Positions 1 to 56,937 of a DNA stretch of 56,937 bases are shown here, one piece after another. This DNA is from Bacteroidales bacterium (GTDB lineage: Bacteria > Bacteroidota > Bacteroidia > Bacteroidales > P3), in NCBI GenBank assembly GCA_017940465.1, contig JAGAYN010000030.1, positions 1 to 56,937 of the forward strand. The letters are read 5' to 3'. Every line of letters begins with the position of its first letter. Positions within the stretch are counted from its first letter, which is position 1. The notes beneath the pieces are model-generated. The model saw only the letters and a list, made by a program, of their open reading frames with translations. It made no database searches and was not told the origin of the DNA. Made by a program: the position numbers and the translations under genes.

Positions 1-126
1 ACGCGACATTGCCGGTTCGGAGGGCCTCACCCCCCATCCCCCTCTCCTTTCAAGAGAGGGGGCGTGGAATGTGGAGTAGAGAAGGGGCGGGATTTTGGAC
101 TTGATTATTTGCATTGTGCCGATAAA
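1..126. repeat. Partial third copy of the triple-hairpin element plus C-rich palindrome
   Basis: Bases 1-17 match the end of hairpin 3 and the tail of the two complete elements that follow, so a third copy probably extends off the left edge. Bases 40-60 hold a palindrome, CCCCCTCTC with GAGAGGGGG around a 7-base loop. No gene is seen here. Confidence 0.5.
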
Positions 127-254
127 GCCTCGAAGAGGCTGGATTTTCAGTAACCCCACACAAGCGAAGCGCAGTGTGGGGACTGAAACCAGACTAATCG
201 GTGCGTCTCGGAGAGACGCGACATTGCCGGTTGGCTGTATGCGGATAATCAAAT
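127..254 (+). repeat. Triple-hairpin repeat element, copy 1
   Basis: About 128 bp with three separate palindromes: GCCTC-GAA-GAGGC, CCCCACAC...GTGTGGGG with a loop containing AAGCGAAGCGCA, and GCGTCTC-GGA-GAGACGC followed by GACATT. It is repeated almost exactly 142 bp downstream, and a covarying relative lies at 44301-44403. It carries no plausible coding frame. Confidence 0.85.
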
Positions 255-268
255 ATTGTGGTGATAAT

Positions 269-397
269 GCCTCGAAGAGGCTGAATTTTCAGTAACCCCA
301 CACAAGCGAAGCGCAGTGTGGGGACTGGAAACCAGCCTAATCAGTGCGTCTCGGAGAGACGCGACATTGTTGGTTGGTTGTATGCGGATAATCAAAT
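269..397 (+). repeat. Triple-hairpin repeat element, copy 2
   Basis: Near-identical direct repeat of 127-254, with one inserted G after the second hairpin and a handful of substitutions. The same three hairpins are present. It ends just before an AT-rich stretch and the -7 box at 456-463. Confidence 0.85.
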
Positions 398-455
398 TTT
401 GGATTATGGATTGTGAATTTTGTACGTTGATGGGGCGATATTGGGAAAAATGTTG

Positions 456-463
456 TATCTTTG
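456..463 (+). promoter_or_regulatory. Probable -7 box of the lipoprotein gene at 674
   Basis: TATCTTTG followed by CA, the usual Bacteroidota -7 form. No good -33 TTTG is found 19-20 bp upstream. The implied leader of about 200 nt carries a tract of 11 C (509-519) and a strong hairpin (TCCGCCGCC at 581-589 with GGCGGCGGA at 600-608). Confidence 0.6.
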
Positions 464-508
464 CACGGCGAAATATGAAGCAATGTGTGCATAACATGCT
501 GATTTTCA

Positions 509-519
509 CCCCCCCCCCC
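509..519 (+). repeat. Homopolymeric C tract (11 C) in the leader
   Basis: Eleven consecutive C, about 46 nt downstream of the -7 box, followed shortly by GGGG and another GGGG. The same arrangement occurs before the surface-protein gene at 21379. Such tracts are prone to slipped-strand length change. Confidence 0.8.
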
Positions 520-673
520 ATACTCTGAAGGGGTAGGGGTTGCGTGTCTGCTTTCTTCGTTTCCCCAGAGGGGCCTCCGCTCCGCCGCCGTGGCGGCAGG
601 GCGGCGGAGGGTCGGCTGTTGCCATGAATACATGTTTAATCCAAATATTTTTACCAACCAAATCTAAAAAAAC

Positions 674-1372
674 ATGAAGAAAACCTTCAAGATGCTGGCC
701 CTTGTGGCCATGGGAGCCGCGCTGGCGATGACGGCCTGCGGCAAGGACGACGATGACAAGAACGGCAGCGGCACAGAGAGTGCCGAGTGGGTGGACTTGG
801 GACTGCCTAGTTGACTTTTGTGGGCCAAGTGGAACCTCGGAGCCACCAGCCCCGAGGAGTCTGGCGACCACTATGCCTGGGGCGAGACCACAACCAAGAG
901 CATCTACAAATGGAGTACGTACAAGTACTGCACCGTGGATGCGGAGGGCGATGTGGAAACACTGACCAAATACAACACAAAAGAGAGTTGGGGCACGGTC
1001 GACAACCTGACCACCCTGCAGGCCTCCGATGATGTTGCCACCGCCAAACTTGGCAACGGTGCCCGCATTCCGACCAAAGCGGAATGGGAAGAACTCATCA
1101 ACAACACCACTGCCGAGTGGACGACCCAGAATGGCAAGTATGGCCGCAAGTTCACTGCCGCCAACGGCAACAGCCTCTTCCTGCCCGCCGCCGGCCTCCG
1201 CTGGGGCGGCGAGCTCTACGACGCGGGTGAGAGCGGCCTCTACTGGTCCTCGTCGCTCCGCGCGGTCACCCCGGGCAACGCGTGGGACTTCCGCTTCTAC
1301 TCGGGCGGCCAGGTCATGCTCAACAACCTCCGCTACTACGGTCAATCCGTCCGCGCTGTGCGTCAGAACTAA
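674..1372 (+). pseudogene. Surface lipoprotein with Fibrobacter succinogenes paralogous domain, interrupted by TGA
   Basis: ATG at 674 opens a lipoprotein signal peptide with a lipobox ending in Cys22, followed by the acidic GKDDDD stretch typical of surface-exposed Bacteroidota lipoproteins. The frame then reads EWVDLGLPS and meets TGA at 812-814. It continues without shift as LLWAKWNLGATSPEESGDHY to the stop at 1370-1372, ending in SVRAVRQN. The body matches the Fib_succ_major (TIGR02145-type) domain. The module at the C-terminus of the protein at 21379 has glycine at the position of the TGA (LPSGVLWAS). The gene is therefore one codon away from intact. A recent nonsense mutation, a sequencing error or readthrough would all explain it. 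The role of the domain is unknown. Confidence 0.75.
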
Positions 1373-1384
1373 CCTTGTTCCGTT

Positions 1385-1397
1385 CCCCCCCCCCCCC
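1385..1397 (+). repeat. Homopolymeric C tract (13 C) just after the stop codon
   Basis: Thirteen consecutive C begin 12 bases after the stop of the interrupted lipoprotein gene and run directly into the large nested hairpin at 1398-1486. Confidence 0.8.
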
Positions 1398-1526
1398 ACG
1401 GGCAGGCGCGGAAAGGTGGCGGACGGGGGCGCTCGCCGGAGGCGAGCTGCCCAGCCCCCGACCGCCACCTTTTTGCGCCTGCCCGTCCACGTCCCGGCGC
1501 CGCTCCTGAAGGGAGCGGCGCCGGGG
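1398..1526 (+). terminator. Nested long hairpin followed by a second GC hairpin
   Basis: Bases 1398-1409 (ACGGGCAGGCGC) pair with 1475-1486. Inside them 1415-1422 pair with 1462-1469, 1425-1430 with 1454-1459 and 1432-1437 with 1441-1446, giving an almost continuous 89-nt hairpin. A second stem, CCCGGCGCCGCTC with its complement, spans about 1493-1526. It probably ends transcription or protects the 3' end. The usual terminal T run is missing, although TTTTT lies in the right arm. Confidence 0.6.
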
Positions 1527-1534
1527 CGATGGGC

Positions 1535-1612
1535 CATAAGCGTTCATATCGGTTCTCAGTCGAAGTAAATACTTAGGGGATACCAGGAGGATACTTAGAG
1601 GGTCGCTGGAGG
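1535..1612 (+). repeat. Repeat family A, copy 1: conserved core plus four 11-bp units
   Basis: The core at 1535-1568 (CATAAG...CATATCGGTTCTCAGTCG...) is shared with 21074 and 29428. It leads into four 11-bp units at 1569, 1580, 1591 and 1602: ATACTTAGGGG, ATACCAGGAGG, ATACTTAGAGG and GTCGCTGGAGG. It lies 34 bp before the -7 box of the next gene. Confidence 0.85.
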
Positions 1613-1645
1613 AGGGGATGATTTGGAGGGTTGCGGGAAAAGGTG

Positions 1646-1653
1646 TATCTTTG
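1646..1653 (+). promoter_or_regulatory. -7 box of the TIGR04076 gene
   Basis: TATCTTTG followed by CA. Transcription should start near 1659, leaving a leader of only about 8-20 nt before the candidate starts at 1667 and 1679. Confidence 0.6.
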
Positions 1654-1678
1654 CAGCCGTAAAGCAATGCACGGGAAT

Positions 1679-1981
1679 ATGTACGATGTAAGGATAACTG
1701 CCGTCCGCAAAGCGGATTACAAGGATTTGCAGGTGCGCTACGAGCGCCCGATAATGCATACGTGCGACGTGGAGGAGGGTCAGGAGTGGGTGAGCCGCGG
1801 CGGGTCGAAGCCGGAGGGGATGTGCGGGAGCGCGTGGGAGAGCATGCGGTGGTTTGTGGAGGAGTTGGCCGCAGGGCGTGGCGATTTCTACGACGGGTGG
1901 ATGCAGAATCCCCATTCGGCCATGATCAGCTGCAACGACGGGTTCCGCCCGGTGAGTTTCCTGCTGGAGCGGGTGGGGTGA
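1679..1981 (+). CDS. TIGR04076 family protein
   Basis: This is a 100-residue protein of unknown function. It begins MYDVRITAVRKADYKDL and ends DGFRPVSFLLERVG, with the conserved stretches EGMCGSAWESMRWFVEEL and FYDGWMQNP. I recognise this as the small TIGR04076 family of anaerobic bacteria. Conserved cysteines (HTCDVEEG, EGMCGSA, ISCNDG) suggest metal or redox chemistry, which is inference. I prefer the ATG at 1679 because the family starts with MYDV; an in-frame ATG at 1667 would add MHGN. It is monocistronic, with its own promoter at 1646 and a new promoter for the next gene at 2013. Confidence 0.8.
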   Translation: MYDVRITAVRKADYKDLQVRYERPIMHTCDVEEGQEWVSRGGSKPEGMCGSAWESMRWFVEELAAGRGDFYDGWMQNPHSAMISCNDGFRPVSFLLERVG

Positions 1982-2012
1982 ATATTTTTCATGCCGTTTG
2001 AAAAAAAAGTCG

Positions 2013-2020
2013 TACTTTTG
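2013..2020 (+). promoter_or_regulatory. -7 box of the EF-hand protein gene
   Basis: TACTTTTG followed by CA, giving a leader of about 30 nt to the ATG at 2057. No well-placed -33 TTTG is seen. Confidence 0.55.
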
Positions 2021-2056
2021 CAGCCTCATTGGCAACAAAGAAAACAACACAATATT

Positions 2057-4120
2057 ATGTCAAAGAAGAACAAGCTTGTTTCAAAAAGCGGCTATGAGTG
2101 GAAGTTCGGCATGGTGGGCGGTGTGACGCGTGTCAACATCGAGACCGCCGAGGACATAGCCCACCTGTATGAGTTGGACCAGAAGCTGTGGACGGTGTTG
2201 AGCTGTCCGGTGAAGGGTCTGGAGTTCGACGAGAAGACGCTCGCCATGCTGGACGCCGACAAGGACGGGCGCCTGCGTGTGAACGAGGTGGTGGCCGCCG
2301 CCGAGTGGCTGAAGAAGGTGCTGAAGGACCTGGGCTATGTGCTTCAGGGCAAGGACAGCATCGCTTTCGCCGACGTGCAGGCGGACACCGAGGAGGGCAG
2401 GCAGGTCATCGATTCGGCCCGTCTCATCCTCAAGGCCCTGGGGCTGGAGAAGGAGGAGATTTCGCTGGCCGAGGTGACGGAATACATGGCTGTGTTCGAG
2501 GAGAAGTGCCGCGCGGAGTACACGGCGCAGAACGCCGAGCCGTTCGAGCCCCCCTTCGGCGAGAAGAGCGACGAGGCGGAGGCCGCCGTGAACGCGGTGC
2601 GCAGCAAGGTGGCCGACTACTTCATGCGCTGCAAGCTGGTTCAGTTCGACGAAGAGGCCACCGCCGCGCTCGACGTACAGGTGGAACGTATCGCCGCCAT
2701 CAGCGGCAGCAACCTGAACGACAACCTGGAGGAGATCTCCACCTACCCCCTGGCACGTCCCGGCAAGGAGGCTATGCTCCCGCTGGCCGAGGGGTTGAAT
2801 CCCGCGTGGAAAGCCGCCATCGTCGCGGTGAAAGATCTGGCAGGTCTGGAAGGCGACAGCATTGGCGAGGAGGCATGGAACGAACTGCTGGGCAAGGTGG
2901 ACGCCTACATGGCCTGGAAGGCCGCCGGCGAGACCGCCATGAACGAGGCCGTGGCCGCACGGCTGGAAGAGCACAGCGCTGCCTTCGCTCCGGTGGAGAA
3001 ACTGCTTCGCCTCTGCCGCGACTTCTTCACGCTGCTGCACAACTACGTCGTGTTCAAGGATTTCTACAACAGGGCTCCCGGTACCGAGGCCGTCTTCCAG
3101 GCAGGTCAGCTGTACATCGACCAGCGCTGCTGCGAGCTGTGTGTCAAGGTGACCGATATGGGCAAGCAGCTGGCATCGGCCGGATTGAGCGGCATGTATA
3201 TCCTATACTGCCACTGCGTCTCCAAGGCGGGCCTGGGCGAGATGGACATCGCCGCCGTGGTCACCGCTGGCGATATCCGCAATTTCCGCGAGGGCAAGAA
3301 CGGTGTCTTCTACGACCGTTCGGGTCAGGACTGGGACGCCACCGTCACCAAGATTGTCGACAACCCCATCTCGGTGGGTCAGGCCTTCTGGAGCCCCTAC
3401 CGCAAGTTCGGCAACTGGGTGACCGACAAAATCAACAAAAGCGCCGAGGAGAAGGAGAGCAAGCAGTTCGACGACATGACCGCCAAGGCCGACACCGCCA
3501 GCACCGACCTGGCGGTCCAGGCCGCCGACGGAAAGCCTGCCGACGCCGTCGCGGCTCCCAAGCCTGCTTTCGACATAGCCAAGTTTGCCGGCATCTTCGC
3601 CGCCATCGGCCTGGCTGTGGGTGCGGTGGGTATGGCACTGGCCGCCGTGGCGAAGTTCCTGGTGTCGGCATGGTACAATCCGCTGATTGCCATCGCGCTG
3701 GTGGTGGTCGTCGTCAGCGGTCCCTCCATGCTGCTGGCCTGGCTCAAGCTGCGCAAGCGCAACCTCGGTCCCGTGCTGAACGCCAACGGATGGGCCATCA
3801 ACTCGATGGTGAAGGTGAACACCACCTTCGGCGCATTGCTCACATCGGTGGCCAAATACCCGAAAGTCGTGGGCAAAGACCCCCTGGCGGACAAGAAGAT
3901 GGCCTGGTGGAAGAAGTGCCTCATCTGGATTGTGGTGCTGGCACTGCTTGCCCTGGGCGTGTTCAAGCTGACGCAGCACCGCTGGCCGTGGCAGCCTGTT
4001 CCCGTGGTGGAAGAGGTGGAGGCTGCGGCGGAAGAGGCCGAGGCCGAGGCGACGGTTGCCGCAGAAGACATCGCGGTGGACGAGGCCGACCTTGGAACCG
4101 AGGAGCCCGTTGCCGAATGA
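2057..4120 (+). CDS. EF-hand-containing membrane protein of unknown function
   Basis: A 687-residue protein starting MSKKNKLVSKSG. A canonical 12-residue EF-hand loop lies at residues 66-77 (DADKDGRLRVNE), with acidic residues at positions 1, 3, 5 and 12 and Gly at 6, so calcium binding is likely. Residues of about 80-500 are largely helical with no family I recognise. Hydrophobic segments at roughly 508-565 (two passes, with a short polar turn) and 620-640 predict membrane anchoring near the C-terminus. The last 45 residues are strongly acidic (EEVEAAAEEAEAEATV). There is no Sec signal, so the large N-terminal part should be cytoplasmic. The stop overlaps the start of the next gene as ATGA, which suggests translational coupling. 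Function is unknown. Confidence 0.85.
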   Translation: MSKKNKLVSKSGYEWKFGMVGGVTRVNIETAEDIAHLYELDQKLWTVLSCPVKGLEFDEKTLAMLDADKDGRLRVNEVVAAAEWLKKVLKDLGYVLQGKDSIAFADVQADTEEGRQVIDSARLILKALGLEKEEISLAEVTEYMAVFEEKCRAEYTAQNAEPFEPPFGEKSDEAEAAVNAVRSKVADYFMRCKLVQFDEEATAALDVQVERIAAISGSNLNDNLEEISTYPLARPGKEAMLPLAEGLNPAWKAAIVAVKDLAGLEGDSIGEEAWNELLGKVDAYMAWKAAGETAMNEAVAARLEEHSAAFAPVEKLLRLCRDFFTLLHNYVVFKDFYNRAPGTEAVFQAGQLYIDQRCCELCVKVTDMGKQLASAGLSGMYILYCHCVSKAGLGEMDIAAVVTAGDIRNFREGKNGVFYDRSGQDWDATVTKIVDNPISVGQAFWSPYRKFGNWVTDKINKSAEEKESKQFDDMTAKADTASTDLAVQAADGKPADAVAAPKPAFDIAKFAGIFAAIGLAVGAVGMALAAVAKFLVSAWYNPLIAIALVVVVVSGPSMLLAWLKLRKRNLGPVLNANGWAINSMVKVNTTFGALLTSVAKYPKVVGKDPLADKKMAWWKKCLIWIVVLALLALGVFKLTQHRWPWQPVPVVEEVEAAAEEAEAEATVAAEDIAVDEADLGTEEPVAE

Positions 4121-5139
4121 GGCGCATCGGACTGTCGCTACTGCTGCTTATGACTACCTTGTCCGCCCAGAGTCAAGACACTGTGTTCTCCGATCACCCC
4201 ACCTTCACAGCCGCGTGGTGGAATGTGGAGAACCTCTTCGACCTGCGCGACGACCCCCATACCAACGACGACGACTTCACCCCGCAAGGGGCCTACCACT
4301 GGACGCGGCGCAAGCTGGACACAAAGATACAGGGGATATACAAGACGCTGTTGCAGATGGAGTTCCCCGATGTGGTGGGGTTGGCCGAGGTGGAGAATGC
4401 CTGGGTGCTGCGTGAATTGTGCAACGGCACACCGTTACGCCAGGCCGGCTACCGCTATGTGCACTACGACTCGCCCGACCGGCGTGGCATCGACTGCGCC
4501 CTGCTCTACCGTCGCGACCGCTTCCGCGTCACCTACAGCCGTCCGTTGCGGGTGTCCGACTCCGCGACAGGGTTCTTCACGCGCGACATCCTGCAGGTGG
4601 AGGGTGTCACTCCGCAGGGCGACACCATAGTCCTCTTCCTCAACCACTGGCCCTCCAAGCGCGGCGGCGACGAGGCCGACCGGCACCGTATGCGCATAGC
4701 GCAGAAGCTTCGCGGCCAGATGCTGAAACTGCACAGGCGCTACCCGCAGGCCGCCGTCATCGCGATGGGCGACATGAACAGCACCGCCGACGAGCCTGCC
4801 ATCGCCTCGGGAATGGGTTTCAGGGGCGACACGGTGAGCCCCGAGGGTATACGCAACCTCGGCTACCGACTGCCCGACGATTGGGGCAGCCACAAGTACC
4901 AAGGGCAGTGGCACTACATCGATGCCGTCTTCTTCCTGGCCGACGACAGTTGGAAGGTGCGTAAACTCAAGCTGATACGTTACGACCACCTCCTCACGCC
5001 CGAGGAGCATCGCCCCGGGGTGCGCCCCAAACGTACCAACCAGGGACCCAGATATGAGGGAGGCTTGAGCGACCATCTGCCGCTGTTGTTGCGCGTCGCC
5101 AGGGAGCGGTTCCGTCCCGGTGGGGATGAGGGGCGGTAG
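4117..5139 (+). CDS. Secreted endonuclease/exonuclease/phosphatase family protein
   Basis: A 340-residue member of the EEP (DNase I-like) fold. A signal peptide covers the first 19 or so residues (MRRIGLSLLLLMTTLSAQSQ). Family motifs are clear: WNVENLFD near the start, DVVGLAEVEN with the metal-binding Glu, GDMNSTADEP (Asp/Asn of the active site) and the terminal SDHLPLLL with the catalytic His. Substrates in the family are nucleic acids, phosphoinositides or phosphoesters, and the sequence does not decide between them. The start overlaps the stop of the EF-hand gene by 4 bases, so the two are probably one operon. An 11-bp tandem array starts immediately after the stop. Confidence 0.88.
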   Translation: MRRIGLSLLLLMTTLSAQSQDTVFSDHPTFTAAWWNVENLFDLRDDPHTNDDDFTPQGAYHWTRRKLDTKIQGIYKTLLQMEFPDVVGLAEVENAWVLRELCNGTPLRQAGYRYVHYDSPDRRGIDCALLYRRDRFRVTYSRPLRVSDSATGFFTRDILQVEGVTPQGDTIVLFLNHWPSKRGGDEADRHRMRIAQKLRGQMLKLHRRYPQAAVIAMGDMNSTADEPAIASGMGFRGDTVSPEGIRNLGYRLPDDWGSHKYQGQWHYIDAVFFLADDSWKVRKLKLIRYDHLLTPEEHRPGVRPKRTNQGPRYEGGLSDHLPLLLRVARERFRPGGDEGR

Positions 5140-5141
5140 CA

Positions 5142-5218
5142 ACTCCGAGTCAACTCCGAGACAACTCCGTATCAACTCCGAGTCAACTCCGAGTCGGTTT
5201 CGAGCCGGTTTCGCCAGG
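5142..5218 (+). repeat. Tandem array of seven 11-bp units upstream of aspS
   Basis: Five units of the type ACTCCGAGTCA start at 5142, 5153, 5164, 5175 and 5186. They are followed by two diverged units, GTTTCGAGCCG and GTTTCGCCAGG, at 5197 and 5208. The array starts 2 bases after the upstream stop codon and ends 14 bp before the -33 box. Confidence 0.9.
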
Positions 5219-5231
5219 GGGTGCTCTTTTA

Positions 5232-5263
5232 TTTGGCAAGATGGGGAAAATGTTGTATCTTTG
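5232..5263 (+). promoter_or_regulatory. aspS promoter
   Basis: TTTG at 5232-5235, a 20-bp spacer and TATCTTTG at 5256-5263. This close match to the Bacteroidota housekeeping consensus gives a leader of about 30 nt. Confidence 0.85.
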
Positions 5264-5298
5264 CAATTGGTAGAATGTAATGAAAAACGGATATATCT

Positions 5299-7053
5299 AT
5301 GTATAGGACAAATACTTGCGGCGAGTTGAGGCTCGCCAATCTGGGTCAGATCGTGACCCTTGCCGGCTGGGTGCAGCGCTCGCGCGACCTGGGCGGCATG
5401 ACTTTCATCGACCTGCGCGACCGCTATGGCATCACGCAGTTGGCATTCAACATGGAGACCGATGCCGCCCTTTGCGAACAGGCGCGCCGTCTGGGACGTG
5501 AATACGTGGTGCAGGCCACCGGCAAGGTCATTGAACGCAGCTCGAAAAACCCGAAGATCCCTACGGGCGATATTGAGATAGAGGTGCTGGAACTCAAGGT
5601 GCTCAACGAGGCCAAGACCCCGCCCTTCACCATCGAGGACCAGAGCGACGGCGGCGACGACCTCCGCATGCGCTACCGCTACCTCGACATCCGCCGCACC
5701 CCGGTGCGCCAGAACCTCGAGTTGCGCCACCGTATGGCCATGCTTGTGCGCAACTACCTTTCGGACAGGGACTTCCTCGAGATAGAGACTCCCATGCTCA
5801 TCAAGTCCACCCCCGAGGGTGCACGCGACTTCGTGGTGCCCAGCCGCATGAACCCGGGCGAGTTCTACGCCCTGCCGCAGTCGCCTCAGCAATACAAGCA
5901 GTTGCTGATGGTCAGCGGCATGGATCGCTACTTCCAGATTGTGCGCTGCTTCCGCGACGAGGACCTCCGCGCCGACCGCCAGCCGGAGTTCACGCAGGTG
6001 GACTGCGAGATGTCGTTCGTCGACCAGGAGGACGTGCTGCAGATGTTCGAGGGGCTTATACGCCACCTGCTGCTCGAACTGAAAGGTGTCGAGACAGGCC
6101 CCTTCCCGCGCATCACGTGGCACGAGGCCATGCGCCGCTTCGGCTCCGACAAGCCCGACACCCGCTTCGGCATGGAGTTCCGGGAGGTGACCGATGTGGT
6201 CAAGGGCCACGGCTTCGGTCTCTTCGACGGCAGCGAGCTCGTGGTGGGCATCGTGGCCGAAGGCTGCGCCGAGTATACCCGCAAGCAACTGGATGCGCTG
6301 ACCGATTTCGTCAAGCGTCCGCAGGTGGGTGCCGGCGGCATGGTCTATATCAAATACAACGCCGACGGCACGCTGAAGTCGTCCGTCGACAAGTTCTACG
6401 ACGCCGACGCCCTCAAGGCCATCGCCGACCGCATGGGGGCCAAGCCCAGCGACCTGATGCTGCTCCTCTGCGGCCCCGCCATGAAGACGCGCACCCAGCT
6501 CTGCGCCCTGCGCCTCGAGGTGGGTGGCCAGCTGGGTCTGCGCGACCCGCAGAAGTTCGCACCCCTGTGGGTGGTGGACTTCCCCCTGCTGGAGTGGGAC
6601 GAGGAGACGCAGCGCTACTACGCCATGCACCACCCCTTCACCGCCCCCAAGCCCGAGGACGAGGCCCTGCTCTCCGACCCCGCACGCTGGGGCGACATCC
6701 GCGCCAACGCCTACGACATGGTGCTCAACGGCAACGAGGTGGGCGGCGGCAGCATCCGTATCCACGACCGCTCGCTCCAGAACCAGATGTTCCACACCCT
6801 CGGCTTCACCGACGAACAGGCGGCCGCGCAGTTCGGCTTCCTGATGGATGCCTTCACCTACGGCGCTCCGCCCCACGCCGGGCTGGCCTTCGGCTTCGAC
6901 CGCCTCTGCTCGGTCTTCTCCGGCGCCGACAGCATACGCGACTTCATCGCCTTCCCGAAGAACAATGCGGGCCGCGACGTGATGTCCGGCTCGCCCAGCC
7001 CCATCGCCCGGGAGCAGCTCGAAGAGTTGCAGATAAAGCTCGATGTTAAGTAG
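5299..7053 (+). CDS. aspS: Aspartyl-tRNA synthetase
   Basis: Charges tRNA-Asp with aspartate in the cytoplasm. The 584-residue length and domain order fit bacterial AspRS. An N-terminal OB-fold anticodon-binding domain ([20 protein letters not shown]) is followed by class II motif 1 and motif 2 ([18 protein letters not shown]). The bacterial insertion (GAD) domain comes next, and then motif 3 (GLAFGFDRL). The start at 5299 sits about 35 nt after a strong promoter and gives the usual [10 protein letters not shown] beginning. The 3' end overlaps menA by 11 bases, so aspS, menA and ubiE are expected to be cotranscribed. Confidence 0.97.
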
Positions 7054-7921
7054 CCTCCTCAAGTCGATGCGGCTGCGCACCCTGCCGCTGTCGCTGGCAG
7101 GGGTGGTGTGCGGCGGCGTGCTGGGCTATGCCCACGGCGGCTGCAGCGGCTGGACGCTGGCGTTCCTCTTCCTCACCACCGCCTGCCTGCAGGTGCTCAC
7201 CAACCTGAGCAACGAGATGGGCGACTACCAGAGCGGCGTGGACAACGCCAGACGCCAGGGGCCGCACTACAGCCTGGCCGACGGCCACCTGACCGAGAAG
7301 CAAATGTGGGGCGCCATCAACACGATGGTGGTGCTCTGTTGTGTGCTCGGATTCGCCATGGTGACGGCCTCGTTCGGCAGCCTGTGGCGCAGCTGGCCGG
7401 CGCGGTGGCTCATCGTGCTGGGGGCTGTGGCCATCTGGGCGGCCACGCACTACACCCTCGGCAAGAACCCCTATGGCTACCGCGGCCTGGGCGACCTCTC
7501 GGTCTTCATCTTCTTCGGCCTGGTGAGCGTGCTGGGAAGCTACTACGTCGCCGCCCACCGTGTGGACTGGCCGCTGCTGTGGCCCGCTGTGGGCATGGGG
7601 TTGCTGAGTGTGGGCGTGCTCAATGTGAACAACATCAGGGACATGCAGAGCGATGAGGGGATCCGCCGCACGGTTCCGCTGCGCATCGGCGAGCGGTGGG
7701 CCAAGGTCTACCAGGCCGTGCTGGTGCTGGCGGGCTACGCCTGCTTCCTCTTCACCTGCGGGCGCACCTGGCTGCTGGTCTTCCCCGCGGTGCTCTTCGG
7801 CTGGCACCTCTACCTGCTGCGCACGTGCAGCGGCAAGGCGCTGGACCCCGCGCTGCCCCTGCTGGTGCTCGCCTCGGCGGCCACTGCCGGATTATACACT
7901 GTCGCCAACTATGGCCTATAA
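7043..7921 (+). CDS. menA: 1,4-dihydroxy-2-naphthoate polyprenyltransferase
   Basis: Integral inner-membrane prenyltransferase that attaches the isoprenoid chain to 1,4-dihydroxy-2-naphthoate, giving demethylmenaquinone. The 292-residue protein has about eight hydrophobic segments. It carries the UbiA-family aspartate-rich motif N-x3-D-x3-G-x-D ([11 protein letters not shown]) and a second one ([11 protein letters not shown]). The start overlaps aspS by 11 bases, and the end overlaps ubiE by 11 bases, so translation is probably coupled. The pairing with ubiE supports the menaquinone role over heme or ubiquinone variants. Confidence 0.93.
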
Positions 7922-8561
7922 CTTCGACAAGATCGCGGCGCGCTACGACCGCATGAACCGCCTGATGACCCTTGGGCTGGACTGCCGCTGGCGGCGGCGG
8001 GCGGTGGAGGGGCTCGGCGGCGAGGTGCTTGATGTGGCCTGCGGCACGGGCGACATGTCGGAGGCTCTCCTCCGGCAGGGCTGCAGGGTCACCGGCGTGG
8101 ACCTCAGCGAGGAGATGCTCTCCATCGCACGCGCCAAGGTGCCTTCGGTCGCTTTCCTGCGGGCCGATGCCGAGCAGTTGCCGTTTCCGGATGCTGCCTT
8201 CGATGCCGTCACCTGTGCCTTTGGGGTACGTAACTTTGTCCATCTGGAGGCCGGGCTGGCGGAGATGCTGCGGGTGCTGAAGCCCGGCGGACGCCTGGCC
8301 GTGCTGGAACTGGCCACGCCCGACAGTCCCCTCGTCCGCCCATTGTACCATCTGTATGCGCGCCGCGTCATCCCTCCCCTGGGGCGCCTGCTGGCAGGCA
8401 ACCGCGAGGCATACGCCTACCTGCCGGCCTCCATCGAGCGATTCCCCAAGGGCGACGCCTTCCTTGCCATCTTGGAGAAAGCGGGATTCGGGATTCGGAA
8501 CCCGCGGCAGCGGGAGTTCACCTTCGGCGTCTGCCGCCTCTACACCGCCACACGCCTATAG
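7911..8561 (+). CDS. ubiE: Demethylmenaquinone methyltransferase (UbiE/MenG)
   Basis: SAM-dependent C-methylation of demethylmenaquinone, the last step of menaquinone synthesis. The 216-residue protein carries motif I VLDVACGTGD, an acidic residue ending strand 2 (VTGVDLSEEM), and the family signatures FPDAAFDAVTCAFGVRNF and LKPGGRLAVLEL. The first residues ([16 protein letters not shown]) fit the family, whose members usually begin near FDxIAxxYD. The ATG at 7911 lies inside the end of menA. The gene stops immediately before a GC hairpin that I interpret as the terminator of an opposing small RNA. Confidence 0.93.
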   Translation: MAYNFDKIAARYDRMNRLMTLGLDCRWRRRAVEGLGGEVLDVACGTGDMSEALLRQGCRVTGVDLSEEMLSIARAKVPSVAFLRADAEQLPFPDAAFDAVTCAFGVRNFVHLEAGLAEMLRVLKPGGRLAVLELATPDSPLVRPLYHLYARRVIPPLGRLLAGNREAYAYLPASIERFPKGDAFLAILEKAGFGIRNPRQREFTFGVCRLYTATRL

Positions 8562-8656
8562 AAACAAAGGGGGCCCCAAGACAGGGGCCCGCAGTTGCTA
8601 TTAATCCTAAAACACAAAATGGACACAGTGTTGTCAAGACGTTTGATGTTCCATTT
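8562..8656 (-). ncRNA. Candidate small RNA, convergent with ubiE
   Basis: On the minus strand, a -7 box TACTTTTG followed by CA (8663-8670) has a TTG 20 bp upstream (8691-8693). About 93 nt further on, GGGCCCC-TGTCTT-GGGGCCC is followed by CCTTTGTTTC, which looks like an intrinsic terminator ending next to the ubiE stop. No meaningful peptide is encoded. I do not recognise an RNA family. It could base-pair with the ubiE 3' end if transcripts overlap. Confidence 0.45.
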
Positions 8657-8662
8657 CGGATG

Positions 8663-8693
8663 CAAAAGTACACCCGTTTCCGGGACCCCGCAA
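8663..8693 (-). promoter_or_regulatory. Minus-strand promoter of the candidate small RNA
   Basis: -7 TACTTTTG at 8663-8670 read leftwards, with TTG at 8691-8693 giving a 20-bp spacer. No minus-strand gene follows it. Confidence 0.5.
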
Positions 8694-8798
8694 TAACCAA
8701 TAGTGGTGATTTGGATTCCGGTGATTTGTATCTTGTTGTGTAATAGTAGGTTGTGATGTGGTGGAAAATTCGGTGGGTGCAGTTTGGGGATTATTTTG

Positions 8799-8806
8799 TA
8801 TCTTTG
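8799..8806 (+). promoter_or_regulatory. -7 box of the Sel1-repeat gene
   Basis: TATCTTTG followed by CA. Transcription should begin around 8812, leaving a leader of about 17 nt before the ATG at 8829. Confidence 0.6.
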
Positions 8807-8828
8807 CACCTTGAAATTTTGACTGTTC

Positions 8829-10568
8829 ATGATGAAGAAAATCGCTTTTTTCCTCCTTTTGGCGCTCCCTGTGGCAGGGTATGCGCAAGATGTCAAGCAA
8901 CTGAAGCGTCAGGCCAAGGCCGGCAGCAGCGAGGCTGCAATGGCCCTGGCGCACTACTATGAGGAGCAGGACCAGTACAAGAAGGCTGCCAAATACTACG
9001 AGCAGGCGGCTACCCCGCAGGCCGACTACGAACTGGCGGCGCTCTATATCAATGGACAGATGGGCAAGGGTTCCGACAAGGAGACTGCCCGTGGCATCGC
9101 CCTCCTGCGCCGCTCTGCCGCTGCGGGCAATCGCGACGGGCGCTACTGGCTGGCCTACTGCATGTCCAGGGGCCTTGCCGGGGAGGGCAAGGACGACTCC
9201 GCCTTTGTCCTCTACAGCCGTCTGGCCGACGAGGGCGACAGCATGGCCATGCTCCAGACCGCCGTGGCCTATGACCTGGGCCGCGGCACCCAGCCGGACA
9301 CGGCGCGTGCCCTGCAGCTCTACCGCAAGGCAGGCGACCTCGGCGTGAGCAATGGCTACAGCTTCCTGGGTGATTTCTATCGCGACGGGGAGTACGTGGC
9401 GCCCAATGCGGATTCCGCCTTTGCGCTCTACAGCCGGGCCTACGGGCTGGGGGGCAACAACACCGTCGCCGCCCTCTCGCTGGCACAGTGCCACCTCGCC
9501 GGCACCGGCACTCCGCGCGACACCGCGGCGGCCATCCCCTACCTCATGCAGGCCGCCGGGGAGGGGCATCCTATGGCGCAGGGACTTTTGGGCGATGTCT
9601 ACAACTACGGCTGGGGCGGCATCAGCCCCAGTGCCGACTCGGCCTTGGCCTACTACCTTGCGGCCGCGCAGCAGGACGACCCTCGTGGCGACTACATGGT
9701 GGGCGCATGGCTCTACGACCGGGGCGCCTACGAGCAGGCAATCCCCTATATCGTCTCCGCCGCCGAGAACGGCAACATGGATGCCATGCTCCTCTACTGC
9801 CGTGCCTCCCTATTCGGCTATGGCGTGGAGGCGCAGCCGGAGCAGGCCTACATCATGGTGCGTGAGCTGACCGAAGTCATGGAGGGGGGCGAGGCGCACA
9901 CCCTTCTGGGCAACATGCACTACAGCGGTATCGGCTGCCAGCAGGACTACGGGCAGGCGGTGCGCTACTTCGACACGGCGGCCAGGCTGGGGGACAGCCA
10001 GGCCATGATGTTCCTGGGCGACCTCTATGCGCGCGGGGAGGGGGTGCCGCGCGACACGGTGGAGGCCCTGCAGTGGTACGAGCGCGCCGTCGCTGCGGGC
10101 TCGCTGCGGGCCATGAAGACCCTGGCCGCCAGTCATGTCACGGGCCGCCTGGTGCCGCGTGACCCCAAGCGGGCGGTCGAGCTCTACCAGATGGCTGCCG
10201 ACCGCGGCGACCTGGAGGCCATGTGCCGCCTGGGCCTCTGCTATGAGACGGGCGAGGGGGTCATCCTCAACTCGCGCCGTGCCTACAGCCTCTATACCGA
10301 GGCGGCCGAGAAAGGCTCTGCCTTCGGCAAATACCTTACGGCCATGTGCTATGTGCAAGGCATCTATGTTCAGGAGGATGTGGAGCAGGCCTTCCAGTGG
10401 ATGCTGCAGGCCGCCGAAGGGGGACATCTGGATGCCTGCTACCTGACGGGGGCGATGTATGCCACCGGCGAGGGGGTGAAGAAAAACAAGAAGGAGGCGC
10501 GCAAGTGGCTCTCCCTGGCGGCCGAGAACGGGCATGCACCGGCGGCCGATATGCTAAAGATCTTGTAA
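8829..10568 (+). CDS. Secreted Sel1/TPR-like repeat protein
   Basis: A 579-residue protein with a Sec signal peptide (MMKKIAFFLLLALPVAGYAQ), so probably periplasmic or surface-located. The rest is a solenoid of about fourteen Sel1-like repeats of 34-38 residues. Diagnostic pieces include ALAHYYEEQDQYKKAAKYYEQAA, YARGEGVPRDTVEALQWYERA and CYETGEGVILNSRRAYSLY. Sel1 repeats mediate protein-protein interaction, and the partner is not evident. A second ATG at 8832 gives the more standard MKK start. The gene appears monocistronic, with a -7 box at 8799 and a new promoter at 10627. Confidence 0.9.
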   Translation: MMKKIAFFLLLALPVAGYAQDVKQLKRQAKAGSSEAAMALAHYYEEQDQYKKAAKYYEQAATPQADYELAALYINGQMGKGSDKETARGIALLRRSAAAGNRDGRYWLAYCMSRGLAGEGKDDSAFVLYSRLADEGDSMAMLQTAVAYDLGRGTQPDTARALQLYRKAGDLGVSNGYSFLGDFYRDGEYVAPNADSAFALYSRAYGLGGNNTVAALSLAQCHLAGTGTPRDTAAAIPYLMQAAGEGHPMAQGLLGDVYNYGWGGISPSADSALAYYLAAAQQDDPRGDYMVGAWLYDRGAYEQAIPYIVSAAENGNMDAMLLYCRASLFGYGVEAQPEQAYIMVRELTEVMEGGEAHTLLGNMHYSGIGCQQDYGQAVRYFDTAARLGDSQAMMFLGDLYARGEGVPRDTVEALQWYERAVAAGSLRAMKTLAASHVTGRLVPRDPKRAVELYQMAADRGDLEAMCRLGLCYETGEGVILNSRRAYSLYTEAAEKGSAFGKYLTAMCYVQGIYVQEDVEQAFQWMLQAAEGGHLDACYLTGAMYATGEGVKKNKKEARKWLSLAAENGHAPAADMLKIL

Positions 10569-10597
10569 TGTGCTGGTTTCGAGTGGCTTGAGTAGTT

Positions 10598-10606
10598 GGG
10601 GGGGGG
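10598..10606 (+). repeat. Homopolymeric G tract (9 G)
   Basis: Nine consecutive G between the Sel1 gene and the -33 box of the giant surface-protein gene, 20 bp upstream of TTTG at 10627. It lies upstream of the promoter rather than in the leader, unlike the C tracts at 509 and 21296. Confidence 0.7.
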
Positions 10607-10626
10607 TAGTTTAACATTTTTTATAT

Positions 10627-10657
10627 TTTGCCATTGTTGGAGAAATGAGTATCTTTG
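10627..10657 (+). promoter_or_regulatory. Promoter of the giant surface-protein gene
   Basis: TTTG at 10627-10630, a 19-bp spacer and TATCTTTG at 10650-10657. The roughly 60-nt leader contains a hairpin, ATGTTGCAG-CTT-CTGTAACAT at about 10672-10692. Confidence 0.85.
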
Positions 10658-10721
10658 CTCTTTAAACAGTTATGTTGCAGCTTCTGTAACATATTGGCAA
10701 CAAGAGTGTTGAAAATAAAAT

Positions 10722-13700
10722 ATGATTATGGTCAATAGCAATAACTATCGGAAGACTGTGGCAGGGGCCGCAGTGAAACATTCATCCAGTGTCAAATGGC
10801 TGCTGGCAGCGGTGGCTGCCCTGCTGCTGGCCCAGCCGGCCGTGGCGCAGAGCCCCCTCATTAATCAGAATTTTGACAATATCACGGGTGCCAATGGTAA
10901 CGGATCCAATTCGAATGGTGCCACCGCCAATGCGAGCACGATAGGCACCCTTAATGGCTGGGGTGCCTATGGCACGAGTGGTTCCATGCCTCATATTGTC
11001 AACAGTGCAGCCCCCAGCAAATATTGCTACCGTAGGGGGACCAGGAATCTTGCTTTTGTGTCCAGTGTAACCATCGGGCCATCGCACGTGTTGCTGCCTG
11101 TCCTTTCTGAAGCTGTGAATGAACTCGGTATCAGCCTGTGGCTCTGTACCAGTTCGGATATGGACGGAACGCTGTCTATCGGCTATGTGACCGACAATGA
11201 CACCTCCACCTTTGTCTCCCTCGCGGATTACCATGCTTCGGCGGCCACTAAGTACACTTCTAATACCAACCCCCAGCCTGTCGGCTCGGGCATCGACATT
11301 ATGATGAATCTCACCTCGGCACCCTCCACCGCCACGCGTATCGCCCTGCGGTGGTCGAGCACCAGCACCAGCGTAGCGGTTTGCGGTATCGACGATGTGG
11401 TGGTGGACATTGCTGACCTGTGCCCCAGCGTCACCGGGCTCACGGCGACGCCCAGCTACACCACCGCCGCCCTCACGTGGACCGAGGCGGGCTCTGCCAC
11501 GCAGTGGAAGGTCTCCGTCAATGACGGCACACCGGTGACGGTCGGCACGACCAGTTATGAGCTTCAGGGCCTCACCCCCGGCACCAACTACACCGTCAAG
11601 GTGGAGTCGGTCTGCGGTGGCGGTCACGCGAATGTCACCCCGTCCACAGTCAGTTTCACCACCGCCAGCTGCCTGCCGGTGGAGAACCTTGCGGCGGCCA
11701 TCGGCTACACCACCGCCACCCTCACATGGACCGCGACGGGCAGTGCCACCTCGTGGCAGGTGAGCCTCGGCGGCGGCAGCCCCGTCACCGTCACTTCGCC
11801 CACTTACACCTTCACCGACCTCACCCCCAACACCGACTACACCGCCAGCGTGCGCACCATGTGCGCCGAAGGGCTCTTTTCCAGCCCGGTCTCGGTCAAC
11901 TTCCGCCCCACCTGCCAGCAGCCCACCGGCCTGGCCGCCACCGACGTGACGGGCGGCACGCTGGTCCTTGCTTGGGCGGGCGCCGATGGGCAGTATGAGG
12001 TCCAGATCGCCACCAACAGCACCTTCACCGCCGACGTCCAGACCGCCACCGTGGCCACCGCCTCCGCCACCTTCCCCAACCTGGAGGTCGGCGAGCGCTA
12101 CTATGCCCGTGTGCGCGCATTTTGTGGCAGCGATGCCAGCGTCTGGTCGTCCACCCTCTCTGTCCGCATCACCGACATCCCCGCCACCGGCCTCTATCCC
12201 GGGCAGGGGCTGGTGGTGCTCAACGACCTGGAAGACCACGAGTGGGCCTACTACAGCGACCCCAACAGCCCCGCGCCGCTCCACTCCTACAACCCCGCCG
12301 ACGTGAAGATTGTCTACCTCGGCAACGGCAACAACGTCTCCACCAGCAGCGAGGCCTGGCCCGCCCTCAGCACCTTCACCGCCCCCAGCGTCACCACCAT
12401 CAGCGACGGCGCCGCGGTGGGCATCAGCCAGTTCGACCGCCGCTTTGACAAGTTCCACTACTACCAGACCCTCGAGCGCCTGGACGGCAAGACCGCCGCC
12501 ACACCCGCCGCCGCCACCGGCCGCTGCGCCTACCGCACCATCTTTAACCCCTTCTCCCTCCGCCCCGTCTACGGCACCTCGCTGCCCTCCACCGCAGCCA
12601 AGAGCAACTGCCGTGGCTGGGAGGGCTGGCGCGGCTTCTTTGCCTGGCGCCTCAAGCATGTGGCCGGTGGCGCCATCTACCGCGCCGAGACCGGCGGCAG
12701 CGCCCTCGCCGTGGGCGACACCGTGGGCGCCGACGTGCAGGTCTACTTCCAGCCCGACGCCGAGGACGGCATGGAGGTGGAGTTCGAAGCCCTCTGGGCC
12801 CGCGCCTGGCTCACCATCTCCTACACCAGCTGGGGCCCAGTGTCTGGATACACCGCTGATCGTGGTGTGTTCAAACAGAACGTGGGTGTCGAGCGCAACT
12901 TCTGTGTCCTGCAGGACTATACCACACATGTATTCCAGAGCCGTGCTACAAGCGGTGGTCGCCCTATCGCCGATGTCGACGGCAACTTCCCCACCGTGCC
13001 GGTAACCTACACCTCGGTGCTGCCCAACGGCACCTCCAACGGCACCACCAAGGTCTACGAGGCCCTTTCGGGCGCGGCTCTGCGTATCGACGAGGCCGGC
13101 GGCTACAACACATCCGACCTCCCCGTGCGCTGCCACGCCGACACCCGCTTCGAGTACCTCACCATCCGCACCAATAATGCCGGCGCCATCCACGGTCAAA
13201 CGACCGTGCCCAACTCCAGCTTCTCGGCCGACGGTTTCAACTTCACCATGGGGCGCGGCATGAAGCACACCGGCGAGGGCGGGGCATGGGCCGACAACGA
13301 CCACGGCATCAACTACCTGTGGGGCATCGGCCGCATCACCCGTCCGGACAAAGTGGACCAGGCCGGCACGCACCAGTTCTACACCGACCGCTTCGAGGAG
13401 ATATACAAAGCCACTTCCTATACGAACAACCTGTCGGGCGATATCGACAATCTGCCAGGATATACGCTTGACGACAACGAGAGCATCCGTGACAGGCTTG
13501 CCCAATACAAGTCAACGGGACGCAGCCTCAACTACACCTTGCGCCTTGAGACAGGCTGCATAGGCTACCCCCTGGCCTACTACGGCTGGAACAACTATGT
13601 GAGTTCTTACAATTATGGTAACGGCAGCGCCAAGAGAGGCGTGTTCTGCGCCCCGCACGTATGGGTAACAGGCGCCGACAACCATGTGCGTCTCATCCTT

Positions 13701-15749
13701 GGCAACGACTACGACCGCGCCCGCGAAGACTCCCAGGATTGGACGGACGCCATGGCCAAGGACAGCTGCTCGCTGCGTACCAGCGTCCCCTTCCGCGGCG
13801 GCAACTACTATATCCAGATGCCCAACCAGGATTCGAGCAAGGTGATGTTCACCGCCGTCATCAAGAGCGGCTTCCACGGCTACCGCATGTGGCGCCGCGC
13901 CTTCGACCCGGCTACGGGTAACTTCTACGCCGGCGACCATGTTACCCCGGGCTACCCCTACGACACCACCGGCTATTCCGGCAGTGAGGGCAAGTGGGGC
14001 TCCGGCCAGATCGACTACCTCTCGAGCTCCAACGGATCGCTGCCCTACGGCTTCGGCGACGGCGGCACCGACGGCGACCCCAAGAATATCTACATCGGCG
14101 TGTCGAACAACATGGAACACTTCAAGGGCAAACGCTACTGCCTCATCGAGGGTGGCTACCTCTGGACCTCCATCTCCGGCTGCGCCTGGGACACCCTGAT
14201 GACCAACCGCGACGACAACGACGTGGCCGTCATCCGCATGAAGGGCGGCAACCTCTACGGAGCCGTCTTCGGAGGCACCAACACCTATGCCGACGGCGCC
14301 GGCGGACGCCAGCTGATCTTCACCGGCGGCAAGGTGTGGGGCTGGATCAGCGGCGGCGCCAACGGAACCGCCATGGCAGACAACAACAAGCTGGCCGGCC
14401 ACCACTTCGGCAGCACCTATATATATGTAGGCGGCAACTTCCAACTGGGCAACGACACCACCGACCGCCGCGTCGGCACCTACGTCAACACCATCGGCCG
14501 GACCGGTGCCAACGACGGCAACCTCTTCGGCGCCGGCTGCGGCATCAAACCCTACAGCAAATGGGATGATACGCCGGCCGATTTCAACGACAATGCATGG
14601 AAATTCCACGAGTGCGGCGAGGTGTGGAACAGCACCGTCGTCGTGGCCGACCAGGCCAAGGTGCTCTACGACGTCTACGGCGGTGGCAACTATGGCTACA
14701 ACAAGCGCGGCTACAGCTCCGACGTCCGCATCCTCGGCGGCCACGTGGGAGGCAAGGTCTTCGGCGGCTCCAACAACAAGTCCACCGGCTCCTCCAACAT
14801 CCTCATGACCGGCGGCACCGTGGAGCAAGGCATCTACGGCGGCTGCAACAACTGGGGCGTCCTGCTGGGCGATGTCAATATCAATATCCTCGGCGGCACC
14901 GTCGGCTCGGGTATATGGCCCGAGGCCAGTGTGTTCGGCGGCGGCTACGGCGAGAACACCACCACCAGCGGCAATATCACCGTCAACATTGGCGACTCCA
15001 CCACATGGCAGGGTCCTCACATCTGGGGCGACGTCTACGGCGGCAGCCAGATGGGCAACGTGCTGGGTGGCGACACGGTGAGCTCCGGCTACAGGGTCAT
15101 CACCTACCGCATCAACAATGCCAGCAACAGCAATAGAGACCCACAATACTCCACCACTCCGTTGGCCACGGTGGCGATTGACACCGCCGGGCGCTACGAC
15201 AGCAACCACAAAGGGACGGTGAGTTACTTCGCCGGCAACATCGGCGGCAACATCTACGGCGGCGGCTACGGCCAGAACGGCAAGAGTGCCACCAGCTATG
15301 GCGACGTGGAGGTGCGCATCCTGGGCAACCTGGAACACACCGACCCGACCGTCAGCAACGATGTCTACGGTGCCAACAATCTCAGCGGCAAGCCGATGGG
15401 CAAGGTGCAGGTGACGATAGGCTCGGTCGACTCGGTGGCATCCGGCGACCGCAACCGGCCACTGCTTCGCGGCAATGTCTATGGCGGCGGCAACGAAGCC
15501 GCCTATGGCGCTGCATCGACCACGACCACCCTGAAGGTCGACATGCTTTCCGGCACGGTGATGCAGAGCGTCTTCGGTGGCGGCAGGGGCACGTCGGCCG
15601 TGGTCAACCTGCCCTCCGGCAAACCAGGCCTCACCAACGACCGCGCCACCCAGGTGCACATCCACAACGGAAGCGTCCGTGGCAACGTCTACGGCGGCGG
15701 CAACGCGGCCAAGGTGGTCGGCAACACGAAAGTCATCATCGGCGAGTAG
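10722..15749 (+). CDS. Giant secreted surface protein: N-terminal lectin-like region, three FN3 domains, Gly-rich beta-solenoid
   Basis: A 1675-residue exported protein with a long signal region (about residues 1-43, ending AQPAVAQS). Residues of about 46-230 resemble a jelly-roll adhesin or MAM-like module (NQNFDNI... VCGIDDVVVDIADL). Three fibronectin type III domains start near 233, 316 and 397, each beginning at a Cys. From about 484 a region shared with the protein at 21379 begins (EWAYYSDPNSPAP, NPADVKIVYLGNG). The C-terminal 550 residues are dominated by short repeats of the VYGGGN / VFGGG / IYGGGYG type, predicting a right-handed beta-solenoid. There is no T9SS tail; the protein stops at GNTKVIIGE, exactly where the paralogue continues into more domains. 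An adhesion role is inferred. ATG 10728 is an alternative start. Confidence 0.88.
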   Translation: MIMVNSNNYRKTVAGAAVKHSSSVKWLLAAVAALLLAQPAVAQSPLINQNFDNITGANGNGSNSNGATANASTIGTLNGWGAYGTSGSMPHIVNSAAPSKYCYRRGTRNLAFVSSVTIGPSHVLLPVLSEAVNELGISLWLCTSSDMDGTLSIGYVTDNDTSTFVSLADYHASAATKYTSNTNPQPVGSGIDIMMNLTSAPSTATRIALRWSSTSTSVAVCGIDDVVVDIADLCPSVTGLTATPSYTTAALTWTEAGSATQWKVSVNDGTPVTVGTTSYELQGLTPGTNYTVKVESVCGGGHANVTPSTVSFTTASCLPVENLAAAIGYTTATLTWTATGSATSWQVSLGGGSPVTVTSPTYTFTDLTPNTDYTASVRTMCAEGLFSSPVSVNFRPTCQQPTGLAATDVTGGTLVLAWAGADGQYEVQIATNSTFTADVQTATVATASATFPNLEVGERYYARVRAFCGSDASVWSSTLSVRITDIPATGLYPGQGLVVLNDLEDHEWAYYSDPNSPAPLHSYNPADVKIVYLGNGNNVSTSSEAWPALSTFTAPSVTTISDGAAVGISQFDRRFDKFHYYQTLERLDGKTAATPAAATGRCAYRTIFNPFSLRPVYGTSLPSTAAKSNCRGWEGWRGFFAWRLKHVAGGAIYRAETGGSALAVGDTVGADVQVYFQPDAEDGMEVEFEALWARAWLTISYTSWGPVSGYTADRGVFKQNVGVERNFCVLQDYTTHVFQSRATSGGRPIADVDGNFPTVPVTYTSVLPNGTSNGTTKVYEALSGAALRIDEAGGYNTSDLPVRCHADTRFEYLTIRTNNAGAIHGQTTVPNSSFSADGFNFTMGRGMKHTGEGGAWADNDHGINYLWGIGRITRPDKVDQAGTHQFYTDRFEEIYKATSYTNNLSGDIDNLPGYTLDDNESIRDRLAQYKSTGRSLNYTLRLETGCIGYPLAYYGWNNYVSSYNYGNGSAKRGVFCAPHVWVTGADNHVRLILGNDYDRAREDSQDWTDAMAKDSCSLRTSVPFRGGNYYIQMPNQDSSKVMFTAVIKSGFHGYRMWRRAFDPATGNFYAGDHVTPGYPYDTTGYSGSEGKWGSGQIDYLSSSNGSLPYGFGDGGTDGDPKNIYIGVSNNMEHFKGKRYCLIEGGYLWTSISGCAWDTLMTNRDDNDVAVIRMKGGNLYGAVFGGTNTYADGAGGRQLIFTGGKVWGWISGGANGTAMADNNKLAGHHFGSTYIYVGGNFQLGNDTTDRRVGTYVNTIGRTGANDGNLFGAGCGIKPYSKWDDTPADFNDNAWKFHECGEVWNSTVVVADQAKVLYDVYGGGNYGYNKRGYSSDVRILGGHVGGKVFGGSNNKSTGSSNILMTGGTVEQGIYGGCNNWGVLLGDVNINILGGTVGSGIWPEASVFGGGYGENTTTSGNITVNIGDSTTWQGPHIWGDVYGGSQMGNVLGGDTVSSGYRVITYRINNASNSNRDPQYSTTPLATVAIDTAGRYDSNHKGTVSYFAGNIGGNIYGGGYGQNGKSATSYGDVEVRILGNLEHTDPTVSNDVYGANNLSGKPMGKVQVTIGSVDSVASGDRNRPLLRGNVYGGGNEAAYGAASTTTTLKVDMLSGTVMQSVFGGGRGTSAVVNLPSGKPGLTNDRATQVHIHNGSVRGNVYGGGNAAKVVGNTKVIIGE

Positions 15750-15774
15750 GCATCCCGCCCGCCGGTTTTCCCCC

Positions 15775-15808
15775 AAAAACGCACCCCTCACCGGGTGCGT
15801 TTTTTTTA
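15775..15808 (+). terminator. Intrinsic terminator after the giant surface-protein gene
   Basis: AACGCACCC (15778-15786), a 6-base loop and GGGTGCGTT (15793-15801), followed by a run of eight T and upstream A residues. Confidence 0.9.
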
Positions 15809-15831
15809 TCTCCGAACCCCTCCCCGGGGGC

Positions 15832-15914
15832 ACTCCGGGAGCATACCAAGCGGGGAAGGAGAGGGGAAGAACATGATGCCTCCAGGGAGTTGATTATCAT
15901 CCTGTTGCATTTTG
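15832..15914 (+). repeat. Repeat family B, copy 1 (11-bp array plus tail) before thrS
   Basis: Four 11-bp units start at 15832, 15843, 15854 and 15865: ACTCCGGGAGC, ATACCAAGCGG, GGAAGGAGAGG and GGAAGAACATG. The shared tail follows (ATGCCT..., CTGTTG, TTTTGCC). Confidence 0.8.
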
Positions 15915-16033
15915 CCAATTTGGGGTCGAAAATCCAAAAACCGAGCCGGAATTTTCAGCCTTTTCCACCCCCTTTCCGGACCCCCTCGCGTGGGCAGTGG
16001 ACAAAAAAATCCTCCCATATTGTAAAAAAGTTG

Positions 16034-16041
16034 TATCTTTG
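16034..16041 (+). promoter_or_regulatory. -7 box of the thrS operon
   Basis: TATCTTTG followed by CA. The implied leader to the ATG at 16079 is about 31 nt. The -33 position lacks a clear TTTG. Confidence 0.6.
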
Positions 16042-16078
16042 CAGTTTGAAACAGTACGCACATTAGAGACATAATATC

Positions 16079-18013
16079 ATGATAAATATAACATTGCCAG
16101 ATGGTTCCGTGCATCGGCACGAGGCAGGGGTCACCCCGATGGAGATAGCAAAAGGCATCTCCGAGGGGCTGGCACGCAACGTGTTGGCCGCCAAAGTGAA
16201 CGGCCAGGTCACCGAGCTCAACCGTCCCATCCTCGAGGATGCCACGGTGCAGCTCCTGACGTGGAACGACGACGAGGGCAAGGAGACCTTCTGGCACTCG
16301 TCGGCCCACCTGCTGGCCTCGGCCATCGAGCTGCTGTACCCGGGCGTGAAGTTCGGCTTCGGCCCCGCCATTGAGAACGGCTTCTACTACGACATCGACT
16401 TCATGGACTACCAGATTTCCAGCGAGGACTTCCCGAAGATCGAGAAGAAGATGATGGAACTGGTGCAGGCCAAGACGCCGGTGTGCCGCCGTGAGGTGAG
16501 CAAAGCCGAGGCGCTGGACTTCTTCGGCAAGAAGGGCGACGAGTACAAGCTGGAGCGTATCGGCGAACTCAACGACGGAGAAATCAGCTTCTACGACAGC
16601 GGCGACTTCACGGACCTCTGCCGTGGCCCCCACCTGGTGGACTTCAGCGCCATCAAGGCCGTCAAGCTGCTGAGCATCGCCGGCGCCTACTGGCGTGGCG
16701 ACGAGCACCGTCCGCAGCTCACCCGCATCTATGCCATCTCCTTCCCCAAGAAGAAAGAGCTGGACGAGTACCTGGTGATGCTGGAAGAGGCCAAGAAGCG
16801 CGACCACAGGAAGATAGGCAAGGAGATGGGGCTCTTCATGTTCAGCGAGATGGTGGGCAAGGGGCTTCCCATCTGGCTGCCCAAGGGCACCGATTTGCGC
16901 CTGCGCCTGCAGGACTTCCTCTCCAAGATACAGAAGCGCTACGGCTACAAGCAGGTGATGACGCCCCATATCGGAGGCAAGCAGCTGTACGTCACCAGTG
17001 GCCACTGGGACCACTACGGGGCCGACTCGTTCCGCCCCATCACCACCCCCGAGGAGGGCGAGGAGTACCTGCTGAAGCCCATGAACTGCCCCCACCACTG
17101 CATGATCTACAAGAACGAGCCCGTGAGCTACCGCGAGTTGCCGTTGCGCATTGCCGAATACGGCACCGTCTACCGCTATGAGCAGAGCGGCGAGCTGCAT
17201 GGCCTCACGCGCGTGCGTTCCTTTACACAGGACGACGCGCATATCTTCTGCCGCCCCGACCAGGTGAAGGAGGAGTTCATCAAGGTGATGGAGATCATCG
17301 AGATCATCTTCAAGGCCCTCAGCTTCGAGAACTTCGAGGCCCAGATATCACTGCGCGACCCCGAGAACAAGACCAAGTACGTGGGCACCGACGAGAACTG
17401 GGCGAAAGCCGAGCAAGCCATCGTGGAAGCCTGCCAGGAGAAAGGGCTCAAGGCACGGGTGGAGTTGGGCGAAGCCGCCTTCTACGGCCCGAAGCTTGAC
17501 TTCATGGTGAAGGATGCCATCGGCCGCCGCTGGCAGCTGGGCACCATACAGGTGGACTACAACCTGCCCGAGCGGTTCGGGTTGGAATACATAGGCTCCG
17601 ACGGCCAGAAGCATCGCCCGGTGATGATCCACCGCGCCCCCTTCGGGTCGATGGAGCGTTTCTGCGCGGTGCTGATCGAGCACACGGGCGGCAAGTTCCC
17701 GCTGTGGCTCACGCCCGACCAGTTCATCATCCTGCCCGTCAGCGAGAAGTATATCGACGAGGCCAAGGCCATGAAGGCGCGGCTGGAGGATATGAACCTG
17801 CGCGGCACCATCGACGAGCGCAGTGAGAAGATAGGCCGCAAGATCCGCGACGCGGAGGTGGCCAAGGTACCCTTCATGCTCATCCTGGGCGAGAAGGAGG
17901 TGGCCGACGGCACTGTCAGCGTGCGCCGCCAGGGTGCGGGCGACCTCGGTGCGATGAAGCCCGAGGCCTTCGCCAAGGTGGTCGAGGAGGAGATTGAAGC
18001 AGTCATGATGTGA
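16079..18013 (+). CDS. thrS: Threonyl-tRNA synthetase
   Basis: Charges tRNA-Thr. The 644 residues have the full bacterial order. A TGS domain ([20 protein letters not shown]) comes first, then the editing domain with [10 protein letters not shown] and the class II catalytic core (motif 2 around [18 protein letters not shown]). Motif 3 follows ([11 protein letters not shown]), then the C-terminal anticodon-binding domain. The zinc-ligand Cys is visible in MNCPHHC. It heads the widely conserved thrS-infC-rpmI-rplT cluster, 23 bases before the proposed infC start. Confidence 0.97.
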
Positions 18014-18036
18014 AATTAATATAGGAGAACCAAGTT

Positions 18037-18609
18037 ATAGCAACACCTTTCAGACCCGGCTTTGCCGGCAACCGCGGACGGGGCCCCGTGAAGAAAGAGC
18101 CCGAACATCTCACCAACGAGCGCATCGACGTGCCTATGGTACGCGTGGTGGGCGACGGCATGGAGCCTACCATCATGAACACCAAGGAGGCGCTGCGCCG
18201 CGCCTACGACCAGGGGCTGGACTTGGTGATGATTTCCCCCACCGCCAATCCGCCGGTGTGCAAAATCATCGAGTACCAGAAGTACCTCTACGAGCAGAAG
18301 AAGCGTGACAAAGAGCGCAAGGCCAATTCCACCAAGATTGTCATCAAGGAGATCCGCCTCTCGCCCCAGACCGACGACCACGACTTCGAGTTCAAGCTCA
18401 ACCATGCCATCCGTTTCCTCAAGGACGGCAACAAGGTGAAGGTGGACGTTTTCTTCCGCGGCCGCAGCATCGTCTACAAGGAGCAGGGCGAGCAGCAACT
18501 GCTGAAGTTCGCCGAGGCGCTGCTGGAGTACGGCAAGCCCGAGCAGATGCCGCGCCTGGAGGGGAAGCGCATGCTCATGATTATCGCCCCGAAGAAGCAG
18601 AAAGACTGA
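18037..18609 (+). CDS. infC: Translation initiation factor IF-3, probable ATA start
   Basis: IF-3 binds the 30S subunit and checks the initiation codon. The frame contains ERIDVPMVRVVGDG, SPTANPPVCKI, IVIKEIRLSPQTDDHDFEFK and MPRLEGKRMLMIIAP, so identity is secure. The in-frame stop upstream is at 18022, and there is no ATG before the conserved region. ATA at 18037 lies 9 bases after AGGAG (18023-18027), one of the few clear Shine-Dalgarno sequences in the window, and gives a 190-residue protein beginning (M)ATPFRPGFAGNRGRG. The alternative is GTG at 18088 (173 residues). Non-AUG starts are the known basis of IF-3 autoregulation in other bacteria, so I prefer ATA by inference. Confidence 0.9.
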   Translation: MATPFRPGFAGNRGRGPVKKEPEHLTNERIDVPMVRVVGDGMEPTIMNTKEALRRAYDQGLDLVMISPTANPPVCKIIEYQKYLYEQKKRDKERKANSTKIVIKEIRLSPQTDDHDFEFKLNHAIRFLKDGNKVKVDVFFRGRSIVYKEQGEQQLLKFAEALLEYGKPEQMPRLEGKRMLMIIAPKKQKD

Positions 18610-18659
18610 AATCCAAGTCATATCAATATACAAGTCTAACTTAAAAAAACAGTAAAGTA

Positions 18660-18854
18660 ATGCCAAGAATGAAAACCAAGTCCGCTGCCAAGAAGCGTTT
18701 CGCTTTCACGGGCACCGGCAAGATCAAGCGCAAGCATGCTTACCACAGTCACATCCTGACCAAGAAGGAGACGACCCAGAAGCGCAACCTCGACCACACG
18801 GCCCTTGTGAGCCGCGACGACGAGGCCCGCGTGAAGCGCATGTTGCTTGCCTAA
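18660..18854 (+). CDS. rpmI: Large-subunit ribosomal protein L35 (bL35)
   Basis: A 64-residue basic protein beginning [24 protein letters not shown], the standard bL35 signature. It lies in the normal position between infC and rplT, 50 bases after infC. Unusually, 120 bases separate it from rplT, and that gap appears structured. Confidence 0.96.
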
Positions 18855-18974
18855 AACAAGGAGTTATTAACCATTGCTCAGCGCATACAAGTGCAGCGGG
18901 TCCCTTGAGAAACATCCGGAAGCGTCCCTTCGGGATTACCCGTTGCCGCCTGAACGAAAAAACAATTAAAAGTT
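18855..18974 (+). promoter_or_regulatory. Candidate structured leader between rpmI and rplT
   Basis: The intercistronic RNA can fold with GCAGCGGGT near 18893-18901 pairing to ACCCGTTGC near 18938-18946 (one G-U), enclosing an inner TCCC-TTC-GGGA stem. No TAnnTTTG promoter is present. L20 autoregulates this operon through mRNA mimics in other bacteria, so a similar site is plausible here. This is inference from fold and position. Confidence 0.4.
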
Positions 18975-19322
18975 ATGCCAAGATCAGTAAACGCAGTTGC
19001 CTCCAGGGCACGCAGAAAGAAAATCCTCAACCGCACCAAAGGTTATTGGGGCAGAGGTAAGAACGTATGGACCGTCGCCAAGAACAAGTGGGAGAAGGGT
19101 CAGACCTACGCCTACCGCGACCGTAAGAACAAGAAGCGCGAGTTCCGCTCGCTGTGGATCAACCGTATCAACGCCGGTTGCCGCATCAACGGGGTGTCGT
19201 ACTCTGTCTTTATGGGCGACCTTCACAAGAGCGGCATCGAGCTCAACCGCAAGGTGCTGGCCGACCTCGCGATGAACCATCCCGAGGCTTTCGCCGCCGT
19301 GGTGAAGATGGTGAAAAAGTAA
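18975..19322 (+). CDS. rplT: Large-subunit ribosomal protein L20 (bL20)
   Basis: A 115-residue protein of typical length. It begins [20 protein letters not shown], and [16 protein letters not shown] and [16 protein letters not shown] match bL20. The protein binds 23S rRNA early in 50S assembly and represses its own operon in studied bacteria. Confidence 0.97.
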
Positions 19323-19351
19323 TTGTCTAACCTGTAAAAACGCTTATAGTC

Positions 19352-19714
19352 ATGGGAAAAACTGAATTAATGCAATTTGTAGAGAACCTGGTTGAACGCA
19401 AGGAGTTCCCCGAGTTCAAGGCTGGCGATACCATCACTGTCCATTACAAGATCAAAGAAGGAAACAAGGAACGTATCCAGAACTTCCAGGGCGTTGTGCT
19501 GCAGCGCCGCGGTTCTGGCTCGACTGAGACCTTTACTGTCCGCAAGATCACGAACGGCGTCGGAGTGGAACGTATCTTCCCCTTCAGCAGCCCGTTCATC
19601 GAGCAGATCGATGTCAACAAGCATGGCGCCGTGCGTCGTGCCCGCATCTTCTACCTGCGCGGTCTTACCGGTAAGAAAGCCCGTATCAAGGAGAGAAAGG
19701 TGCGCACCAAATAG
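19352..19714 (+). CDS. rplS: Large-subunit ribosomal protein L19 (bL19)
   Basis: A 120-residue protein with the bL19 signatures [31 protein letters not shown] and [18 protein letters not shown]. It sits at the subunit interface. It follows rplT by 29 bases with no new promoter, so here it seems to belong to the thrS-infC-rpmI-rplT transcript. A strong terminator follows. Confidence 0.97.
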
Positions 19715-19747
19715 TGTGCCTTGCCCCTTGTGGTATGGCTTGGATGA

Positions 19748-19779
19748 AAAAAAGATGCCCTTGCGGCATCTTTTTTTTG
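19748..19779 (+). terminator. Intrinsic terminator after rplS
   Basis: GATGCC-CTTGC-GGCATC (19754-19770) flanked by an A run and eight T. The end of its T run (TTTG, 19776-19779) is also the apparent -33 box of the next gene. Confidence 0.9.
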
Positions 19780-19807
19780 TGTATGTCGATTTTATTTGAT
19801 ATCTTTG
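19776..19807 (+). promoter_or_regulatory. Promoter of the tyrosine phosphatase gene, overlapping the terminator
   Basis: TTTG at 19776-19779, a 20-bp spacer and TATCTTTG at 19800-19807. The ATG is at 19812, only 4 bases after the -7 box, so the mRNA should be leaderless or nearly so. Confidence 0.75.
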
Positions 19808-19811
19808 CACC

Positions 19812-20300
19812 ATGAAACGGATACTCTTTGTGTGCCATGGCAATATCTGCCGCAGTCCGATGGCGGAATTCATCATGAAGCGACTGGTGCGTCGTGCGGG
19901 GATGGAGGAGCGGTTCGAGATAGCCTCCGCCGCCACCAGCACCGACGAAATCGGCAACCCTGTCTACCCCTTGGCCAAACGGACGCTGGCCGAGCACGGC
20001 ATCGGGTGCCCGGGCAAGACGGCGCGGCAGATTGTGGCCGACGACTACCGGAATTACGACCTCCTTGTGGGCATGGACGAAGCCAACCGCCGCAACATGG
20101 TGGCCTTCTTCCGGGGCGACCCCGAGGGGAAGGTCTCCCTGCTGCTCGACCATACGCCGCCGAGCGATGTGAAGCACCACGGGCGCGACGTGGCCGACCC
20201 CTGGTTCACGCGCCGCTTCGACGTGGCCTTCGAGGACATCGAGACCGGGTGCACCGCCCTGTTTGAAATCCTGGCCGCCGATGAGCGAGGGCGCGGTTGA
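19812..20300 (+). CDS. Low-molecular-weight protein tyrosine phosphatase
   Basis: A 162-residue enzyme that hydrolyses phosphotyrosine or related phosphomonoesters through a cysteinyl-phosphate intermediate. The P-loop CHGNICRS (Cys8 to Ser15, with Arg14) stands at the N-terminus as in all LMW-PTPs. The general-acid Asp lies in VADPWFTRRFD. Such enzymes often oppose bacterial tyrosine kinases in capsule export, but no kinase or polysaccharide gene is nearby. The ATG comes directly after the promoter. The 3' end overlaps the next gene by 20 bases. Confidence 0.92.
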   Translation: MKRILFVCHGNICRSPMAEFIMKRLVRRAGMEERFEIASAATSTDEIGNPVYPLAKRTLAEHGIGCPGKTARQIVADDYRNYDLLVGMDEANRRNMVAFFRGDPEGKVSLLLDHTPPSDVKHHGRDVADPWFTRRFDVAFEDIETGCTALFEILAADERGRG

Positions 20301-21078
20301 CTTTGTGCAGGCCGAGGGGCTGGGCATCTCGCGCCAGGCTTTCGACGAGGTGCTCGACATCCTGGGCCGCCAGCCCACCATGGACGACCTCTCCACCCTG
20401 CTGGCCATGTGGGAGAGCAACGGCAGGCAGCAGAGCCTCTACGGCTGGCTGCGCGGGCAGCACCATGCCGTGCACCGCGACGACTACCTCTACAGCGGCA
20501 GCGACGAGCACCGCGCCATCAAGGAGCCGCGGGTCAAGGAGTGCCTCGACATTGCCAGGACCCTCCTTCAAAATTCCCATTCCGCAATCCTCAATTCAAA
20601 TTTTCCCTCCGGCAGGCTGCTCTACATGGTGGGCAACGTCAGCAGCGAGTTCGCCGACGGCGAGTACGCGCGCCGCTGCCTCCACCTGGTGGGTGCGCCG
20701 CTGGCGGCCTCGGGGCACGAGGAGGACTGCCGCTACATCGAGCTCATCCTCCAGTCGCTGCAGGAGGCATCCCTGCTGGAGGCAAGCGCGGCGGTGGGGG
20801 AGGGGGGACTCTTCTGTTCGTTGCTGCGGTTCGTGGCGCCGAGGGGTTTCGACATCCTGGCGCCGCGCGAGGTGAGGCTGGACGCCTTCCTCTTCGGCGA
20901 GGAGCCCGGCCGCTACCTGGCCCTCCTGCCCGAGAGCCAGGACGACGCCTTCCTGTCCAAGCTCACCGAGGCGCAACTAAACTGCTGTTTCTTAGGACGT
21001 ACCACACAGAACCGAATCCTGGTGGACGGGTTCGATTTCGGCACCGTGGAGGCGTTCCTGGGAACAAACGGTTCATAA
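20281..21078 (+). CDS. AIR synthase-related (PurL C-terminal-like) protein, short form
   Basis: A 265-residue protein starting MSEGAVDFVQAEGLGIS. The second half resembles the ATP-binding C-terminal half of PurM/PurL domains: RLLYMVGNVSSEFADGEYARR, a SAAVGEGGLFCSLLRF stretch where PurL has a DVSDGGL motif, then DAFLFGEEPGRYLALLP and a final FLGRTTQNRILV. Full PurL is about 1200 residues, so this is at most a detached regulatory or degenerate relative. Bases 20566-20610 are AT-rich and resemble the intergenic filler of this genome, adding about 15 residues in frame (LQNSHSAILNSNFPS). It overlaps the phosphatase gene. Its stop codon lies inside repeat family A. The family call is tentative. Confidence 0.6.
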   Translation: MSEGAVDFVQAEGLGISRQAFDEVLDILGRQPTMDDLSTLLAMWESNGRQQSLYGWLRGQHHAVHRDDYLYSGSDEHRAIKEPRVKECLDIARTLLQNSHSAILNSNFPSGRLLYMVGNVSSEFADGEYARRCLHLVGAPLAASGHEEDCRYIELILQSLQEASLLEASAAVGEGGLFCSLLRFVAPRGFDILAPREVRLDAFLFGEEPGRYLALLPESQDDAFLSKLTEAQLNCCFLGRTTQNRILVDGFDFGTVEAFLGTNGS

Positions 21079-21151
21079 GGGGTCATATCGGTTCTCAGTC
21101 GAAGTAAATACTTAGAGGATACCTATGGGATACTTAGAGGATCCCCAGGGG
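21074..21151 (+). repeat. Repeat family A, copy 2
   Basis: Core CATAAG...CATATCGGTTCTCAGTCG... followed by 11-bp units ATACTTAGAGG, ATACCTATGGG, ATACTTAGAGG and ATCCCCAGGGG at 21108, 21119, 21130 and 21141. The stop codon TAA of the preceding gene lies inside the first bases of the core. Confidence 0.85.
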
Positions 21152-21234
21152 GTGGGTATGAATTCTGGATTTTGAATCGAGGGTTTTGGGTTGTGGATTA
21201 TGGACTTTTTTCCCCTTATGTGGAAAAAAATGTG

Positions 21235-21242
21235 TATCTTTG
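21235..21242 (+). promoter_or_regulatory. -7 box of the second giant surface-protein gene
   Basis: TATCTTTG followed by CA. The leader of about 130 nt holds a tract of 10 C, 54 nt downstream. Confidence 0.6.
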
Positions 21243-21295
21243 CAGGCGGATAATACTATTTTATGTTGTGTAATTTGTTTACAATCAGCATTTTA

Positions 21296-21305
21296 CCCCC
21301 CCCCC
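21296..21305 (+). repeat. Homopolymeric C tract (10 C) in the leader
   Basis: Ten C preceded by CATTTTA and followed by a TTGAA...GGGGTGGG segment. The arrangement matches the leader of the lipoprotein gene at 674. Confidence 0.8.
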
Positions 21306-21378
21306 TGTGTCTTGAATACGGGGTGGGATACCGTCGTGTAGACGCTTTTTCCCCATTCAATTACAAACGAGATTTCTG

Positions 21379-24300
21379 ATGAAGAGCATTTTTTTCCCGA
21401 GATGGGTATGTGTGTTGGTGATGTTCCTGCCGCTGGCGGTTGCGGCGCAGCAGGCGGACGAGGTCTATCTGGACGACCGCGAGAGCCACGCGTGGAGCTA
21501 CTATAGCGACCCCCGGAACCCTGTGCGCAGCCTGAATCCGGCCGACGTGAAGATTACCTATTTCGGCTACGGCGCCAAGACGCTGTACAGCAGCAACGCG
21601 GCCGCGCCTGCGGGCAGTCCTGATGTGGACGTGGCTTCCGGCCAGGTGGGCCTCGGCATCGACGCGCCGGGCAAGAACAAATATGTCTACTGGAAGACGC
21701 TGGAGCGTCGCGGTGGCACGACGGCCACCTCGGTGGCCTCCTCCACGGGTCCCTGCAAGTACCGCGTCATCCCCAATCCCTTCAGCCTGCGCCCCACCTA
21801 TGGCAGCGGCGACACGCGCTGGAGGGGCTTCTACCGCTGGCGCGTGAAGCGCCTGACGGGCGGCGCCATCTATACCGACATGGCCTGCACGCAGAGCGTG
21901 ACCCAGGGACAGATGGTGGATCCCGAACAGTTGCTTTGGCTCCGGCCTGCGGCGGAATACGGCATGGAGATTGACTTCGAGGCGATATGGGCCCGTGCCT
22001 TCGTCTTCGGGCCCACGATGGCCGCCGGCGGCATCAACGCCACCGACCTTGCCGCCACCGACTATGCCTCGGCCCCCAATGCCCAGGAGCGCAACTTCGT
22101 GGTGCTCACGTCATCCAACATTGCCTCCGTCACCCTCGGCAGCGGGGAGACCGACCTGGCCTACAACATGCTGCCGGCCACCGTCATGGGCCTCTATCCC
22201 GACGGCACCAACGGCAGCTCGTCCACGAGGCTCACCGTGCAGCCCGGCGTGGCGCTGAACCAGCACTTCTTCTGCATGGCCGACACCAAGTTTGAATACA
22301 TCTACATCAACGGTCCCACCAAGATGTTCGCCTGCAACGACTACAACATGACCATCGGGCGCGGTTGCGGCAACAGTGCCGGGGGCCAGAGCCTGCGCCG
22401 CATCGGCGGCATGTCCAACGTCATGCCCAGGCGCACCAGCACCACCGATACGGTGACCGGCGTGACTACCTATACCATCGTCCTCGGGGATGCATACGAT
22501 GAATACGACTACGAGTCGTCGTTCTTCCTCCGCATCGAGAGCGGGCAGTACAAGGATGTGATCCCCCACTGGTGCGGCTCCAGTACAGGTACGATCAACA
22601 GCGACTGGACCTGGGTGCCGGGCGTTGTGGGCCAAACCAACCAGCCGTCCATCTACAACGGCTCGTGGAATGCTCCCGACACCAAGATATCGCATATCAC
22701 CTTCGGCAGCGACTACGACCGCAGCATCGGCGACAACAGCCGCCTCATGGTCACCAACTACATCTTCGGCTCCTACGCCCATTGGAATAACATGAATCCG
22801 GACACGCGGTATGTCGACCAGTACAACTGGTACGTGAAGAGCGGCGACTTCCTGCCCGGCCGCTACGACTACGGGCAGGGCGGTGCCACGGCTTTCTACC
22901 TGGGCGGCGTGGGCTACAATACCGGCTACATGGGCCACCGCTGCATCGATGTGGAGGGCGGCCTGGTGCAGGGCATCGCCGGCGGCATGGACGAGTCGCT
23001 CGACGAGAACGGGGTGCAGTATGTGTGGACCTATGTGGACTTGACCGACACCAATATCTGGATCCGCGTCCGCGGCGGCCAGGTGCGCGGCCATATCTAT
23101 GGCGGCGGCGAGTACGTGGAAGCCGGTGGAAGCAAGCGTATTGTGGTCACCGGTGGCACGGTGAACGGCTGGATTGCGGGCGGTGCCAACGGCACCGACG
23201 CCTCGGCCGGCGAGCTCAACGGCGACACCTATATCTACATCGGCGGGCGTGCCCGCGTGGAGCATACGGCCGCCGACCACCAGATCGGTGCCTCGAAGGG
23301 CGGCTATGTCTACGGTGCGGGCTGTGGCAACCCCGATGCTTCCAGCAGCACTGCCACCACGGGCAAGGTGCAGAACTCCACCGTGGTGATAGCCGACAGC
23401 TGCTATATCTCGCGCAATGTCTACGGTGGCGGCCACTTCGGCGGCGTGGTGGGCGGCGGCTCGCGCGTCTACCTCCTCGGGGGTACGGTGGCGGGCAAGG
23501 TCTTCGGCGGCGCCCACCAGCAGATAGGCAAGCAGGTGGACATCCTGATGCTGGGCGGCCAGGTGAAGGGCGGCATCTATGGCGGCTCGAACCTCCGCGG
23601 CGAGGTGAGCGGCCCTGTCGATGTGCGCATCGAGGGCGGCACGGTGGGCTACGAGGGCTGCCCCGACACGCTGGGCAGCGTCTTCGGCTCGGGCTACGGG
23701 GAGAACACCTTCGTGTTGGGCGATGTGGAGGTGACCATCGGCAACGAGGCCTCAAGGCATCCCCATCGCACCACGCCCGTCGTCCACGGCAACATCTACG
23801 GCGGCGGCTTCAGCGCCCCCTACGTCTCTGCGGGCAAGACTTTCAGGGTCACGTCGTGGAACGGCGAAGTGAAAGGGAACATCTTCGGCGGCGGCCTGGG
23901 TGGCACGGCCGTCATCACGGGCGATACCCGCGTCAATCTGTACGGCACCAGCCATGTGCGCGGCAATGTGTACGGCGGCGGCAACATGGGCAAGGTCACC
24001 GGCAGCACCAGCGTCATCGTAGGCGAGGACGACAACATGTACACCATCACCGTCCTGTCCTCCAACAGCACCATGGGCAGTGCCACGGGCGGCGGCATCT
24101 TCCAGGCCAACCACAGCATCACCCTCCAGGCCTTCGCCAACGACGGGTACCGTTTCCTGCAGTGGAGCGACGGGCGCCGGGACAATCCCCGCACCGTCAT
24201 CGTGAGCCGCGACGCCAGCTACACTGCCGAGTTCGAGGTGCGTCGCCCATACACCATCACCGCCACCTCCTCCGATCCCTCGAGGGGCACCGTGACAGGC

Positions 24301-25056
24301 GGCGGCACCTATCTGGCTGACGAGGTCATCAGCCTCCGGGCGACGCCCATACCAGGCTACCGCTTCGCGCAGTGGACCGACGGCAACACCCAGAACCCCC
24401 GCTCCGTCACCGTGGAGGGGAATGCGACCTACACGGCCGAGTTCGATGAGCTGGACATCTGGGTGGACATGGGGCTGCCGAGCGGCGTGCTGTGGGCCTC
24501 GGTCAATGTGGGCGCCAACGAACCGGAAGGGTACGGCGGCTACTACTCCTGGGGCGAGGTGGAGACAAAGAGCATTTACGATTGGGCCAACTATCGCCAC
24601 TGCGCCGGAGCCCAGAATCAACTCACCAAGTACTGCACCAATTCCAGCAACGGCTACGAAGGTGCGACCGACGGGCTGACCACGCTGCAGGCCGTGGACG
24701 ACATCGCCACGCAGACTTTCGGTCCCGGCGCACGCATACCCACCATGGCGGAATGGCAGGAGTTGTTCGACAATACCACGCAGACAAACGACGTGGTGAA
24801 CGGTGTCGCCGGGCGCCGCTTCACCAGCACCATCAACGGAAATTCCATCTTCTGCCCCTTCACCGGCTACAAAAGCAGTTCGTCCACCTATGGCCCCGGG
24901 AGCTGCACCTACTTCTGGTCGTCGACCCTCAGTTCCACCACCAATGCCAACGCGGTGGATGTCTACATCACCAACTCCTCGGGCAGCTTCTACAGCGGCA
25001 GCGGCGGCGAGGGCCGCTTCTACGGCTTCCCCATCCGCGCCGTTTACAGCCGGTAG
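21379..25056 (+). CDS. Giant secreted surface protein: Gly-rich beta-solenoid, two InlB-type B repeats, Fibrobacter paralogous domain
   Basis: A 1225-residue exported protein; the signal peptide covers residues 1-24. Residues of about 26-880 are paralogous to the second half of the protein at 10722. They begin ESHAWSYYSDPRNP and NPADVKITYFGYG and move into VYGGGH / IYGGG / VFGSGYGENT repeats that predict a beta-solenoid. Two divergent InlB B-repeats follow at about 890-1024 (YTITVLSSNST... YRFLQWSDG; YTITATSSDPS... YRFAQWTDG). The last 200 residues are a Fib_succ_major domain starting WVDMGLPSGVLWAS and ending FPIRAVYSR. That domain is also the whole body of the lipoprotein at 674. An adhesin or host or fibre-contact role is inferred. 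There is no T9SS tail. Confidence 0.88.
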   Translation: MKSIFFPRWVCVLVMFLPLAVAAQQADEVYLDDRESHAWSYYSDPRNPVRSLNPADVKITYFGYGAKTLYSSNAAAPAGSPDVDVASGQVGLGIDAPGKNKYVYWKTLERRGGTTATSVASSTGPCKYRVIPNPFSLRPTYGSGDTRWRGFYRWRVKRLTGGAIYTDMACTQSVTQGQMVDPEQLLWLRPAAEYGMEIDFEAIWARAFVFGPTMAAGGINATDLAATDYASAPNAQERNFVVLTSSNIASVTLGSGETDLAYNMLPATVMGLYPDGTNGSSSTRLTVQPGVALNQHFFCMADTKFEYIYINGPTKMFACNDYNMTIGRGCGNSAGGQSLRRIGGMSNVMPRRTSTTDTVTGVTTYTIVLGDAYDEYDYESSFFLRIESGQYKDVIPHWCGSSTGTINSDWTWVPGVVGQTNQPSIYNGSWNAPDTKISHITFGSDYDRSIGDNSRLMVTNYIFGSYAHWNNMNPDTRYVDQYNWYVKSGDFLPGRYDYGQGGATAFYLGGVGYNTGYMGHRCIDVEGGLVQGIAGGMDESLDENGVQYVWTYVDLTDTNIWIRVRGGQVRGHIYGGGEYVEAGGSKRIVVTGGTVNGWIAGGANGTDASAGELNGDTYIYIGGRARVEHTAADHQIGASKGGYVYGAGCGNPDASSSTATTGKVQNSTVVIADSCYISRNVYGGGHFGGVVGGGSRVYLLGGTVAGKVFGGAHQQIGKQVDILMLGGQVKGGIYGGSNLRGEVSGPVDVRIEGGTVGYEGCPDTLGSVFGSGYGENTFVLGDVEVTIGNEASRHPHRTTPVVHGNIYGGGFSAPYVSAGKTFRVTSWNGEVKGNIFGGGLGGTAVITGDTRVNLYGTSHVRGNVYGGGNMGKVTGSTSVIVGEDDNMYTITVLSSNSTMGSATGGGIFQANHSITLQAFANDGYRFLQWSDGRRDNPRTVIVSRDASYTAEFEVRRPYTITATSSDPSRGTVTGGGTYLADEVISLRATPIPGYRFAQWTDGNTQNPRSVTVEGNATYTAEFDELDIWVDMGLPSGVLWASVNVGANEPEGYGGYYSWGEVETKSIYDWANYRHCAGAQNQLTKYCTNSSNGYEGATDGLTTLQAVDDIATQTFGPGARIPTMAEWQELFDNTTQTNDVVNGVAGRRFTSTINGNSIFCPFTGYKSSSSTYGPGSCTYFWSSTLSSTTNANAVDVYITNSSGSFYSGSGGEGRFYGFPIRAVYSR

Positions 25057-25071
25057 GCCGGCCGTCCGCCA

Positions 25072-25091
25072 GGCACCCCGCAGGGGGTGCC
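25072..25091 (+). terminator. Hairpin after the second giant surface-protein gene
   Basis: GGCACCCC (25072-25079) pairs with GGGGTGCC (25084-25091) 16 bases after the stop. The T run is poor, so termination is probable rather than certain. Confidence 0.5.
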
Positions 25092-25098
25092 TTCCCAG

Positions 25099-25190
25099 TG
25101 ACGGGGAGGGGAAGGAGAGGGGAAGAACATGATGCCTGCAAGGTATTGTTTGTTAGTTAGTTGCAAAACTGCTGTTTGGGACGTTTTTCG
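25099..25190 (+). repeat. Repeat family B, copy 2, before mutB
   Basis: 11-bp units TGACGGGGAGG, GGAAGGAGAGG and GGAAGAACATG at 25099, 25110 and 25121, then the tail ATGCCTGCAAGG... with TTGCAAAA. Confidence 0.8.
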
Positions 25191-25251
25191 GAAAAAATCT
25201 CAAAAAATTTTCGCCTTTTTTCGCAGAAAATAGCCGCGTGGAAATGAAAAT

Positions 25252-25282
25252 TTTGCCACGTAAATATAATTTATTATATTTG
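25252..25282 (+). promoter_or_regulatory. mutB promoter
   Basis: TTTG at 25252-25255, a 19-bp spacer and TATATTTG at 25275-25282, in a strongly AT-rich stretch. Confidence 0.85.
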
Positions 25283-25324
25283 CAATTTGAATAAACGATA
25301 CTAAAACAATATAAACAGCTGATA

Positions 25325-27478
25325 ATGAGACCCGATTTTTCAAAAGTCGATTTCCGTTCGGTGGAAAGTCCGCGTCAGGACTTCTCCGATTGGGAGAAAG
25401 AGAATCATATCGAGAAAAACTGGAAAACCCCGGAGCAGATTGACGTGAAGCCCGCCTACGGGGCCAAGGACCTGGCCGGCATGGAGCACCTGAACTATGC
25501 CGCCGGCATCGCGCCGTTCCTCCGCGGACCCTACTCGACGATGTACGTCATGCGCCCCTGGACGGTGCGCCAGTATGCCGGTTTCTCCACCGCCGAGGAG
25601 AGCAACGCCTTCTACCGCCGCAACATCGCCGCCGGACAGAAGGGCCTTTCATGTGCCTTCGACCTGGCCACCCACCGCGGCTACGACTCGGACCACGAGC
25701 GCGTGGTGGGCGATGTCGGCAAGGCCGGCGTGGCCATCGACAGCATCCTCGACATGAAGATACTCTTCGACCAGATCGACCTCGGACAGATGTCCGTCTC
25801 GATGACGATGAACGGCGCCGTGCTTCCCATCCTGGCCTTCTACATCATCGCCGCCGAGGAGCAGGGCGTCCCCCAGGAGAAACTGCAGGGCACCATCCAG
25901 AACGACATCCTGAAGGAGTTCATGGTGCGCAACACCTATATCTATCCCCCCCTGCCGTCGATGAAAATCATCGCCGACATCTTCGAGTATACCTCGAAGA
26001 ACATGCCCAAGTTCAACAGCATCAGCATCTCCGGCTACCACATGCAGGAAGCCGGCGCCACGGCAGACATCGAGCTGGCCTACACGCTGGCCGACGGACT
26101 GGAGTACCTCCGCGCCGGTGTCAAGGCAGGCATGAGCGTGGATGACTTTGCCCCGCGCCTGTCGTTCTTCTGGGCCGTCGGCATGAACCACTTCATGGAG
26201 ATTGCCAAGATGCGCGCCGCCCGTATGCTGTGGGCCAAGATTGTCAGTCAGTTCAACCCGAAGAATCCCAAGAGCCTCGCCCTGCGTACCCACTCGCAGA
26301 CCTCCGGCTGGAGCCTCACCGAGCAGGATCCCTTCAACAACGTGGCCCGCACCTGCATCGAGGCCCTCGGCGCCGCCCTCGGCCACACCCAGAGCCTCCA
26401 TACCAATGCCCTCGACGAGGCCATCGCGCTGCCCACCGACTTCTCCGCCCGTATCGCCCGCAACACGCAGATCTACCTCCAGGAGGAAACCGACATCTGC
26501 CGCGTGGTCGACCCTTGGGCCGGTTCTTATTACATCGAGACCCTCACCCACGAGCTCGCACACCGCGCCTGGGGCCACATCCAGGAGGTGGAGCGCCTCG
26601 GCGGCATGGCCAAGGCCATCGAGAGCGGCGTGCCCAAGATGCGTATCGAGGAGGCTTCGGCCCGCAAGCAGAGCCGCATCGATAGCAATGTCGATACCAT
26701 TGTGGGTATCAATAAATACCGCCTGGCCCACGAGGATCCCATCGAGACCCTCGAGGTGGACAACACCGCCGTGCGCAAGGCACAGATAGAGCGCTTGGCC
26801 AAGCTGCGTGCCGAGCGCGACAGCGACGCCGTCAATGCCGCCCTCGACGCCCTGACGCGTTGTGCCGAGACCGGCCAGGGCAACCTGCTGGAACTCTCCA
26901 TCGACGCCGCCCGCAAGCGCGCCTCGCTGGGTGAAATCAGCTATGCGCTGGAGAAAGTCTTCGGCCGCTACAAAGCCAAAATCAACCTCATCAGCAACGT
27001 GTACAGCAGTCAGACCAAGGAGAGCGACGCCTTCAAGCGCGCACAGGAACTCACCGACAAGTTTGCCAAACTGGAGGGCCGCCGCCCGCGTATCATGGTG
27101 GCCAAGATGGGTCAGGACGGCCACGACCGCGGAGCCAAGGTGGTAGCCACGGGCTACGCCGATATGGGCTTCGACGTGGACATGGGCCCCCTCTTCCAGA
27201 CCCCTGCCGAGGCCGCCAAGCAGGCCGTGGAGAACGACGTGCACATCTTCGGCGCCAGTTCGTTGGCCGCAGGCCACAAGACCCTGCTGCCGCAGGTGAT
27301 CGAGGAACTCAGGAAGCTGGGCCGCGAGGATATCATGGTGGTGGCCGGTGGCGTCATTCCGCCGCAGGACTACGACTACCTCTTCAAGGCCGGTGTGGCC
27401 GCCGTGTTTGGTCCCGGAACCCCCGTCAGCCAGTCGGCCATCAAGATGATGGAGCTCCTGCTGGCCGCACGCGAATAG
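25325..27478 (+). CDS. mutB: Methylmalonyl-CoA mutase, large (catalytic, B12-binding) subunit
   Basis: Interconverts methylmalonyl-CoA and succinyl-CoA with adenosylcobalamin, the key rearrangement of the succinate-propionate route. The 717 residues comprise the N-terminal TIM-barrel substrate domain and a C-terminal cobalamin domain. The barrel carries [18 protein letters not shown], the [16 protein letters not shown] stretch and PWAGSYYIE. The cobalamin domain carries [11 protein letters not shown], whose His is the lower axial ligand, and [13 protein letters not shown]. In many Bacteroidota the small subunit gene mutA lies directly upstream; here it does not, so the partner must be encoded elsewhere. 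The next gene starts 8 bases after its stop. Confidence 0.96.
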
Positions 27479-27486
27479 TTTTGAAA

Positions 27487-28533
27487 ATGAAAAAGATAAC
27501 CGCAACCTTGCTGCTCCTTGCCGTCGCTTTGGCGGCAGGAGCAGTTGATTTCACCTTCACCGTGCCTTCGGGGCAGACGCTGAAGTTCACCACCCTTTCC
27601 GGCTCGACCGTCAAGGTGGTGAAGCACGCGACAAAGCCTGTGGGCGACCTGGTCATCCCCGCCACTGTAACCAACGAGGGGACGACCTACAGCGTCGTTG
27701 AAATCGATGTCGATGCTTTCCGTGAATGCGGTGAGTTGACCTCGGTGGTGATTCCCGAGGGAGTGAAAACCATCGGCCGTATGGCATTCTATGGCGACAC
27801 CGCGATGATGGCCATCTCTTTGCCTCTCTCGCTGAACGACATAGGCATCTCCGCCTTCACGCGCACCGGCTACTGGCTGGACACCACCAACTACAGTGCC
27901 AACGGGTTGCTCTATATAGGGCCGTACCTTATCAATTTCCACGAGGAACTGGCTGTGGGCGACATCGTTATCGACGACGGCACCCGTGGCATCGCGGCCA
28001 TTGCCCTCTATCGCGACACCAACATGACCTCGGTAACCATCCCGGCTTCGGTGCAGTTCATCGGCATGTGGGCCTTCGAGGGCTGCCGCAATATCGACAC
28101 TGTCTTTATGCTTGGTTCCACGCCGCCTGCGATGGGCTCGCTGGTCTTCGGCACCATGCAGGGCATCACCGTCAAGGTGCCTTGCGGCGCAGGCAATGCC
28201 TACAGGGCAGCTGACGTATGGCGCGACATGACGATTGTGGAGGCTTGCGCCAGCGGTGGCGGCGGTGGCGGGAACCCGGGTGACGACCCGGGCGGTGGCG
28301 GCGGCATGATTGCCGTGGCCGAGGTGCAGCCCCTGCCGGCTGCGGTGCAGGCGGCGGAAGGTGGGCTGACCATCACCTCGCAGCAGCCTCTGTGCTGCAG
28401 CGTGAGCGATGCCCTGGGACGCGTGGTGGCCACGGTGCAGGTGAACGGCACCGCGCAGGTGGCGCTGCCGGCCAGCGGGTTCTATGTGGTCTCGACGCCG
28501 GGGTTCAGCCCGGTCAAAGTCATGGTTCGCTGA
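27487..28533 (+). CDS. BspA-like leucine-rich repeat protein, probable T9SS cargo
   Basis: A 348-residue secreted protein. The signal peptide ends near AAGAVD. Residues of about 20-250 hold LRR_5 (BspA-type) repeats, for example VVEIDVDAFRECGELTSVVIPEGVKTIG written across consecutive repeats and IPASVQFIGMWAFEGC. A Gly/Asp-Pro linker (about 258-275) precedes a C-terminal segment of about 60 residues with SDALGRVVATVQVNG and LPASGFYVVST...KVMVR, which looks like a short type A T9SS sorting domain. A surface-adhesin role is typical of BspA proteins. Because it lies only 8 bases after mutB it may share its transcript. Its 3' end overlaps the opposing LysE gene by 14 bases. Confidence 0.8.
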   Translation: MKKITATLLLLAVALAAGAVDFTFTVPSGQTLKFTTLSGSTVKVVKHATKPVGDLVIPATVTNEGTTYSVVEIDVDAFRECGELTSVVIPEGVKTIGRMAFYGDTAMMAISLPLSLNDIGISAFTRTGYWLDTTNYSANGLLYIGPYLINFHEELAVGDIVIDDGTRGIAAIALYRDTNMTSVTIPASVQFIGMWAFEGCRNIDTVFMLGSTPPAMGSLVFGTMQGITVKVPCGAGNAYRAADVWRDMTIVEACASGGGGGGNPGDDPGGGGGMIAVAEVQPLPAAVQAAEGGLTITSQQPLCCSVSDALGRVVATVQVNGTAQVALPASGFYVVSTPGFSPVKVMVR

Positions 28534-29353
28534 AAGATAGGGTGTCTGCATCGGAGGGCTCGCCAGGGGCGAGGCTGTCGGCAGGCTCCTCCTTCACTGT
28601 ATCCTTCTTGAAATAGTGGTCCACGGTGTGGTTCACCGTCTGGTTGACGCGCTGCACGATGCGTGTGCTCTGCGGCGGCTTGGCGTCCTCCTTGGCGCGG
28701 ATGCGCGGGTTGGTCTGGTAGAGAATCATTGACACCAGCAGGTAGACCGCGAAGACAATCAGCACGCTGCCCATCAGCTTGTTGAAGAGGTTCAAGCGGC
28801 GGGCGGTGAACCAGCTCTGCATCATCGCCGCCAGGCGGCACTTGAGCACATCGGTGGCGAACACCGCCAGCATCATGCCGGCGAAGAACTCGTAGCGGTC
28901 GGCCACGCCGAGGTTCATTTCGGACGAGATGAAGGTGATGATAGTCAGCCAGTAAAGCCAGATGGTGGGGTTGAGGATGTTCAGCAGGAAGCCCGAGAGG
29001 AGCAGCTCGCGTCCGCGGGTGGCGTTCTCGGCGGCGAAGCGGAGGCGTCCCTCCTGGCTGGTCTCGCGGCGCACTTTGCTGCGGAACATGCGCACACCGA
29101 ACACGGCAATCGCCACGCCTCCGATTCCGGCCACCCACACGTTGTGCATCAGCGCCCCGAAGTCGATGTTTTTCAACACCGTCAGCATCAGCACCACCAC
29201 CACCGCGTCGCTCAGGCTCACGCCTGCGGCGAACCAGGTGGCTTTCTTGAAGCCGTGGTGTATGCTGTTCTGTATCAGCGCGAAAAAGGCAGGTCCGACG
29301 CTGAAGATCAGCGACAGCAGAACGCCGCATACTATGCCGATTACGAATTCCAT
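28520..29353 (-). CDS. LysE/RhtB-family membrane exporter
   Basis: A 277-residue inner-membrane protein with about six hydrophobic segments in the first 205 residues. It begins MEFVIGIVCGVLLSLIFSVG and has the family-like pieces GPAFFALIQNSIHHGFKKA and GFLLNILNPTIWLYWL, where the Asn-Pro-x-x motif is characteristic. LysE proteins export amino acids or related small molecules; the substrate here is unknown. A 70-residue charged cytoplasmic tail (KEDAKPPQSTR... SDADTLSFSEP) is unusual for the family. The start lies 19 bases from a minus-strand -7 box (29373-29380), giving a leader of only about 13 nt. Confidence 0.82.
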   Translation of the reverse strand: MEFVIGIVCGVLLSLIFSVGPAFFALIQNSIHHGFKKATWFAAGVSLSDAVVVVLMLTVLKNIDFGALMHNVWVAGIGGVAIAVFGVRMFRSKVRRETSQEGRLRFAAENATRGRELLLSGFLLNILNPTIWLYWLTIITFISSEMNLGVADRYEFFAGMMLAVFATDVLKCRLAAMMQSWFTARRLNLFNKLMGSVLIVFAVYLLVSMILYQTNPRIRAKEDAKPPQSTRIVQRVNQTVNHTVDHYFKKDTVKEEPADSLAPGEPSDADTLSFSEP

Positions 29354-29372
29354 TCCTCAGAATTTCGATTTG

Positions 29373-29380
29373 CAAAGATA
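29373..29380 (-). promoter_or_regulatory. -7 box of the LysE-family gene
   Basis: TATCTTTG followed by CA on the minus strand. No -33 TTTG at the expected distance. Confidence 0.6.
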
Positions 29381-29427
29381 CAAACATTTCCCGACATGGA
29401 AAAAAAATGTTTTCCGGACAAGTGGGT

Positions 29428-29494
29428 CATAAGCGTCCATATCGGTTCTCAGTCGAAGTAAATACCTAGGGGATACCTGGAGGATACCTATGGG
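29428..29494 (+). repeat. Repeat family A, copy 3
   Basis: Core CATAAG...CATATCGGTTCTCAGTCG... followed by 11-bp units ATACCTAGGGG, ATACCTGGAGG and ATACCTATGGG at 29462, 29473 and 29484. It lies between two divergent promoters. Confidence 0.85.
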
Positions 29495-29538
29495 GTCCCG
29501 GCCGGGAGGGGAGAAAAATGCGGGAAAAACAACTTTTT

Positions 29539-29569
29539 TTTGCCAGTATGAAAAAAGTTCGTATCTTTG
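29539..29569 (+). promoter_or_regulatory. Promoter of the DUF177-rpmF operon
   Basis: TTTG at 29539-29542, a 19-bp spacer and TATCTTTG at 29562-29569. Confidence 0.88.
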
Positions 29570-29591
29570 CAAACTCAATAGGAGTGTGAAA

Positions 29592-30098
29592 ATGAGCAGT
29601 AAGGAAGACACGACAATCCGCTTTAGCGGCTTGAAACCAGGTGTTTATAACTATGGTTTTACGCTGGCGGACGAGTTCTTTGAAGCGTGGGAAAACGACG
29701 AAATCGAGGGCGGAAACGTCAAAATCGACGTCAAGATGGAGCGTCGGGACCAACTCCTCCTCCTGGAGTTCACCCTCCGGGGCGAAGTGGAGGTGCTCTG
29801 CGACCGCTGCCTGGGCCGTCTGACGGTGCCGATCGAGGGCAGGGAACACCTCACCGTCTCCTTCAGCGACACCGCGACGACCGACGACGAGGAGCAGGCT
29901 ATCCTGCCCGAGGACGCCTCCAAAATCGACCTCGCACAGTGGCTCTACGAGTACGTGGCCGTCCGGATTCCCCTCCTGCACGCACACCCCGACGGAGAAT
30001 GCGACCCCGAGACGGTCAAGTACCTCTCCGACAACACCCGCCAGCGCCCCGACGACGAGATCGACCCCCGCTGGGACGCACTGAAGAAACTGAAATAA
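29592..30098 (+). CDS. DUF177/YceD family protein
   Basis: A 168-residue cytoplasmic protein. The family is known from plants and bacteria to promote 23S rRNA accumulation or 50S assembly and is nearly always encoded before rpmF. The core signature is EVEVLCDRCLGRLTVPIEG, with two cysteines, and an acidic segment follows (SDTATTDDEEQAILPEDASKI). The start ATG at 29592 fits a leader of about 16 nt from the strong promoter at 29539. rpmF starts 21 bases after the stop. The fabD/plsX genes that often follow in other phyla are absent. Confidence 0.88.
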   Translation: MSSKEDTTIRFSGLKPGVYNYGFTLADEFFEAWENDEIEGGNVKIDVKMERRDQLLLLEFTLRGEVEVLCDRCLGRLTVPIEGREHLTVSFSDTATTDDEEQAILPEDASKIDLAQWLYEYVAVRIPLLHAHPDGECDPETVKYLSDNTRQRPDDEIDPRWDALKKLK

Positions 30099-30119
30099 AT
30101 AAATTAAAAAAGTAATAAT

Positions 30120-30305
30120 ATGCCACATCCAAAACACAGATTCTCGCAAACGAGAACGGCCAAAAGAAGAACGCACGACGCGTTGGAGACCCGCCAGTTG
30201 AGCACCTGCAGCAACTGCGGCGCAGCAGTAATGTACCACCATGTATGCCCCGAATGCGGCTACTACCGCGGCAAACTTGCCATCGCCAAAGGCGACCAGG
30301 AGTAA
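30120..30305 (+). CDS. rpmF: Large-subunit ribosomal protein L32 (bL32)
   Basis: A 61-residue protein with the bL32 start (MPHPKHRFSQTRTAKRRTHD) and a four-Cys zinc ribbon, CSNCG...CPECG, so this is the zinc-binding (C+) form. It is cotranscribed with the DUF177 gene and followed by a strong terminator. Confidence 0.97.
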   Translation: MPHPKHRFSQTRTAKRRTHDALETRQLSTCSNCGAAVMYHHVCPECGYYRGKLAIAKGDQE

Positions 30306-30328
30306 TTGCCGTCAGGTACAACCACCCC

Positions 30329-30361
30329 GAGGGCGCCCGCACAGCGGGCGCCCTCGTTCTT
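30329..30361 (+). terminator. Terminator after rpmF
   Basis: A perfect 12-bp stem, GAGGGCGCCCGC (30329-30340), with an ACA loop and its complement to 30355, followed by GTTCTTTCC. Confidence 0.85.
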
Positions 30362-30389
30362 TCCCTCCCACCCCCCTCTGAAATTATTT

Positions 30390-30420
30390 TTTGCCAGTCC
30401 GGATTTTCTTTGTACCTTTG
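30390..30420 (+). promoter_or_regulatory. Strong orphan promoter
   Basis: TTTG at 30390-30393, a 19-bp spacer and TACCTTTG followed by CA at 30413-30420. It drives the short unit ending at 30612; no normal gene follows before mutS, which has its own -7 box. Confidence 0.85.
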
Positions 30421-30445
30421 CAGCCGATTTCGCAGGAAATCTTCT

Positions 30446-30532
30446 ATGCGAATCAGCGGGTCGGTGGTTTCGGATATCCTTGAGTTGCACATGTACGATG
30501 CGCAGATGGCTTGGACTAATGTTGAATATTAA
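30446..30532 (+). CDS. Possible 28-residue peptide within the candidate small RNA
   Basis: ATG at 30446 to TAA at 30530-30532 encodes MRISGSVVSDILELHMYDAQ plus eight residues. The ATG lies about 19 nt from the predicted transcription start and directly after the 5' hairpin. Nothing else supports translation. Confidence 0.2.
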   Translation: MRISGSVVSDILELHMYDAQMAWTNVEY

Positions 30533-30581
30533 TATTGAATGAGGACTGGGAAGAGCAGAATTATACATGCCTTCGGATGGA

Positions 30582-30612
30582 GCCCTCCTGCCAGAGTGCA
30601 GGAGGGCTTTTT
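30582..30612 (+). terminator. Terminator of the candidate small RNA
   Basis: GCCCTCCTGC (30582-30591), loop CAGAGT and GCAGGAGGGC (30598-30607), followed by five T. Confidence 0.92.
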
Positions 30613-30616
30613 GTTG

Positions 30617-30700
30617 ATACCTGGAGGGGTAGGAGAGGGGAAGAAGAGGGTCCGTTCAAGATGCTGGAAACCATTCTGTTGTAGAAGTGCAAAAATGATG
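30617..30700 (+). repeat. Repeat family B, copy 3, before mutS
   Basis: 11-bp units ATACCTGGAGG, GGTAGGAGAGG and GGAAGAAGAGG at 30617, 30628 and 30639, then the tail with CTGTTGTAGAAGTGCAAAAA. The first unit is identical to a unit of family A. Confidence 0.8.
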
Positions 30701-30830
30701 GGATTTTCGGTTTTGGGGCGAAAAAATGACGGGATTTTCCGGAGGAGGGTGGGAGGGGTGTAAGTCGCTGGGAGCCATGGAGTTTTGGGAAAATGTCGCC
30801 TGGGTGCCTCCGCGGTTCGGGAAAAATGCG

Positions 30831-30838
30831 TACATTTG
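30831..30838 (+). promoter_or_regulatory. -7 box of mutS
   Basis: TACATTTG followed by CA, giving a leader of about 50 nt. The -33 region is poor. Confidence 0.5.
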
Positions 30839-30894
30839 CAGGTTGGATTGCCACGGGTGTGGCATGTGTAATGCATTGATATAGATAAAAGTAG

Positions 30895-33525
30895 ATGGCA
30901 AAGAAGAGCGACTCCGGGTCCCCGTTGATGAACCAATACGCCGAGTTGAAGAAGAAGTTCCCCGACGCATTGCTGCTGTTCCGCGTGGGCGACTTCTACG
31001 AAACCTTCGGCGACGACGCCCGCAGGACTTCACAGATCCTCGGTATCACCCTGACGCGCAAGATGGCGGGCGGAGGCGAGTACACCGACCTGGCGGGAAT
31101 ACCCTATCACGCTCTGGAACAATACCTTCCGCGCCTGGTCCGTGCCGGCATGAGGGTGGCCATCTGCGAGCAACTGGAGGACCCCAAGACGGCCAAGGGC
31201 TTGGTGAAGCGCGGCATCACGGAACTGGTCACCCCCGGCGTGTCGTACAACGATATGGTGCTGGAAGTCAAGGAGAACAACTTCCTCTGCGGCCTGCATC
31301 TCACAGACAAGGTGCACGGGATCAGCTTCCTGGACGTGTCGACCGGCGAGTTCTACGTGGCGCAGGGCGACCTCAACTATATCGACAAGCTGCTGGCCAA
31401 CTTCCGGCCTTCGGAGGTGGTACTCCAGCGCAAGAAGCTGCGTTGGTTCCAGGAGCACTTCGCGGAGAAATACTATACCAACACGTTCGATGACTGGGTC
31501 TTCGCACCCGACTTTGCGAACGAACTGCTCCTCAAGCAGTTCGGCACGGCGTCGCTCAAGGGTTTCGGGGTGGAGGACCTCGACATGGGCATCATCGCCG
31601 CCGGAGCGGTGCTGCATTACCTGCAGGACACGCAGCACACGCAGAACGCCAACATCTGCAGCCTGATGCGGGTGGAGCGGGACCGCTATGTGTGGCTCGA
31701 CAAGTTCACCATCCGCAACCTGGAGCTGGTCGCGTCGCCCAATGACGGGGCGCGGACACTGCTCGACGTCATCGACCAGACATTGACGCCGATGGGGTCG
31801 CGGTTGCTGCGGCGGTGGGTGCTGATGCCGCTGAAGGAGGTGGCCGCCATCGAGGAGCGTCTGGGGGTGGTGGACGCGCTGCTGCGCGATGCCGACTTGA
31901 GGCAGGCCCTGCAGCAGCAGGTGAAGATGATCGGCGACCTGGAGCGGTTGATTACCAAGGCCGCCGTGTCGCGCATCAATCCGCGCGAGATATTGCAGCT
32001 GAAACGCGCCCTCGACGCGGTGGGGGAGGTGCAGCGCCTCTGCCGGCAGGTGCCCGGCGCCCTGTCCACCCTGGCCGAGAAACTCAATCCCTGCCCCTCG
32101 CTGGCCGAGCGTATCGGGAAGGAAATCAAGAACGACCCGCCCGCCAAGGTGGAGAAGGGGGGCGTGATTGCCGACGGCGTCAGCGCGGAACTCGACGAGC
32201 TGCGCTCGATGTCCACCTCCGGCAAGGACTTCCTCGCCTCGCTGCAGCAGCGCGAGAGCGAGGCCACCGGCATCCCGTCGCTCAAGATTGGCTTCAACAA
32301 CGTCTTCGGCTACTACTTCGAGGTCTACAACACCCACAAAGACAAGGTGCCGGAGCGCTGGACGCGTCGGCAGACGCTCACCAATGCCGAGCGCTACATC
32401 ACGCCCGAACTCAAAGAGTACGAGGACAAAATCCTCGGCGCGGAGGAGCGCATCCTGGCCCTCGAGGCGCAGCTCTTCGCCCAGCTTACGGCTGCCGTGG
32501 CCTCCATGGTACAGCCGATACAGTACGACGCCCAGGTGGTGGCCTATATGGATTGCCTGCAGAGCTTCGCCGAGGTGGCGTTGGTGGGCGACTACTGCCG
32601 TCCGGAGCTCAACGAGGGGCACTCCATCGCCATACAGGAAGGGCGCCATCCCGTCATCGAGACCCAGATGGCTCCTGGCGAGCAATACATCAGCAACGAT
32701 GTGCTGCTCGACCGCGACAGCCAGCAGATAGTAATCATCACCGGCCCCAACATGAGCGGTAAGTCAGCCCTGTTGCGCCAGACGGCCCTCATCGTCCTTA
32801 TGGCGCAGATGGGGTGCTACTGCCCGGCCAGGAGGGCGTCGATAGGGATTGTGGACAAGATATTCACGCGCGTGGGCGCGAGCGATAATATAAGTAGCGG
32901 GGAGAGCACCTTCATGGTGGAGATGAACGAGACGGCTTCCATCCTGAACAACGTCAGCGACCGGTCGCTGGTGCTGCTGGACGAGATAGGGCGCGGCACG
33001 TCGACCTACGATGGCATCTCCATCGCGTGGGCCATCACCGAGTACCTGCACGAGAACAAGAAGGCGCGTCCCAAGGTGATGTTCGCCACGCACTATCACG
33101 AGTTGATAGAGATGGAGCAGCAGTTCGCCCGAATACGCAATTACCATGTGAGTGTCAAGGAGATAGACGGCCGTGTGATCTTCCTCCGCAAGCTGGTGCC
33201 TGGCGGTAGCGAGCACAGTTTCGGCATCCATGTGGCGCGGCTGGCAGGCATGCCGCCGCAGGTGATCAACCGGGCGGATGCCATGTTGCAGCTGCTGGAG
33301 TCGAAGAACGACCGCGGCGGGATGGACCAGAAGGGGTCAAAAAAGGCCAAAAAGGGTCCGGGAGAGGTCGATATGGCGGGTATGCAGCTCAGTTTTATCC
33401 AGTTGGACGACCCTACGCTGCTTGAAATCAAGGACAAGATATTAGATATTGATATTGACACACTTACGCCGATAGAGGCGTTGTTGAAGCTGAACGAGAT
33501 CAAAAAAATTGTGTCCAAAAAATAA
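30895..33525 (+). CDS. mutS: DNA mismatch repair protein MutS
   Basis: Recognises mismatched bases and starts methyl-independent mismatch repair with MutL. The 876 residues match MutS1. The N-terminal mismatch-binding domain has the F-x-E motif in RVGDFYETFG and is followed by connector and lever domains. The ATPase has Walker A GPNMSGKSALLRQ (around residue 616), SSGESTFMVEMNE, Walker B LVLLDEIGRGTSTYDG and ATHYHEL. The C-terminal helix-turn-helix is present, and the protein ends LLKLNEIKKIVSKK. It has its own promoter and is followed directly by the tRNA operon promoter. Confidence 0.97.
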   Translation: MAKKSDSGSPLMNQYAELKKKFPDALLLFRVGDFYETFGDDARRTSQILGITLTRKMAGGGEYTDLAGIPYHALEQYLPRLVRAGMRVAICEQLEDPKTAKGLVKRGITELVTPGVSYNDMVLEVKENNFLCGLHLTDKVHGISFLDVSTGEFYVAQGDLNYIDKLLANFRPSEVVLQRKKLRWFQEHFAEKYYTNTFDDWVFAPDFANELLLKQFGTASLKGFGVEDLDMGIIAAGAVLHYLQDTQHTQNANICSLMRVERDRYVWLDKFTIRNLELVASPNDGARTLLDVIDQTLTPMGSRLLRRWVLMPLKEVAAIEERLGVVDALLRDADLRQALQQQVKMIGDLERLITKAAVSRINPREILQLKRALDAVGEVQRLCRQVPGALSTLAEKLNPCPSLAERIGKEIKNDPPAKVEKGGVIADGVSAELDELRSMSTSGKDFLASLQQRESEATGIPSLKIGFNNVFGYYFEVYNTHKDKVPERWTRRQTLTNAERYITPELKEYEDKILGAEERILALEAQLFAQLTAAVASMVQPIQYDAQVVAYMDCLQSFAEVALVGDYCRPELNEGHSIAIQEGRHPVIETQMAPGEQYISNDVLLDRDSQQIVIITGPNMSGKSALLRQTALIVLMAQMGCYCPARRASIGIVDKIFTRVGASDNISSGESTFMVEMNETASILNNVSDRSLVLLDEIGRGTSTYDGISIAWAITEYLHENKKARPKVMFATHYHELIEMEQQFARIRNYHVSVKEIDGRVIFLRKLVPGGSEHSFGIHVARLAGMPPQVINRADAMLQLLESKNDRGGMDQKGSKKAKKGPGEVDMAGMQLSFIQLDDPTLLEIKDKILDIDIDTLTPIEALLKLNEIKKIVSKK

Positions 33526-33532
33526 AAAATAT

Positions 33533-33563
33533 TTTGCCAGTTTTAAAAATGTTTGTACTTTTG
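33533..33563 (+). promoter_or_regulatory. tRNA operon promoter
   Basis: TTTG at 33533-33536, a 19-bp spacer and TACTTTTG followed by CA at 33556-33563, just after the mutS stop. Confidence 0.88.
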
Positions 33564-33613
33564 CACCCGTTTTCGACGTGAAAAGAGAAACTTGAAATCT
33601 TGAAAACAGCGAT

Positions 33614-33686
<73 letters not shown>

Positions 33687-33710
33687 CCGGTCTCCAAAAT
33701 CAGAGAATAG

Positions 33711-33796
33711 GCTCTGGTGGTGGAATGGTAGACACGAGGGACTTAAAATCCCTTGCCCGCAAGGGCGTGTGGGTTCAAGTCCCACCCGGAGTACCA
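33711..33796 (+). tRNA. tRNA-Leu (TAA)
   Basis: Class II tRNA with a long variable arm (TTGCCCGCAAGGGCG). Acceptor GCTCTGG/CCGGAGT, anticodon loop TTAAAAT (anticodon TAA), T arm GTGGG-TTCAAGT-CCCAC, discriminator A. CCA is encoded at 33794-33796. Confidence 0.96.
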
Positions 33797-33803
33797 CGCA
33801 AAC

Positions 33804-33876
<73 letters not shown>

Positions 33877-33990
33877 CAAAGAAGAGTAGTTTGAAATGCA
33901 GCAGCAGCGGCAAAGCCCATGTCCAAACCACGCCGCAACCCCCGGGTTGAGGCCGATGCACGTTGCTGGAACACAGATGCGAGATAACAT

Positions 33991-34063
33991 GTCTTGGTAG
34001 CTCAGCTGGTAGAGCAATTGACTCTTAATCAATGGGTCCAGGGTTCGAATCCCTGCCAGGACA
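33991..34063 (+). tRNA. tRNA-Lys (CTT)
   Basis: Acceptor GTCTTGG/CCAGGAC, anticodon loop CTCTTAA (anticodon CTT), T loop TTCGAAT, discriminator A, no encoded CCA. It follows a 114-base spacer containing a small CAACCC-CC-GGGTTG hairpin and no visible gene. Confidence 0.96.
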
Positions 34064-34070
34064 CTTGTCA

Positions 34071-34147
34071 CGGGGTGTAGCGCAGTTGGCTAGCGCGCCA
34101 CGTTCGGGACGTGGAGGCCGGAAGTTCGAGTCTTCTCACCCCGACCA
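34071..34147 (+). tRNA. tRNA-Pro (CGG)
   Basis: Acceptor CGGGGTG/CACCCCG, anticodon stem CCACG/CGTGG with loop TTCGGGA (anticodon CGG), discriminator A. CCA is encoded at 34145-34147. Confidence 0.96.
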
Positions 34148-34165
34148 AACGCCACTCCACCGCAA

Positions 34166-34238
<73 letters not shown>

Positions 34239-34246
34239 CAAAAATG

Positions 34247-34277
34247 GAAAGACAGGACATCGGCCTGTCTTTTTTTA
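34247..34277 (+). terminator. Terminator or attenuator between the tRNAs and rpsF
   Basis: AAAGACAGG (34248-34256) pairs with CCTGTCTTT (34264-34272), followed by more T. No TAnnTTTG box lies between it and rpsF 40 bases on. Confidence 0.8.
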
Positions 34278-34311
34278 TTTTAAAAACATTAACAAACAAA
34301 AAACAAACAAA

Positions 34312-34677
34312 ATGGTAAAACAGTACGAAACCGTTTTCATTGCAACTCCCGTTTTGTCTGAAGAACAGATGAAGGAAACGGTCAAGAAGTACACCGACCT
34401 GCTCAAGAGCAAAGGAGCCGAGATCGTGTACGAGAACAACTGGGGCATGCGCAAGCTGGCCTATCCTATCCGCAAGAAGACCACCGGCTTCTACTACCTC
34501 ATCGAGTTCAAAGCCGAGGGCAGTGTGATCAACGACCTGGAGGTGGCCTACAAGCGCGACGAGCGCCTGCTCCGCTTCCTCACCGTCAGCCTCGACAAGC
34601 ACGCCGTGGCCTACAACGAGAAAAAGCGCAACGCCAAGAAAGAGGCCCCCGCAGCGGAGGCTCCCGCCGAGGCTTAA
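34312..34677 (+). CDS. rpsF: Small-subunit ribosomal protein S6 (bS6)
   Basis: A 121-residue protein with [40 protein letters not shown] and [16 protein letters not shown], standard bS6. It forms a heterodimer with S18 on the 30S platform. The C-terminal tail is Ala/Glu-rich. It is the first gene of rpsF-rpsR-rplI, and no promoter is visible between the tRNA terminator and this start. Confidence 0.97.
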
Positions 34678-34714
34678 GTGCAAGGTTTAACATTATTAAA
34701 GAAAGACATCAAAC

Positions 34715-34981
34715 ATGGCTAACGAAAGCGAAATCAAATATTTGACCCCCATCGCTGTGGAGACGCAGCGCAAGAAATACTGCCGCTTCAAGAAGCTCGG
34801 CATCAAGTATATCGACTATAAGGATGCCGACTTCCTGCTGAAGTTCGTCAACGAGCAGGGCAAGATTCTGCCCCGCCGCATTACCGGCACCTCGAACAAG
34901 TACCAGAAGAAGGTCTCGCAGGCCATCAAGCGCGCCCGCCATATCGCATTGATGCCCTATGTCGCCGATTGTCTCAAATAA
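34715..34981 (+). CDS. rpsR: Small-subunit ribosomal protein S18 (bS18)
   Basis: An 88-residue protein with [36 protein letters not shown] and the terminal [14 protein letters not shown], which identify bS18. It lies 37 bases after rpsF and 19 before rplI. It has no zinc-binding cysteine cluster. Confidence 0.97.
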
Positions 34982-35000
34982 ACACAAGGAGGAAGAATAG

Positions 35001-35444
35001 ATGGAAATCATACTTAAGCAAGACGTGGCCAACCTGGGCTACAAGGACGAAATCGTGACCGTCAAGAACGGCTATGCCAACAACTATCTTCTTCCCAAGG
35101 GAATGGCCATCATCGCCACCCCGGTGAACAAGAAGATCCACGCCGAGAACCTGCGCCAGCGCGCCCACAAGGAGGAGGCCCTCCGCAAGACCGCCGAGAC
35201 CCAGCAGGCCGCCCTCAACGGCAAGACTGTCAAGATCATCGCCAAGGTGGGCGAGAATGGACAGCTCTTCGGCGGCATCAACAACATCATGGTGGCCGAC
35301 GCCCTGAAGGAGCAGCACAACTACGACATCGACCGCAAGCAGATTGTCGTCGACGCCATCAAGACCGTCGGCACCTACACCGCCAAGGTCAACGTCTACA
35401 AGGACATCAAGGCCGAACTCAACATCGAGGTCGTCGCCGAATAA
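35001..35444 (+). CDS. rplI: Large-subunit ribosomal protein L9 (bL9)
   Basis: A 147-residue protein with the N-terminal rRNA-binding domain (MEIILKQDVANLGYKDEIVTVKNGYANNYLLPKGMA split over strands) and a long connecting helix. The C-terminal domain holds GQLFGGINNIMVADALKEQ. It closes the rpsF-rpsR-rplI operon and is followed by a strong terminator. Confidence 0.97.
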   Translation: MEIILKQDVANLGYKDEIVTVKNGYANNYLLPKGMAIIATPVNKKIHAENLRQRAHKEEALRKTAETQQAALNGKTVKIIAKVGENGQLFGGINNIMVADALKEQHNYDIDRKQIVVDAIKTVGTYTAKVNVYKDIKAELNIEVVAE

Positions 35445-35465
35445 CGGGAGTCCCCTCCCGACCGG

Positions 35466-35497
35466 AAAAAGCCGGGCCGCGAGCCCGGCTTTTTTTC
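35466..35497 (+). terminator. Terminator after rplI
   Basis: GCCGGGC (35471-35477), a 5-base loop and GCCCGGC (35483-35489), flanked by AAAAA and eight T. Confidence 0.93.
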
Positions 35498-35520
35498 GTT
35501 CCCGGGAGTTGCCCCAATGG

Positions 35521-35618
35521 ATACCGGCAGCACACCAGGAGGGGAAGGAGAGGGGAAGAACATGATGCCTTCAAGAGGCTGGTGAACAGTCTGTTGTGAG
35601 ACTGCAAAAAAGCCCCTT
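35521..35618 (+). repeat. Repeat family B, copy 4, before the C10 protease gene
   Basis: 11-bp units ATACCGGCAGC, ACACCAGGAGG, GGAAGGAGAGG and GGAAGAACATG at 35521, 35532, 35543 and 35554, then the tail with CTGTTGTGAGACTGCAAAA. Confidence 0.82.
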
Positions 35619-35743
35619 TCCAGTTCTTTTTTTCAAAAAATGCCCCGCTTTTTTTCTTCCCGCTGAGGTGCAAGAAAACCAGCAAGATAGGTACAAATTA
35701 TCAAAAAAAAGCAATTTTTTTCCCCCAGGTGGAAAAAAAAATG

Positions 35744-35751
35744 TATTTTTG
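35744..35751 (+). promoter_or_regulatory. -7 box of the C10 protease gene
   Basis: TATTTTTG followed by CA, in an A/T-rich stretch. The leader is about 25 nt. Confidence 0.55.
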
Positions 35752-35782
35752 CAGTGTGAAATACATATAAAAAAAATATAAA

Positions 35783-37267
35783 ATGCAGAAAATGAACAGA
35801 CTATCAAGATTGGTAATGGCGGGAGTCCTGCTGTTGGGTGTCGGTACTGCACAGGCAGGGAACATCGACCCGAAGCAGGCCCGCGAGGCAGCAGCCACCT
35901 ACATGCGTTGGGTTGGCGACCGTGAGGGCCTCTCTGCCAATGAGTTGCAGCTGGTCCAGGTGGTGACTAACCCCCGGCTGGATGTGCCTGCGGCCTACTA
36001 TTTCAACCTGCCCGGCGAGGGCTGGATCATCTTGGCCGGCACCACCGTCATCGACCCCGTCATCGCCTATTTCCACCAAGGGCGCCTCGACATGGACCGT
36101 CTTCCCGACAACATGCGCTGGTGGCTCGACGGCTATATCGGAATGGTGATGGAGATACAGGACGACGATGTCCGTAACGCCTTCTCCGACAGCCCTCAGT
36201 GGACCGACCTGGCCAACGGAAAACCCGGCGGCGGACACAAGGCAGGGGAGCGCTACCTCATGCAGGCCAACTGGGGCCAGGGCGACGAGTTGCATCCGAC
36301 CTACAACCGCTTCTGCCCCGTGGTTCCCGATGTGGACACCCAGCGTGGCATCGACTCCACCTGCATCGTCGGCTGTGTGGCCACCGCGGCCAGCATGATA
36401 TGCCACTATTATCGCTACCCTGTCAAGCCCAAGGGTACGGTTCGCTATACCTGGCAAAAAGCTGGTAAGTCGCTGGCCCTTCAACTTGACACCATCACCT
36501 TCGACTACAGCCTCATGCCCAATCGTCTGACCAACGGCTCCAGCGAGGACCAGGTCCTTGAGGTGGCACGGATCTGTCGCGCTGTGGGGTACGGTGTGAA
36601 TATGAACTATGGCCCCCAGGGCAGCGGCGCCTTCAGCCGCAAGGTACCGGGCGCGATGAAGAACTATTTCAAGTACAAACTCGGCCAGCAGCGCTTCCGC
36701 TCCGGCGATTCGGACACGGGATTTGTCTATTCCATACGCCGTGAGCTGCTGAAAAAGAACATCCTGTACATGTCGGGCTCCTCGTCCACCAACCAGGGTG
36801 GCAGGGATGCTGCAGGCCATGCCTGGGTGTGTGCCGGCTATCGCGATCAGGACTCGAACTTCTACTTCATGAATTGGGGCTGGGATGCCGGCGGAAACGG
36901 CTTCTTCAATGTGGGCCTCAACGACATGCGTATCTCGGGCTATGGATATAACTTCAACTTGGGTCAGGCCGTCATCCTGGGCATGACCCCGCCGGACGAC
37001 TCCAACCGCTTTGTGGTGGGTATCCGCGACGTGGCCGTTCCCACCCTCGGCTACGCCTATCCCAATCCTGCCGCCCTGACGGTCACGCTCCCTTACACCA
37101 CCCAGCAGCCTGCCGAGCTGAACATCTATGCCATCGACGGCAAGCTGGTCCAGACCCGCCGTGTCCAGGCCGGACAGGGCGAGGTGGAGGTGAATGTGGA
37201 GGGCATGCCTGCCGGTATCTACATCTACCGTATGGGTGCCGCCACCGGTAAGTTCATCGTGAAGTAA
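35783..37267 (+). CDS. Secreted C10-family (streptopain-like) cysteine protease with T9SS sorting domain
   Basis: A 494-residue protein with a signal peptide ending near GTAQA. The propeptide covers about residues 27-150 and the peptidase C10 domain about 155-400. The nucleophile is Cys198 in GCVATAASMICHYYRYP and the catalytic His is His346 in AGHAWVCAGY; FYFMNWGWDAGGNGFF supplies the usual Asn/Trp pair. The last 80 residues (AYPNPAALTVTLPY... YAIDGKLVQTRRVQAG... GIYIYRMGAATGKFIVK) form a type A T9SS C-terminal domain, so secretion across the outer membrane and surface attachment are expected. Members degrade host or dietary proteins. The ATG at 35792 is an alternative start. The 3' end overlaps the opposing kinase gene by 14 bases. 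Confidence 0.92.
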   Translation: MQKMNRLSRLVMAGVLLLGVGTAQAGNIDPKQAREAAATYMRWVGDREGLSANELQLVQVVTNPRLDVPAAYYFNLPGEGWIILAGTTVIDPVIAYFHQGRLDMDRLPDNMRWWLDGYIGMVMEIQDDDVRNAFSDSPQWTDLANGKPGGGHKAGERYLMQANWGQGDELHPTYNRFCPVVPDVDTQRGIDSTCIVGCVATAASMICHYYRYPVKPKGTVRYTWQKAGKSLALQLDTITFDYSLMPNRLTNGSSEDQVLEVARICRAVGYGVNMNYGPQGSGAFSRKVPGAMKNYFKYKLGQQRFRSGDSDTGFVYSIRRELLKKNILYMSGSSSTNQGGRDAAGHAWVCAGYRDQDSNFYFMNWGWDAGGNGFFNVGLNDMRISGYGYNFNLGQAVILGMTPPDDSNRFVVGIRDVAVPTLGYAYPNPAALTVTLPYTTQQPAELNIYAIDGKLVQTRRVQAGQGEVEVNVEGMPAGIYIYRMGAATGKFIVK

Positions 37268-38489
37268 AGGTTATTGTAAATACCGACCCCTTTCCGGGTT
37301 CACTTTCCAACTGTATGTGAGCGTGGTGCAGCCGCACCACGCTTGCTACGTAGTTAAGGCCTATCCCGAAGCCTTTCACATCGTGCACATTCCCTGTCGG
37401 CACACGGTAGAACTTCTCGAAGATGTGCTTTTGGTCGGCCTTCGAGATGCCGATGCCGTGGTCCTGCACACTCAGCAGGAAGCGATTGCCCTCGCGCGAG
37501 GTGGATACGATGATGTGGGGGGATGAGGTGGAATATTTGATGCCGTTGTCTACCAGATTGTAGACGAGGTTGGTCAGGTGCAGCTCGTCGGCCAAGAGGG
37601 TGGGTGGGTCGGCCAGGAGGTGTGTCTCCATGGTGCCCTCGCGGTTGGCCATGGTCAGCCGGAAGCTGGCCAGCACGCGTGTGATGATCTGGTGGGCGTC
37701 CACTTCTTTGAGGTTGATGCTGAAGTTGCGGTTGGACATCTTGGCACTTTGCAGTATGGTCTCCACCAGCACGCGCATACGCTGGTTCTCGTCGTTGATG
37801 ATGCCTATGAAGTTGCCGCGTGACGCCGTGTCTTGTGAGATGCTTTCGTCGCCCAGCATCTCGCAGGCCAGGGCGATGGTGGATATGGGGGTCTTGATTT
37901 CATGGGTCATGTTGTTGATGAACTCGGTCTTCATCCGGTCGAGTTTGCGCTGGTTCGCCATGGTGCGCAGGGAGAAATAGAACATCACCGCGATGACGAA
38001 TACCAGGAACAGGCTGATGTAGCCATACATGTTCGAGTGGCGGCGGAGGAAGAGTTCGGTGCCGGAGAAGTAAAGCATGATGAAGAGCTGGTTGCTGGAG
38101 GTCACGCCGACAGGGTGGAAGGAATAGCGGTAGGGGGAGTCTTCCAGACGTTCCTCCTGCTGCGGGTCCGAACTGTAGAGGAACGAGCGCTGGCTGCCGT
38201 CGTAGAGCCCTACGGCAGGGTGCAGGTCTATGCCGTTGATGAGCAGTTCTTCCACAATCAGGGAGTCCAATTCTTTGTAGTTGAATGAATGCGTCTGCAT
38301 GGCGGAACTCTCCATCAGTTCCCCGTTCAGTTGCTGGATCACCGCGTCCATGGCATTGTTCACGCCTACGTTGAACATGTTGTCGTTGATGGAGAAGGTG
38401 CGCCGCGTCTGATAGAATTGTATGACCACCAAACTCACCGCCGCCACGGCAAAAACCGATATGATGAACACCCTAAACCAGCGTTTCAT
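37254..38489 (-). CDS. Membrane sensor histidine kinase
   Basis: A 411-residue kinase. TM1 lies at about residues 8-26 and TM2 at about 155-174, with a periplasmic sensor of about 130 residues that I do not recognise. A HisKA domain carries phospho-acceptor His196 (NNMTHEIKTPIST). The HATPase_c domain has the N box NLVYNLVDNGIKYS, G1 DHGIGIS, F box IFEKFYR and G2 GFGIGLNYV. All catalytic motifs are intact. No response-regulator gene is adjacent; it stands alone between a convergent protease gene and the divergent pyrG, so its partner must be elsewhere. Confidence 0.93.
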   Translation of the reverse strand: MKRWFRVFIISVFAVAAVSLVVIQFYQTRRTFSINDNMFNVGVNNAMDAVIQQLNGELMESSAMQTHSFNYKELDSLIVEELLINGIDLHPAVGLYDGSQRSFLYSSDPQQEERLEDSPYRYSFHPVGVTSSNQLFIMLYFSGTELFLRRHSNMYGYISLFLVFVIAVMFYFSLRTMANQRKLDRMKTEFINNMTHEIKTPISTIALACEMLGDESISQDTASRGNFIGIINDENQRMRVLVETILQSAKMSNRNFSINLKEVDAHQIITRVLASFRLTMANREGTMETHLLADPPTLLADELHLTNLVYNLVDNGIKYSTSSPHIIVSTSREGNRFLLSVQDHGIGISKADQKHIFEKFYRVPTGNVHDVKGFGIGLNYVASVVRLHHAHIQLESEPGKGSVFTITFTSR

Positions 38490-38522
38490 GATGTATTTTG
38501 TTTTTGTAAATTGTTCTAATAA

Positions 38523-40876
<2,354 letters not shown>

Positions 40877-40888
40877 CAGAAAGACACC

Positions 40889-41383
40889 ATGGAAGTTATA
40901 CAAAGTTTCACCATCGACCACACCCATCTGAAGCCGGGCATCTACGTGTCACGAATCGACAGGGGCTTCACCACTTTCGACCTCCGCATCACCGAGCCTA
41001 ACCGGGAGCCTGCCGTGGCGCCGGCGGCCATGCACAGCCTGGAGCACCTGATGGCCACCTGGTTCCGCAATTCGGAGGCCAAGGCGGATGTGGTGTATGT
41101 GGGGCCCATGGGATGCCTCACGGGGATGTACGTCATCATGACGGGCGACTACTCTGTGGAGCGGATGCGAGGGCTCACCATGCAGTGCCTGGAATGGGTG
41201 CTGGAGCAGAAGGCGGTGCCGGCTACCACGCCCGAGACCTGCGGCAACTACCTGTTGCACGACCTGCCCATGTGCCAGTGGGAGTCCCGCCGCTACCTCG
41301 CCCGCCTGCGGGACGATTTCCACAGCGAGTACACCAAGCTGCAGGTGACATTGGAGGACGGGAAGGTGTTCGCCGATGCGTGA
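40889..41383 (+). CDS. luxS: S-ribosylhomocysteine lyase (autoinducer-2 synthase)
   Basis: Converts S-ribosylhomocysteine to homocysteine and DPD, the precursor of AI-2. The 164-residue protein has the metal site HSLEHL (His49, His53), with Cys118 in PETCGNY as third ligand. Glu52 and Cys76 in GPMGCLTG are the catalytic pair. It is the last gene of pyrG-mtnN-luxS, and a toxin-antitoxin module on the other strand ends 9 bases after its stop. Whether AI-2 acts as a signal here or is only a by-product cannot be judged. Confidence 0.97.
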   Translation: MEVIQSFTIDHTHLKPGIYVSRIDRGFTTFDLRITEPNREPAVAPAAMHSLEHLMATWFRNSEAKADVVYVGPMGCLTGMYVIMTGDYSVERMRGLTMQCLEWVLEQKAVPATTPETCGNYLLHDLPMCQWESRRYLARLRDDFHSEYTKLQVTLEDGKVFADA

Positions 41384-41392
41384 GGGGGCATT

Positions 41393-41668
41393 CTAGCCGA
41401 AGATGTCGGAATGGGTGCCTGTGTTTTGCAGGTACAGCAGTTCTACAAGTTGGTTTATCCTGTAGACAAGGAGCCAGTCCGGGCGGATGTGGCATTCGCG
41501 ATAGGAGGTGAAGTTGCCTGTCAAGGCGTGGTCTTTGTATTTGGGGTCGAGGGGTTCGCCGCTGGCCAGGACCTTGATGACGTGGTTGAGTTCTTCAATA
41601 GGCAGCCCCCGCTTGATGCAGCGTTTGTACGACTTTTTGAAGGTCGTGGAATAGTCGATTCCGTACAT
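41393..41668 (-). CDS. YafQ/RelE-superfamily mRNA interferase toxin
   Basis: A 91-residue basic protein beginning MYGIDYSTTFKKSYKRCIKR, with the YafQ-like pieces DHALTGNFTSYRECHIRPDW, LLVYRI and the C-terminal GTHSDIFG. The two histidines in ECHIRPDW and GTHSDIF are those expected for ribosome-dependent mRNA cleavage. The upstream gene ends 2 bases before its start, in the usual antitoxin-toxin order. The pair ends 9 bases from luxS in convergent orientation. Confidence 0.9.
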   Translation of the reverse strand: MYGIDYSTTFKKSYKRCIKRGLPIEELNHVIKVLASGEPLDPKYKDHALTGNFTSYRECHIRPDWLLVYRINQLVELLYLQNTGTHSDIFG

Positions 41669-41670
41669 CG

Positions 41671-41862
41671 CTAGCTGCGGATTTTGGACAGGAAATCGTC
41701 AAAGTTGTCGCAGTGGGTGATTTCTCCGCGTTCAAATTCGTCAATGGACTGCTCGAACTCGGTTTTTTTCGATATAATCCGAGCCCCGCGTTCGATGAGG
41801 GAGTCTATCAGTTGCTGCATGATGCTGTTTTGGCTGTCGTATTCCAGGGTCAGTGTCGTCAT
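41671..41862 (-). CDS. Antitoxin partner of the YafQ-type toxin
   Basis: A 63-residue acidic protein (MTTLTLEYDSQNSIMQQLID... ISKKTEFEQSIDEFERGEI). The N-terminal strand and following helix fit a dimerising DNA-binding antitoxin. The C-terminal acidic half (DNFDDFLSKIRS) would wrap the toxin. Identity rests mainly on size, acidity and position; it is not clearly DinJ-like. Autoregulation of the pair is expected but no operator was recognised. Confidence 0.8.
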   Translation of the reverse strand: MTTLTLEYDSQNSIMQQLIDSLIERGARIISKKTEFEQSIDEFERGEITHCDNFDDFLSKIRS

Positions 41863-41913
41863 GGCGCTTTTTTGTGGGTAACGGAGGGTGGGGGTGTTTA
41901 TTGTGTGGGGAAT

Positions 41914-41953
41914 GGAAAAAAAAACAAGAGGAGCCTGGGAGGGTTCCTCTTGC
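41914..41953 (-). terminator. Terminator of the outer-membrane barrel gene
   Basis: On the minus strand an imperfect 11-bp stem (arms 41925-41935 and 41942-41952) is followed by about nine T. Confidence 0.85.
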
Positions 41954-41984
41954 TTTTATGGATGTGCCCTTTGGGGGCGTGGCT

Positions 41985-42647
41985 TTAGAAGCTGTAGTTG
42001 AAGCCGATGCTGAAGTTGCTCAGGTGGGCGTTGATGCTCTGGGCGTTCATGTTGGCGCCGAGGCCCCACTCGTGGGTGCTGTAGTCCTCATAGGAGGTCT
42101 TCTCGGCGTAGAGGCGGGCCAGATTGATGTAGAGGTCCATGGAGAAGTTGCTGTTGAAGGCATAGTTCAGACCGGGGACCACGTTGATGCCGAAAGAGGT
42201 GAAGTTGTCTTTCTGTTTGTCGGGATAGCCTGCGACTTCTTTGCCCTTGTCAAACTCGTGGCTCGAGCTCTCGAGGCCGAGGGTCACGTTGAGCTGGGCT
42301 TCGCAGAAGACGGTGAATTTCTTCCAGTTGGCCACGTTGTAGCGGAAGTAGGGGGCGATGACAACAGCCGATTTGGGGTGCGAGGTGTAGGTGTCGTCAG
42401 CACCATAATAGTGACGGTTGTAGCTGTAGTCCCAACCGAGTTGGGCACCAATCTGCATCTTGTCGTTCAGCCAGTAGCCGAATTTGGGCATGATGGAGAT
42501 GTTGGTGTAGGCTTCGCTACCGGTGGAGAAGTTGTCGTCATGCTTGCCATCGTGAGAGAGACCGATGTTGCCACCGAGGACAAACTGTTGTGCGCTTGCT
42601 GCAAAGGCGAAGGCGGCCAGTGCGAGGGTCATTAATGCTTTTTTCAT
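41985..42647 (-). CDS. Outer-membrane beta-barrel protein
   Basis: A 220-residue protein with a signal peptide (MKKALMTLALAAFAFAASAQ). Alternating amphipathic strands predict eight to ten transmembrane beta strands (VLGGNIGLSHD, SIMPKFGYWLNDKMQIGAQLG, VVIAPYFRYN, FGINVVPGLNY). It ends in Phe (FSIGFNYSF), as outer-membrane insertion signals do. It resembles the OmpA-like or OmpW-like small porins annotated as outer membrane beta-barrel proteins in Bacteroidota. It has its own promoter (42710-42741) and terminator and seems monocistronic and well expressed. Function unknown. Confidence 0.85.
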   Translation of the reverse strand: MKKALMTLALAAFAFAASAQQFVLGGNIGLSHDGKHDDNFSTGSEAYTNISIMPKFGYWLNDKMQIGAQLGWDYSYNRHYYGADDTYTSHPKSAVVIAPYFRYNVANWKKFTVFCEAQLNVTLGLESSSHEFDKGKEVAGYPDKQKDNFTSFGINVVPGLNYAFNSNFSMDLYINLARLYAEKTSYEDYSTHEWGLGANMNAQSINAHLSNFSIGFNYSF

Positions 42648-42709
42648 TTTAATGTGTTTTTTTGGTTAAACTGTGTTTTTTTTGTTGTCTTTGTTTTGGT
42701 TTGACGGTG

Positions 42710-42741
42710 CAAAAGTACGACCTTTTTTAATTCTGGCCAAA
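42710..42741 (-). promoter_or_regulatory. Promoter of the outer-membrane barrel gene
   Basis: On the minus strand TTTG at 42738-42741, a 20-bp spacer and TACTTTTG followed by CA at 42710-42717. An AT-rich segment and a perfect 12-bp palindrome (CCGTTTAAACGG, 42760-42771) lie just upstream. Confidence 0.85.
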
Positions 42742-42879
42742 AAATTTTTGTCTGAATCGCCGTTTAAACGGTTCAAAATGTCCTTTTTAGCCTCTTTAAT
42801 GTGCTGTAAATTAAGATATTTTAACTTGATTGTTAAATTTGTTAATAACTTTCATTTTTAACATTTCAGGTGCTGGTTT

Positions 42880-44271
42880 TTAGAAGTATAGGTCGCGTTC
42901 GCCGTCGCCGATTCTGCATAAATTGCCCTCCACGCGGCGCTTGAGTTCCTCCTTGGGGAAGGTCTGGGTGAGTTGCTTGAGCAGGCGGAGGCCTTTCTCC
43001 TTGGTGGCGGGGGAGGCGTAGTCCTCGAGGTACTCGCGGAAGGTGAACATGGCGTTGGGCTTGCAGTATTCCTTGATGAGGCCGGGCTTGGCGAGGTCCA
43101 TGAAGTCGGCCCCCACGCGGCCTTTTCGGTAGCAGCCGGTGCAGAAGGAGGGGATGTAGCCTCCGTCGATCATCATGGAGATGACCTCGTCGAGCGAGCG
43201 GTGGTCGCCGAGGGTGAACTGCGCGCCGGTGTTCTCTTCCTCGTAGCCGCCGGGGTTGGTCTCGCTGGCGGCGGAGATCTGGCTGACGCCGTATTTGACC
43301 AGCTGGTCGCGCATTTCGGGACGCTCGCGCGTACTTATTATAATGCCTGTGTAGGGCATGGCGATGCGGATGATGGCGATGATTTTCATGAAGTCCTTGT
43401 CGCTGACGGGGTGGGGGATGTTTTCCGGGAGGGAGAAGGGGGTGCCTTCGGCGGGTTCGATGCGGGGGAAGGAGACGGTGTGAGGGCCGCAGCCGAAGTC
43501 TTCCTCCAGGTGGCGGGCATGTTCCATGATGGCGAGGATTTCGAAGCGGTAGTCCACCAGGCCGAAGAGGACGCCGAGGCCCACGTCGTCGATGCCGCCT
43601 TCCATGGCGCGGTCCATGACGGTGAGGCGGTTGAGGTAGTCGCCCTTGGGGGTGCCGGCGGGGTGGAACTTGCGGTACTCCACCTCGTCGTAGGTCTCCT
43701 GGAAGCATACGTAGGTGCCGATGCGCTCGGCTTTGAGCTTGGCGAAGTCGCCGACGCTCATGGGTGCGAGTTCGACGTTGATGCGGCGGATGGTGGAGCC
43801 TTTCTCGTCCTTGGCGGCGTAGGTGCGACGGATGGCCTCGACCATGTAGTCGGCGTCGTTGCGCGGGCTTTCGCCGCAGATGAGGAGGGCGCGCTTGTGG
43901 CCCATGCGCAGGAGGTGGAGGGTCTCGTTCTCGATTTCGTCGAGGGTGAGGATTTTGCGCTTGAGGGCCTTGTTGTCGCGGCGGAAGCCGCAGTAGACGC
44001 AGTTGTTCACGCAGGCGTTGCCCGTGTAGATGGGGGCGAAGAGGACGAGGCGCTTGCCGTAGATCTCCTCCTTGCAGTAGTGGGCCGTGTCGAGGATTTT
44101 GGCGATAGATGTTTCGTCCTCCACGCAGAGGAGTTTCGCCACATCGTCGAGGTTCAGTCCTTTGAGCTTCCGGGCTTTGTTCAGAATGTCGTTCAGTTCG
44201 CTCTCCGCAGGCGTGTTGTTCTCCAGCAGGCCGTAGAGCTTTTCGCGGTCGATGAAATTGGTGTGTTTCAT
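42880..44271 (-). CDS. hydG: [FeFe]-hydrogenase maturase HydG (radical SAM tyrosine lyase)
   Basis: Splits tyrosine to make the CO and CN ligands of the hydrogenase H cluster. The 463-residue protein has the radical-SAM CX3CX2C motif at Cys87, Cys91 and Cys94 (CVNNCVYCGF). It also has the C-terminal auxiliary-cluster motif CX2CX22C (FCTGCYRKGRVG... KEYC) that separates HydG from ThiH. Family stretches such as CGESPRNDADYM, VCFQETYDEVEY and SAASETNPGGY are present. It follows the TM1266-type gene in the same direction. hydE, hydF and hydrogenase subunits are not in the window. The intercistronic space carries a triple-hairpin element. Confidence 0.95.
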   Translation of the reverse strand: MKHTNFIDREKLYGLLENNTPAESELNDILNKARKLKGLNLDDVAKLLCVEDETSIAKILDTAHYCKEEIYGKRLVLFAPIYTGNACVNNCVYCGFRRDNKALKRKILTLDEIENETLHLLRMGHKRALLICGESPRNDADYMVEAIRRTYAAKDEKGSTIRRINVELAPMSVGDFAKLKAERIGTYVCFQETYDEVEYRKFHPAGTPKGDYLNRLTVMDRAMEGGIDDVGLGVLFGLVDYRFEILAIMEHARHLEEDFGCGPHTVSFPRIEPAEGTPFSLPENIPHPVSDKDFMKIIAIIRIAMPYTGIIISTRERPEMRDQLVKYGVSQISAASETNPGGYEEENTGAQFTLGDHRSLDEVISMMIDGGYIPSFCTGCYRKGRVGADFMDLAKPGLIKEYCKPNAMFTFREYLEDYASPATKEKGLRLLKQLTQTFPKEELKRRVEGNLCRIGDGERDLYF

Positions 44272-44300
44272 GGTGGTTTTGTGTTTTGGATTTCTATAAA

Positions 44301-44403
44301 TGTTGTCGCGTCCATTTGGGACGCCGTCGGAGTGCGGGCTTTGCGCTCACCGCACTGCGCTTCGCTTGTACGGTGTTATGGATGTGGCGCCTCTCCGAGG
44401 CGC
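44301..44403 (-). repeat. Triple-hairpin repeat element, diverged copy inside the hydG operon
   Basis: Read on the minus strand: GCGCCTC-GGA-GAGGCGC (44387-44403), then CACCG...CGGTG with the loop containing AAGCGAAGCGCA (44348-44375), then GCGTCC-CAAAT-GGACGC followed by GACAACA (44301-44324). Hairpin order, loop 2 and tail match the elements at 127 and 269, while stem bases differ in a paired way. Confidence 0.75.
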
Positions 44404-44460
44404 TGGTGGGGGTTCCGTCCGGCCTCCTCGGGGTGCCCTGGATTCTTCATTCTTCATTCT

Positions 44461-44718
44461 TCATTTCTCATTCGCAATTTTCTGCATCATGGCCTTGCAT
44501 TCCACGCCCTGCTGGCGGCCGAGGAGGCCTGTGAGGGCGTTGATGCGGTCGGCCGAGCCTTCCACGATGAGCGAAATGACGGCCACGGAGCGCTCCTTGA
44601 ACGGGAGGCCCTGGCGGCAGAGGATGATGTCGGCATGGTCCGACAGGATGCGGTTGATGATGTCCGCCTTGCGGCGGTCGCCAATGAGTATGCTTATTGT
44701 CCCTATTCGCTTCTCCAT
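44461..44718 (-). CDS. TM1266-type iron-only hydrogenase system putative regulator
   Basis: An 85-residue ACT-like/NikR-like small protein: MEKRIGTISILIGDRRKADI, then LSDHADIILCRQGLP, SVAVISLIVEGSADRINALTGLLG and GVECKAMMQ. It is found beside hydrogenase maturation genes and is called a putative regulator; its mechanism is not established. It has a near-perfect promoter (44759-44789) and precedes hydG by 189 bases. The end of the gene overlaps a short tandem of TCATTCT units (44442-44470). Confidence 0.85.
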   Translation of the reverse strand: MEKRIGTISILIGDRRKADIINRILSDHADIILCRQGLPFKERSVAVISLIVEGSADRINALTGLLGRQQGVECKAMMQKIANEK

Positions 44719-44758
44719 CAGGTGTTAGGCTTTTGGATTAGACATCGGTTTACGGCGG

Positions 44759-44789
44759 CAAAGGTACGAAATAAATTCCACGTGGCAAA
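44759..44789 (-). promoter_or_regulatory. Promoter of the TM1266-hydG operon
   Basis: On the minus strand TTTG at 44786-44789, a 19-bp spacer and TACCTTTG at 44759-44766. Confidence 0.85.
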
Positions 44790-44826
44790 TATTTTTTTTC
44801 CTCTACTCCGGCGGCTCTCCCGGCAA

Positions 44827-44910
44827 AGGGCAGGAGGGGTAGGAGAGGGGAAGAAGATGATGCCTGCAAGGTGCTGTTCGCCAGCGGGTTGCATTTCCGC
44901 TAAAATGGCC
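44827..44910 (+). repeat. Repeat family B, copy 5, between divergent operons
   Basis: 11-bp units AGGGCAGGAGG, GGTAGGAGAGG and GGAAGAAGATG at 44827, 44838 and 44849, then the tail ATGCCTGCAAGGTGCTG. The remaining 44911-45038 holds no gene I can see, only the -7 box of the next gene at its end. Confidence 0.75.
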
Positions 44911-45038
44911 CTCCGGACGGGAAATCCACGGGAAATATCCGGTTCGTGCAGTGTGTTGATATACAGGGTGTTGTGCTCTGTAGGCTGTTTTTTTGTAATT
45001 ATGTTTCATTTCTTACCTCGCAATTCCAAAAAAAAATG

Positions 45039-45046
45039 TAATTTTG
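45039..45046 (+). promoter_or_regulatory. -7 box of the secreted-protein pair at 45075
   Basis: TAATTTTG followed by CA after an A run; leader about 22 nt. Confidence 0.5.
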
Positions 45047-45074
45047 CACCGAAGTTTCAAATACATAGGATGCC

Positions 45075-46397
45075 ATGAAAAGATTGTTGTTGTTAGTCGT
45101 GTTGCTGTCGGCGGCAGTGATGAGCCGGGCGCAGATGCAGGAAGAGGTATGGACGGTCTCCAGTATGCTGGCCACGAAGGTCATTGTCCGTGCTGTAGAT
45201 CCGGACCGTAGCCTTATTTATGTCGAGTATGCTGGCCGAAGCCGTCATTTCGTGTTGTATGACCATCCGGCCGGACTGGTCTATAAGCATGAACTCCCCG
45301 TCTATGTCGATGTCAAAGACGTGGAGGTGCTGAATGGGTGGGCCTATTTCTGTGCGGATATTCCACTAATGTCTCTGGCCATAGTGGGGCAGTTTGACAT
45401 CATGAGCCTGTTCTTTGGGAGTGGACAGGTGTACTACACTGCTCTGGATGTGGTCTTTGGGACAATGGGGGTCCAGGTGTATGAAACTGCCAAGATAGCG
45501 CTTTACGACAGCGGTAGCAAGGTATATATATATGGTGTGGGTAAAGGAGAGCATCACTACCCAGCGAATCCTCCATTCTCGTGTGCCACCCTGTTTCATG
45601 CTTCGCTGGACATGGGGACGATGCAGTGGGAGGTATGCACCGACTACCAGAAGGGGTGCGAGATAGCCGCCTTTACCGATGTGGCCGTGTCCGACAATTA
45701 CGTGGCTGTGACGGCGGTGGACCATAACGACACGGCCTATGTGCTTATCAATGACCAGTTGGGCCAGTGCGACTACCGATTCAAGTCCTATTCCCTTCAT
45801 GTGTCGGTCGAAGATGCCAAGCTGCTTTTGACGGGCACCGACAAGGATTGGTTTGTGCTGGCGTTCCAGGACCGTTGGGTGAACCAGGTGACATTCGTGG
45901 AGTTCGACGCGCAGAATCCCTTTGCGGTCAATACCTACGAGACATTTCCGTCCGGAACGTCGCCTTACGGTACGGATGTGTTCACGCTGACGGACCTCCG
46001 TTATTCGCCGAGCACGGCGAATGTGCTGCTGGCGGGCGAGATGTCGTTGCCGCCATACGATGTGTTCCAGCCCTGGGTGGTGGAATATCGTTGGAGCGGT
46101 GCGATGGATTCGTGGGAGGAGGGAAACAGATTGCACTGGCAGACTGTCGACGGGACGCTGTGGGGCTGCCGGTTTGTGGTGGCCGGCATTGATGCCTATA
46201 GACGGGTTGTCTACGGATGCAAGGACATGGGGCAGAGCGGGATGGACTGCCATCAGATGATTCCGGTACTCAACACCACACCTCTCATTTCTCCCACTCA
46301 AATCTGGACCAACCACGACAATGCTATCCAATATTGGCCGTCGCGGTTTTATCGAGGGCATCAGGATAGTGAAGCGGTGAAATATATATGCAAATAA
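45075..46397 (+). CDS. Secreted protein of unknown function
   Basis: A 440-residue protein with a clear signal peptide (MKRLLLLVVLLSAAVMSRAQ). I do not recognise a family. The mature part is rich in aromatic beta strands with regularly spaced blocks (VSSMLATKVIVRAVDPDRSLIYVEY across strands, YVAVTAVDHNDTAYVLIND, RYSPSTANVLLAGEM), which would suit a beta-propeller. There is no T9SS tail and no lipobox. Its third-position GC is visibly lower than that of the surrounding genes, hinting at lateral origin. It is followed closely by a T9SS-tailed protein, so the two are likely cotranscribed. Confidence 0.8.
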   Translation: MKRLLLLVVLLSAAVMSRAQMQEEVWTVSSMLATKVIVRAVDPDRSLIYVEYAGRSRHFVLYDHPAGLVYKHELPVYVDVKDVEVLNGWAYFCADIPLMSLAIVGQFDIMSLFFGSGQVYYTALDVVFGTMGVQVYETAKIALYDSGSKVYIYGVGKGEHHYPANPPFSCATLFHASLDMGTMQWEVCTDYQKGCEIAAFTDVAVSDNYVAVTAVDHNDTAYVLINDQLGQCDYRFKSYSLHVSVEDAKLLLTGTDKDWFVLAFQDRWVNQVTFVEFDAQNPFAVNTYETFPSGTSPYGTDVFTLTDLRYSPSTANVLLAGEMSLPPYDVFQPWVVEYRWSGAMDSWEEGNRLHWQTVDGTLWGCRFVVAGIDAYRRVVYGCKDMGQSGMDCHQMIPVLNTTPLISPTQIWTNHDNAIQYWPSRFYRGHQDSEAVKYICK

Positions 46398-46417
46398 ACC
46401 TGAAAAATATCCGAATT

Positions 46418-47980
46418 ATGAAGAACGACAGAAAGAGACAATTATGGAAAGTGGTGGTGTTGCTGTGGATGACGGTGGCGGTGGCGGTCCCCGCGCGGTC
46501 GCAATATTCCCGAGCCTATTACCATCGCGAGAACGACACCATGTATCTGGATTCTCCCATCTACCACCACAACTGGTGGGAATTTGAGAACAGTTTGCAG
46601 ACACACCGCCCCGTGACATTGGGGTATTCATACGGTTTGTCGAGCACAGGATTTAGATGGCGAGCGTTGGATGAATATATGCGTCTTGGTGGTCAGCGGA
46701 TGCTTTCCTACAGTTTCACCGCGCAGCCGTTGCGAGTGTTAGGTCTGGCTGTGCTTAGCCCCGGGGGATATATAAGAGATCCCGGTCCGTGGATGGTTGA
46801 TACCATCTATCGCCAGGAATACCTCTATCTCTACGAGGCCGACACCGTCTCCTTGCGCGAAGTGGCGAGCGTGCCGTGGTTTCATGGAATGGAGGGACCA
46901 CTCCGCTATCTATATGTCAGGGGGACAACACGGAATGGTGAATTTTTCGGTGTGGATTATGATGGTACTATGGCCCATGCTTCCCAAGGTTATTATCCGT
47001 TTTCCTACAGGCATGGTTTATCTTTTGATTCCACCTGTTGCAGTGACCTACCATGGGAGTTTATCTTCTATATCAAGGAATACTATTTCGACAGCGTGGT
47101 GACGGTGCAGGACTCGTTCTATGTAGGCTGCTCGGACTATAGCTTTGTCGATTCCACGGACGACGCAGCGGGCTATGCCGACTATGCCCGCTCCGTCTCG
47201 CCGATGTACATGTTCGCCCTCGACCCGACCGCCACCACCAACTGCGACGGCCAATGGGGCGACCCGCTGACCACCGACGTCTGCGGCGTCTCCTGGCCCA
47301 CGGTCTTCTTCCGCTACCCCTATTCGTGCGACAACGGCAAGCCCGCCGTCCGCTATGAGAACCATTGGAAGATCCCGATGATATTCCCCATAGTGGAGGT
47401 GGACACCACGGTGCCGCCGCCCGACTATTGTCCTGCGGTGGAAAACCTGCAGGTGTTCCGCGCGGACGACAGTACGGGCTGCGTGGTGGCCACGTGGGAT
47501 GCCTTTGTGAACCACACCGCCGGCTACGAGGTGCAGTACGGGCGTCGGAACCAGTCCTACAGCCAGTGGCAGACGGACTATGCGCAGCAGAACTTCTTTC
47601 AGGTGTGCGACCTGGATCCGTCCATCGGGTACGGGCTGCGAGTGCGCCCCTACTGTCAGGAGGGGAAGCGGACGGGCGAGTGGGCGGAATACTACTTTTT
47701 CAAGCCCGGGCAGCTGCCTGTGGGCATCGAGGAGGGGCCCGGCCTCTCGCGCCACACTTCGGTATCGCCGAACCCCACCTCGGGACAGGTGACGGTGAGG
47801 AGCGACTATGTGCTGCTCTCGCTGGACCTCTACGACATGCAGGGGCGTCACCTGCAGAACCACAACACCGCCGGCAGCCGCACGTATACAATCGGTCTGG
47901 AGGGGCTCCCCGCCGGTCCCTATTTGCTGCAGGTGCGCACCTCCGCCGGCACCACCACCAGGCATATCCTCAAGCGCTGA
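46418..47980 (+). CDS. T9SS-exported protein with fibronectin type III domain
   Basis: A 520-residue protein. I place the start at ATG 46418 (MKNDRKRQLWKVVVLLWMTV), which gives a good signal peptide; ATG 46388 overlaps the upstream gene and adds ten polar residues. Residues of about 30-330 are unrecognised. One FN3-like domain (about 343-440) starts CPAVENLQVFRADDSTGCVV. The last 75 residues are a type A T9SS sorting domain: VSPNPTSGQVTV, LDLYDMQGRHLQNHN and GLPAGPYLLQVRT. The first half has low GC and the second half normal GC, suggesting a mosaic gene. Surface location is inferred. Confidence 0.85.
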   Translation: MKNDRKRQLWKVVVLLWMTVAVAVPARSQYSRAYYHRENDTMYLDSPIYHHNWWEFENSLQTHRPVTLGYSYGLSSTGFRWRALDEYMRLGGQRMLSYSFTAQPLRVLGLAVLSPGGYIRDPGPWMVDTIYRQEYLYLYEADTVSLREVASVPWFHGMEGPLRYLYVRGTTRNGEFFGVDYDGTMAHASQGYYPFSYRHGLSFDSTCCSDLPWEFIFYIKEYYFDSVVTVQDSFYVGCSDYSFVDSTDDAAGYADYARSVSPMYMFALDPTATTNCDGQWGDPLTTDVCGVSWPTVFFRYPYSCDNGKPAVRYENHWKIPMIFPIVEVDTTVPPPDYCPAVENLQVFRADDSTGCVVATWDAFVNHTAGYEVQYGRRNQSYSQWQTDYAQQNFFQVCDLDPSIGYGLRVRPYCQEGKRTGEWAEYYFFKPGQLPVGIEEGPGLSRHTSVSPNPTSGQVTVRSDYVLLSLDLYDMQGRHLQNHNTAGSRTYTIGLEGLPAGPYLLQVRTSAGTTTRHILKR

Positions 47981-48063
47981 TTGTACGTGGCTGTATAACA
48001 GCGATTTGCGTCAGATATGCTAATTTTTTGCATTTTATTCACTCGCAATTCGTTTTTTCTTCG

Positions 48064-48071
48064 TACTTTTG
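48064..48071 (+). promoter_or_regulatory. -7 box of the barrel protein gene at 48087
   Basis: TACTTTTG followed by CA. The short distance to ATG 48087 gives a leader of about 9 nt. Confidence 0.55.
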
Positions 48072-48086
48072 CACTCTGATTTAACA

Positions 48087-48857
48087 ATGAAAACGATGAA
48101 GAAAACGATGCTTTTCCTGATGGCGGTGGCCTGCATCTCGGTGGCCAGCGCGCAGATAGAGGTTGGAGTGCAGGGCGGCTATTTCACGCAGAAAGCCTCC
48201 AACTCGGAAAACAAGCAGTACAACTCCGCCACCAACTGGCTTGCCGGCATCCAGGTGGGCTATAAAATCAAGAAGTGCCTCTATGTCGGCGTTTCGGCCA
48301 GCTACCTGAGCAACGCGACCGAGAACATGAAGGATTTCGACAGCCTTTTCCATCCGGCTGCGCCGTTCCCCAACAACATGAACCCCGTGATCGACCACAA
48401 GCAGCGCTACACCCGCACCGGCTGGGAGGTGTGCCCCACGGTGGAATACGAGTTTGTCCGCTTTGGCAACATGCACTTCAGCCTTCAGCTGCAGGGCACC
48501 ATCCGCTCGCTGGGCTCCACCACCTTCAAGGAGAGCTACACCACCCTCCTCACGCCCAACCCGCTGGAGTTGGTGGACGAAGAGCCGAAGGACGACCACC
48601 GCACGAGTTTCATGTGGGGCGTCTCGCTGAAGCCGACGCTCTCCTATGAGTTCACCCCCCACATCAGCCTCGAGGTGATGCTCGACTTCCTCTCGATCGG
48701 CTACATCTCCATCACCGAGACCGTTGATCCCAAGCAGGAAGGCGTGGAGCCCTCCAAGGACTACAACAGCACCTTCTATGCCGGCGCCAACACCTTCACC
48801 GAGGTGCTCCAGTGGGAAAGCCCCCTGCTGAAGATCGGGATGAAGTACACGTTCTAA
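48087..48857 (+). CDS. Outer-membrane beta-barrel family protein
   Basis: A 256-residue protein starting MKTMKKTMLFLMAVACISVASAQ, whose signal peptide is cleaved before IEVGVQGGYF. Alternating strands (GIQVGYKIKKCLYVGVSASYL, VCPTVEYEFVRFGNMHFSLQL written over consecutive strands) and a terminal Phe (LLKIGMKYTF) predict an outer-membrane barrel of about ten strands. It starts close after its promoter, and the ATPase gene follows after 23 bases. Function unknown. Confidence 0.83.
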   Translation: MKTMKKTMLFLMAVACISVASAQIEVGVQGGYFTQKASNSENKQYNSATNWLAGIQVGYKIKKCLYVGVSASYLSNATENMKDFDSLFHPAAPFPNNMNPVIDHKQRYTRTGWEVCPTVEYEFVRFGNMHFSLQLQGTIRSLGSTTFKESYTTLLTPNPLELVDEEPKDDHRTSFMWGVSLKPTLSYEFTPHISLEVMLDFLSIGYISITETVDPKQEGVEPSKDYNSTFYAGANTFTEVLQWESPLLKIGMKYTF

Positions 48858-48880
48858 CGTTCACCTAAGACATACCACCG

Positions 48881-50467
48881 ATGCTCACCGCCAATCGTGA
48901 ACTCTACATCGCCCATTGCGACGATGGCAACCTCTGCATCAATGGCCGCATGGCCAACCGTCACGGCCTGGTGGCCGGCGCCACCGGTACCGGCAAGACC
49001 GTCACCCTCCAGGTGCTGGCCGAGACCTTCTGCCAGGCCGGCGTGCCTTGCTTCATGGCCGACATGAAGGGCGACCTCAGCGGCATCAGCCAGGCCGGCC
49101 GGATGTCCTCATTCATCGAGAAACGCAAGGACGCCTTCGGCATCCCCAACCCCGAGTTCCAGCCCTGCCCCGTGCGCTTCTTCGACGTCTTCGGCGAGCA
49201 GGGACACCCCATCCGCGCCACGGTGAGCCAGATGGGTCCGCAACTGCTCTCGCGCCTGATGGGCCTCAACGAGACGCAGGCCGGCGTGCTCAACATCGTC
49301 TTCCGCATCGCCGACGACCGCGGCCTCCTCATCCTCGACATCAAGGACCTGCGGGCCATGCTCGACTACGTCAGCAAGCACGCCAAGGAATACACCACAC
49401 AGTACGGCAACATCTCCACCGCCACCGTCGGCGCCATTCAACGCGCCATCCTGCAGCTGGAGAGCCAAGGGGCCGACCGCTTCTTCGGCGAGCCCGCTTT
49501 CGACATCTTCGACCTACTGCAGACCGAAGGGGGCAAGGGCATCATGAACGTGCTGGCCGCCGACAAGCTGATGCTCCAGCCCAAGCTCTACAGCACCTTC
49601 CTCCTCTGGCTCATGAGCGAGCTCTACAGCACCCTGCCCGAGGTGGGCGACATGGAGCTGCCCAAGCTGGTCTTCTTCTTCGACGAGGCGCACATGCTCT
49701 TTGACGACACCTCCAAGGCCTTGGTGGACAAAATCGAGCAGGTCATCCGCCTCATACGTTCCAAGGGCGTGGGCATCTACTTCGTCACCCAAAGCCCCAC
49801 CGACATCCCCGAGAACATCCTCGGACAGCTCGGCAACCGCATCCAGCACGCCCTCCGCGCCTACACCCCGAAGGACCAGAAGGCCGTGCGCACCGCCGCC
49901 GACACCTTCCGCCCCAACCCAGCCTTCAAGACCGACGAGGCCATCATGAACCTCGAGACCGGCGAGGCACTGGTCAGTTTCCTCGACGAGAAAGGCGCCC
50001 CCGCCATCGTGCAGCGCGCCAAGATTCTCTTCCCGCTGTCGCAGATCGGTGCCATCACGCCCGAGCAGCGCACAGCCATCACGCGTTCCAGCCGCCTGGC
50101 GGGCAAGTACGACACCATGATCGACCGTGAGAGTGCCTTCGAGGTGCTCCTGCGCGAAGCCGAGGAAGCCGCCGTGGCCGTGGTGGAGGAGCCGGACGAC
50201 AAGCCCGCCCGCACCTCCAAAACCACCCGCGAGGCCGCCCCCAAGGCCGAGAAAAAGAAGTCCGGCGTCATGTCCAAGGTGATGAAAGCCGTCCTCACGG
50301 CCGTCACCGCCACCGTGGCCACCTCCGTCGGCACCGCCGTCAGCAACAAAGTCACCGGCAAGAAGAGCAAGTCCTCCACCTCCACCGGCCAGAAGGTCAT
50401 CAAGAACGCCACCTCCGCCGCCACCCGCACGCTCACCCGCGACATCCTCGGCAACCTCATCAAGTAG
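48881..50467 (+). CDS. HerA-like ATPase of the DUF853 (YjgR) family
   Basis: A 528-residue cytoplasmic ATPase of the HerA/FtsK superfamily. Walker A is GATGTGKT (about residues 33-40), Walker B LVFFFDEAHML (about 265-275), and a sensor-like stretch YFVTQSPTDIPENILGQLGNR follows. A low-complexity Ala/Thr/Lys-rich tail (about 430-510) is typical of YjgR. Cellular role is unknown; relatives are DNA-translocating ATPases, but no nuclease partner (NurA) is encoded nearby. It lies 23 bases after the barrel gene and probably shares its transcript. Confidence 0.9.
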   Translation: MLTANRELYIAHCDDGNLCINGRMANRHGLVAGATGTGKTVTLQVLAETFCQAGVPCFMADMKGDLSGISQAGRMSSFIEKRKDAFGIPNPEFQPCPVRFFDVFGEQGHPIRATVSQMGPQLLSRLMGLNETQAGVLNIVFRIADDRGLLILDIKDLRAMLDYVSKHAKEYTTQYGNISTATVGAIQRAILQLESQGADRFFGEPAFDIFDLLQTEGGKGIMNVLAADKLMLQPKLYSTFLLWLMSELYSTLPEVGDMELPKLVFFFDEAHMLFDDTSKALVDKIEQVIRLIRSKGVGIYFVTQSPTDIPENILGQLGNRIQHALRAYTPKDQKAVRTAADTFRPNPAFKTDEAIMNLETGEALVSFLDEKGAPAIVQRAKILFPLSQIGAITPEQRTAITRSSRLAGKYDTMIDRESAFEVLLREAEEAAVAVVEEPDDKPARTSKTTREAAPKAEKKKSGVMSKVMKAVLTAVTATVATSVGTAVSNKVTGKKSKSSTSTGQKVIKNATSAATRTLTRDILGNLIK

Positions 50468-50487
50468 TCTGCGCAGATTCCTGCCGC

Positions 50488-50600
50488 ACTCCTGTCACAC
50501 TCCTGTCACACTCCTGGAGGGGAAGAACAAGGGAAGAACATGATGCCTCCAACCCGCTGAAAACCACCCTGTTGTAAACCTGCGATTTTCGCCCCGAAAG
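50488..50600 (+). repeat. Repeat family B, copy 6, with a five-unit 11-bp array
   Basis: Units ACTCCTGTCAC, ACTCCTGTCAC, ACTCCTGGAGG, GGAAGAACAAG and GGAAGAACATG at 50488, 50499, 50510, 50521 and 50532, then the tail ending CTGTTGTAAACCTGCGATTTT. It lies between convergent genes. Confidence 0.85.
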
Positions 50601-50618
50601 CCGTTTTTGTTTCAAAAA

Positions 50619-50655
50619 AACACAACCCCTTGCCACGGATGGCAAGGGGTTGATA
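50619..50655 (-). terminator. Terminator of the DUF2490 gene
   Basis: A perfect 13-bp stem, CAACCCCTTGCCA with its complement (50623-50652), 4-base loop, followed on the minus strand by a run of T. Confidence 0.93.
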
Positions 50656-50676
50656 CATAGTGCGTTGCACCCGTAT

Positions 50677-51525
50677 TCAGAACGAATAGGTATAGTTGGC
50701 TCCCAGCGTGCCCACGAAACCGGTCCGGTGGGTATAGGATTTCAGTTTGGTACCCTCCTTGTTCGCGTCCAGTGCGCGGCTGCTCACGCGGTCCAGCAGC
50801 AGGAAGAAGGTCAGCGTACCCGACTGCGACAGGCGGTAGTCGGCTCCGATGCTGGCGCGCAAACGGTTGATATACGTGCCGTTGAACCCCTCGAGGAACC
50901 ATCCGGCCTCACCCTCCTGGGTGTGGGTCCCGGGGAGGTACCACTCGGTGCCCTCGGCGTTGCAGTCGGCGTTCACCGTGGGGCCGCTGAAGGTGGTGCG
51001 CAGTTCCACGTAGGCATAGGGCGTCCATCCCGTCTGCCTCCAGCCCTTGTACTTGGCCAGCAGCCGGCTTTTCAGCTCCACTGCGTTGGTGGCGCTCTGG
51101 TAGGTGTTGAAGCTTCCCGCGCGGTGGGTGAACTGCAGCCGCTCCTTCAGGCCGATGTTCCACTGCGCGAGGTGCAGTGTCCCCGTGGCGTCCAGCATCA
51201 GCCTGTGGCGGGTGCTCTTGAAGGACGACGAGCTGCTGCTGTAGGGGGCTATGAAGGCATAGCCCGCGCCCAGCTTGATGTTGGGGTGGATTTTGTAGGA
51301 GGCCCCGAGGGTGGTCTGCAGGCGGTCGAAGCCGGTGAAGTTGTTGTCCAGCCTCACCTCCTCCGAAAGCGACACATGCAGGCCGCGTGTTACCTTCTTG
51401 TCTGCCGTGGCCGACAGGCGCAGGCCGAACTCGGCGTCCAGGCTCTCCTCGGTCTGTGCCTGGAGCGTCTGGGGGATAAGCGCGCAGAGTGCCGCCAGTA
51501 TCGTAAGTCGTCGCTTGTTCATCAT
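50677..51525 (-). CDS. DUF2490 outer-membrane barrel protein
   Basis: A 282-residue protein with a signal peptide (MMNKRRLTILAALCALIPQTLQAQ). The pattern EFGLRLSATADKKVTRGLHVSLSEEVRLDNNF, broken into strands, fits DUF2490, as do the repeated antiparallel strands and a terminal Phe (TLGANYTYSF). The family is a Bacteroidota outer-membrane barrel of unknown role. It starts 9 bases after the stop of the carbohydrate-binding lipoprotein gene, so the two form an operon ended by a strong terminator. DUF2490 genes near cell-surface carbohydrate-binding proteins are common, by my recollection. Confidence 0.85.
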   Translation of the reverse strand: MMNKRRLTILAALCALIPQTLQAQTEESLDAEFGLRLSATADKKVTRGLHVSLSEEVRLDNNFTGFDRLQTTLGASYKIHPNIKLGAGYAFIAPYSSSSSSFKSTRHRLMLDATGTLHLAQWNIGLKERLQFTHRAGSFNTYQSATNAVELKSRLLAKYKGWRQTGWTPYAYVELRTTFSGPTVNADCNAEGTEWYLPGTHTQEGEAGWFLEGFNGTYINRLRASIGADYRLSQSGTLTFFLLLDRVSSRALDANKEGTKLKSYTHRTGFVGTLGANYTYSF

Positions 51526-51534
51526 GTTGAATGT

Positions 51535-53184
51535 TTATTTGTTGCTGCTGTAGGATGTCAGGGGGATTGCTGTGCCGCCCTCGGTGGATCCTCCTTCTAT
51601 AAGGGTCGCGTCGAAGCGGGATGTGCCACCGCTCACGGTCGTACCTGCCGTCAATGCCAGGTCGCCGCTTCCCGCCACCACCAGCGTTCCGCTTCCGCCA
51701 CCAGGTGCTTTGAAGGAGTATTCGGCTCCGCCTGCGGCAAGTGTGTGCCAGGATCCCTGCCGCCACCCTGCCGTTTGCCGGCAGCTTACGGCGAGGTCGG
51801 CTCCCTTTTCCAAGCCGCCTATGGCTATCATAGTGCCCCCATTCATCGAGAATACGAACCCTTTCCCGCTGTTTACCGCCTTGTGTACCCCGTCGGTACT
51901 AATGGCATACAGCAAGCCTGCGGTCAGTGTCACGTCGCCACCCGCGTCCAATCCGTCGTTGCCGTCGGAGTGGCCGCAGAGGTATCCACCTTGTATATTG
52001 ATGTGGTTCTTGGCGTTTACGGCGTTGCTTGTGGAGGAATAGCCGTAGAGTTCGCCGGCGGTGATGGTGATATTCCCTTTGGATTCCACGGCTTCATTGT
52101 GGGTACATCTGGAGGTTACTGTGCCGCCACTGACCGTTATGTCGCCCTGGAACTTGAGCCCTTTGGCCGATACGGTGTCGGTTGCGGTGGTGAAGTCTGT
52201 GCCGGACACGGTGATATCCACCGAGCCCCCGTTGAATAATGCCGAGCCATTGCTGTTGATGCCCTTGCCACCCTGTCCGGATACGGTGATGTTCAGCGAG
52301 CCGTTGTTCATGATGAAGGCGAGGCCTGCGCGGATACCGGCCGGGCCACCGTAGGAGAGGCTGGCGGTGTCGTAGCCGCTGTTGCCGGAGGCATGGACGG
52401 TGGTCTGCCCGCCGTCGAACCGCACCAGAGTGTCGCTGGCGAGGCCTTTCTTCATGTTGCCGGAGACCTGCACGTCGATTGTCCCGCCGGCGATGAGGAT
52501 GTATCCCTTGCCACGTATGCCGTGCCCGTTGGTGGAGGAGGCGTGGATGGAGGGTGTGCCGGAGATATGGACGTAGGAATCGGATGTGACGGCGCCCTTG
52601 CCCGTGGCGGTGACGGTCAGGGAACCGCTGCCGGTCAGCAGGATGCCTCCTTCGGCAAAGAGGGCGGCCTTCTCGTCTTCGAGGGTGGGTGTGGCGGTAT
52701 ACGAGGGGCCGTCGGCGAGGGTGTTGCTGCCGTTGAGGAGCAGTTTCACGGTCTTCCCGCTGCCGGGCTGGGAGGAGGGTCCCTGGATGTTGATGGCGGC
52801 GCCGCGGGGGTTGGTGAGGGACAGGCCGTTGAGCGCCAGGGCTTGTTCGCGGTCGCTGTAGACTTTGAAGTAGCCGTCGGAGGCGGAACCGGTGAGGATG
52901 TAGGCCACTGTGGAGCCGCTGCTGTTGGTGATGGTGACGCCGTTGCCGGAGATTTGGGCGCTGATGCCTGCGCTGTCGCCTGTGACGGTGGCGGTGCCGC
53001 CGGGGGAGAAGACGACGACCACGCGGCGCTCGTAGCTGTCCAGCGACAGGTTGCCGCTGCCGGTGGTGTCGATATCGACCAGGGAACCGCTGCCACCGGT
53101 ATCGGAGGCGCTGCCGATTTCATCCTTTCCGCAGGAGGAAACGAGGGCGAAAACGGCCAGCAAAAGAAGCAGTTTTTTTTGCAT
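51535..53184 (-). CDS. Lipoprotein with Cthe_2159-type carbohydrate-binding beta-helix
   Basis: A 549-residue protein. The lipobox LVSSC ends at Cys18 and is followed by GKDEIG, so it is probably surface-anchored. The remainder is a long parallel beta-helix rich in short Gly/Thr/Ser strands such as GKGAVTSDSYVHISGTP, GIRGKGYILIAGGTIDV and GLKFQGDITVSGGTV. This is the pattern of the carbohydrate-binding domain family of Cthe_2159, which binds cellulose or acidic sugars in Clostridium thermocellum. The ligand here is not deducible. No clear promoter was found; copy 7 of repeat B lies just upstream. Confidence 0.82.
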   Translation of the reverse strand: MQKKLLLLLAVFALVSSCGKDEIGSASDTGGSGSLVDIDTTGSGNLSLDSYERRVVVVFSPGGTATVTGDSAGISAQISGNGVTITNSSGSTVAYILTGSASDGYFKVYSDREQALALNGLSLTNPRGAAINIQGPSSQPGSGKTVKLLLNGSNTLADGPSYTATPTLEDEKAALFAEGGILLTGSGSLTVTATGKGAVTSDSYVHISGTPSIHASSTNGHGIRGKGYILIAGGTIDVQVSGNMKKGLASDTLVRFDGGQTTVHASGNSGYDTASLSYGGPAGIRAGLAFIMNNGSLNITVSGQGGKGINSNGSALFNGGSVDITVSGTDFTTATDTVSAKGLKFQGDITVSGGTVTSRCTHNEAVESKGNITITAGELYGYSSTSNAVNAKNHINIQGGYLCGHSDGNDGLDAGGDVTLTAGLLYAISTDGVHKAVNSGKGFVFSMNGGTMIAIGGLEKGADLAVSCRQTAGWRQGSWHTLAAGGAEYSFKAPGGGSGTLVVAGSGDLALTAGTTVSGGTSRFDATLIEGGSTEGGTAIPLTSYSSNK

Positions 53185-53189
53185 TCGGG

Positions 53190-53272
53190 ACGTTTTTGGA
53201 AGTTTTATAACAGTGTGATGTCCAGTGTGTTATTGGTATCATGTTCTTCCCCTCTCCTTCCCCTGTTGGAGT
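53190..53272 (-). repeat. Repeat family B, copy 7 (minus strand)
   Basis: Read on the minus strand: units ACTCCAACAGG, GGAAGGAGAGG and GGAAGAACATG, then a tail with CTGTTATAAAACTTCCAAAAA. Further upstream on that strand CCCTCTCCCCTACCCC can pair with the array, making a long hairpin behind the gene at 53300. Confidence 0.75.
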
Positions 53273-53299
53273 GTGGGAGGAGGGGGGTAGGGGAGAGGG

Positions 53300-54763
53300 C
53301 TATTTGTTGCGGAAAACGAGGTGGTCCACCTGTTGCCATGTGGCAATCAGTTGGCGGAACCGTGCGTAGTCGCCGACCGGGATGAGGCTCTTCTCCAGGG
53401 TCATCCGGCGGGCGATTTTCAGTTTCTTGCCACTTTGTTTGATGCTGATTTCCAGGCTTCCCAGCCCCGGGTAGTCGAGGTTCTGGCTGATGCCTTCGCC
53501 CACCATGACGATGCCTTTGGGGAGGGTCAGGGTGCGGTTGTCCTCGATGGTGCAGGCCGAGGTCTGCAGGGGCGTGGTGCGCTGCAGGGGGAGTGCGGCG
53601 GCGCGGGGGAGTGCGGTAGGTATCTGGTTGAGGTTCAGTCGGTAGAATCCTCCCTCGAGGGTGTCGATCCGGGCCTCCTCGTCGGCGTTGAGGCGGTAGG
53701 TCAGCACCTCGTCGCGGGCGATGCCGATGGGTTCCGGCGGGGTGCGGCGGCGCACGTCGAGGCGGTACTCGATGGTGTCGATGGTGACGCCCACTTCGTC
53801 CATGTTGTCGCCGATGACGCGGGCGGGGTAGTTCTCGTTGTTGAGTATGGCGGCCAGCAGGACGGCCTTGTCGGTGGCGGTGCCGCAGCCCGACTGCCAC
53901 ACCTCGTCGGGCGTTGCGTGGCGGTAGCCGAGGTGGCGGGGGTGGATGTCGTTGAGGTGGATGTTGTCGATGATGAAATCGCGAGCCGCGACGATGTTCT
54001 CCTTGGCGTGGGCGGTCATGGTCTGGCCCATGGCCACTTCGGCGCCGCGGAAGCGCTCGGTGCGGAAGGCGGGGGTGTGGTCGGGCAGGCTGTTGTAGAG
54101 GTGGAGCGAGGGCACGATGTGCTCGGGCATGTAGGGCTCGCGCGGCACCTGCGGCAGGTTGTTCAGCACGATGCTGTTTTTCAGCACGTCGGCCTTGGTG
54201 ACGCCCTTGGGCAGGTAGGGCTCGCCGAGCAGGGCCTGGCGCACTTCCATGCCGGCGGGGGCATTCACCTGTATCTCAAGGCGTTCCACGGGGCTGTCGA
54301 GCAGCAGGGGAAGGGTTTCGTAGAGGAGGTTGTAGCGCCGGTGGACGGTGTAGTCCACCACCACCACGCAGCCTATCTCCATGCCGGTGTGCACCATGGC
54401 CAGTTCGCGCAGGTGGTTGAAGCGGCCGCAGTCGGCGCACTCTGACGGCAACTGGTGGATGAATGCGTTCTGGGGCATGTCCACGCGGGTGCCGTCGAGC
54501 TGTACGGTGTAGGCCTCGTTGACGGTCACCTCCTCGATGTCAGGGTTGTACACCACGAAGGTCTCGCCCTTGTCGGCATAGGCGGTCAGGGCGCGGTTGC
54601 GGAGGATCTGCACCTCGTGGCGGTAGCGGTAGTCGGAGGTTCCGTCCTGGCGGAGGGTCCACTCGTGCCGCACCAGGCGGAAGGAGGCGTCGGGTTGCTG
54701 GGCCAGTGCCGTGAGGTTCAGGCTGCAGGCCAGGATGCTGAGTATGGTGATTGCCTTTTTCAT
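53300..54763 (-). CDS. DUF3857/transglutaminase-like protein, active site apparently incomplete
   Basis: A 487-residue secreted protein (signal peptide MKKAITILSILACSLNLTALAQ). Residues of about 25-200 fit the DUF3857 beta domain (YRYRHEVQILRNRALTAYADKGE). A transglutaminase-like segment near residues 270-320 retains a Cys in SGCGTATDKAVLLAAILNN. However, the expected downstream His and Asp-Pro-x pair cannot be found; after PARVIGDNMDEVGV the sequence moves to DTIEYRLDVRR. It is probably catalytically inactive or uses other residues. It lies 12 bases after the larger paralogue at 54776 and is likely cotranscribed. Confidence 0.85.
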   Translation of the reverse strand: MKKAITILSILACSLNLTALAQQPDASFRLVRHEWTLRQDGTSDYRYRHEVQILRNRALTAYADKGETFVVYNPDIEEVTVNEAYTVQLDGTRVDMPQNAFIHQLPSECADCGRFNHLRELAMVHTGMEIGCVVVVDYTVHRRYNLLYETLPLLLDSPVERLEIQVNAPAGMEVRQALLGEPYLPKGVTKADVLKNSIVLNNLPQVPREPYMPEHIVPSLHLYNSLPDHTPAFRTERFRGAEVAMGQTMTAHAKENIVAARDFIIDNIHLNDIHPRHLGYRHATPDEVWQSGCGTATDKAVLLAAILNNENYPARVIGDNMDEVGVTIDTIEYRLDVRRRTPPEPIGIARDEVLTYRLNADEEARIDTLEGGFYRLNLNQIPTALPRAAALPLQRTTPLQTSACTIEDNRTLTLPKGIVMVGEGISQNLDYPGLGSLEISIKQSGKKLKIARRMTLEKSLIPVGDYARFRQLIATWQQVDHLVFRNK

Positions 54764-54775
54764 GGGTTTCCGGGG

Positions 54776-56776
54776 TTATTTGGTGAGGATGAGAGGGGTT
54801 TCGGAGAGGGTCTTCTGGGCCAGCGCGGCGGCGCGGAACACGGGCCAGTCCTCGGCCTCGTAGCGGCGCTTGCCGAAGACGGCCTGTTCGCCGAAGGAGA
54901 GGGTCTGGCCGTCGAGCTGTATGCCGCAGCCGAAGCTGGCGGCGCGGTCGGCCACGCCGTCCACCATCGGGTAGTGCAGCTGGCTGGGTGCGAAGGGCAG
55001 GCCTACGGTCTCGCGGATATCCACCAGCCGCGAGCAGCGGTCGCTGAAGGGCTGCGTGCGCTCCTCGGGGGTGAGGTCGAAGAAGAGGTGCCCCATGGCA
55101 CGGCTGAAGATGCCGCGGGCCGAGAGGGGGATGAAGACCACCGACTTCTTGTCCACCGAAGCGTAGCCCGGGATGCGGTAGCGGTAGGTGATGCTCACGG
55201 GCTGCTCCAGGTAGCGGTCGGGGTCGGTGTGCTGGATGTCCAGTATTTCGGCCGTGGGGGCAATCTTGAGCAGTTCCAGCTCCAGATTGGCGCGCCACTC
55301 GCTCTGCCGGGCGCTGAACACACTGCGCACCGAGGCGTCGCTCTGCCCTTCGGCGGTGATGGTCAGCGAGCCCGTCAAGGTGCCGTCGGGGGCGATGGTG
55401 CTTTGCCCCACGATGCGTATATAGTGCTTCTCGGCGGGCGAGAGGGGGGTCTCCATGAGGTCGCAACCCTCGGCGGTGCCGATGAGGTAGCCTTGCTGTT
55501 GCTCTGCGCTGGACCACAGTTCGCGCACGTTGGGCACCCAGGTGGGGTCCAGCAGTTCGAACTGCCCGTTGCGCTTCTGCACGGCACAGACCGAGTGGTT
55601 GAACTGGTCGGCCGGTATGCGGTCGATGCGCTCGCCTGCCATGGTCATGGCGGCGTAGGCCTTGAAGCCTGCGGCGCGAAGCATGGCCACGAGCAGCGAC
55701 GCCTTGTCCTTGCACACCCCGCAGCGGTCGGTGAAGTTCATGGCCGCGCTGTGGAGCGTGAAGCCTTCGCCCTCGCCCATCGATATGCCGGCGTAGCGCA
55801 TATTGTCGGCCACCCAGTGGGTGAGGGTGGCGATGGTGTCCATCTCGTCCTTGCATCCGCTCACCAACTCGTTCACTTTCTTCTGCAACTCGGGCGTAGC
55901 CCGGAAGCTGCCGTAGTCCTCATTGACGCCGAAGAACCAGCGGCTCTTGGCCTGCCAGTCGGGGCTGGTGCTGAGGAGCAGCTTGCACTGGATGTCGTTG
56001 TCGGCCCAGGCGCGGGGCTCGCGCTTGAGGGGCATGATCTCTTTCTTGGTGAAGGTGTAGAGCGACCGGCCCGCCTCGTCGGCGGCCTGGCGGCGCACGT
56101 CCACCTGGCCGTTGTAGACCTTGTACTGCACTTTCTTGCTGTCCTGTATGTTCAACTGGTAGACCTTCTCCCTGACGGGCTGGGCGCTCCAGAAGGGCAC
56201 GATGTCATAGTAGTGGCCTTTCATGGGGGGGATGTAGCGGCTGTCGTCCTGCGGCAGGGCGGCAAAGGTGGCGTTCAGGCCGGAGGCGTTCCCCACGCCG
56301 TCGGAAAGCAGGGCGTAGGTGTAGCCTTTCTTGTAGGTCCACACCTCCAGTTCGTCGCCCAAATCCAGGTGCCCCACCTCGACCATCTTCTGGCTTGCGC
56401 CCCAATAAATCATGCGGGCGGGAGCGATATAGTCGTACACCGGCACGTTCCCCTCACGGCCCGGCCACACTAATGTGTCGGTGCGCCCGGTGTTTGCGCG
56501 GTGCACCAGCACGCGTTCTATCTCGCAATGGGCCGAGAGCGGGTCGTAGTCGATCTTCACCGTGCTGTGCTGTGCGCAGCCGTGGAACGAGAACATGCTG
56601 ATGCGGCGGTGGGTCATGATGTGGCTCAGGCCGCTCTCCTCCACGTAGACGCCTGTCGAGTCGAAGAGGGTCACCGAGTGGCTCCCCGCGTATTTTCCGG
56701 GGCGCGCACCCTCCTGCGCAAGGCCCGCCGGGGCGAAGCCCGCTATCAATGAGAGTATTACAAACGTTTTCTTCAT
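54776..56776 (-). CDS. DUF3857 and transglutaminase-like domain protein
   Basis: A 666-residue secreted protein starting MKKTFVILSLIAGFAPAGLAQ. A DUF3857 domain spans about residues 40-210. A transglutaminase core follows near 270-380 with the full triad: Cys in RCGVCKDKASLLVAML, His in DQFNHSVCAV and Asp in LLDPTWVPN. A C-terminal DUF2569/DUF3858-like beta region completes it. Such proteins are common in Bacteroidota periplasms; their substrates are unknown, and the fold is used for peptide or isopeptide hydrolysis as often as for crosslinking. An in-frame ATG at 56803 would add nine residues before the signal peptide and is unlikely. Confidence 0.88.
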   Translation of the reverse strand: MKKTFVILSLIAGFAPAGLAQEGARPGKYAGSHSVTLFDSTGVYVEESGLSHIMTHRRISMFSFHGCAQHSTVKIDYDPLSAHCEIERVLVHRANTGRTDTLVWPGREGNVPVYDYIAPARMIYWGASQKMVEVGHLDLGDELEVWTYKKGYTYALLSDGVGNASGLNATFAALPQDDSRYIPPMKGHYYDIVPFWSAQPVREKVYQLNIQDSKKVQYKVYNGQVDVRRQAADEAGRSLYTFTKKEIMPLKREPRAWADNDIQCKLLLSTSPDWQAKSRWFFGVNEDYGSFRATPELQKKVNELVSGCKDEMDTIATLTHWVADNMRYAGISMGEGEGFTLHSAAMNFTDRCGVCKDKASLLVAMLRAAGFKAYAAMTMAGERIDRIPADQFNHSVCAVQKRNGQFELLDPTWVPNVRELWSSAEQQQGYLIGTAEGCDLMETPLSPAEKHYIRIVGQSTIAPDGTLTGSLTITAEGQSDASVRSVFSARQSEWRANLELELLKIAPTAEILDIQHTDPDRYLEQPVSITYRYRIPGYASVDKKSVVFIPLSARGIFSRAMGHLFFDLTPEERTQPFSDRCSRLVDIRETVGLPFAPSQLHYPMVDGVADRAASFGCGIQLDGQTLSFGEQAVFGKRRYEAEDWPVFRAAALAQKTLSETPLILTK

Positions 56777-56800
56777 ATTTTTTTCTGCTGTTTTGTAGTG

Positions 56801-56808
56801 CAAATTTA
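56801..56808 (-). promoter_or_regulatory. -7 box of the DUF3857 gene pair
   Basis: On the minus strand TAAATTTG followed by CA, 24 bases before the start codon at 56776. The -33 region is AT-rich without a clear TTTG. Confidence 0.5.
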
Positions 56809-56863
56809 CATAAAAATTTTTGATTTACACACAGACGCATAAAAATATTTTGCTACGCAGTCA

Positions 56864-56893
56864 GAATCAGGCAAAAGAAAAGCCGCCTGATTC
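56864..56893. other. Inverted repeat near the right edge
   Basis: GAATCAGGC (56864-56872) and GCCTGATTC (56885-56893) form a perfect 9-bp stem with a 12-base loop. It may be the terminator of a gene beyond the window, but the T run is weak on both strands. Bases 56809-56937 hold no gene. Confidence 0.4.
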
Positions 56894-56937
56894 GCGTTTT
56901 ATATGCAAACGGGCTTGGTGTCCCAGTGATTTATTGC

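Follow-up and report, generated by a model that had tools for sequence, protein, structure and literature searches.

Among the described systems closest to the elements reported here is the BrickBuilt MITE of Porphyromonas gingivalis, which, in the excerpted report, has 23-nt units, 19 copies and IS5-like terminal inverted repeats (PMC4596501). The likeness, as far as that excerpt goes, lies in a Bacteroidales host, always intergenic placement, multiple copies, a leader and a tail around tandem units, and a limited host range (PMC4596501). The elements described here differ in being composed of 11-bp modules, in reaching about 113 copies in family A alone and in forming several families per genome. 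Moreover, unlike the BrickBuilt of the excerpt, arrays of the genome under study (the host genome) showed no inverted partner within 130 bp, and relatives keep the period with changed sequences.

A second parallel is the parC site. According to the excerpted text of one account, R1 ParR requires a minimum of two direct repeats of 11 bp and the DNA wraps around ParR, and parC repeats differ in sequence between systems, with lengths of 10, 11, 17 and 20 bp among plasmids (PMC9426499). Our elements are likewise 11-bp direct repeats of varying sequence. Whereas parC, as described in that excerpt, is a plasmid site beside parM, our elements are many dispersed chromosomal sites (113 A copies), and a ParM-type search, itself uninformative, found no partner gene.

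REP elements are short hairpins beside their transposase. REP/BIME sequences with Y1 (RAYT) genes resemble our elements in being dispersed, intergenic and mosaic, and are present in the host genome too; however, our families A to D are not hairpins and do not lie directly beside Y1 genes. SSRs, VNTRs and minisatellites share the tandem units and the intergenic placement, but family A has a near-fixed number of ordered units in dispersed blocks, with no off-phase units seen. Foldback-type elements contain sub-repeats, and the palindromes of one relative, G072, are similar in that their arms are tandem 11-mers, although they are short and bacterial. In the titles and abstract openings surveyed, 11-bp intergenic element families were not described in Bacteroidales.

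Results

Arrays and elements in the window

The first-pass annotation had placed eleven arrays of 11-bp units in the intergenic DNA of the window, the whole 56,937-nt stretch analysed here, and we recovered all eleven at the same coordinates, in 11-bp register and outside called genes. It had also described the units as differing between arrays but looking related. The 11-bp steps stood, whereas the units turned out to be modules of multi-copy dispersed families, which had been missed. The arrays are of three types: A (1569, 21108 and 29462), B (15832, 25099, 30617, 35521, 44827, 50488 and 53272 minus) and C (5142). Several B arrays consist of successive 11-bp modules (GGAAGGAGAGG, GGAAGAACATG, ATGCCTGCAAG) rather than strict tandem copies, and Tandem Repeats Finder assigned period 11 to six of the eleven arrays (1569, 5142, 21108, 29462, 30617 and 50488). 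With up to three mismatches, the B core was matched at six of the seven B places, and the A head was matched at all three A places, with 0.00 expected in shuffled windows in each case; chance does not account for these matches. The elements are as follows.

1530..1612, plus strand: family A element; head (ATAAGSGTYCA, TATCGGTTCTC, AGTCGAAGTAA), three ATACYTANNGG-type units and an end unit; left end approximate
5142..5218, plus strand: family C array; five AACTCCGAGTC-type units and two diverged units, immediately 3' of a stop codon
15832..15955, plus strand: family B element; 11-bp modules and A/T tracts; 3' end approximate
21069..21151, plus strand: family A element; left end approximate
25099..25211, plus strand: family B element; 3' end approximate
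29423..29505, plus strand: family A element; left end approximate
30617..30729, plus strand: family B element, missed by the B-core pattern; 3' end approximate
35521..35644, plus strand: family B element; 3' end approximate
44827..44939, plus strand: family B element; 3' end approximate
50488..50622, plus strand: family B element, preceded by two ACTCCTGTCAC units, with convergent genes on either side; 3' end approximate
53160..53272, minus strand: family B element, extending into the start region of the called gene that follows; 3' end approximate

Period 11 and fixed spacing in the host genome

The strict 11-bp period and the intergenic setting proposed from the window extend to the genome at large. 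In an 857-kb sample, lag 11 gave 76 intergenic and 2 genic matches, and it dominates intergenic DNA, where lag 7 gave 22 matches, lag 10 gave 2 and lag 12 none; lag 22 (42 intergenic matches) is a harmonic of 11, as is lag 33. Lag 23, the BrickBuilt unit length, had no intergenic match in the sample, and shuffled intergenic DNA gave approximately none at the nine lags tested. The sample comprises 40 non-random stretches from contigs already carrying A or B matches, so its rates may run slightly high; genes were called by a home-made codon model (coding 0.82).

At least four dispersed families (A to D) with elements of about 60-120 bp are present in the host genome. Family A has about 113 copies genome-wide (111-114 by three patterns), each about as long as eight 11-mers. 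The 857-kb sample holds 39 A, 43 B, 15 C and 11 D copies, and none of these 108 elements lies inside a called gene; a looser B pattern gave 47 matches, some of them apparently chance matches in coding DNA. Coding repeats were rejected, as the units contain stop codons by eye and a period of 11 is not divisible by 3.

Spacing within the elements is kept more strictly than sequence. The ATACYT motif of family A falls in one phase in 188 of 188 cases. The +44..+66 stretch of family B stands at offset 0 in 42 of 42 copies (+44..+55 alone in 41 of 42), and its outer stretches do so in only 26-28 of 42, many of the others being shifted by 10-12 bp. Over 106 columns, 34 of 43 B copies align free of gaps at a mean column identity of 70%, an alignment that omits the eight weakest copies and one running past the stretch end. 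The A/T content of the 3' part of family B is periodic at 10.5 bp, with none of 1000 column permutations as strong; the helical periodicity of its information content was not significant. The suggestion that the period itself matters is thus well supported, since one period carries unrelated units both here and in close relatives, and spacing persists through base changes.

The first-pass annotation had offered expansion by slippage of a fixed unit length as its alternative. As the main process this does not hold, because elements are scattered as whole blocks whose unit number is almost constant. VNTR/SSR slippage was rejected, as 53 of 63 A copies have exactly three units, and units are little more alike within a copy (0.18) than between copies (0.11). 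A broader mutational origin, in which a lineage-specific tendency to 11-bp duplication through replication slippage or template switching is followed by spread through recombination, we consider improbable. Some arrays do look locally made, such as four perfect ATGACTCCTAG units in the relative G088, where the gap measures 106 bp and the matching host gap is 35 bp and free of arrays; four units occur in 9 of 63 A copies, and one A copy has about ten. Nevertheless, the A units are position-specific as well as near-fixed in number, the B spacing is kept though its modules are no longer mutual copies, and lags 10 and 12 are nearly absent from intergenic DNA.

Tests at the RNA level

Folds of six A-D elements from the host genome were no better than shuffles (z -0.7 to +2.5), and family B displayed neither covariation beyond shuffles nor consensus pairs, which points to DNA rather than RNA. 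A short CTG..CAG stem in B pairs in 76% of copies, compared with 12-44% for slid versions. We therefore rejected an RNA hairpin or riboswitch on the grounds of shuffle-like folds, absent B covariation beyond shuffles and no Rfam match at the arrays. Rho utilisation sites were likewise rejected, as the transcript does not consistently correspond to the C-rich strand. For RNA-level elements as a whole, be they Rho utilisation sites, terminators, riboswitches or sRNAs, many elements do stand close behind stop codons, and relatives have hairpin forms, four inverted pairs folding at z -9 to -19 (arrays of two other relatives gave -0.8 and +0.8). Set against the folds, covariation and Rfam results in the host genome, the occurrence on either transcript strand, and the purine-rich rather than C-rich character of families B and D in the usual gene sense, we find this reading very hard to sustain.

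Tests for mobility and partner genes

In the search for MITE-type terminal inverted repeats, no inverted partner was found within 130 bp of any of 78 lag-11 arrays of the host genome; in named close relatives, one was present for 8 of 24 array matches. As a measure of target-site duplication, the longest flanking repeat around 58 three-unit A copies averaged 3.0, near the control value of 2.6 in re-paired flanks. Flanking repeats of 7-8 bp occurred at 4 copies (about 0.6 expected) and of 6 bp at 1 (3.8 expected).

The host genome carries six Y1 transposase genes, five of them with other hairpin repeats beside them by eye; no hairpin repeat was noticed at the sixth locus, L274, where the open frame used to define the flanks is possibly not the gene. 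Families A to D directly adjoin none of the six. Two of them have family A at about 0.9 and 1.2 kb, a proximity near chance by our own estimate. Membership of REP/RAYT was rejected, as six A-D folds lacked a hairpin core and no copies flank the Y1 genes. A StbA_N (ParM-type) search gave no match in the host genome and none in the control genomes either, and is uninformative.

Gene context

An element adjoins 200 of 650 called genes. Two gene clusters have 5/6 members adjoining elements; judged by their sequence starts, they resemble a glycosyltransferase and a large surface-type protein, respectively, and not a transposase. The proposal that most arrays lie upstream of a promoter -7 box in the same orientation was borne out in part. 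At nine of the eleven arrays a -7-like box of matching orientation lies 34-182 bp downstream (it is absent within 400 bp at 50488 and 53272 minus), and 43 of 58 elements in tandem gaps are co-oriented with the genes (43:15). Against a promoter link, convergent gaps also hold elements, at least one occupied gap leaves no evident space for a promoter, the bias of family A is weaker (13 with genes, 6 against), and no helical phase of elements relative to the -7 box was found. Promoter-phased activator sites were rejected for this lack of phase.

Relatives share the period but not the units

Comparison of related genomes revealed the same period in fifteen relatives (678 kb), with 45 intergenic and no genic lag-11 matches, in units often unrelated to those of the host genome. 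Lag 11 was their commonest intergenic lag, with lag 7 close behind (35), although in unsplit counts from named close relatives lag 7 exceeded lag 11 (32 vs 24); lag 7 is common outside close relatives too. The per-genome count omits six short or masked loci (L159-L164, of which L161 and L164 are all N). Four genomes (G022, G122, G103 and G052) had no array in 20 kb each, and farther relatives had almost none (2 in 982 kb). Array-poor relatives stand at 81% AspRS identity or below. A further comparison covered 13 chosen genomes. The B pattern was found in 1 of 295 genomes, a set with no other genus member; across 80 named Bacteroidota loci, a B profile gave a single weak, coding-like match (E 0.04); and the A head had no match in named genomes and viral contigs, the window's own record possibly being excluded. 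The 11-bp-stepped palindromic family of G072 has a unit pair matched 122 times forward and 122 in reverse there, and not at all in seven other genomes searched. On the best reading, the element class is for the most part limited to close relatives.

The relative G099, whose proteins average 79% identity across 110 orthologs, shares several element sites and orientations with the host genome, each species having its own unit type there. At four orthologous gaps, however, whole blocks were gained or lost (1-19 bp vs 88-151 bp); this comparison dropped 46 syntenic gaps with both sides below 60 bp, and on reading, two of the four cases classed as "own only" turned out to be shared. In an earlier synteny set from five relatives, 18 gaps could be used, and in two of these the array was confined to the relative. 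The family C array at 5142 was absent by eye in four relatives that share its upstream gene; the AspRS-start search (30 loci) was off target in several, and only readable loci were judged, by eye.

These results bear on the possibility that the elements are host-maintained architectural or regulatory sites, bound at gene borders by a lineage-specific nucleoid- or segregation-type protein in a ParR-parC-like manner, the sites co-evolving and their spread being a side effect. Elements occupy 98 of 236 gaps of at least 100 bp in the 857-kb sample, and this occupancy, the 43:15 bias, the sites and orientations common with G099 while units changed together, and the phased A/T content of B would fit. 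The fact that elements are cleanly gained and lost from one species to another, the presence of four or more unit types in a single genome, the lack of phase to promoters and the absence of a ParM-type match, albeit with an uninformative control, speak against it. We hold this as a possible but less favoured explanation.

Discussion

The elements are multi-copy, intergenic, quantised in 11 bp nearly without off-phase indels, and species-specific in sequence. The 11-bp style is common to close relatives, and whole blocks have been gained or lost at some sites. The reading we prefer, to which we would give about an even chance, is that they are dispersed intergenic elements, about 60-120 bp long, of protein-binding 11-bp modules, one per helical turn. 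Since close relatives keep the 11-letter step with quite different letters, the data suggest that the unit spacing itself is read by some putative protein. As 11 bp is about one turn of the double helix, each module most likely corresponds to one protein contact per turn, which would line up the sites of an element on a single, slowly twisting face of the helix.

The modules may then be double-stranded-DNA sites of at least one protein that forms polymers or multimers along DNA. Each family could be spread and homogenised by such proteins, or else by a linked activity of transposition or conversion. Module sequence would drift with the proteins, and DNA geometry would fix the 11-bp pitch. A single sequence-specific protein is unlikely to read all modules, because four or more unit types occur side by side in the host genome. 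We propose, tentatively, that the elements form a new class on bacterial chromosomes, one whose defining trait is geometry and not sequence: strings of 11-bp modules with lineage-specific, filament-forming DNA-binding readers, sequence turnover and an invariant pitch, with sites in about two-fifths of the larger gaps.

A period kept while sequence is lost across species is an unusual case in which nature itself tests how helical phase constrains protein-DNA arrays. The host group consists of uncultured herbivore gut bacteria, whose many sister species provide ready-made variants. If a reader of the 11-bp step were found, it would define a new system, either for mobilisation or for chromosome-wide architecture.

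Dispersed repeat families

The window forms contig C26 of a 2.24-Mb assembly in 56 contigs from an uncultured Bacteroidales-type bacterium, whose nearest named relatives, including Ca. Colimorpha onthohippi (81% identity in AspRS, our protein yardstick for kinship), have record titles mostly naming ruminant and horse gut. The eleven arrays of the window are members of dispersed repeat families:

Arrays starting at 1569, 21108 and 29462: family A
Array starting at 5142: family C
Other seven arrays: family B

All eleven were present in exact 11-bp register and outside called genes, as the first-pass annotation had claimed, and the -7-like box that it had placed downstream of most arrays stood 34-182 bp downstream in nine of them. 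The window also carries a six-tRNA gene cluster (33614-34238) and, beside genes, C runs of at least 9 nt (~510-520, 1386-1398, ~21303) as possible length-variable tracts.

With up to three mismatches, the head of family A, TATCGGTTCTCAGTCGAAGTAA, has 111 matches in the genome (113 and 114 by other patterns), three of them in the window; the reversed pattern, used as control, has none. Framed on its tandem units, the family reads ATAAGSGTYCA, TATCGGTTCWC, AGTCGAAGTAA, three times ATACCTANNGG and GTCCCTGCCGG, preceded by a TGGTYC stretch, for about eight 11-mers in total. The unit number is three in 53 of 63 distinct copies and four in nine; one copy has nine, this longest array reaching ten on reading further. 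The TGGTYCATA motif stood at -17 in 57 of the 63, and up to 60 bp from the head all 188 ATACYT motifs fell in one phase. Another repeat, GTTCGGAGGGCCTCACCCCCC..., directly abuts some copies, at 1-70 of the window and after copies in the stretches L032, L081 and L098; TTTCAAGAGAGGGGGCGTGGAA follows it in the window and L032.

Family B runs from purine-rich 11-mers through ATGCCTNCAAG, a CTG..CAG module and CCTGTTGCAAA to A/T-rich stretches; a loose core pattern matched 47 times in the genome versus 2 in the control, some of the 47 looking like chance matches in coding sequence. Family C reads AAGTCCGAGAC AACTCCGTRTC AACTCCGAGTC AACTCCGAGTC, and family D repeats AGTTAWAGAAC about four times before units that resemble those of A.

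Period 11 between genes

Self-matches (17 of 22 bases at a given lag) were counted in 857 kb, comprising the window and 40 stretches of 20 kb from contigs chosen as already carrying A or B matches, with genes from our own caller (coding fraction 0.82). The first-pass annotation had made its case depend on other periods being rarer and on enrichment between genes: period 11 led, with 76 intergenic against 2 genic matches. Lag 10 gave 2 intergenic and 1 genic, lag 12 gave 0 and 33 (the latter codon-type), lag 7 gave 22 and 8, and lag 22, a harmonic of 11, gave 42 and 2; shuffled intergenic DNA gave about none. By class, 35 of the 78 lag-11 places were A, 6 were B and 37 were others, including C, D and a few left unclassed. 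Lag-7 arrays, such as the ATTCTTC heptamer array at window 44442-44473, are the second commonest non-harmonic intergenic class here and occur beyond close relatives too.

The sample held 39 copies of A, 43 of B, 15 of C and 11 of D, none inside called genes, and 98 of its 236 gaps of at least 100 bp contained such an element or a lag-11 array. Where both neighbours were known and co-directional, 43 of 58 elements shared the orientation of the genes (A 13/19, B 17/25, C 8/9, D 5/5; p ~0.0003 by our own arithmetic). Convergent and divergent gaps hold elements too. The distance from element to -7-like box had no helical phase in the 39 elements with a box before a gene (Rayleigh p 0.10 to 0.78).

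Evidence for constrained spacing in family B

The first-pass annotation had proposed that the period itself matters, and family B supports this: the frame is kept while bases change. With the eight weakest copies and one running past a stretch end left out, 34 of 43 copies, entered as fixed-length pieces, gave a gap-free alignment of 106 columns with a mean column identity of 70%. One of the 43 copies lacked flank; all 42 others had the tail stretch +44..+66 at offset 0, and for its first part alone the figure was 41 of 42. Outer stretches were looser, with offset 0 in 26-28 of 42 and many remaining copies shifted by 10-12 bp. Such many substitutions with few off-phase shifts are the strongest evidence for constrained spacing. 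The A/T-rich stretches have a 10.5-bp period, equalled in 0 of 1000 column permutations; the information content of B had no significant helical periodicity.

Distribution among relatives

When one mismatch was allowed, the family A pattern was found in one genome out of 190 from the taxonomic family; when three were allowed, among 120 genomes, the relative G099 gave 31 matches and eleven others 1-3 each, about the level of the reversed control. Among 13 genomes, the B core pattern matched 71 times in this genome, 44 in G099, 81 in G073, 15 in G041, 72 in G088 (control 10), once each in G091 and G107 and in none of six others.

Period 11 is wider than any single family. In 678 kb taken as stretches from 15 relatives, 45 lag-11 arrays lay between genes and none within them, spread over 11 of these genomes; their units include ATGACTCCTAG, TGCATGTACGG, CATCGTTCAAC and AGGCGTTGATC. 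Intergenic lags 10, 12 and 7 gave 3, 4 and 35. In 520 kb of G099, including 120 kb also in that set, lag 11 gave 32 intergenic and 3 genic and lag 7 gave 15 and 24. Around AspRS in 80 named loci, with counts not split by gene, those with AspRS identities of at least 82% had 24 lag-11 arrays in 406 kb (in 11 of the 26), those at 77-81% had one in 274 kb, those at 73-76% none in 55 kb and those at 72% or below one in 652 kb. For the most part, then, the 11-bp trait is limited to close relatives at about the level of the genus; its border is inexact because genus members reach down to ~80% AspRS identity. Lag 7, with 32, 9, 0 and 25 in the same bins, is thus not specific to close relatives.

Gain, loss and palindromic versions

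Across 28 gaps syntenic with G099, an element was present in both genomes in 5, only here in 4, only in G099 in 2 and in neither in 17. On reading, two of the four found only here proved shared in diverged form, leaving four clean gains or losses: 97 versus 10 bp (A) and 151 versus 19 bp (B) present here, and 88 versus 16 bp and 145 versus 1 bp present in G099. By eye, the family C array of the window was absent in four relatives sharing the gene upstream of AspRS. At the shared sites read, position and orientation agree, the unit type is the species' own and the flanking module sometimes differs; many sites are therefore older than their present sequences, and the changes look concerted rather than independent.

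Some relatives carry inverted pairs of arrays, and each of the four that we folded gives a long stem composed of 11-mers (z -9 to -19). An inverted partner accompanied 8 of 24 array matches in named close relatives versus 0 of 78 in this genome, and none of 55 arrays in G088, G120, G113 and G099. In the relative G072, a palindrome unit pair gave 122 forward and 122 reverse matches (~60 loci if two matches fall per arm) and none in seven other genomes searched. Of eight copies tested, four had arms 34-42 bp long and no more than one mismatch, the other four being less regular, and two of nine copies read by eye bore a different module on one arm. One such element of 11-mers lies at L302 ~1460-1545, with outer units such as TACGGAGTCCC. 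Relatives of family A in G099 (L177, L181, L283, L292 and others) have the 28-bp palindrome CATCATTTCCCATCGATGGGAAATGATG or variants as left module.

Classical hairpin repeats also occur in this genome, by eye beside most of its Y1 transposase genes. At L086:3300-5400 (contig C10:23300-25400), a RAYT-type Y1 gene sits amid a dense cluster of REP-like hairpins, which are of the TACGCCGTAGGCG and GCCCCGATGGGGC types and point either way, and window 1-400 holds the hairpin-like, REP/BIME-like segments GCCTCGAAGAGGC, CGTCTCGGAGAGACG and CCCCACACAAGCGAAGCGCAGTGTGGGG, in two near-identical copies.

Mode of action

A reading as RNA elements was rejected: the folds of six elements of this genome did not exceed those of shuffled sequences (z -0.7 to +2.5), RNAalifold found no consensus pairs in B, and Rfam had no family match at the arrays, its gathering-score matches in the window being the six tRNAs only. 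The CTG..CAG stem, the only one visible in B, is paired more frequently than its slid versions, with no covariation beyond shuffles.

Among published elements, the nearest in style is BrickBuilt of P. gingivalis, likewise intergenic and multi-copy with leader, tandem units and tail; unlike in the present elements, its units are 23 nt long and its ends IS5-like (PMC4596501). A survey of prokaryotic repeats reports an extreme excess of 6-11 bp tandem repeats in the intergenic DNA of three named archaea, and a weaker one in several other genomes; its passages on these single out no one period (PMC4060949). Nearest in mechanism is ParR-parC: R1 ParR requires at least two 11-bp repeats, and parC-type repeats of other plasmids are 10, 17 or 20 bp (PMC9426499). 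A step of 11 bp lies near the helical period; for phased A-tracts, PMC3940949 gives 10-11 bp.

In our preferred reading, which we hold at about even odds, the elements would act as double-stranded DNA, each 11-bp module being a contact for a multimerising protein, one per helical turn. Copy number, gain and loss in blocks and palindromic relatives favour a mobilising enzyme as the reader of these modules; shared sites, prevalence and orientation favour a host architectural protein.
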